Positions 1 to 28,091 of a DNA stretch of 28,091 bases are shown here, piece after piece. Under the pieces are notes generated by a model that was given only the letters and a program-made list of their open reading frames with translations, did no database searches and had not been told where the DNA came from. Made by a program: the position numbers and the translations under genes. This DNA is from a virus: positions 1-28,091 of IMG/VR virus record IMGVR_UViG_3300003322_000642. The stretch is one strand, 5' to 3'. The first letter of the stretch is position 1. Every line of letters begins with the position of its first letter.

Positions 1-378
1 ACGCGCTACCACCAGATAAGTGCCGGCGTCCACGAACGTAAAGTGCAGCGCGTCGCCGTCGGCCTCGCCCTCGGCGGAGTGCGGCCCGATCACGAGGATC
101 TGGGCGCCAGCGGGGATGCCCTCGACGACGACTTCGTCCTTGCCGTTGGCCGGCACTTCGGCTGCCGAGACGATCACGTCCATCGCCGGGCGCGCGACCA
201 GTTGGCCTTCGGCGTCGACGTAGTGCGTCGCATCGTAGTCGGGGCGCCATCCGGCGACCTCGATGTACGGCTTACCGCCGGCGGCCAGGCTGGCTGTGTC
301 GATCCTGGCCGTGTGGGTGATCCGGCCGGCGGCGTCATGAAAGACGACGATCTTCATTTCGATTTCTGCTTCTTCCAT
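1..378 (-). CDS. Tail-region accessory protein, C-terminus cut by window edge
   Basis: The frame opens at an ATG at 378 and stays open for 126 codons to base 1, so the C-terminus lies outside the window. An AAGGA Shine-Dalgarno lies 7 bases before the start, and the gene follows the tip-protein stop by 10 bases, so it is the next gene of the tail operon. The visible protein starts MEEAEIEMKIVVFHD and contains GWRPDYDATHYVD followed by GQLVARPAMD; its second half is rich in Val, Ala and Gly and looks beta-rich. No enzyme motif is visible. Genes in this position commonly encode tail-tip or fibre accessory proteins, but that rests on position alone. Confidence 0.75.
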   Translation of the reverse strand, partial: MEEAEIEMKIVVFHDAAGRITHTARIDTASLAAGGKPYIEVAGWRPDYDATHYVDAEGQLVARPAMDVIVSAAEVPANGKDEVVVEGIPAGAQILVIGPHSAEGEADGDALHFTFVDAGTYLVVAR

Positions 379-388
379 TGTTTTTTCC

Positions 389-3300
389 TTATCGCATTGC
401 CGCAAGCGCAAACAGGTTTCGGTTGAGGACGCGCACACCTGTGTCTTCGCCTCCCCAGGCAACGACAACCGTGTGATTGCCGGCGCCGACGTAAAGCGAG
501 CCTGCCATCGAGACCGTGTCCGCGACGGACTCGCCGCCTGCACTGAAAAGGATATTGCCGTCGATCTGCAGGTAGCAGTTCCATTTGCGCGTACCGGTGC
601 CGTACGCCTGCTGGAAAACGCTGTGGGCGTAGAGGTAGCCCGCGGCAGGCATGTAGACGTTCATCGACAGGATATTCGTGAAGCTTGACAGGCCGGCGCC
701 ATAGACCGCAGAGGTGCCTTGGGCAGTCACCGGGACGGTCACGGAATTGCCTCCGATCTTGAACGTGTTGACCTGCGCGTTGCCGATCTTGGCGGTGGAG
801 ATCGAGGCGTCGCCGATCAGGGCGTTGCTGATGATGGTGCGCGTGAGGCCGTCGACGGTGCCGATCGTGAACGGGTGAACCGAACCGCCACCAGTGACGA
901 CGGCGAACTTGTCGGCGTTGATGATGAATTCCGAGGTCGGCACGCCGTTCTTGACCGTCGACGCCAGGCCGAAGCCGGCCACGTAGCCTTTCGCGTCCAC
1001 CTTGACGGTGTACTGGCCCAGCAGACCGCTGTTCGTGGTCGCCTGGGCCGAAAACGCCTGCTCGACCGTGACGCCGGTGCCGGCGGCGTTGTTCAGACGC
1101 GCGCTGACGGTGTTGACCGAGGTGGCGATCGCCGAGTCGGCGGCGGCCTTGCTGTAGGCGTAGCCCTGCACGTACGACTGGGCATACGACTGGGCCGAGG
1201 TCAACATGCCAGAGTCGCCAGCCTTGTACTCGGCGCGCAGCGTCGAGAGTGTCGACGCCGTGGACGAATCCGCCGCCGTCTTGCTGTACGCGTAGTTCTG
1301 GACATACGATTGGGCCGAGGTCAGCGTCGTAGCGTCGCCGCTCTGATACTCGGTGCGCAGCGCACTGGCGGAAGCGGCGATCGAACTGTCCGTGCTGGAC
1401 TTGCTGTAGGCGTAGGACTGGACGTACGACTTGGCGCTGGCCAGGTTGGTCGCGTCGTCCGACTGCCAGGCCGTCTTGAGCGATGCCGCCTGGGCCGCTT
1501 CGGAGCTGTCAATCGCTGCCTTGCTGTAGGCGTAGTTCTGGACGTAGCTCTGTGCGCTGGTGAGTGCCGCGCTGTCTGCGGCCTTGTAGTCGGCGGTCAG
1601 CGCGGTGATCTGGGTGGCCGTCGCCGAGTCCGCGTCCGAGCGGGCCTTCGACTCGCTGGTAATGGCAGCGGCGTTGGCGTTCACCTGCGCCGTCAGGTTC
1701 GTGATTGACGATGTCAGAGCGGAGTCCGCTGCCGCGCGAGTTGTCTGCTCGGTCGTCAGCGTTGCAGCGTTGGCGTCGACCTTCGACGACAGCGACGTGA
1801 TCGACGACGACAGCGCGGAGTCCGCTGCCGCGCGAGTTGTCTGCTCCGTGGTGATGGCGGCGGTGTTGCCGTCGACCTTGGAGGCGAGCGTGGTGATTAA
1901 GGACGACAGGGCAGTGTCTGCAGCGGCGCGTGTAGTTTGCTCCGTGGTGATGGCGGCGGTATTAGTGTCAACCTTGGAGGTGAGCGCGGTAATCGACGAC
2001 GACAACGCGGAGTCCGCTGCCGCGCGGGTTGTCTGCTCCGTGGTGATGGCGGCGGTGTTGCCGTCGACCTTGGAGGCGAGCGTGGTAATTAAGGATGACA
2101 GAGCGGTGTCGGCAGCTACGCGCGCCGTCTGCTCCGTGGTGATGGCCGATGCGTTCGCGTTGATCGATGCGGTCAGCGTGGTCTTTGTCGACGCCAGAGA
2201 GTCGTTCGTGTCCTGGATCTTCTTGTTGACCGTCGTGATATCAGCGCCGCGCGCTGCAGCTTCGGCGAGGATCGCCTGGGCGCGGGCGTCAGCTTCTGCC
2301 GTGATCGCGTCCGTGCGTGCCTTCGCTTCTGCTGCTATCGCGTCCGCGCGCGCCTTCGCTTCTGCCGTGATTGCGTCTGCGCGGTTTTGGATCTCGGCGC
2401 TGAGACGGTCGATCAGGCCAGTCGACGGGGCATCGATCTGGTTGATTCGCGTCTGCAGGACCGGCAGCAATTTCGAGTCCGATAGCACGCCGTCCGCGAT
2501 CGCGTTCACGTTCAGGTTCGTTGTCTTAAAGTGCTGCACGGCGGATGGCACCAGCTCGGTCATGCCGAAAGCGTCGTACGCGGCGATCTTGTAGTAGTAA
2601 TCGGCCGCGAACATCAGGTTCGGCAGCAGGACGGCTGTGTCCGGGCCGCTGTAAACCTGACAGGGGTCACCGACGCCGGCCGCAGTCACCACCGACTGAG
2701 ATTGCGACAGCCACACGACGGCGCCGGCGAAGTCCGGGTCGCCGGAGTGCTCGTAGGCGATCGTTGCAGATTCGAACGTGGAGGTGTTGGCCACGCTCGT
2801 GATGGTCGGCGGCGGGTTGTAGGCGTCCAGCGTCGCCGGCTCGCCCAGGTTGTTGAAAATGTCGCGCATCCGGATTTCAAACACCAGATGACGAGCCAGG
2901 CCGTCCGCGAAGTTCTTGTCGTAGATGTAGACGTAGCTGTTGTCCGTCGTGTACTCGGTGCGGCGCAGCGTGGTGCGGTTGGCTTCATAGACGCGAATCT
3001 CGTAGTCCTTGAAGTGCGGATCCAGCGCGCCGGCGTCGCCGCCGTTTGGCTCGGAACCGAACTCGTAGGAGTGCGTGACCGAGTTGTAGCGCCAGTTGAT
3101 CTTGCAGTCGCGACCGCTCCAGGTGAAGCCCGCGCCAGTGACACCGCCCACGTCGATGTTTGCGACCTCGCCGATGACCGTATAGGTTTCAGATGGCGCG
3201 AGTTCGAACTGACTGCGCTTGCTGAAAAGGTCGTACGACTGAACCGTGACCGTGACCACGTCGCCCTTCGCGGCGTCGATGACCGCGGAGGTGACGTTCT

Positions 3301-6172
3301 TGGCGTCGACCAGCTTGACCAGCGGCCCGTCGTTCTTCTTGACGTACACGTCGGCGCCCGCATACAGGCCGGCCGCTGGCGGCGCCCAGGAGGCGACCAC
3401 GCTGGAGACGATGCTCGAACCGGAGACGTAGGTTTCCTCGTACAGGGACAACGCCTGCACGGGCGAGATCACGGCGTCGCTGGGCGGCAGGACCGGCACG
3501 TTGGTGCCGTAGCGCGAGAAGTCGTAGACTTCCGGCTTGTACTCGATGGCGGTGATGTCGCGCCTGTATTCGTGACTGCCGCTGACGGCCTTCACGCGGA
3601 AGGTCTGCTTGACCTTGTCGGCCTCGCCGAACATCCAGTTGCAGAACTGGGCCGGCGCCTCAGTCATGGGCGACTGAAGCGTGACGGCGAAGCTGTCGCC
3701 AGGATGGTTGACGACGTCGTACTCCTCGACGACATCGGTATCCCAGAGAGTGAACGACTGGCCCGGCGCGATGCCGGTGGCGTCGTCAAGGATCACGCCG
3801 TAGTAGCCGTTGCCCTGGTTGAATGTGCCGGCCACGGCCAAGTCGCGCCCGTTGATCTGGATCCGCTTGACCGGCGTGTCGCCATAGTAGCCCTGCAGGA
3901 ACAGCGACGTGCCCACCACGGAGACGACACTGCCTTGCGCACGCTGCACGGCGTCGTGCATGGCCAGCAGCTTGTATTGCTTGCCTGCCTCCATCGTGAC
4001 CGGACGGTCCAGCTGCATGACGGACTTGGTCGAGCCGGCGTCGAAGCGGCCCGCCTGCGCCCACTGCGTCATGTCGTGCTGGACGTAGATCAGGTCGCCG
4101 ACGCTGCAGGCGACAGCCTCCAGCGGCGCCGAGAACTCGACGGTGCGCAGAATGTAGCGATTCAGGTTCAGCTGGAACTGGCCTTCCTTGTAGGCGGTCT
4201 CGTAGTCGGTCACGCCGTACAAGGTGATCGCCGAGGTACGCTGCTTGGCGCCGGCAGTGATCGCGGCTGGATCCACGACCTTGACGGTGCGCTGCTTGTA
4301 GTTATCGGTCTTGTCGAAAAAGGTCACGTCGATCTCGTTGGCGCGATCATTCGTACCCAGCCACGTCTCCTTGTAGCTACCTTCGATCATGTTGGCAACA
4401 GAGAACATCATGACCGGCGCCGACGGCTTCTCGACCACGACGGTGTAGCGGGTGCCGACGTTGACAAGCTGGGCATGACCCACACGCAGCGCGAGTTGGC
4501 AGGCGTCCCAGACGTTCATCTCCGAGTCGATCGGGCCGTTCCACTGCAGGCCCTTCTCGTCGCAGTAGTCCGCCCATTCCTGGAATGCCAGGAAGTCGAT
4601 GCGCGAGGTCGGCATGGCGCCGCCAAAGCGCTTGTTGGTCAGCATGTCCCAGACGACCCAGGCCGGATTGCTTGACGCCGCTGTATACCACTTTTTATCG
4701 GCGCCGTCGGTTTGCGAGCCGTAGACCTGGATCAGCCGGCCGCCGTGCATGAATGTGACTCTCGGGACGCCGGAAATCTGGGTGCCGAGCGTGATCTTGA
4801 GCGCCACCAGTGCGGTGTTCGGGTAGGTCAGCTCCTGCAGAACAATCTCGTTCACGTCCGACAGGTAGACCTCGTCCATCACCTTGTCATCCGTGCTTTT
4901 TGGCGTGGTGCGGCGCACCCGGATCTCGTACTTGTTGTTGTCCAGCACGGCAGACATGAACGAGCGGCGCACGGCACTTTTCTTGGCTGCCGACATGCTC
5001 ATGGCCGCCTGGTACACCGGCTTGCGGAACTTGAAGCTCATGTCCGCGATGTCGACGGTCTGAACCGGCGCATTGCTGTCGAGGTAGCCGATGGTGTCTG
5101 GATCGACGATCTCGGCACCATTCTGGTCGACCCAGGTTTCAATGCCCGTTTCGCTGTTGTTCATCTTCCTCGCGCTGATTTCTTTCCAGTACGCGATCTG
5201 GTTGGTGTCGACGAACGGTGTCCAGTCACCGCTGCTGCCGGCAACACGATACTCTGCCTCCATCGGCACAGTCATGTTTTTTGTCGCACCGCTGCCGCCG
5301 TCCATCTCAAACAGGCCAGACGGCGCCGTGAAGTCCAAGCGCAGCTTGTCCACCTTCGTGGTGGTGGTCTGGTAGGTCCAGTCGGTCGTGAGCTTGTTGC
5401 CGTTGTTGATTGGCACGACCACGTCGGAGAACCATGGGATCGCCGTCTGGTTTGGCAGGCCAAGACGTGTCTGCACCTCGATGTTGGTGCCGTAGTCCGA
5501 CATCGGGTTGTCGTTGATCTGGACATCCGTGATCGAGCCGACCGGGCCTTCGCCGGCCGAGATCAGCATGTAGAGGATCTGGTTGTCGTCAGCAACATTG
5601 TCCACGTATAGGCCCAGAATATTGCCTGCCATGCGAAACTGCCCGTAGTTGACCGGCACCGGTACGCCTTCAAGCGACGTATTCTTCGCCCCGTCGACGC
5701 CATAAGTCGAGCTGGTTTCGCTTTTAGGTATCGTGTGTTTGGGAGGCGCAAAGACAGCGTTGACCAGCATTGCGCCGGCCATCGTAACGACGCCATTGGC
5801 GAAGGCCACGCCTAGGCTGCCGTATGCCGCGGCAAAGCCGATCGCATTGGTGCCCATCATGGCGCCAGCAACGGCAGCGCCAGCGCCGGCCGTGATCACC
5901 GACACCGCGATCAGCGCGACGATCTTGAGGATCATCTTGCCGTTGCCGCCGCCGGTCGGGACTGGGCAGACGACGACATTGTCGGTCTTGTCCAAATAGG
6001 TCATCCCGAATCGCTCGTTCGGGATGACCTTGCCGTTGATCGAAACCACGACCGGGGCCGATTCAACCACCGGGAAGTAGGCGTCGAGCGTCTTCTTGCG
6101 CTGCCAGGTGATCTCCTCGCGCACAAACTGGCGCGGGTCGAACGGGTTGGTGATCCGGATAACCGGGATCAT
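389..6172 (-). CDS. J: Tail tip / host-specificity protein, gpI-like N-terminus fused to gpJ-like body
   Basis: This very large protein (about 1927 aa) should form the central tail tip that contacts the host receptor. The first 80 or so residues contain SINGKVIPNERFG and CPVPTGGGNGK, like the beta-grasp part of lambda gpI, and are followed by a Gly/Ala-rich hydrophobic stretch at about 79-145. The gpJ-like body follows, with fibronectin-like segments in the middle. The C-terminal third holds two repeat families (32 aa and 40 aa) and a small globular end. Three starts are possible: 6244 and 6208 overlap the NlpC/P60 gene and lack a Shine-Dalgarno; 6172 has AAGGG 7 bases upstream and is preferred. 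The C-terminal variable end probably determines receptor binding. Confidence 0.92.
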   Translation of the reverse strand: MIPVIRITNPFDPRQFVREEITWQRKKTLDAYFPVVESAPVVVSINGKVIPNERFGMTYLDKTDNVVVCPVPTGGGNGKMILKIVALIAVSVITAGAGAAVAGAMMGTNAIGFAAAYGSLGVAFANGVVTMAGAMLVNAVFAPPKHTIPKSETSSTYGVDGAKNTSLEGVPVPVNYGQFRMAGNILGLYVDNVADDNQILYMLISAGEGPVGSITDVQINDNPMSDYGTNIEVQTRLGLPNQTAIPWFSDVVVPINNGNKLTTDWTYQTTTTKVDKLRLDFTAPSGLFEMDGGSGATKNMTVPMEAEYRVAGSSGDWTPFVDTNQIAYWKEISARKMNNSETGIETWVDQNGAEIVDPDTIGYLDSNAPVQTVDIADMSFKFRKPVYQAAMSMSAAKKSAVRRSFMSAVLDNNKYEIRVRRTTPKSTDDKVMDEVYLSDVNEIVLQELTYPNTALVALKITLGTQISGVPRVTFMHGGRLIQVYGSQTDGADKKWYTAASSNPAWVVWDMLTNKRFGGAMPTSRIDFLAFQEWADYCDEKGLQWNGPIDSEMNVWDACQLALRVGHAQLVNVGTRYTVVVEKPSAPVMMFSVANMIEGSYKETWLGTNDRANEIDVTFFDKTDNYKQRTVKVVDPAAITAGAKQRTSAITLYGVTDYETAYKEGQFQLNLNRYILRTVEFSAPLEAVACSVGDLIYVQHDMTQWAQAGRFDAGSTKSVMQLDRPVTMEAGKQYKLLAMHDAVQRAQGSVVSVVGTSLFLQGYYGDTPVKRIQINGRDLAVAGTFNQGNGYYGVILDDATGIAPGQSFTLWDTDVVEEYDVVNHPGDSFAVTLQSPMTEAPAQFCNWMFGEADKVKQTFRVKAVSGSHEYRRDITAIEYKPEVYDFSRYGTNVPVLPPSDAVISPVQALSLYEETYVSGSSIVSSVVASWAPPAAGLYAGADVYVKKNDGPLVKLVDAKNVTSAVIDAAKGDVVTVTVQSYDLFSKRSQFELAPSETYTVIGEVANIDVGGVTGAGFTWSGRDCKINWRYNSVTHSYEFGSEPNGGDAGALDPHFKDYEIRVYEANRTTLRRTEYTTDNSYVYIYDKNFADGLARHLVFEIRMRDIFNNLGEPATLDAYNPPPTITSVANTSTFESATIAYEHSGDPDFAGAVVWLSQSQSVVTAAGVGDPCQVYSGPDTAVLLPNLMFAADYYYKIAAYDAFGMTELVPSAVQHFKTTNLNVNAIADGVLSDSKLLPVLQTRINQIDAPSTGLIDRLSAEIQNRADAITAEAKARADAIAAEAKARTDAITAEADARAQAILAEAAARGADITTVNKKIQDTNDSLASTKTTLTASINANASAITTEQTARVAADTALSSLITTLASKVDGNTAAITTEQTTRAAADSALSSSITALTSKVDTNTAAITTEQTTRAAADTALSSLITTLASKVDGNTAAITTEQTTRAAADSALSSSITSLSSKVDANAATLTTEQTTRAAADSALTSSITNLTAQVNANAAAITSESKARSDADSATATQITALTADYKAADSAALTSAQSYVQNYAYSKAAIDSSEAAQAASLKTAWQSDDATNLASAKSYVQSYAYSKSSTDSSIAASASALRTEYQSGDATTLTSAQSYVQNYAYSKTAADSSTASTLSTLRAEYKAGDSGMLTSAQSYAQSYVQGYAYSKAAADSAIATSVNTVSARLNNAAGTGVTVEQAFSAQATTNSGLLGQYTVKVDAKGYVAGFGLASTVKNGVPTSEFIINADKFAVVTGGGSVHPFTIGTVDGLTRTIISNALIGDASISTAKIGNAQVNTFKIGGNSVTVPVTAQGTSAVYGAGLSSFTNILSMNVYMPAAGYLYAHSVFQQAYGTGTRKWNCYLQIDGNILFSAGGESVADTVSMAGSLYVGAGNHTVVVAWGGEDTGVRVLNRNLFALAAMR
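1130..1620 (-). repeat. 40-aa (120-nt) repeats in the tip protein
   Basis: About three full copies and one variant copy of a unit built around SYVQNYAYSKAA and a following SLKTxxxSGDAT-like stretch recur every 120 nt. They lie downstream of the 32-aa repeats in the protein. The pattern suggests a trimeric helical stalk before the distal domain. Confidence 0.8.
1640..2150 (-). repeat. 32-aa (96-nt) coiled-coil repeats in the tip protein
   Basis: About five to six copies of a unit reading AITTEQTTRAAADSALSS then SITALTSKVDTNTA. Alternate copies match best (LITTLASKVDGN versus SITALTSKVDTN types), giving a higher-order 192-nt period; nearly identical DNA begins at 1861 and 2053. The alternation points to duplication of a two-unit block. 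The heptad-like Ala/Ser/Leu pattern fits a trimeric coiled-coil fibre. Confidence 0.85.
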
Positions 6173-6194
6173 CGGGCGGCCCTTGCGCCCCCTC

Positions 6195-6572
6195 TTAGCT
6201 TCCGACATACTCGTAGAATCCCACAATTCGTTGTTTCCATTCATCCAGGCGCTCGATCGTCACGCCGCCCGAGCCTTCCCAGGCATGAATAAACCGGCCG
6301 CCGCCGTCGAGGACGTAGCCGACGTGGGCGATGAAGCGCCCCACGCGCAAAAGGACCACAACGCCAGGCCGGCGGCTGGTCTCTTGCCATTGCGGCAGCG
6401 ATGCGCCGACGATGGCCGCATTCATGCCCATGTTGTCCACGGAGCCGAAGTCCGGGAGCGTCACGCCGTCGCGGCGCGCGCACTCCATCACCAGGCCGTA
6501 GCAGTCGTAGGCGTCGGCGCCGCGTGCACCGTAGCGAAACGGCGTCCCGATCAGGTCGGACACATCAGCCAT
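6195..6572 (-). CDS. NlpC/P60 family tail hydrolase (gpK-like)
   Basis: A 125-aa cysteine peptidase of the NlpC/P60 type, the role played by the C-terminal domain of lambda gpK, probably cleaving peptidoglycan stem peptides during DNA entry or acting in tip assembly. Cys24 sits in DAYDCYG, the first His is H83 in AHVGYV, and a second His is H96 in FIHAWEG. This matches the Cys-His-polar order of the fold, although the third residue is only inferred. The Mov34/JAB half found in lambda gpK is absent. The start at 6572 overlaps the gpL-like stop; longer in-frame starts would run deep into that gene and are unlikely. Confidence 0.93.
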   Translation of the reverse strand: MADVSDLIGTPFRYGARGADAYDCYGLVMECARRDGVTLPDFGSVDNMGMNAAIVGASLPQWQETSRRPGVVVLLRVGRFIAHVGYVLDGGGRFIHAWEGSGGVTIERLDEWKQRIVGFYEYVGS

Positions 6573-7197
6573 AATTCGTGTCCCGCGAGCTGATGCCGGG
6601 GAAGGCGCCAAAGTGGACAACATTCTGGTGTGCCTTGCAGCCGTTGGCGCCATTGAGCGACAGGTCGCAGCTCGGCATCGAGCCGGTATAGCCGCACTCC
6701 TCGCTCTTGTAGCGCCACTGGCAGTAGTCCTTCATCTGGCGGCGGCGCGGGAAGGTCTTGGACAGGTTGTTTTCGGCGCCCAGCGTGAAGGTGCAGACGT
6801 AGTTGGCGCTGGATGCAGCGGTCACTTCGAAGTTCTCGACGATCTCGGGCGGGGCGTCCAGAGCGTCGGCGTTGACGACCATGATGGCCACGCCAAAACC
6901 GACGCCGCCGGCGTACTTCTGCATCCGTTGCTGCACCGTCAGGGTGTAGTCGCGGATCGCCAGCGTGATGCTCTGCTGGGTTCCCGCCTCTTCTTTCAGT
7001 TCGATGTCGAAGTTCGCTGGCGTGTATTCGCGGCCGTTGAAGTTGATCGCTTCGGTGTTGCGGACGATGTGCAGCGTTTCGACGGTGGCCAATGTGTCCG
7101 GATCGACAACGTCGATATCCAGGCAGATCAGCCAGGGCGTGTCCGAGGACAGCCTGTTCTTTTCGACAACACTGGCGACAGAGAGGGATTTGGTCAT
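6565..7197 (-). CDS. L: Minor tail protein, gpL-like
   Basis: A 210-aa protein resembling lambda gpL, a tail-tip component. Four cysteines near the C-terminus (C159, C168, C177, C187) follow a basic stretch TFPRRRQMKDYC; in lambda gpL such cysteines bind an iron-sulfur cluster. The N-terminal half contains NFNGREYTPANFDIEL, typical of the family. The gene follows gpM in lambda order and overlaps the NlpC/P60 gene by 8 bases. Its start has no clear Shine-Dalgarno and lies only 9 bases after a consensus -10 box, so a leaderless transcript is possible from the local promoter; it may also be read through from upstream. Confidence 0.9.
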   Translation of the reverse strand: MTKSLSVASVVEKNRLSSDTPWLICLDIDVVDPDTLATVETLHIVRNTEAINFNGREYTPANFDIELKEEAGTQQSITLAIRDYTLTVQQRMQKYAGGVGFGVAIMVVNADALDAPPEIVENFEVTAASSANYVCTFTLGAENNLSKTFPRRRQMKDYCQWRYKSEECGYTGSMPSCDLSLNGANGCKAHQNVVHFGAFPGISSRDTNYG

Positions 7198-7206
7198 GGC
7201 GACCCG

Positions 7207-7235
7207 ATTATACTAAGTCATGCATGACTTATCAA
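7207..7235 (-). promoter_or_regulatory. Strong sigma70-type promoter before the gpL-like gene
   Basis: On the minus strand the -35 TTGATA (7230-7235), a 17-base spacer and the -10 TATAAT (7207-7212) form a near-consensus promoter. The spacer contains almost the whole palindrome of 7214-7231, so a bound protein would compete with or remodel RNA polymerase. The predicted start of transcription is about 2-3 bases before the gpL-like ATG. Confidence 0.75.
7214..7231. promoter_or_regulatory. 18-bp palindrome, operator-like site
   Basis: A perfect 18-bp palindrome (TAAGTCA, TGCA, TGACTTA) lies in the 42-base gap between the gpM-like stop and the gpL-like start. It is one of about ten copies in the window and sits between the -35 and -10 boxes. 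Confidence 0.85.
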
Positions 7236-7239
7236 CAAA

Positions 7240-7599
7240 CTATGCCTGTTGCAACTCCAGCTGCACGTCCCACAACTGGGCCACGCCGAGGCCGGTGTAC
7301 TTGAACTCCGGCTGGCTGGTAAAGCGTACCTGAAAGACCGCCTTGCTGACCGGGTCGGTCCAGTCGAAGATCACGCTGCCGTTCACCTCGTCGTAGAAGT
7401 CCATCAGGCGCTGCTTGTCGGCGTTGCCGATGCCGGTATAGCCGGTCGTCCAGGTCTTGCGCGGCTTCCTGGTGTGCTTGGCGCGCGACACGACATAGCC
7501 GCCATCCATTTCGGTCTTGAGGGACTTGTCTTCCTGCTTGACCGTGTAAAACTTGGAGTCCTGCTCCTTGTCCATCGTCGGAAAAATCGGATTCGTCAT
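7240..7599 (-). CDS. M: Minor tail protein, gpM-like
   Basis: A 119-aa protein similar to lambda gpM, a tail-tip component that joins after gpL/gpH. Diagnostic stretches are NADKQRLMDFYDEVNG and FDWTDP followed by a beta-rich end containing AQLWDVQLEL. Its start overlaps the tape-measure stop in an ATGA, so it is translationally coupled, and the order tape measure, M, L, K-like matches lambda. It ends just before the palindrome/promoter at 7207-7235. Confidence 0.9.
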   Translation of the reverse strand: MTNPIFPTMDKEQDSKFYTVKQEDKSLKTEMDGGYVVSRAKHTRKPRKTWTTGYTGIGNADKQRLMDFYDEVNGSVIFDWTDPVSKAVFQVRFTSQPEFKYTGLGVAQLWDVQLELQQA

Positions 7600-10500
7600 T
7601 TCATTGCCTCTTTCATGGAGCTACGGAACGGGCCAGGCGTCTGCACGGCGGTCATCACCACATCGAGCACGTATTGCCTACCATCGAAGCGCACGTTGCC
7701 CTGCTGCGCGTTGACCTGCTGGCCCGTCTGGTTGATCACGTTGACCGACACGGACGGGACCGCGGGCTGCTGACCACCGCCCTGCATATTCATCGTGACC
7801 GGGATCGTGCGGCCATCCGGCAGCGGCACGAACGCTTCGGGGCCGGCCTCGCCGTAGATTGCGACCTGTGGGCTGTTGGCGATGCCGCCGTTGGCGTATT
7901 TGCGCAGGCTCATGAAGCCGTCGGCCGTCAGGATGCCGCCGTTTGCCGCGTAGCCCGCGAAGTCAAGCAGACCCTCGGCGCTCGCCGCGCCGCTCCACGC
8001 GCCGTCACTACCCGCGCCAGAGCCACCGAACAGGCTGCCCAGGAAGCCGCCACCGCCACCGCCGCTATTCATGAGGTTTTCGGCGAACATTTGCAGGGCC
8101 GGGATCACCTCGCTCATGATCGACGTGCTCATGGCCGTGGTAGCCGTTGCTGCCGCGGTGTCAGCGGTGGCGCGCGAGGTTGCCGCCGCGCTGGCCGTAG
8201 CGTCACCGGAGCCACCTGCCAATCCGAACACGTTCTTGCCCACCCAGCTGGCGCCGCTGTTGACCATGTCCTTGAGCGGGTCGGCCAACACCTGCTTCAA
8301 CTTGGCATTGGCGATATCCATCAACACGCCCTTGACGAAGTCGCCCACGGCCAGGCGGCCGGTCGACAACGAGTTCGTCAGCATGGACACAAAGCTGTTC
8401 ATCGTGTTGCCGCCGATCTCGTCGACGGACTTGTAGGCGTCCTTCCACTCGATCGCCATTTTGCTGGCGGCCGACTGCTGCGCCAGAATCTCCTGCTGGC
8501 GGCGGATTTCACGGCGATTCGCGGCCTCCTTATCGATCTGGTCGCGGACCTGCGTGGCCGTGTTGATGATCTCGGTGATCCTGTCCTGGGCCTTCTTCGT
8601 CGGCGGGCCTTCTGCCAGGATCGAGTTGATCGCCTCGGTCTTCCACTTTTCGAGGTTGTCGCGGCGAATCTGGTAAGTCTGCTCGTCCGTGTCGCGTGTC
8701 AGCTTGAGCTGAGCCTGGGTGCGCTCGCGCTCCGTCGGCAGCAGGTCGATCTTGTCCTTCTTGTTCGATGCATGCAGATCGGCGGCGTAGTTGGCGGCAT
8801 CCGCGCCGGCCTGCTCGAACAGGGCCATGTTCTTGGCTTTGCGCCATGCCAAGAACTCGGTCGCGCCAGCACCCAGGCGGACCTTGGCACGCTCCAGCTC
8901 GCGGTTCAGCGCGCGGAATGCATCGGTCTGCTTCGGCGCGCCGTCGTCAGCAATACGCTCCATCGCAGCGTTGATCTCGGTGGCGCCAGCGGCCACGCGC
9001 TCGTTGGCGAACTCGATCGCCTTGATCTGCTCGGCAGACAGCATCTCCTGGAGAGTCTTGTCGCGCAGCTGCTTCATCTGATCACCGTTCCAGTCCGGAC
9101 GCTTCTTCGGATCCTTGTCGTGGTTCGGCGTGTAGTCGGCAGCTTCCCATTTACCGCGGATCAGGGCGTCGGCCTGCTTGCGCAGCGCATCCACCGTCTC
9201 GGCGCCGTCGACCAGCGACTTCAGCTTTTCCTTCTGCTCGTTAAGCTTACTGTCGGCCTCGCCCAGCGCCTTAAGCAACGGGTCGCGATCGGCCTTGTCA
9301 CCCTCGCCGGCCGCAGCCGACTTGATCTGTGCCAGCTGGGCGGCCGACGGCGCCTTAATCTCCGGCGTCTTGACCGGATGGGCGGCCGGCTTCGGTGCGG
9401 CAGGAGCGGCCGGCTTGGCGGCAGCCGGCTTCTCGCTGTCGAACTGCACGCCCATGGTGGCCAGGCGCTGCTGCAGGTCGGCGTTGTTGCGCGCGACCGC
9501 CTTCTTGTAGCCCTCATCGTCGCCGGTAAAGAGCGACTTGACGTACTCCTTGAAGTTCGCCGCCTTGGTCATGAAGCGGTCGAGGAAGCTGATGAGCCAG
9601 GTGTCGATGCGTGCGCCGAATACTTCGATGCCGGCGACGACGTTCGCGAAGTCCCAGACCATCAGCAGCTCGCCAACCAGTGGGATCATGCGCAGGAAGG
9701 CTTTACCGACGATCTTGGCCATCGAAGTGGCGGCCGTGCCGATCGAGCGAAAGCCCAGCGCAATGCGCGATGCTGCCGAACCGCCGCCGTTGATCGAGGC
9801 GGCCATGCCCAGGACGCTGGCGTTCAGCGCCGGCATATGGGTCATGGCGCCGGCCTTGACGGAGGCCCAGACGTTGTTGAAGTGGCCGGTCAGAGCCGCC
9901 CAGGCACCGCCGGACGCGATGGCCTGGCCACCAGCGGCTTGTGCAGCTGCGCCGGCACCGCCCAGCCCGCCGATTATCGTGCGCAGGATGCTCGCGGCCG
10001 AGTTCATGGCGCCGAACATGCTGGTGAAGCCCTTGATGCTAAGGAGCGCGCCGGCGGCAGCTGCACCGATCACGGTCAGCTGGGTGGCGATCGGGTTGTT
10101 GGCGGCAAAGTCCTGGGCCGACTTGACGATGCCCGACAGCGCTTCAAACAGTTTCGTGACCACCGGCAGTACGGAATTGCCGACCGTGATCTTCAGGTTT
10201 TCGACCGCCTTGTTGAACGCATCGACATTAGCGCCATAGGTCTTCATGACCTCGGCATTCATGTCAGTGGTGTTCTTGGAGTTCATGACCGTGTTGGCCT
10301 GCGCGTGCGCGCGCTCCATCGCCGCCGAGTTGCCGGCGGTGGTGAGCATAGCCACGGCGTTGGTCGACCAGCCGGTGCCGACCGCGAACTTCATCATCGC
10401 GTTCTTGATGGCGTTCGGGTCTTTCGGGTCAGCGCCATCCGGGAAGAACTTCTTCAGATTCTCCGGCTTGGACATGTAAGCCAGGGCGGCCTTGGAGATG

Positions 10501-12281
10501 GTCTCCAGTGCCGTGACCGGGTCTTCGTTGGCCAGGGCGGCGACGTTCAGGCCGCCGCTGCGCAGCGCGCGCATGGCGTCCTTGCCCTTCTTGCCATCCA
10601 TGACGGACAGGTCCATCAGGCCGGCCTCGGCGAACTCTTGGGCGCCGCCCACTGTCATCATGCCGCCGTTGGCCATCTTCTGGAACATCTTGACCATCGT
10701 GCCGACGGTCGAGACGCCGGCGCCGCCCATGCCGCCGCCCGAGACCTTCGCCTGGTCAAGGAAGGCGACCATGCGGGCGATACCCTCGTCCGTGATCTTG
10801 TCGGCGCCGGTGTTGTCGCGGCGCAGGTAGGTTTCCAGATCCTTGATGTCGATCTTCTTACCGGTGCCGACGTACATCTTCTGGATCAGGTCGATTGTGC
10901 GCTTCGCCGCTTCCGGGTCGTTCGTCTGCTGGCGCGCCTCGATCACACCGTAGATGTTGCGCACCATGTCGCGCGCAGCTTCCGCGGAGTGGTCGCCGGT
11001 GATGTACTGCATGTTGTGCGCCGCGGTGGAGGCGTACTGCAGCGTCTTGTCGATGAAGCCGACGTTGTTCTCGCCCAGACCGCCGATCGCAGCCAGGCGG
11101 GCCTGGATCATATCGAGTGCGGAGGCGAACTTGAGCACCTTCGAGTCATCCCAGGCGCGCTGGTTGACCTCGGCGAGTTCCTTGGGCGACAGGTTCAGCG
11201 ATGCCGCGGCGGTCTGCTCGCGCTGGTACTGGTCGGCCGTGCCGATCGACGCCTTGATGCCGCCCTCGATCTTCGAGTCGGCGTACATTTGGGCCATGCC
11301 CTTCCACAGGTCGGCGATGGCCTTGGCTTCGGCGCGCGCGCTGACTGCTTCCTGGGCGGCGATGCGGCGGCGCTCGGCCGCGGCTTCGCGGGCGGCGGCC
11401 GTACGGGCAGCTTCTGCGGCTTTGGCGTCGCGCACCTCCTGGTCAGCGTAGCCCTTCTTCTGCTTGGCGAAGTCCTCGGCCGCCTTCTTGGCGTCGGCCT
11501 GGGTGGCGGCGTCGCGTGCCTTGGCCATCGCACGGATGCGCTGCATTTCGGCGTCGTTGGACCTGCCCACGGATGCCGCGACGGACGCGAGCTGGCGTTT
11601 GGCCTGGGCGTCAGCCAGCGCAGCCACGCGCTCGCTCTCCAGCGAGGCGACCAAGGAATTGCGGGTGGCTTGCTCGGTACGAGCAACGGTAATCCACTGC
11701 TCGGCGGCGGCGACCTGCTCGCGGATTGCCTGCGCGCTGGCGCGGTAGCGCGCAGCTTCCTGCTGCAGGTCGTTGGCGGCAGCGCCCGAGCCGGCCTTCT
11801 TGCTGCGGCGGACCTTGTCGGCCTCCATCTCGAGCGCGAGCGCCTTGGCGTTGGCGTCGGATTCGACCTTGCGCAGGTCGGCGTGCATCTTCCCGCGCTG
11901 CTGCAGCAACTGGCGGTTGGTTTCGATTTCCGTCTTCAGGACGCGCATCTTGGCGTCGATCTGGGCGGTGGCGGCGTCGTTGGCCTGCTTTGCCGCGGTC
12001 TTGCCTTGCACCGCTAGCTGGCTGAAGCTGCTCGCGACGGTGTTCGTCAGGCTCGAAACTGACGAGGCCAGGGACTTTTGCAGCGCGCCAAACCCGTCTG
12101 CGAAGCCCTTGAGGGAACCGCTGGCCTCGGCGATCGCAGCTTCGGTCTTGCCAGTTTGGCTGGTAAGGCTGCCAAGGTTCTTCTCCAGCAGGCGCACGGC
12201 GTCGCCGGCACCCTTCGTTTTTACAGAAAAGCCGCTGTCGTCCAGCGACAGAGTTACCTTGATTTCCTTACCTACCGCCAT
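7596..12281 (-). CDS. Tail length tape measure protein
   Basis: At 1561 aa this is the long gene after the tail chaperones. The tape measure spans the tail lumen, sets tail length and is ejected to help form the DNA channel. The first 350 residues or so are Ala/Lys/Glu-rich coiled coil. Hydrophobic segments lie near residues 730-760 (TQLTVIGAAAAGALLS) and 860-885 (FLRMIPLVGELLMVWDFANV). A second coiled-coil block follows, and near residue 1480 the protein carries GEAGPEAFVPLPDGR, a signature often seen near tape-measure C-termini. It starts 3 bases after the chaperone-fusion stop and overlaps gpM by four bases. Confidence 0.97.
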   Translation of the reverse strand: MAVGKEIKVTLSLDDSGFSVKTKGAGDAVRLLEKNLGSLTSQTGKTEAAIAEASGSLKGFADGFGALQKSLASSVSSLTNTVASSFSQLAVQGKTAAKQANDAATAQIDAKMRVLKTEIETNRQLLQQRGKMHADLRKVESDANAKALALEMEADKVRRSKKAGSGAAANDLQQEAARYRASAQAIREQVAAAEQWITVARTEQATRNSLVASLESERVAALADAQAKRQLASVAASVGRSNDAEMQRIRAMAKARDAATQADAKKAAEDFAKQKKGYADQEVRDAKAAEAARTAAAREAAAERRRIAAQEAVSARAEAKAIADLWKGMAQMYADSKIEGGIKASIGTADQYQREQTAAASLNLSPKELAEVNQRAWDDSKVLKFASALDMIQARLAAIGGLGENNVGFIDKTLQYASTAAHNMQYITGDHSAEAARDMVRNIYGVIEARQQTNDPEAAKRTIDLIQKMYVGTGKKIDIKDLETYLRRDNTGADKITDEGIARMVAFLDQAKVSGGGMGGAGVSTVGTMVKMFQKMANGGMMTVGGAQEFAEAGLMDLSVMDGKKGKDAMRALRSGGLNVAALANEDPVTALETISKAALAYMSKPENLKKFFPDGADPKDPNAIKNAMMKFAVGTGWSTNAVAMLTTAGNSAAMERAHAQANTVMNSKNTTDMNAEVMKTYGANVDAFNKAVENLKITVGNSVLPVVTKLFEALSGIVKSAQDFAANNPIATQLTVIGAAAAGALLSIKGFTSMFGAMNSAASILRTIIGGLGGAGAAAQAAGGQAIASGGAWAALTGHFNNVWASVKAGAMTHMPALNASVLGMAASINGGGSAASRIALGFRSIGTAATSMAKIVGKAFLRMIPLVGELLMVWDFANVVAGIEVFGARIDTWLISFLDRFMTKAANFKEYVKSLFTGDDEGYKKAVARNNADLQQRLATMGVQFDSEKPAAAKPAAPAAPKPAAHPVKTPEIKAPSAAQLAQIKSAAAGEGDKADRDPLLKALGEADSKLNEQKEKLKSLVDGAETVDALRKQADALIRGKWEAADYTPNHDKDPKKRPDWNGDQMKQLRDKTLQEMLSAEQIKAIEFANERVAAGATEINAAMERIADDGAPKQTDAFRALNRELERAKVRLGAGATEFLAWRKAKNMALFEQAGADAANYAADLHASNKKDKIDLLPTERERTQAQLKLTRDTDEQTYQIRRDNLEKWKTEAINSILAEGPPTKKAQDRITEIINTATQVRDQIDKEAANRREIRRQQEILAQQSAASKMAIEWKDAYKSVDEIGGNTMNSFVSMLTNSLSTGRLAVGDFVKGVLMDIANAKLKQVLADPLKDMVNSGASWVGKNVFGLAGGSGDATASAAATSRATADTAAATATTAMSTSIMSEVIPALQMFAENLMNSGGGGGGFLGSLFGGSGAGSDGAWSGAASAEGLLDFAGYAANGGILTADGFMSLRKYANGGIANSPQVAIYGEAGPEAFVPLPDGRTIPVTMNMQGGGQQPAVPSVSVNVINQTGQQVNAQQGNVRFDGRQYVLDVVMTAVQTPGPFRSSMKEAMK

Positions 12282-12284
12282 GTC

Positions 12285-12970
12285 TTACCTCGATCGTACA
12301 GAGCCAATACCTTCCCCGGCCATGCGTTTCAGGTCCGCAAAGCCAGCCTCGTCACGCTTCGCGTTGCGGGGATCGTTCTCCAGTGCCTGACCGTCCATCT
12401 TGACGATCTCGCCGGCCTCGATCACAAGCGCTTCGCGGAATTGCTGCACACCTTCCGGCGTTGCCTGGGCCATCTGGGCAACAGTCACGGCACGCATGTC
12501 GTTTCGGGCTTCGATCCGGTCGATGTTTGTGGACATCAGCCAGAACGTCTTCAGCGGCAAGCGCATCACCGCGTCAAAGCCCATCGAATAGAAGTGGGCG
12601 ACCCGGCAGAAGAAGAACCCGAAGTCGAGTTCTTCCACCTGCGGGTCGATTACTTTCCCGCGTCTTCTGCGGCCTGCTCTGCCTGCTCCACGTCCTCGCC
12701 GCGGACAAACTTGACGATCACTTCCAGGGTTTCCGGGTCGTATTTGGTCAGCTTTTCGCGCGGCAGGGTCGGAACCTGGCGCAGGATCATGTTGATGGTC
12801 GATTCCAGCTGGTCGGCGATGCTGCCGCCCTCCGACATGATCTTTTCGACCGAGCGGGTGGTCTCGATGAAGCCGTCGACGGTCATCGGGTGGATCGGAT
12901 ACGCGACGCCGTCGATGGTCAGTTGGCGCTCCGGTGCCTTGTTCAGCTTGTCCAGGTTCAGAATCTTCAT
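12285..12970 (-). CDS. Tail assembly chaperone GT-like fusion made by -1 frameshift
   Basis: The downstream open frame (12285-12652) has no independent start with a good Shine-Dalgarno and begins in the end of the gpG-like gene. The zero frame reads GCG GGA AAG TAA, so the heptamer GGGAAAG (12653-12659) lies in the X XXY YYZ register directly before the stop. A -1 slip gives GGG AAA GTA and continues through VIDPQVEELDFGF to a stop at 12285. The fusion would be 228 aa: 106 from gpG and 122 from the T-like frame. Lambda makes gpGT at the same heptamer. The gene ends 3 bases before the tape measure, the protein this chaperone binds. Confidence 0.88.
12650..12970 (-). CDS. Tail assembly chaperone, gpG-like
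   Basis: A 106-aa zero-frame product starting MKILNLDKLNKAPERQLTIDG, followed by a helical region and an acidic C-terminus EDVEQAEQAAEDAGK. It lies between tail tube and tape measure, as gpG does in lambda. It should coat the tape measure and recruit tube subunits together with the frameshifted longer form. The ATG is preceded by AAAGGA. A hairpin and a palindrome lie just upstream. Confidence 0.92.
   Translation of the reverse strand: MKILNLDKLNKAPERQLTIDGVAYPIHPMTVDGFIETTRSVEKIMSEGGSIADQLESTINMILRQVPTLPREKLTKYDPETLEVIVKFVRGEDVEQAEQAAEDAGK
12653..12659 (-). other. Programmed -1 frameshift slippery heptamer GGGAAAG
   Basis: Identical to the lambda G/T slippery heptamer, in the correct register and directly before the TAA stop of the gpG-like gene. 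Confidence 0.88.
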
Positions 12971-12990
12971 GATCGAAATCCTTTGCAGGT

Positions 12991-13021
12991 AAAAGCAGGC
13001 CCGCCTGAAGCAGCGGGCCTG
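12991..13021 (-). terminator. GC hairpin with U-tract before the gpG-like gene
   Basis: In the minus direction a 9-bp stem (CAGGCCCGC paired with GCGGGCCTG, 8-base loop) is followed by CTTTT. It lies between the tail tube gene and gpG, 25 bases downstream of the palindrome, so it can end tube transcripts and also attenuate transcripts starting at 13043-13071. Confidence 0.8.
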
Positions 13022-13042
13022 GGTGATGGTTGACTTGCGCTT

Positions 13043-13071
13043 ATTTTAAGTCACATGTGACTTATCATCAA
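13043..13071 (-). promoter_or_regulatory. Putative promoter before the gpG-like gene
   Basis: Minus strand TTGATG (13066-13071), a 17-base spacer and TAAAAT (13043-13048). The spacer holds most of the 13047-13064 palindrome, the same geometry as before the gpL-like gene. A transcript from here would meet the 12991-13021 hairpin within about 20 bases. Confidence 0.5.
13047..13064. promoter_or_regulatory. 18-bp palindrome, operator-like site
   Basis: A perfect palindrome, TAAGTCA, CATG, TGACTTA, lies 13 bases after the tail-tube stop. It belongs to the window-wide family. Confidence 0.85.
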
Positions 13072-13077
13072 GCCACA

Positions 13078-13614
13078 TTAAGTCGGGTATGTGGCCGGCG
13101 GGCGCTTGCCAACGTAGAACAGCTTGTTGGTCTGCGGGTCCGGGTAGCCGGTAAACTCCACGTCGAAGATGCGCTCGTTCTCCAGCTTGTACGCGAAGTT
13201 CAGCGCACCCGGCGTTGCCGTCAGCGGGATCACGAAGTCTTCCGAAAAGTCCGAGTCCGGCAGGGCAACCGGGTGCAGGCGCAGTTCGCGCGCGATCGAC
13301 AGCAGGTCGGTGCCGATGCCCGAGGTGACTTCCACGTACTTCTTGGACGCATCGTCGGCGTCGTCGTGCATGCTGGCGCCAGGCATGATGCGGACCATGT
13401 TGTCCAGCGTGGTTTCCGCCAGTGGCACCTTGGCGGTGACTTCGCGGCCCATGATGTACTCGTTGATCGTGGTCTTGCCGAACTGGTCGACGTTGACCTT
13501 GTGGGTGTCGGTCTTCACCGACACTTCGACGCCGCCTTGGGTGTAGCCGAGGTCTTCACCATTGAAGAAGACCTTGCAAACGCCCAGCTTGACGTTTTTG
13601 GTATCACTTGCCAT
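13078..13614 (-). CDS. Major tail tube protein
   Basis: A 178-aa protein opening with MASDTKNVKLGVCKVFFNGEDLG and containing TQGGVEVSVKTDTHKV, a pattern common in siphovirus tube proteins (the first strand pair of the tube beta-sandwich). It should polymerise into the hexameric-ring tail tube. It stands alone: a palindrome and probable promoter upstream, a strong AAGGAG Shine-Dalgarno 7 bases before the ATG, and a hairpin downstream. This fits a gene that needs a high copy number. Confidence 0.92.
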   Translation of the reverse strand: MASDTKNVKLGVCKVFFNGEDLGYTQGGVEVSVKTDTHKVNVDQFGKTTINEYIMGREVTAKVPLAETTLDNMVRIMPGASMHDDADDASKKYVEVTSGIGTDLLSIARELRLHPVALPDSDFSEDFVIPLTATPGALNFAYKLENERIFDVEFTGYPDPQTNKLFYVGKRPPATYPT

Positions 13615-13642
13615 TCAAAAGCTCCTTTGCAAAGAGAGTGAA

Positions 13643-13660
13643 TAAGTCATGAATAACTTA
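13643..13660. promoter_or_regulatory. 18-bp near-palindrome upstream of the tail tube gene
   Basis: TAAGTCA, TGAA, TAACTTA, with one mismatch in the second arm. It begins 8 bases downstream of the -10 box of the 13669-13697 promoter, so a bound protein would sit at the start of transcription. Confidence 0.75.
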
Positions 13661-13668
13661 TCCAAACG

Positions 13669-13697
13669 ACTATACCATAAATGATGCAATTTGACCA
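13669..13697 (-). promoter_or_regulatory. Putative promoter of the tail tube gene
   Basis: Minus strand TGGTCA (13692-13697), 17 bases, TATAGT (13669-13674) preceded by TGG, resembling an extended -10. The -35 is weak (4 of 6). It lies in the 86-base gap after the gp10-like gene. Confidence 0.5.
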
Positions 13698-13700
13698 CTA

Positions 13701-14174
13701 CTACAAGTCACGCAGGATGTCCAGCAAAACATTGTCGATATGGAATTCGATTTGCTCTGCCGCGCGCTCCAGGTAGCCGCCGCCGACCATCTCGCTCTGC
13801 CCCGCCTGCTTGTCTTGCGACTTCGGGCCAAGGTTCCAGGGTCCGTACGGGTACAGGTGCTCGTGGATCTCGTAGGCGTAGTCGCCCACGGTCTTGCCGG
13901 GGCGCTCGGGCACCTCCATCTCGGCGTCGACGTAGACCTCGATCTCCTGGCGCATGAAGCGGCCCAACTCGTCGCGGACCGGCCCCAGCTGCTCGGGGCG
14001 CACCTTGATCGCCTTCTCCAGGTTGCCTTCGTCGACGGGCGCGAACTTCCGCGCCAGGTCGCGCACCTTCAGCGCCTGCGCATACAGGGCCTTGAGCACG
14101 CGCTTCCTGCCTGTCGTATCCAGGTTCAGGAGCATCTGCCCGGTGCTGATGACGCCCTCGACCTTGACGCCCAT
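13701..14174 (-). CDS. HK97 gp10-like neck / tail completion protein
   Basis: This 157-aa protein contains QALKVRDLARKFAPVDEGNL, the characteristic stretch of HK97 gp10-type proteins that act at the head-tail joint. A later segment, DYAYEIHEHLYPYGPWNLG, fits the same family. It overlaps the preceding gene (TAATG) and is the last connector gene before the tail tube, the usual position for the family. Confidence 0.88.
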   Translation of the reverse strand: MGVKVEGVISTGQMLLNLDTTGRKRVLKALYAQALKVRDLARKFAPVDEGNLEKAIKVRPEQLGPVRDELGRFMRQEIEVYVDAEMEVPERPGKTVGDYAYEIHEHLYPYGPWNLGPKSQDKQAGQSEMVGGGYLERAAEQIEFHIDNVLLDILRDL

Positions 14175-14560
14175 TACTGCTCCACGTAATTGGCGTCGAA
14201 CTGGGCGGAAATCTCCAGGAGGTTGCCTTTGGAGAGCGGGAACACGACCGGCTGCGTGCGCGGGCGCACGAAGTTGAAATACTGCGTCTCCACCTGGAGG
14301 TTGTCGACCGACAGCGCCTCCGTCACCGCCTGCATCAGGGCCATGCCTGCCTCGTACTCGGACGCCGGCGTGCGCACGATCACCGAGAACGTGGCCCGGC
14401 AGTAGCCTGGCAGCTCGTAGTTGATCGGCGTGCCCGACAGCGGGCTACGCACCAGGATCGCCTGGCGGGCTTCGGCCGGCAGCATGTTCACGAACAGGGT
14501 GTCGCCCTTTGCGCCGAGTCCCAGCGCCTCCAGGTGGTTCACAAGCGGCATCACATTCAT
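14174..14560 (-). CDS. Probable tail terminator / minor capsid protein
   Basis: A 128-aa protein opening MNVMPLVNHLEALGLG, with a beta-rich middle (PGYCRATFSVIVRTP) and a helix followed by a strand that ends in SAQFDANYVEQ. Size, fold pattern and position between two connector genes match tail-terminator proteins, which cap the tube and join it to the head. Overlaps on both sides (GCATGA upstream, TAATG downstream) show coupling. The specific family is inferred mainly from position. Confidence 0.65.
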   Translation of the reverse strand: MNVMPLVNHLEALGLGAKGDTLFVNMLPAEARQAILVRSPLSGTPINYELPGYCRATFSVIVRTPASEYEAGMALMQAVTEALSVDNLQVETQYFNFVRPRTQPVVFPLSKGNLLEISAQFDANYVEQ

Positions 14561-14907
14561 GCTTCACTCCACATGGTTGCGCGGACCTCGTAGTGGTCCA
14601 GGCGGCCGGACACGTCAAAGCGCGGCTGGCGCGCGACGATGCGCAGCTTCACGCCGGCCACCTCGATCAGGTCGTCCTTGTTTGCTTTCGTCTCGGTCGT
14701 CAGGAGGATCACCGAGACGGCTTCCTCTTCGATCGCATTGCCGCGGCTGGCCGAGCTGTCCGCGCGCACGGAGGTCTTCTCGTTGGACATCTCCAGCTTG
14801 ACCACGGCGCAACGCTCGGTCACGTAGCTGCCGGGGATCGGCTGGCCGTACACGTCGCTCTTGCCGGAGGCGATCTGAATCCGACAGGTCAGGTTAGGCT
14901 TGAACAT
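14557..14907 (-). CDS. Head-tail connector / head-closure-like protein
   Basis: A 116-aa, probably beta-rich protein (MFKPNLTCRIQIASGKSDVYG; later IVARQPRFDVSGRLDHYEVRA). Head-closure proteins are small beta-barrels of this size encoded between adaptor and tail terminator. The start lies inside the end of the preceding gene (14-base overlap) and the stop overlaps the next start. No catalytic motif is visible. The call comes from position and size. Confidence 0.55.
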   Translation of the reverse strand: MFKPNLTCRIQIASGKSDVYGQPIPGSYVTERCAVVKLEMSNEKTSVRADSSASRGNAIEEEAVSVILLTTETKANKDDLIEVAGVKLRIVARQPRFDVSGRLDHYEVRATMWSEA

Positions 14908-15550
14908 GGGGCACCAGTCGCGCGCTCGAATTGGGGTGGAAAATGGTCTTGCGGATCAGGCCCACCTCGTCCAGACGAATGGTCATGCCGTGGTTCTCGT
15001 GGGTCGGGTCCGGGTACACCACGTCGACGAACTCCACGTCATCGGCATCGAGCCGGTCGATGGTGATGTCGAGGTACGCCTGGTAGGCGAAGTCGCGCGC
15101 CGATGTGGCGACCATCCTGTCCGCCGGCCTGGCGCGCCCCGCCCTGTCACACACGGTCAGGCGCGGCATGTCCAGCTTCTTCTGCAGGAGCAACCCGACG
15201 GCGCCGCCGGGACGATTCAGCACGTCCGCCGGACGCAGCCCGCCACCCATCATCTTGACGATCAGGTCGTTCATGTTCTTGATGGCGATGTTGCGCAACT
15301 GGTTGAGCCATTTGTCGTCACACGCGTCATAGATCACGGTCGGGCGCCCCAGATCGGTCAGGTAGGACTCGGTGAGCGCGGTCACGCTGGCCAGCAGCGT
15401 GGTGATCGCCACCAGTCCCTCACGGCGGAACTCGCTCACGCCCTTGGCATCGCGGCCGGCGGCCGAGATCGTCAGATGGCGCGCGGTCAGGCCGCTGGTG
15501 AAAAGCTCGTATTGGGCGCGCACGGCGCCTGCGTAGCGGTCTGCTTCCAT
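14894..15550 (-). CDS. Virion protein of unknown function in the connector block
   Basis: A 218-aa protein starting MEADRYAGAVRAQYELFTSG at a TGATG overlap with the preceding gene. An upstream extension through the frame would cover the whole neighbouring gene and is not credible. The N-terminal half is mostly helical (GLVAITTLLASVTALTESYL); the second half contains GGAVGLLLQKKLDMPRL and an acidic VEFVDVVYPDPTHENHG stretch. I do not recognise the family. Location among head-tail joining genes suggests a structural or morphogenetic role. Confidence 0.75.
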   Translation of the reverse strand: MEADRYAGAVRAQYELFTSGLTARHLTISAAGRDAKGVSEFRREGLVAITTLLASVTALTESYLTDLGRPTVIYDACDDKWLNQLRNIAIKNMNDLIVKMMGGGLRPADVLNRPGGAVGLLLQKKLDMPRLTVCDRAGRARPADRMVATSARDFAYQAYLDITIDRLDADDVEFVDVVYPDPTHENHGMTIRLDEVGLIRKTIFHPNSSARLVPHVQA

Positions 15551-16392
15551 CACATGCGTCCGATACGTTTGGCGAAGGTTACGAAATACGACAGGTAGGC
15601 CAGGGCGCGCCGGCACACCGGCAGCGTCAGCGGCTTGCCCTGCCTGAACATCTGGCGCGACTCGCCGATGTTGTCCATGATCAGGCCCTCCTGGCGCTTC
15701 TTCTCGATATCGCCGCCGCCCAGGATGTAGTCGGCCTCGGTGACTTGGGCCTTGATCAGGGCATCGACGAAACGCGTGGGCAGGCTCTTGAACTGCTCGG
15801 GCCGCAGCAGGTCCAGGTTCCCGTTGAACAGGAACATGCTGCCGTTGCCGATGTAATCGGTGTCGTAGGTGCCATCGGGGATGAAATTCAGGCTGTCCTG
15901 GCCCCAATTGATGTTGGAGTTCAGCGGGGCGAACGACAGCTGGACAATGTGGGCGCGCGCGTCCATCAGGGCGGCGATCTTCTCGGCGTCCGACGCGGCG
16001 CCCCACGCCGGCAGGTTCGGGATCGACAGCGCGGCGAACTGGGCGGCGGCGAAGGTCGCAAACGAGTTCACGCCGACCAGCAGCGGATCAGCCGTCTCGA
16101 TGGCGTAGGCCGCGTGCATGATCACGGTATTGCCGCTGATCTCGCACAGCAGCTCGACGTTGCGCAGCGCGCGCGAAACACCTGGGTCCAGCTGGTTGTC
16201 TTCTGCAGGCACCGTGATGTCCGCGGTTTCCGAGCCGGCCGCAAAGTCGGTCAGCGCGGTCGTGGCGACCAGCTCGTTGCCGTTCTGGTCGGTGATGCGG
16301 TAGGACACCGAGTTCACGTCCAGCAGGTTACCACTCTTGTCCTGCAGCGGCACTTGCAGCGTGACGGTGGTCCCTGCGGAGAACATGTCCAT
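15550..16392 (-). CDS. Head-tail adaptor-like virion protein
   Basis: A 280-aa protein with two parts. Residues 1-120 look like a beta-sandwich (VTLQVPLQDKSGNLLDVNSV; YRITDQNGNELV). The helical remainder includes LVGVNSFATFAAAQFAAL and ASDAEKIAALMDARAHIVQL, similar in style to helical head-tail adaptors that bind the portal. It begins 3 bases after the HeH-domain gene stop with GGGAG upstream, and its stop overlaps the next start. The adaptor call is inference from the helical region and gene order. Confidence 0.6.
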   Translation of the reverse strand: MDMFSAGTTVTLQVPLQDKSGNLLDVNSVSYRITDQNGNELVATTALTDFAAGSETADITVPAEDNQLDPGVSRALRNVELLCEISGNTVIMHAAYAIETADPLLVGVNSFATFAAAQFAALSIPNLPAWGAASDAEKIAALMDARAHIVQLSFAPLNSNINWGQDSLNFIPDGTYDTDYIGNGSMFLFNGNLDLLRPEQFKSLPTRFVDALIKAQVTEADYILGGGDIEKKRQEGLIMDNIGESRQMFRQGKPLTLPVCRRALAYLSYFVTFAKRIGRM

Positions 16393-16395
16393 CGA

Positions 16396-16851
16396 TTACG
16401 CTCCCTGCTTGGCCAGGATAGCGCGGATCAACTCGGCGATCGCGTTGCCTTTCACGCCCAGCGGTTCAGCGATGGCGCGCAGGCCCTTGATGCCGTGCTC
16501 GTCGGCGATCGTCGCCAGCTCGTCCTCGGTATAGACCTTGCCAGGTGCGGCGGTGCCATCCGGCTGCACGTCGACGCCAGCCAGGGCGGCGGCTTCCGCG
16601 CGTTGGGTAGCGAGCGCCTGGTCGGCGTTCAGTTCTGCCGGCAGGCCGTTGGTGGTCGTGTGGGCGTGGTCCAGGATGGACTGGGCCACCGATGCGGTCG
16701 TTCCGTCTTCCCATTGACACAGGAACTGGGCGGCCATGCGCACGGCGTCGATCGCCTTCACGTCGGCCGTGGACAGGCCGTCTTCAAAGAATACCGTGCC
16801 CATCTGGCCGGTGAAGTGTTCGTATCCGGGTTGCGTCAGTCGCAGCTTCAT
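16396..16851 (-). CDS. Head-associated protein with C-terminal HeH/SAP-like domain
   Basis: A 151-aa protein starting MKLRLTQPGYEHFTGQMGTVFF, preceded by GGAAAGGAA. The C-terminal 45 residues, TEDELATIADEHGIKGLRAI then GVKGNAIAELIRAILAKQ, show the helix-extended loop-helix pattern of HeH/SAP domains common in phage head proteins and often linked to nucleic acid or capsid attachment. It follows the major capsid gene, separated by a palindrome and a hairpin. It could be a head fibre or decoration protein; the exact role is not determined. Confidence 0.75.
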   Translation of the reverse strand: MKLRLTQPGYEHFTGQMGTVFFEDGLSTADVKAIDAVRMAAQFLCQWEDGTTASVAQSILDHAHTTTNGLPAELNADQALATQRAEAAALAGVDVQPDGTAAPGKVYTEDELATIADEHGIKGLRAIAEPLGVKGNAIAELIRAILAKQGA

Positions 16852-16872
16852 TGGGATTCCTTTCCAGATGTG

Positions 16873-16895
16873 AAAAAGGCGGGCCAAAGCCCGCC
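16873..16895 (-). terminator. Rho-independent terminator after the major capsid gene
   Basis: In the minus direction GGCGGGC pairs with GCCCGCC around a 4-base loop and is followed by five U. It lies between the capsid stop and the HeH-domain gene, so it would reduce downstream expression relative to capsid. Confidence 0.88.
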
Positions 16896-16903
16896 CTCTA
16901 TTC

Positions 16904-16921
16904 TAAGTCACATATGACTTA
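16904..16921. promoter_or_regulatory. 18-bp palindrome downstream of the capsid gene
   Basis: TAAGTCA, CATA, TGACTTA with perfect 7-bp arms. It starts 8 bases upstream (in transcription) of the capsid terminator. A TTGATA lies at its upstream edge but no good -10 at correct spacing follows, so promoter activity here is doubtful. Confidence 0.8.
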
Positions 16922-16931
16922 TCAACAGGAC

Positions 16932-17864
16932 TTAGACGTTGGTGACGCCTTTCAGGCCAGCGATCGAACGGGTCGATTTCAGGGCCAGGCCGGTGTACCA
17001 CTTCAGACGGATGCGGGTCGCATCCTTGTTCTGCACCGTCCCGATGTTCTCGACCACGATACCGGCGTTGTCGCCGCCGTACAGGCCATGCAGGCCGTCC
17101 GACTCGTTCAGGCGCAGGGCGTAGACCGAGCAGGTGTTCGAGGACGAACCCTTGGTCTCGTTTCCAGCCAGGAATTCGTTCATGATCACCGGGATGCCGT
17201 TGTGGGTCAGCATCGGGCGGCCGAAGTTTTCCAGCTGCTGCATCACGGCGTCGGTGCCGTAGGTTGCGCGCAGCAGGGCGCGGAACGCACGGATCGTGCC
17301 ACGACGCATGACGATGACGTCGGCGCCGTTCGGGACAGCGTCGCACAGTTCATCCAGCATGGTCAGGGTCAGCGGGTTGCCGTTCGGACCGGCGTCCACG
17401 ATCTGCGAACCACCAGCGGTTGCAGCGTAGTCCTGGGCTTCCTGCAGCAGTTTCGGCAGGCCGTCGAACATTTTCGGGTTGACGGTCGAGTCGCCCGAAG
17501 CCAGCGCCTGGTGGAACATACGTGCCACGGCCTTGGCCTTCTTCGCGATCTGCACGGCCATTTGCGAGTTGGTGTCGCTCATGGTTGCCTGCAGGAACTT
17601 GTCGATGTCCACGTCACCCGCCAGGATGCGCAGCTTCGCCACGACTTCCTGGAAGCCAGCGGCCGACTCGTTGATCGAGTCGTTCGGGTCGAGCCAGTCG
17701 GCGCCACCCAGGGTTTTCTCGCGGTTGTACACGTACGCCTTACCGTCCGTACGCAGGAACGGCAGAATGGCGAACAAGTCGTCACGCTCGATGATTTCGT
17801 CGATGACGCCGGAGATGAGCTGGTTATTGCTCAGGCTCTCGGCTTCTTCTCGCAACAGAGGCAT
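16932..17864 (-). CDS. Major capsid protein
   Basis: A 310-aa protein placed after scaffold and portal, probably of HK97 fold. Typical features are the N-terminal SNNQLISGVIDEIIERDDLF, a middle P-domain-like helix, RRGTIRAFRALLRATYG, and the strand NGIPVIMNEFLAGNE near the A-domain. It has its own promoter with two palindromes, a strong AAGGA Shine-Dalgarno 8 bases before the ATG and a terminator afterwards, consistent with very high expression as an independent unit. No separate protease is seen, so maturation cleavage is not evident. Confidence 0.93.
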   Translation of the reverse strand: MPLLREEAESLSNNQLISGVIDEIIERDDLFAILPFLRTDGKAYVYNREKTLGGADWLDPNDSINESAAGFQEVVAKLRILAGDVDIDKFLQATMSDTNSQMAVQIAKKAKAVARMFHQALASGDSTVNPKMFDGLPKLLQEAQDYAATAGGSQIVDAGPNGNPLTLTMLDELCDAVPNGADVIVMRRGTIRAFRALLRATYGTDAVMQQLENFGRPMLTHNGIPVIMNEFLAGNETKGSSSNTCSVYALRLNESDGLHGLYGGDNAGIVVENIGTVQNKDATRIRLKWYTGLALKSTRSIAGLKGVTNV

Positions 17865-17920
17865 GTCAAAAATCCTTCAGAAAAGAAAAAGAAAGAAAGT
17901 TACTCGGGCCTAAGTCGCTC

Positions 17921-17938
17921 TAAGTCACCGGTGACGGG
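17921..17938. promoter_or_regulatory. Palindrome at the capsid transcription start
   Basis: TAAGTCA, CCGG, TGACGGG: the central 12 bp are perfectly symmetric, but only one outer arm keeps TAAGTC. It abuts the -10 box. An extra TAAGTC half-site lies at 17911-17916. Confidence 0.7.
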
Positions 17939-17967
17939 ACAATACTCCAAAAACGCAACTTAGTCAA
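17939..17967 (-). promoter_or_regulatory. Major capsid gene promoter
   Basis: Minus strand TTGACT (17962-17967), 17 bases, TATTGT (17939-17944) in the 134-base gap between scaffold stop and capsid start. It is flanked by two palindromes, one overlapping the -35 by three bases and one abutting the -10. Confidence 0.7.
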
Positions 17968-17982
17968 GTCACTAGTGACTGA
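17965..17982. promoter_or_regulatory. Palindrome overlapping the capsid -35 box
   Basis: CAAGTCA, CTAG, TGACTGA, with a perfect 14-bp core. The three-base overlap with the -35 is the same as at the terS promoter. Confidence 0.78.
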
Positions 17983-17998
17983 TTCTAGAACCCGGTGT

Positions 17999-18880
17999 TT
18001 AGGTGACGACGTTGTTGATCGCGCCCAGCAGGTTCATCCCCTTCAGGCCGGCTGCGATCTTGGAGGTCGTGTTCAGTGGCGCGGCCGGGGTTTGAACCGG
18101 CTTCGATGCCGTGGCCGACTGGCTGCCGGCGCCCTGCTTCACCTTCGAGCGCAGCAGCGAGTCCTTGTCCGGATCGGCTTCGATGATCTTGCGCATCGCG
18201 TCTTCGAAGGCGACCGGATTGCCCAACTGGTCGACCAGCGGCGCGCGGCCAGCGGCACCGCGCGGCTTGTCGTAGCCGACAACCTTGCCGTCTTGCAGGT
18301 CGAAGTGCGCACCATACAGGGCGCGCGCCTTCGCCGGCGGGATCGTGGTTTCATCGGCGATGAACTTGGACTGGCCGAACTGGGTGCCGACGGACAGTTC
18401 GTCGACGACGCGGTCCTTGGCGGCCAGCTGTTCCTGCAGCGTCTTGATCTGATCCTGCAACGAAGCCGTGACCTTGGTGTGCTCCTCGGCCATGCGCGCC
18501 TTCAGGGTGTCGAACTCGCCCTTGGCGGCCAACTGCGCTTCTTCGGCGGCCTTCTGATCGGCCAGCAGCTTCTTGACTGCATCCGGGTCGATACCTTCGA
18601 ATGCCTTCAGGCGTTCCTGGGCCGCGGCCAGTTCGGTCTCGCGCACCTTCAGGGCGTCCTTCTTCTGCATCACTTCCTTGAGCAGCTTGGCTTCCTCGTC
18701 GGTCGGCTTCTTGCCGTCGCCGGCTGCCTGGGCTTTGGCTGCGCTTTCAGCTGCCGCTGCGGTCTTCTCTGCCTCCGTCGGTTCGGTAATCGGGCTGCCG
18801 CCGGCCGAGCCGGTGGTGCCGTCCGTGGCCTGGTCCGTGAATCGGCGGCCTCCAGGGAATTTCCAGTATTTCGGGTGCAT
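17999..18880 (-). CDS. Scaffolding-like head morphogenesis protein
   Basis: A 293-aa protein directly before the capsid gene. Residues 50-160 or so are charged Ala/Glu/Lys-rich coiled coil (KEVMQKKDALKVRETELAAAQ; HTKVTASLQDQIKTLQEQLA). A GAHFDLQDGKVVGYD segment follows, and a small C-terminal helix (KIAAGLKGMNLLGAI) could be the capsid-binding end. This composition and position are typical for scaffolds that guide procapsid assembly and then leave. The start MHPKYWKFPGGRRF is preceded by AAAGG. The 81-base gap upstream carries no recognised signal. Confidence 0.85.
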   Translation of the reverse strand: MHPKYWKFPGGRRFTDQATDGTTGSAGGSPITEPTEAEKTAAAAESAAKAQAAGDGKKPTDEEAKLLKEVMQKKDALKVRETELAAAQERLKAFEGIDPDAVKKLLADQKAAEEAQLAAKGEFDTLKARMAEEHTKVTASLQDQIKTLQEQLAAKDRVVDELSVGTQFGQSKFIADETTIPPAKARALYGAHFDLQDGKVVGYDKPRGAAGRAPLVDQLGNPVAFEDAMRKIIEADPDKDSLLRSKVKQGAGSQSATASKPVQTPAAPLNTTSKIAAGLKGMNLLGAINNVVT

Positions 18881-18961
18881 TGTTGTTGCCTTTCTGACCT
18901 ATCTCTCGGTCAATGGTAGATTGTGCGACGCCTGTTCTCTTGGCGCCGCTGGTTCGGGGAA

Positions 18962-20596
18962 TCAGGTTGCGCTGACGGTCTTTTTTGCCGTGTCGTTGGC
19001 CGCGCTCTTTTGAAGCGCCGCCTGGTCGGGGGCGGTGACCTGCGCCATCGCCGCGGCTTGTTCGATCGGGTCGACCGGCCATTCCTTCAGGGCGTCGAGC
19101 ATCTTCTGCTTGAGGTCTTTGGCCAACTGCGGGAACAGCTTTTCGATGACCATCTTCATCTGCTCCTGACGAACCTCTTGCGGGGCGTCGATCAGCATCA
19201 GACGTGCAGCGATGTCGAACTCGTCATACAGACCGCGGGTGTCGAAGTTGTCCGGGTACGACACGAGGGTCACTCCGTCGACCTTGGCTTCTTCGCCATT
19301 CCACAGCGCGACAAGGCGCACGATCTTGTTTTCGAGTACTTCCAGGCTGTCCGCTTTCGCTTGCAGCAGCGCGTTGACCCGTTCGAAGTCGTATGCCTTG
19401 GCCACACCGGAGCTGTTGTCGATGCCCAGCGCGTTGTCCTGCTTGGTCCGCTCGCCGGCCAGGCCGACGGTGTGGTAAATCTCGTTGATGATCTTGTTGA
19501 TGACCGCCAGGATCATCTGGGCCTGTTTCGGGTCCGGCGACAGGTAGAACGGCGCCGCGCCGCCCTCGCCGTCGTACAGGAACACGCGCTTGGTGCCCAT
19601 TTCCATCAAGGTGTTGTAGTTATCCGATCCAGGCAGCACGTTCTGCGCGGGCATAGCCAGCTGGGAATAGGTCTGGTCCTGGATGATGGCGTCCAGGTTC
19701 GACAGATAGTTGGCCACGGCCCGATCGAGGTACGCGATGTCGTCGATCAGGGCCGGTGCGCAGTATTCCTCATCCGAGATGATGTGGTCGTGCAGGATGA
19801 CCGGGACTTCGCCCAGGCCATGCGTGCCGTTGGCGATCTCGACGATCTTGGTCCGGTTGGTGCGGCCGATGCGCTGTTCCTCGAACAGACGCCAGTTCTG
19901 CTTGTCCCAGAGGCGAAAGCGCGGGATCAGGGCGCCCGAGGAGGTGAGCGGGTCGGCGTCGTCGCGCGCGACCTCCTGGATCAGGATCCAGTTCAGCTCA
20001 CCGTCGTCATCGAAGGCGTAGTCCAGGAGCTGCGCGGGGCCGACGATGTACGCATAGGTGCGCACGCCAGCCTTCTTCTCGTCTTCCTTGGACACGACCT
20101 CATCGGTCTTGGCATTATTGTCGACCACGATGCCGATGCGACCGAGCACCGACGCTTTCTTGCCCGCCTGGCGCGAGAAGTCTTTGATCCCCAGACCGTT
20201 CTTCGTGGCTTTCGCCCAAAACGCTTTGACGCTTTCGGGGGCGTCGTTGTCGTTGCGGGTGATGTTCTGCTTGAACAGGTATTTGTTCAGGAGGTCGACC
20301 ACCTCACGCGTGTGGTTGAAGCGGTAGCAGCGGGCCAGACGATCGCGGTATTCGTTGTCGCCCTCCTTGATGTAGCGGAAGATGTTGCCGTTCTCGAACC
20401 ACTCGCGGCCCCCCTCGTACGTCGCGTCCAGGAATTCCCAGTGCTTCGCGCTTTCCTTGTACTCGGGGTGCCGGCGCGCGATCAGCGCGCGCAGCTTCTT
20501 CTGATCGTCGTCCAGGGCGGCGATAGCGAAGTTGCTCACGTCGCGCGGGTCGATCGTGGCAACTGCGCCTGGCTTGGCAATGTTGAAGGTAGTCAT
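18962..20596 (-). CDS. Portal protein
   Basis: A 544-aa protein following terL. The N-terminal region (HPEYKESAKHWEFLDATYEGG, then EYRDRLARCYRFNHTREVVDL) and the long helix near residues 380-430 are typical of portal subunits that form the dodecameric DNA channel. Charged and Ala-rich C-terminal residues may form the crown. The ATG at 20596 lacks a Shine-Dalgarno and lies 7 bases after a -10-like TACCAT, so the message could be leaderless, or translation could depend on upstream coupling to terL 39 bases away. Confidence 0.88.
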   Translation of the reverse strand: MTTFNIAKPGAVATIDPRDVSNFAIAALDDDQKKLRALIARRHPEYKESAKHWEFLDATYEGGREWFENGNIFRYIKEGDNEYRDRLARCYRFNHTREVVDLLNKYLFKQNITRNDNDAPESVKAFWAKATKNGLGIKDFSRQAGKKASVLGRIGIVVDNNAKTDEVVSKEDEKKAGVRTYAYIVGPAQLLDYAFDDDGELNWILIQEVARDDADPLTSSGALIPRFRLWDKQNWRLFEEQRIGRTNRTKIVEIANGTHGLGEVPVILHDHIISDEEYCAPALIDDIAYLDRAVANYLSNLDAIIQDQTYSQLAMPAQNVLPGSDNYNTLMEMGTKRVFLYDGEGGAAPFYLSPDPKQAQMILAVINKIINEIYHTVGLAGERTKQDNALGIDNSSGVAKAYDFERVNALLQAKADSLEVLENKIVRLVALWNGEEAKVDGVTLVSYPDNFDTRGLYDEFDIAARLMLIDAPQEVRQEQMKMVIEKLFPQLAKDLKQKMLDALKEWPVDPIEQAAAMAQVTAPDQAALQKSAANDTAKKTVSAT

Positions 20597-20603
20597 GCGT
20601 CAA

Positions 20604-20633
20604 ATGGTAAATCACTGATGACTTATTCGTCAA
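20604..20633 (-). promoter_or_regulatory. Putative promoter before the portal gene
   Basis: Minus strand TTGACG (20628-20633), 18 bases, TACCAT (20604-20609). The -10 is weak. The palindrome of 20608-20625 fills the spacer, as before the gpL-like gene. Confidence 0.45.
20608..20625. promoter_or_regulatory. 18-bp near-palindrome before the portal gene
   Basis: TAAATCA, CTGA, TGACTTA, one mismatch between arms, in the 39-base gap between terL stop and portal start. Confidence 0.78.
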
Positions 20634-20635
20634 GC

Positions 20636-21901
20636 CTATCGAGACATGCCGCCAATCTCTACCTTGCGCACCGGGAATTCCAGCTCGATGCAGTAACCGC
20701 CTGCGTCGGCACTGTGCTCGGTGCCGCCGGACTTGTCCACGTCACGGCTGCCAGGCTTGTAGATGGTCTGCTCCAGCGCGTTGATGAAGTATTTGCAGCG
20801 CTCGTCCACGCGCAGACGGATCGTGCCGTCGGCGGCCTTGAGCATCCGGTTCACGGCGTTGACACGGTCGGCGACCGCCGGGTGCTTCTTGCGGTACTTG
20901 ATCCGCTTGAAGCCCTTCTCGCGCAGGATGTCCAGGTCGGTCTCGCCGCGTGCGTGCTGGCGCTGGCCGCCAGCCGGGTCCGGGTAGATCACGATCTGGA
21001 CCTGATTGCGCCAGTAGCGCTTCTCCAGCTCGTCGCAAATCTCCTCGGTGTTGGACGAGAACAGCACGATCTCGTCCACGGCCCACAGCTCGCCGTTCTT
21101 CTGCGGCTGAAAGATCACGGTCGACATCGGGTCGATGTTGAAGTCTATACCCACCCAGATCGGCAGCTTGGGGTTGAACGGGTACTCGCCGGTGTGCTCC
21201 ATCCGGTCGAACGGGTAGTAGACGCGGCCGGACATGGTCTCGAAGGACGCCTCGAACTCCTGCTTGAACGACTTCTCGTCCATGTCGTTGCGCGCGGCCT
21301 CGATCTCCGATGCGGGGATGAACGGCGACGTGATGGTCGGGAACTGCCAGGACGCCCACTGGTTGACGCGCTCGCGCCCCTTCTCGTCCACGTAGATTTC
21401 GCCGCGCTGGCCGTACTGGTACAGCGTGTAGAGGTAGTTGTACGCCTTCGGGGTGCCGATGAAGATGGCGTCGCCCTGCCGATCGGCCAGCGTCGGGCGC
21501 AGCACCTTCGTCCAGGTCTCGGGGTCGATGTCCTGGAATTCGTCCAGCACCAGGAAGTCCACACCTACACCGCGCAGCGAGTCGCCCTTGTCGGCGCCTT
21601 TCAGCTCGATGATGGTGCCGTTGACGAGCGTGATTTCCAGGCGCGTCTCGTTGACCTTGCGGAGCCACCGCTTGGGGATCGCCTCGAGCAGATCGTTCCA
21701 CATGATCTGCTTGGCCATCTTGTAGGTCGGCGCAACGTACCAGATTTTGCTCTTGCGCTTGCGGGCGCGGGTGATGATCAGGACGCGCGAGAGCGCCGTC
21801 TTGCCCCAGCGGCGGCCAGCGACCACCACGCGAAAGCGTTTCCGCGAGCGGTACACCAGCATCTGCTTCGGGTGCAGCTTGAGCGATGCCTTTGCCGCCA
21901 T
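20636..21901 (-). CDS. terL: Terminase large subunit
   Basis: The 421-aa packaging motor: an ATPase pumps DNA through the portal and a nuclease cuts the concatemer. Visible motifs are Walker A GRRWGKT (residues 29-35), Walker B FLVLDE (116-121, catalytic E121) and the coupling motif FIGTP (147-151). The C-terminal RNase H-like nuclease has candidate metal-binding aspartates D223 (GIDF), D278 (YPDP) and D399 (HSADAGGY). The start overlaps the terS stop (TGATG), giving tight coupling. Confidence 0.97.
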   Translation of the reverse strand: MAAKASLKLHPKQMLVYRSRKRFRVVVAGRRWGKTALSRVLIITRARKRKSKIWYVAPTYKMAKQIMWNDLLEAIPKRWLRKVNETRLEITLVNGTIIELKGADKGDSLRGVGVDFLVLDEFQDIDPETWTKVLRPTLADRQGDAIFIGTPKAYNYLYTLYQYGQRGEIYVDEKGRERVNQWASWQFPTITSPFIPASEIEAARNDMDEKSFKQEFEASFETMSGRVYYPFDRMEHTGEYPFNPKLPIWVGIDFNIDPMSTVIFQPQKNGELWAVDEIVLFSSNTEEICDELEKRYWRNQVQIVIYPDPAGGQRQHARGETDLDILREKGFKRIKYRKKHPAVADRVNAVNRMLKAADGTIRLRVDERCKYFINALEQTIYKPGSRDVDKSGGTEHSADAGGYCIELEFPVRKVEIGGMSR

Positions 21902-22545
21902 CAGGATTCCTCGACCACTTCGTCAGGGTCGTCCTCTTCCTCAAGGTCTTCGTCCTGCACGACGTTCTGGTTGGCGCCGGCCGGCATCGCATCCAGGTCC
22001 GCCTCGTCGCGTTTGCGCAGTTCCTCGATCTGTTCAGCCGTCAGCTCGGAGATCACCAGTTCCGGCAGCTCGTCGGGGTTCACGGCATCCGGACGATCCA
22101 GGCCCAGGATGGTGTAGCGCTCGGCACGGGCCTTGGCCAGCACGTCCATCGCCTTGTCCAACGCCTTGAGGTTGTTCATGGCGACGGCGACCGGCTGCCC
22201 ATCCTTCTTCGCCTGCAGGATCTCCGCGTAGGCGAGCTTGGACAGGTTGGCCGACATCGTGTAGTGCTGCTCCTTGGTCTCCTTGATCCGCGCGGCGATG
22301 ATCGTCGCCTCGTCGATCGCGGCCGCGGCCAGCTTCTCGTCGATCTTCTCCTTGATGGCGGCCGCCTTGGAACCCTTGACGATGCCCCGCTTCTTGAAGT
22401 GCCGCTCGAACGAAGACTGGGCCAGGCCGAACTTCTTCATCAAGTCCTCGTACGTGACCGAGCCGGACTCCCAGAGAGCTTCAGCTTCGGCCCACTGTTT
22501 CACAGTCAGGCGGTTCTTCGTCGTTTTCGGTGCTGCTGCTGTCAC
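21901..22545 (-). CDS. terS: Terminase small subunit
   Basis: A 214-aa DNA-binding packaging subunit. An N-terminal helix-turn-helix (VKQWAEAEALWESGSVTYED, then KKFGLAQSSFERHFKKRG) is followed by helices suited to ring assembly and an acidic tail (EDLEEEDDPDEVVEES) that may contact TerL. The GTG at 22545 is chosen because GAAGGAA lies 5 bases upstream; a TTG at 22563 is in frame but would begin inside the terminator U-tract. Its promoter carries a palindrome over the -35, and a repeat array, potentially its packaging site, lies just upstream. Confidence 0.9.
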   Translation of the reverse strand: MTAAAPKTTKNRLTVKQWAEAEALWESGSVTYEDLMKKFGLAQSSFERHFKKRGIVKGSKAAAIKEKIDEKLAAAAIDEATIIAARIKETKEQHYTMSANLSKLAYAEILQAKKDGQPVAVAMNNLKALDKAMDVLAKARAERYTILGLDRPDAVNPDELPELVISELTAEQIEELRKRDEADLDAMPAGANQNVVQDEDLEEEDDPDEVVEES

Positions 22546-22561
22546 TGTATTTCCTTCAAGC

Positions 22562-22593
22562 AAAAAAAACGGGCGCAGGGAGAAGGCGCCCGT
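22562..22593 (-). terminator. Rho-independent terminator before terS
   Basis: In the minus direction ACGGGCGC pairs with GCGCCCGT (8-bp stem, 9-base loop) followed by eight U. It lies downstream of the promoter at 22615-22643 and directly upstream of the terS ribosome binding site, so it should act as an attenuator unless transcripts are antiterminated. Confidence 0.88.
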
Positions 22594-22614
22594 AGGAGGA
22601 ACAATACCGGGCGA

Positions 22615-22643
22615 ACTGTAAGCCTTTTCAGGCGCACTGTCAA
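22615..22643 (-). promoter_or_regulatory. terS promoter
   Basis: Minus strand consensus -35 TTGACA (22638-22643), 17-base spacer, -10 TACAGT (22615-22620). A small GCCTGAAAAGGC inverted repeat lies in the spacer. The palindrome of 22641-22658 overlaps the -35 by three bases. Confidence 0.72.
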
Positions 22644-22658
22644 GTCACGAATGACTTA
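22641..22658. promoter_or_regulatory. 18-bp palindrome overlapping the terS -35 box
   Basis: CAAGTCA, CGAA, TGACTTA. Same offset relative to the promoter as at the capsid gene. It forms the left border of the repeat array. Confidence 0.82.
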
Positions 22659-22671
22659 TTAGCAACACCGG

Positions 22672-22916
22672 GACTTATGCATCAATTCCGAGACTTATGC
22701 ATCCGCTCCGAGACTTATGCATTCCACTCCGCGCCCAAATACTTTCTACTTAAGTCTTTAAGTACTTATGTATTTAAATACTTTATAGAAAGGGGGTGTC
22801 ATGCATAAGTTTCCCAGAAGAAAGCATAAGTCCATTTTTGGGTCACTTCTCCTTACGGAACGACTTATGAGTCATAAGTCGCGGAGAAGAAGCATAAGTC
22901 CGCGGAGTGATAAGTC
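22672..22916. repeat. Iteron-like ATAAGTC array with AT-rich core
   Basis: This is the bulk of the only long noncoding stretch (22546-22917). Three direct copies of GACTTATGCAT start at 22672, 22692 and 22712, exactly 20 bp apart. An AT-rich stretch follows at about 22737-22790, with a TAAGTC at 22751. On the right the same half-site is inverted: ATGCATAAGT at 22801, GCATAAGTC at 22824, a 21-bp perfect palindrome with everted half-sites at 22861-22881, GCATAAGTC at 22892, and ATAAGTC ending at 22916. The arrangement of facing repeats around an AT-rich centre fits an origin of replication, a terminase recognition site or a large operator. Confidence 0.82.
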
Positions 22917-22917
22917 C

Positions 22918-23247
22918 CTACTCCAGCACCTCCTCAATGAAGTCCAGGGCATCCTCCTCGGGAGCGACCGACACCGGCACGGATCTGAGCGCGGATCCAC
23001 CGCCGGCGAAGCCCCGCCCCAGCTCCGTGATGGCGATCGGGCGCCGCTGGCGCCCGCGACGCTTTTCCGTGTCCCGCTTCTCGATCAGGCCGTGCTTGAT
23101 CAGCGCGCGGATCGAGAACTGCAGGCTCGCCTTCGTGGTTTCGTAACGCACGCGGTCCAGAATCTCGTCCAGGTCGCAGGGATCGTCGAGACCGTTACCG
23201 GCCCTGATCACCCGCAACAGCTCAATCTGCTTCGCGGTCAGATGCAT
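22918..23247 (-). CDS. Winged-helix DNA-binding protein, candidate regulator
   Basis: A 109-aa protein resembling MarR/PadR-type winged helices. LTAKQIELLRVI forms helix 1, DLDEILDRVRYETTKASLQFSIRALIKHGLIEKR the helix-turn-helix, and EKRRGRQRRPIAIT a strongly basic wing; an Ala/Gly linker and an acidic end follow. GAGG lies 6 bases before the ATG, and the start overlaps the GNAT gene by 26 bases. It is the last gene of the accessory operon and directly borders the repeat array, so autoregulation and control of the palindrome family are plausible. This role is inference. Confidence 0.85.
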   Translation of the reverse strand: MHLTAKQIELLRVIRAGNGLDDPCDLDEILDRVRYETTKASLQFSIRALIKHGLIEKRDTEKRRGRQRRPIAITELGRGFAGGGSALRSVPVSVAPEEDALDFIEEVLE

Positions 23248-24202
23248 CGTCTACCTCGTCGTTGGGAGCGGTCAGGGAATCATTGACCGCTAAGGTGCTT
23301 AATTGGGCGTATGCGCGTGCCAAATCGAGTGATTGGGTCAGGGACTGGTTATCGAATGCGAGCAGCGGCAGGCGGGCGGGCAGCTCAATACCGAAGTCCG
23401 GGTTCTCGAAGATTCCATACAGCGGGCTGGCCAGGACCAGCTGCTGCAGGCTTTTCAGCAGGTAGCCGACCTCCATCGCATCCACGCGGCTGGTGCCGTT
23501 GGCGCGGTTGTCGCCCGACTTCTCCATGCTGGAGCAGGTGTAATAGAACTTGCGCATCTCGGCGATGCACTTCTTCTGCACCGCCGGCGCCATCGCGTCG
23601 ATCTCGGCCTTGATGCCCACGTAATCCATCGGCATGCTGGTGAACCAGCGCTGGAAGAACGCCAAGCCCTTCCCATAGTTCGACGAACGCTTGGGCTTGG
23701 TAAACTTCATGCCGGCCTTGGCCGCGAACGGATTGAACTTGGACATCGACGACTGGAACTCGACGAACCGGCAGCCGGTCATGCGCATCATGAGATTCTG
23801 CATCCGGTACGCGATGCCGGCGCCGCGATACATGGTGTCCAGGACCAAGCGGCTGTTCGTGCAGGCGTGGGCGTTCAACCACAGCGCGCGGTGGCGGTTG
23901 ATCAAGCGCGTGTCGCGTCCATTCACGTTCGGGCGCATGTAGGGCATGGCTTCATTGCGGCCCGACAGCAGCATCTTCGGAACCGTCATCACACCCACGC
24001 CAATCACCTGACCATCAAGCACGCAGCGGTAGATTTTCGGGCCGATGCCAAGGCGCTCTGCCTTGTAGTGCAGCTCGTGCAGGAGATCCCAATCGGCCTT
24101 GGTGCCGCGCTCGATGTAGATGCGGTCCAGGAGCGACAGCTTGTGGCCGGCGGGCACCGCGCGGCGCTCGATCAGCACGTCCTGATTGTCGGCGATCATC
24201 AT
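23222..24202 (-). CDS. GNAT-fold acyltransferase, possibly Mom-like DNA-modification enzyme
   Basis: A 326-aa protein whose first 190 residues or so look like a GNAT domain: a His-Tyr pair (LLHELHYKAERLG), a strand pair (YRCVLDGQVIGVGVM), RGAGIAYRM matching the acyl-CoA loop pattern R-x-x-G-x-A, and FVEFQSSMSKFNPFAAKAGM. The C-terminal part is helical and unassigned. Phage Mu Mom, which modifies adenine, is a GNAT relative, and this gene sits with an ABC ATPase and ParB-domain genes, so base modification is a reasonable guess; protein or small-molecule acylation is not excluded. GGAGG lies 8 bases before the ATG at 24202; an earlier ATG at 24217 includes that site and is disfavoured. Confidence 0.75.
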   Translation of the reverse strand: MMIADNQDVLIERRAVPAGHKLSLLDRIYIERGTKADWDLLHELHYKAERLGIGPKIYRCVLDGQVIGVGVMTVPKMLLSGRNEAMPYMRPNVNGRDTRLINRHRALWLNAHACTNSRLVLDTMYRGAGIAYRMQNLMMRMTGCRFVEFQSSMSKFNPFAAKAGMKFTKPKRSSNYGKGLAFFQRWFTSMPMDYVGIKAEIDAMAPAVQKKCIAEMRKFYYTCSSMEKSGDNRANGTSRVDAMEVGYLLKSLQQLVLASPLYGIFENPDFGIELPARLPLLAFDNQSLTQSLDLARAYAQLSTLAVNDSLTAPNDEVDDASDREAD

Positions 24203-24279
24203 GTCGGCCACCTCCAAATAAAGATGATGCCGACCGCGATCATGCCGAGGGCAAAGGCTTCGAAGGTGCTCACGCTCAC
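24199..24279 (-). CDS. 26-aa single-span membrane peptide (tentative)
   Basis: A GTG-started frame overlaps the thioredoxin stop (GTGA) and ends in an ATGA overlap with the GNAT start. The peptide contains FALGMIAVGIIFIW, enough for one membrane span, and ends RWPT. The two neat overlaps and the hydrophobic content support a real gene, but at this length chance is possible. No function is known. Confidence 0.45.
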   Translation of the reverse strand: MSVSTFEAFALGMIAVGIIFIWRWPT

Positions 24280-24596
24280 ACCCCGGCCGCGGACAGCCAA
24301 CTGCGCAGCTGGGCTTCGGTCTGACCGCCAGCGGATGGTTGGCCCGCGGCCTTGCCGTCCTTGTAGACGATCAGCGTTGGCACGGCGCGCACGCCCTCGG
24401 TGCCGGCCAGATCGCGCTGCTCGCCGGCGTCGACGCCAACCAGGGTGAAGCCGATGTCGCCAGCCAGACGCTCGACCAGCGGCTTCATGGCTTTGCAGGG
24501 GCCGCACCAGCTGGCGTGGAACATGACGACGACCGGGGCGGCGTAAGACGGCTTGAGCACGTCGTCGAAGAAGGCGGTGTTGGTAGTATTCTGCAT
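24276..24596 (-). CDS. Thioredoxin-like protein
   Basis: A 106-aa thioredoxin fold with the active site WCGPC at about residues 30-34 and the cis-proline segment VRAVPTLIVYKDG. It should reduce disulfides in the cytoplasm or serve as a partner, as host thioredoxin does for T7 DNA polymerase. It starts 2 bases after the ABC ATPase stop and is followed by an overlapping small frame and the GNAT gene. Its place inside this operon suggests it works with the modification module or a cysteine-rich partner nearby. Confidence 0.95.
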   Translation of the reverse strand: MQNTTNTAFFDDVLKPSYAAPVVVMFHASWCGPCKAMKPLVERLAGDIGFTLVGVDAGEQRDLAGTEGVRAVPTLIVYKDGKAAGQPSAGGQTEAQLRSWLSAAGV

Positions 24597-24598
24597 AT

Positions 24599-25435
24599 TT
24601 ATTCCTTGAATACGGCGATGCGCTCGCCGAGAACTTGGGAGTAGATTTTCATCGCAGCATGCTGGCTGGACAGGCGCGCCTTCTCGGCAATGTCCAGGCC
24701 CCGGAAGATATTGGCGCCGAAGAAGGCGGCAAGCTTGGCGATCTTGTCGTCCAGCTCGGCCTTCTCGTCGACCACGCGCTGCTGATGCGGCGCCAGGCCG
24801 GTCTTGCGCTCGATGCGGATCTTTTCGCGGTACTTTTTCTCGATGTAGACGGTCGGCGCCAGGTCGTCGACCATGTCGGTGTGGGTGGTGGCCACCAGCA
24901 GCGTGGCGCCGACCTTGCGGGCGGCCTTCTGCAGGCTGAAGGCGATCACCTTGGCGGTCGTGCGGTCGAGCACGGCCAAGAACTCGTCGGCGACCCAGAC
25001 CTTCGCGCCCGACTCGATCAGCTTGGCCAGACGGAAGCGGTACTTCTGACCGTCCGACAGTTCGGCCGGCTTGCGAATGAACAAGTAGGCGTCGTTCAGG
25101 CCGGCGATCGACAGGAGATTCAGCGCCTCCTGGGTGGTCTTGCCGATCTGGTCGATCAGCGGGTGATCCTCCAGCGGGATGGCGTCGATGTCCGACACCT
25201 GCAGGCCGGCGGCCACCATCTGGGCCTTCAGCTCGCGCAACACGGTGGACTTGCCGGCGCCGGACTGGCCCGTCACGTACACCACGTCGCCCTGCTCGAT
25301 CTCGATCGGCTGGTTGTCGAAGACGACGAATTCCTTGTCGTCCAGGCCCAAGCCAAACGCTTCCGCGATCTCCAGGACGCGATCGGTGCGGTCCACGGTG
25401 GTGTGGAAACGCTTGTCAACGGTAAAAGTGGTCAT
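24599..25435 (-). CDS. Stand-alone ABC-type ATPase
   Basis: A 278-aa nucleotide-binding protein without membrane domain or transporter partner. It shows Walker A GQSGAGKST (56-64), an ABC signature LSDGQ (126-130), Walker B VWVADE (146-151, catalytic E151) and an H-loop histidine at H185 (TTHTD). The C-terminal 80 residues are helical and charged. It should dimerise in ATP-dependent fashion on DNA or another macromolecule. Overlap with the gene before (ATGA) and proximity to the GNAT gene suggest a two-component enzyme. Absence of permease genes argues against transport. Confidence 0.9.
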   Translation of the reverse strand: MTTFTVDKRFHTTVDRTDRVLEIAEAFGLGLDDKEFVVFDNQPIEIEQGDVVYVTGQSGAGKSTVLRELKAQMVAAGLQVSDIDAIPLEDHPLIDQIGKTTQEALNLLSIAGLNDAYLFIRKPAELSDGQKYRFRLAKLIESGAKVWVADEFLAVLDRTTAKVIAFSLQKAARKVGATLLVATTHTDMVDDLAPTVYIEKKYREKIRIERKTGLAPHQQRVVDEKAELDDKIAKLAAFFGANIFRGLDIAEKARLSSQHAAMKIYSQVLGERIAVFKE

Positions 25436-25617
25436 TTCTTGCGATCCTCGTAGTCTTCGTCGTCGTACTCCGCGCCGTCGGTCTGCTCCTGCATCCAGGC
25501 CAGCTCACACGCGCAGTACGGGGTTCCATAAGCCGGTCCGGAGCACACGCAGCCCATGCCGCGCGTAACCGGTCGGGTGTTGTTGAGCACGATGCGACCG
25601 CGTTTCAGCTCGGTCAT
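25432..25617 (-). CDS. Small CxC/CxC protein
   Basis: A 61-aa protein with two CxC pairs (GCVC and YCACELAW) about 10 residues apart and an acidic C-terminus (EYDDEDYEDRKK). The cysteines could bind zinc or an iron-sulfur cluster. It is coupled to both neighbours by ATGA overlaps; the upstream in-frame ATG at 25644 lies within the preceding gene and is less likely. Function unknown. Confidence 0.75.
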   Translation of the reverse strand: MTELKRGRIVLNNTRPVTRGMGCVCSGPAYGTPYCACELAWMQEQTDGAEYDDEDYEDRKK

Positions 25618-25781
25618 CGCTTCCAGTTCCAGTAGCGCAGGCACTGCGACGGTGTCAGCGCCTTGTCGCAGTCGACGGTCATGCTGTGGAAGCGCGAGCC
25701 TTCGGTGATCAGACGCACGGCGGCCAGGTAAACCAGACGCCGCGGCATGTGGTCGGCAAGCCAGTTGTAGATGCGCTCCAT
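25614..25781 (-). CDS. Hypothetical 55-aa protein
   Basis: Starts MERIYNWLADHMPRRLVYLA, contains a hydrophobic helix and ends with SQCLRYWNWKR. It overlaps the ParB stop (TAATG) and the next start (ATGA), so the reading frame is well supported by its context. It is basic and aromatic. No function can be assigned. Confidence 0.75.
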   Translation of the reverse strand: MERIYNWLADHMPRRLVYLAAVRLITEGSRFHSMTVDCDKALTPSQCLRYWNWKR

Positions 25782-26449
25782 TATGCTGTCATCGGTGACT
25801 TATTCGCGATACGCACGAACTCCATGAAGGCGTCGGCGCCGGTCTTGCCCGAGTCTTCCTCGATCTGGGCCATGAAGATGGCGACCTCACGCTCGTCGGC
25901 ACCCTTGATGGACTTGAAGCCCAGCGCCTTGGCGATCGACACCGGTTTGTCGCCCGCGGCCGCAATCGTGGCGGTGGTTTCGGCGGCCTGGGTCTCGAGT
26001 TCGGCGTCCAGGTCGGGAACAAAGGCGTCCGTGTTCAGCGCGCCGAGGTCGGCGGTGACGAAGTCCAGCTCCTTGGCGTCGAAGAAGCTCGACAGGTCGA
26101 AGTCCAGGCCGATCAGCTCCTCGGCCAGGATGTCGGCGTCGATGTTGGAGATGGCCACGCGGTTGTCCGCCAGGCGGAAGGCGCGCTTCTCGTCCTCGGT
26201 CATGTCGGTCATCTGCAGGACGGGCACCTGTTTCAGGCCCAGCGTCATGGCGGCCAGGCGCCGGCCGTGACCGGCCAGGATCTCCTCGTGCTCGTCGACG
26301 ACGATGGGGTTGCCGCGCCAGCCGAACTTCTGGATCGAGGCGGCGATCTTGGCCACCTGCGTGTCGTCGTGGACCTTGGCGTTCTTGCTGTAGGGCTTGG
26401 GACGATTGGTGTCCCACAGCTGGATGTCGGTTTGGGTGTGTTGTGTCAT
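25781..26449 (-). CDS. ParB N-terminal-domain protein (methylase-associated type)
   Basis: A 222-aa protein. Residues 15-100 follow the ParB/sulfiredoxin-like fold: NAKVHDDTQVAKIAASIQKFG, GNPIVVDEHEEILAGHGR (with GHGRR at 60-64), then LADNRVAISN. This subtype is usually fused to a DNA methyltransferase, but no methylase domain follows; the last 100 residues are acidic and Ala-rich. It could be a CTP-dependent switch, nuclease or DNA-targeting factor. The start at 26449 overlaps the membrane-protein stop (ATGA); longer frames run into that gene. A palindrome-like site overlaps its last codons. Confidence 0.88.
   Translation of the reverse strand: MTQHTQTDIQLWDTNRPKPYSKNAKVHDDTQVAKIAASIQKFGWRGNPIVVDEHEEILAGHGRRLAAMTLGLKQVPVLQMTDMTEDEKRAFRLADNRVAISNIDADILAEELIGLDFDLSSFFDAKELDFVTADLGALNTDAFVPDLDAELETQAAETTATIAAAGDKPVSIAKALGFKSIKGADEREVAIFMAQIEEDSGKTGADAFMEFVRIANKSPMTA
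25785..25802. promoter_or_regulatory. Degenerate palindrome within the ParB gene end
   Basis: GCTGTCA, TCGG, TGACTTA: one full arm and a GTCA..TGAC core. It lies just upstream of the 55-aa gene start, but no adequate -35/-10 pair is seen. Confidence 0.5.
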
Positions 26450-26631
26450 GGATGGCTCGCGGAAATAAGGAAGCAGAACAGCCACATCAATGCCAGAAGT
26501 GGCAGGACGATGATCAGTATCGCCACCAGCATGATGTCGCGGTACGGCATGCTGGTGCCCGGGTTGGCCAGGCCGCCCAGGAAGACAGCAGCGATGGTGC
26601 AAAGCAGCGCGAAAAGCCACCAGTTGATCAT
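26446..26631 (-). CDS. Small two-span membrane protein
   Basis: A 61-aa protein with two hydrophobic segments, WWLFALLCTIAAVFLGGLA and IMLVAILIIVLPLLALMWLF, joined by a short polar loop NPGTSMPYRD. It starts on the stop codon of the Acb2-like gene (TGATG) and its stop overlaps the ParB start (ATGA). The pattern resembles small phage inner-membrane proteins such as holin-like or exclusion proteins, but without a lysin nearby no role can be assigned. Confidence 0.82.
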   Translation of the reverse strand: MINWWLFALLCTIAAVFLGGLANPGTSMPYRDIMLVAILIIVLPLLALMWLFCFLISASHP

Positions 26632-26951
26632 CAGAAGAACCCCGGCTGTGCCACGGAGCGGGTCAATGCCATCAGGCCCTCCTGGAAGTGGGTGCGGCCG
26701 ATTGAGGCCCAGCGCTCCGGCTCGGCTGCATTCAGACGGTTCTGCTCGTCCTGCTTGTCCGGGGGCACAGGTGGGGCCGGGAAGCGATCAGTGGTCACGG
26801 CACAGGCCGCACGTTGGGCGCGGTGGTGCGCCTGTACTTCGCACACCAGTGCCTGCAGGACCAGGCCCTGCTCCTTGATCTTGTTCATCAGGTCAATCTC
26901 TACCTGCGACAGGTCGCGGTAGCCTTTGATCTTGCGGTGTTGGTTTTCCAT
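26631..26951 (-). CDS. acb2: Acb2/Tad1-like cyclic-nucleotide sponge (anti-CBASS candidate)
   Basis: A 106-aa helical-hairpin protein. It begins near GYRDLSQVEIDLMNKIKEQG and ends WASIGRTHFQEGLMALTRSV then AQPGFF, the two conserved blocks of the Acb2/Tad1 hairpin family; a variable Pro/Ala insert lies between them. Such proteins bind cyclic di- and trinucleotides made by CBASS and so block abortive defence. Tyr11 and Lys26 coincide with residues I recall as ligand-contacting in Pseudomonas phage Acb2. Coupled by TAATG and TGATG overlaps to its neighbours. Confidence 0.82.
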   Translation of the reverse strand: MENQHRKIKGYRDLSQVEIDLMNKIKEQGLVLQALVCEVQAHHRAQRAACAVTTDRFPAPPVPPDKQDEQNRLNAAEPERWASIGRTHFQEGLMALTRSVAQPGFF

Positions 26952-27121
26952 TATTCGTCGAAGTCCTCGTGGCGAAGTGTCATGAACCGCAGCTCGTGAA
27001 CGGACAGTTCTTCCACCAGGTCAATGGCTTCGAACCTGGAACCATCGTGGCAGTCGCGGCACTCGTAGTCGATGTCGGCGTTCACACAGCTGTCGCAGAA
27101 CTCGAAGCGGCGGGAGGTCAT
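26951..27121 (-). CDS. Small protein with two Cys pairs, zinc-ribbon-like
   Basis: A 56-aa protein, MTSRRFEFCDSCVNADIDYE then CRDC, with two CxxC pairs (C9/C12 and C21/C24) that could hold one zinc ion; the remainder (IDLVEELSVHELRFMTLRHED) is helical and acidic. It starts 1 base after the ParB-like stop and overlaps the Acb2-like start. Function unknown; possibly a nucleic-acid-binding or adaptor peptide. Confidence 0.72.
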   Translation of the reverse strand: MTSRRFEFCDSCVNADIDYECRDCHDGSRFEAIDLVEELSVHELRFMTLRHEDFDE

Positions 27122-27122
27122 G

Positions 27123-27773
27123 TCAGTACCCTGCCTGCTTGAAGATGTGGACCAGGGCGTTGCCGGCGTTGGACAGCGTGTCCTCGTCGGTGAAGCCCTG
27201 CTGCTTCTGCACCTTGGTGATCGCTTCCGCGATCACGCTGTCGTCGCCAAGGGGCACCTTGAAGCGCATGACGACGTGGGTCTGGGCTGGCTTCGATGCC
27301 GGGGCACTTGGGGCTGCACCGTCATCGTCCGGGAGATCAAGTTCATCGAGCGATATATTGGTAGCAGCGAAGATCGAGTTGAAATCGGCGTCGGTGAACG
27401 GCATGAAGGCAGCCAGTTCGTCGGCGCCACCGAGGGACTCCAGCAGCTCGGCCAGGCCCAAGGTGTCGTCCTCGCCATAGCGGCCGTTGTCGACGATGCC
27501 AATTTCTTTGGCCTTCCTGTCGTCGATTTCGCCGAGATTCACTACCGGGACGGTTGGGAGGCCCAGACGGATCGCGGAATCGCGCCGGTGGGCGCCACCG
27601 AGGATCTGCAACGTGCCATTGGGGAGTGTGCGAACGATGATGGGTTTAAACATGCCGAGGCGTTTGACCGAGGCGTCGATCTTGGCTTCGTTGTCGGGGG
27701 AGACCACGTTTGTGTTCCAGGGATTTGGCTGGAGCAGCTTGGGGTCGACTTCCTGCTGGAGAATGGTTCGCAT
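27123..27773 (-). CDS. ParB-like domain protein
   Basis: A 216-aa protein with the ParB/sulfiredoxin-like N-domain: LLQPNPWNTNVVSPDNEAKI, RLGMFKPIIVRTLPNG, then LGGAHRRDSAIRLG (box II HRR at about 62-64). The C-terminal half contains an acidic linker (LDLPDDDGAA) and a compact beta/alpha end. No KorB-type helix-turn-helix is evident, so it is not a classical partition protein. It is the first gene of the accessory operon and has only a very close AAGG before its ATG. Confidence 0.87.
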   Translation of the reverse strand: MRTILQQEVDPKLLQPNPWNTNVVSPDNEAKIDASVKRLGMFKPIIVRTLPNGTLQILGGAHRRDSAIRLGLPTVPVVNLGEIDDRKAKEIGIVDNGRYGEDDTLGLAELLESLGGADELAAFMPFTDADFNSIFAATNISLDELDLPDDDGAAPSAPASKPAQTHVVMRFKVPLGDDSVIAEAITKVQKQQGFTDEDTLSNAGNALVHIFKQAGY

Positions 27774-27785
27774 ACCTTATAGCGA

Positions 27786-27814
27786 TTGTGAATAAGTCAG
27801 TAATGACTTATACT
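27786..27814 (+). promoter_or_regulatory. Rightward promoter of the helicase gene
   Basis: TTGTGA (27786-27791), 17 bases, TATACT (27809-27814). Most of the 27793-27810 palindrome fills the spacer. Confidence 0.65.
27793..27810. promoter_or_regulatory. 18-bp palindrome shared by divergent promoters
   Basis: TAAGTCA, GTAA, TGACTTA with perfect arms. It lies inside the rightward promoter and directly downstream of the leftward -10, so one bound protein could affect both directions. Confidence 0.85.
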
Positions 27815-27840
27815 TTATCCATATTTTTTTGACTTGGCAA
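27812..27840 (-). promoter_or_regulatory. Leftward promoter of the accessory operon
   Basis: Minus strand TTGCCA (27835-27840), 17 bases, TAAAGT (27812-27817). The two divergent promoters overlap at their -10 boxes. Transcripts would begin about 30 bases before the ParB-like ATG at 27773. Confidence 0.55.
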
Positions 27841-27845
27841 GCCAA

Positions 27846-28091
27846 ATGAGCCTCACGATCACGATCGCAAGCAACGCCACCATCGCCAAACTGCATGAGC
27901 CATCGCGGGAGGTGAAGCTGGCCGTCCAGGACATTCTCTCGTACGCAGTTGATGGCGCCGAGCACAGCATCGCGTTCAAGCGCGGCAACTGGGATGGCCG
28001 GTCCTCCTTCCTCGACTTCAAGCTGGGCACCTTCCCTGCCGGCTTCGTGCACTACGTGTCCGCGAAGCTGCGTCAGCATGGCTACCAGATT
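27846..28091 (+). CDS. DEAD/DEAH-type helicase, N-terminal part (cut by window edge)
   Basis: An ATG at 27846 opens 82 codons that run to the window end. The protein includes ILSYAVDGAEHSIAFKRGNW then DGRSSFLDFKLGTFPAGFVH, close to the N-terminal UvsW-like domain found before the helicase core in phage DEAD/DEAH helicases (pattern Y-x-v-x-G-A-x-x-S-x-A-F-K-x-G-x-W-D-G, G-T-F-P-A-G). The helicase motifs themselves are outside. It is the only plus-strand gene here, and its divergent promoter suggests that replication genes are read rightward. Confidence 0.85.
   Translation, partial: MSLTITIASNATIAKLHEPSREVKLAVQDILSYAVDGAEHSIAFKRGNWDGRSSFLDFKLGTFPAGFVHYVSAKLRQHGYQI

Follow-up and report, generated by a model that had tools for sequence, protein, structure and literature searches.

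The window, by which we mean the whole stretch of DNA analysed (28,091 nt), covers positions 1 to 28,091 of the IMG/VR virus record IMGVR_UViG_3300003322_000642. The record is the parent contig (63,208 bases), which spans approximately 39-104 kb of a close relative, G001, with about 81% nucleotide identity over the aligned parts. Genes were called with a simple codon model and, by these calls and PHROG searches, the terminase, portal, scaffold, capsid, Ig-domain and tail genes form a late region transcribed leftward. No Rfam family matched within the window. The following genes are referred to below.

6565-7197, minus strand: minor tail gene, downstream of the 7214 site
13078-13614, minus strand: Ig-domain gene (gene calling and PHROG searches)
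16932-17864, minus strand: major capsid gene, the putatively controlled structural gene (PHROG 212, E 4.8e-92)
17999-18880, leftward late region: scaffold gene (PHROG searches)
18962-20596, minus strand: portal gene (PHROG 145)
20636-21901, minus strand: terminase large subunit, with 60-62% identity to SSU5, Pseudomonas nickie and Rhizobium RHEph10 and 74% to Acinetobacter plasmids (~110 kb)
21901-22545, minus strand: phrog_867 DNA-binding protein, forming the terminase operon with 20636-21901 (minus strand)
22918-23247: winged-helix protein
25781-26449, minus strand: ParB-like gene
27123-27773, minus strand: ParB-like gene

The terminase matches both phages and plasmids, and we considered the window as a piece of an SSU5-like phage-plasmid because of its identity to SSU5, nickie, RHEph10 and the Acinetobacter plasmids. 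The related structural and packaging genes agree with this assignment, as do the MipZ/ParA and TrfA genes that adjoin an XRE-family regulator gene in relatives, such plasmid maintenance genes having been seen in the relatives and outside the window's own contig. Relatives were collected via the terminase. A scan of genome contigs for relatives returned a single remote one.

An earlier note on this DNA had described ten palindromes sharing TAAGTCA-N4-TGACTTA with a variable centre, and all ten were found at their coordinates. The shared pattern holds for the set as a whole, except that the 17921 and 25785 sites each have one degenerate outer arm. The sites and the neighbouring predicted signals are listed here, with mismatches counted against the pattern and fractions giving the relatives with a site in the same gap.

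7214..7231: putative operator TAAGTCATGCATGACTTA, exact match, upstream of 6565-7197 (minus strand); 3/8 relatives
7207..7235, minus strand: predicted promoter TTGATA (7230-7235)-N17-TATAAT (7207-7212), enclosing the 7214 site; its register class exceeds the antisense control
13047..13064: putative operator TAAGTCACATGTGACTTA, exact match, upstream of 12650-12970 (minus strand); 6/8 relatives
13043-13071: predicted promoter TTGATG-N17-TAAAAT, whose spacer holds the 13047 site
13643..13660: putative operator TAAGTTATTCATGACTTA (minus strand), 1 mismatch, upstream of the Ig-domain gene; 8/8 relatives
13669-13674: -10 box TATAGT, with the 13643 site just downstream
16904..16921: putative operator TAAGTCATATGTGACTTA (minus strand), exact match, upstream of 16396-16851 (minus strand); 3/8 relatives
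16873-16895: intrinsic-terminator-like hairpin directly downstream of the 16904 site
17921..17938: second putative capsid operator, 3 mismatches, over the predicted start point and 44 bp from the 17965 site
17939..17967, minus strand: predicted major capsid promoter TTGACT (17962-17967)-N17-TATTGT (17939-17944), with a putative operator on each side
17965..17982: putative operator abutting the capsid -35 box, 2 mismatches; 8/8 relatives
20608..20625: putative operator, 1 mismatch, upstream of the portal gene; 8/8 relatives
20604-20633: predicted promoter TTGACG-N18-TACCAT, whose spacer holds the 20608 site
22641..22658: putative operator, 1 mismatch, upstream of the terminase operon; 7/8 relatives
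22615..22643, minus strand: predicted terminase-operon promoter TTGACA (22638-22643)-N17-TACAGT (22615-22620), whose -35 box overlaps an operator arm; a like layout was seen by eye in relatives
25785..25802: weak putative operator, 3 mismatches, inside the 3' end of the ParB-like gene 25781-26449
27793..27810: putative operator, exact match, upstream of the ParB-like gene 27123-27773; 7/8 relatives
27812-27840: predicted promoter TTGCCA-N17-TAAAGT, with the 27793 site just after it

With up to 3 mismatches allowed, the window has 12 matches to TAAGTCA-N4-TGACTTA; in 100 dinucleotide-preserving shuffles the count averaged 0.25 and never exceeded 2. Two of the matches were not considered as members of the set, precisely those at 3660, within a tail-fibre-sized gene, and at 22751, which is part of a different repeat array. 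On the 63,208-base contig there were 27 matches to the palindrome and 4 to the reversed pattern. The true core is AGTCA-N4-TGACT with a variable centre and an AGTCA arm that hardly varies at its T, C and A, and the TA/TA flanks belong to the window's clade. In the complete relatives (105-118 kb) we counted 14-30 exact cores per genome, versus 0.1-0.3 for permuted palindromes.

The sites are predominantly intergenic, and equal density inside genes, the outcome that would have counted against a regulatory set, was not what we found. Of the ten sites, nine fall entirely outside the gene calls, as had been claimed, although intergenic DNA makes up 4.9% of the window by these calls (binomial P ~2e-11). 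The tenth, at 25785, is nevertheless real: 5 of 9 relatives, the window's own genome included, have a site with at most 2 core mismatches where this gene ends. About 90% of the cores are intergenic in most relatives, whose genomes are intergenic over roughly one tenth of their length (G014 was left out of this count).

Conservation at the same gaps was also observed. Every one of the eight relatives has a site before the capsid, portal and Ig-domain genes, seven have one before the terminase operon and before the ParB-like gene 27123-27773, and six before 12650-12970. Where comparable gaps of the window are free of sites, e.g. in front of the scaffold gene, the relatives also lack them at up to 1 mismatch. 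Enrichment, intergenic placement and gap conservation together support, at the level of sequence, the proposal of the earlier note that this is a dispersed operator set of a single regulator.

The palindromes could alternatively be RNA hairpins, acting as terminators or processing sites, with a possible stem of 7 bp and a loop of 4 nt; terminator-like hairpins lie just downstream of some sites. The arms, however, do not change with the covariation of an RNA stem. Their mismatches are one-sided, which led us to reject this reading; no double change was seen at inner positions, and those at outer positions are near chance (34 against 25 expected, and 58 against 41). Moreover, many sites are upstream of the predicted start point and would be absent from the transcript, and the palindromes have no U-run. 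We regard RNA hairpins as scarcely credible.

Overlap with promoter-like sequences, as proposed before, was confirmed by a register analysis of 263 intergenic sites. At many sites the palindrome is placed in one of three ways with respect to a sigma70-like promoter: it fills the spacer between the -35 and -10 boxes, it abuts the -35 box, or it covers the start point. A TATAAT box (up to 1 mismatch) follows the core directly, at +13/+14 from its start, at 54 sites (mirror strand: 12), and a second peak, at +36, comprises 22 sites (mirror strand: 0). The mirror strand is a fair control because the operator flank itself contributes part of the -10 box. TTGACA-N17-TATAAT (up to 2 mismatches in each box) with an abutting operator was found at 28 sites, against 0 for antisense. 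The -10 boxes upstream of the site (-7 and -4) were equally enriched on both strands; we considered this class as statistically weak and did not use it as evidence, since the mirror strand has as many. In the window, the 7214 and 13047 sites occupy 17-bp spacers, and the operator positions at the window's promoters would suit repression.

Since many sites are in a fixed register with -35 and -10 boxes, we considered them as probable promoter operators rather than stoperators that block elongation, and the likeness to stoperators suggested in the earlier note was not retained. The same applies to its likeness to late-gene regulator sites: a set that is found at early as well as late genes in a temperate phage-plasmid points to a lysogeny (immunity) regulon rather than to the regulon of a late-gene activator. 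A promoter activator of the late-gene style could make use of the position abutting the -35 box, but many other sites lie between the boxes or cover the start point, which are typical positions for a repressor, and the near-consensus boxes make an activator unnecessary. The sites are also found on early and late operons alike. We judge such an activator highly improbable.

The likely regulator, judging from genome comparison, is an XRE (Cro/CI-type) protein of ~150 aa encoded outside the 63-kb contig. Of 67 conserved families, that of its gene is the only one which every one of the six other palindrome-positive genomes has and which the two palindrome-negative genomes both lack (nickie and Stenotrophomonas, n = 2, which on the tree may represent a single loss). 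The gene is not on the window's contig, and we infer that it is present in the unsampled part of the window's genome. In relatives, the XRE locus has a partition/replication module on one side and a CobT-like operon on the other. The XRE gene is transcribed against its neighbours, and in the window's clade, as in the relatives from Cupriavidus, Acinetobacter and E. coli, it is divergent from a gene of 63-74 aa and the CobT-like gene; 3' of it there is MipZ/ParA in Cupriavidus and Acinetobacter plasmids, and also TrfA in Cupriavidus. In the Rhizobium phages the XRE gene has RepC and CobT genes as neighbours and shares its direction of transcription with CobT.

The protein matches PHROG transcriptional regulator families at 2e-7, and its Pfam HTH_3 match is marginal (22.4-23 bits, with a cut-off of 23). 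In the predicted model (mean pLDDT 82) the HTH matches 434 Cro and P22 c2 with a target-normalised TM of ~0.8 over 60 residues, no structural match reaching E 0.001; the predicted fold thus resembles Cro/CI-type repressors over ~60 residues. Degenerate operator-like sites adjoin the start of the XRE gene itself in most genomes. An independent search with the XRE alignment gave cores nearby at 32/32 loci, 1-13 each (up to 1 mismatch), versus 0-3 in the control. The syntenic homologue in Cyrano, a phage-plasmid of E. coli LF82, is CYRAN_45, which is annotated as a putative repressor and is transcribed 10-fold over the prophage background in the LF82 lysogen (PMC9928086). In SSU5 the XRE gene is missing, with a 985-base gap in its place, and the palindromes are kept, so that SSU5 is presumably a repressor-less derivative.

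The sites could instead be operators of another phage regulator, namely the winged-helix protein, the phrog_867 protein or a ParB-like protein, serving lytic timing and not lysogeny. These genes are conserved and near some of the window's sites, one of which is just upstream of the ParB-like gene 27123-27773. All of them, however, are present in the nickie and Stenotrophomonas genomes that lack the palindrome, and none has the divergent, operator-bearing layout of an immunity locus, which makes this explanation very unlikely. We rejected a ParB/parS reading, as genomes without the palindrome retain both ParB-like families. As further candidates, a ribbon-helix-helix protein (G001 74714-75010) was rejected for being matchless in every palindrome-positive outgroup, and an HTH_27 protein beside a 372-base gap for persisting in palindrome-free genomes.

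Palindromes found de novo change with the lineage of the XRE repressor. Acinetobacter and Cupriavidus have the form (TC)AGTCA-N4-TGACT(GA), two Rhizobium phages have AATCA-N4-TGATT and AAGTAA-N4-TTACTT, and the enterobacterial relatives have the diverged TAAGT-N4-ACTTA / GGTAAGTACTTACC; in the nickie and Stenotrophomonas genomes no comparable palindrome family was found. Sites of a host transcription factor borrowed by the phage would hardly behave in this way, the core being common to phages of Acinetobacter, Cupriavidus and the window's clade, and the palindrome following the phage repressor lineage and being gone in repressor-less relatives; we give this origin next to no probability.

We therefore consider it very probable, on comparative grounds, that a phage-encoded lysogeny (immunity) repressor of the XRE/HTH_3 type uses the palindromes as its operators and silences an SSU5-like phage-plasmid genome-wide. 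The XRE protein would bind each palindrome as a dimer and block RNA polymerase at ~25-45 sigma70-type promoters across the genome, including those of structural genes, and it would limit its own expression via an operator at its own promoter. One small repressor may thus keep the whole virus silent during its dormant plasmid life, and its loss would release all operons. The sequences themselves show the sites, with their enrichment, intergenic placement and gap conservation, their locking to promoters, the unique phylogenetic match of the XRE gene, the shift of the operator with lineage and the operator-like sites at the repressor promoter; the dimer binding, the repression and the role in lysogeny of the XRE protein are what we infer.

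Lambdoid phages have few clustered operators and a transcription cascade. The present system would be like lambdoid CI/Cro (434, P22) in its XRE/HTH_3 fold, palindromes with a variable centre, operator at the repressor promoter and divergent small gene, and unlike it in having operators at dozens of promoters genome-wide. In function it would resemble P1, a phage-plasmid in which one C1 repressor acts at 22 operators dispersed over early and late functions (PMC8546580). As in P1, there is a phage-plasmid with a single (here candidate) repressor and operators dispersed over early and late genes; many near-identical sites were found, some of them overlapping the predicted capsid, portal and terminase promoters. 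The C1 operators are 17 bp, asymmetric, ATTGCTCTAATAAATTT (PMC8546580), whereas the present ones, about 30-50 per genome, form palindromes around an N4 centre and differ in sequence, without the asymmetry of the P1 operators, and the candidate repressor is a short XRE protein.

The likeness to L5 and other Cluster A mycobacteriophages is looser: they have many repressor sites genome-wide with a consensus that drifts with the repressor (PMC6550527), and the many dispersed sites described here likewise shift in consensus with the candidate repressor. Cluster A stoperators are asymmetric, mostly in one orientation with respect to transcription and mostly outside promoters, and block elongation (PMC6550527); the sites described here are instead symmetric and many are embedded in promoters. 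The SSU5-like Cyrano of E. coli shares the syntenic position of CYRAN_45 with the XRE candidate, but the enterobacterial relatives have the diverged operator form, and the available text of PMC9928086 does not name an operator set for Cyrano.

The earlier note knew of no counterpart with this sequence and, in open-access PMC papers, we found no prior description of operators or palindromes of SSU5-like phage-plasmids, nor of lytic-gene silencing in SSU5-like and Acinetobacter phage-plasmids. Our best reading is that the SSU5-like phage-plasmid superfamily has a form of dispersed-operator lysogeny control in which a Cro/CI-type repressor acts at palindromic operators, many of them embedded in promoters. 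More broadly, we hold it somewhat better than an even chance that the superfamily (window clade, Acinetobacter, Cupriavidus, Rhizobium and enterobacterial SSU5-like members) maintains dormancy through one co-evolving repressor-operator code in dozens of promoters, with immunity groups readable from the palindrome and virulent members arising by loss of the repressor gene. This would explain how a relative without the repressor, such as SSU5, could be virulent in behaviour and still carry operators. The palindrome yields a directly testable regulon, names a candidate repressor and predicts the sharing of immunity between elements. Public plasmid collections contain many SSU5-like and Acinetobacter phage-plasmids, the terminase being matched by 980 plasmid records.

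As regards the leader of the phrog_867-terminase operon, a strong hairpin resembling an intrinsic terminator (CGGGCGC...GCGCCCG followed by T8, window 22562-22592) is placed between the operon's promoter and its first gene. Most relatives show a hairpin of this kind as well, which suggests attenuation or antitermination. At the 16904 operator, another terminator-like hairpin (window 16873-16895) overlaps the position where transcription from the promoter is predicted to start, and comparable layouts are present in Acinetobacter relatives.

Immediately ahead of the terminase operon, at window 22660-22917, there is an array of CATAAGTC and GACTTATG repeats in inverted arrangement, separated by an AT-rich centre that is kept in relatives. 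Inverted repeats were also seen at this gap in some relatives, with repeat words different from those of the window, and the records of SSU5 and Cyrano start near it too. We considered the array as possibly a packaging or terminus site, separate from the operators. In enterobacterial SSU5-like elements a second genome-wide palindrome family, AAACA-N3-TGTTT, was represented by 13-14 exact copies, almost all intergenic (SSU5 JQ965645, NZ_CP010244 and MZ779062), and often located 3′ of -10-like sequences.

One gene of the window is likely an anti-CBASS/anti-Thoeris counter-defence gene:

26631-26951, encoding a protein with the Acb2/Tad1 hairpin domain (Pfam PF24729)

Further XRE-type genes were found in relatives. 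In G001, a close relative of the window's contig, a truncated paralogue of the XRE protein (L090, G001:C1 57402-57686, 94 aa), lacking the recognition-helix region, could be a repressor antagonist. The relative G003 has, next to its main XRE gene, a second one for an XRE-type regulator (L099, G003:C1 107220-107906, 228 aa); a 228-aa gene occupies the same place in G004, and other members have none there.
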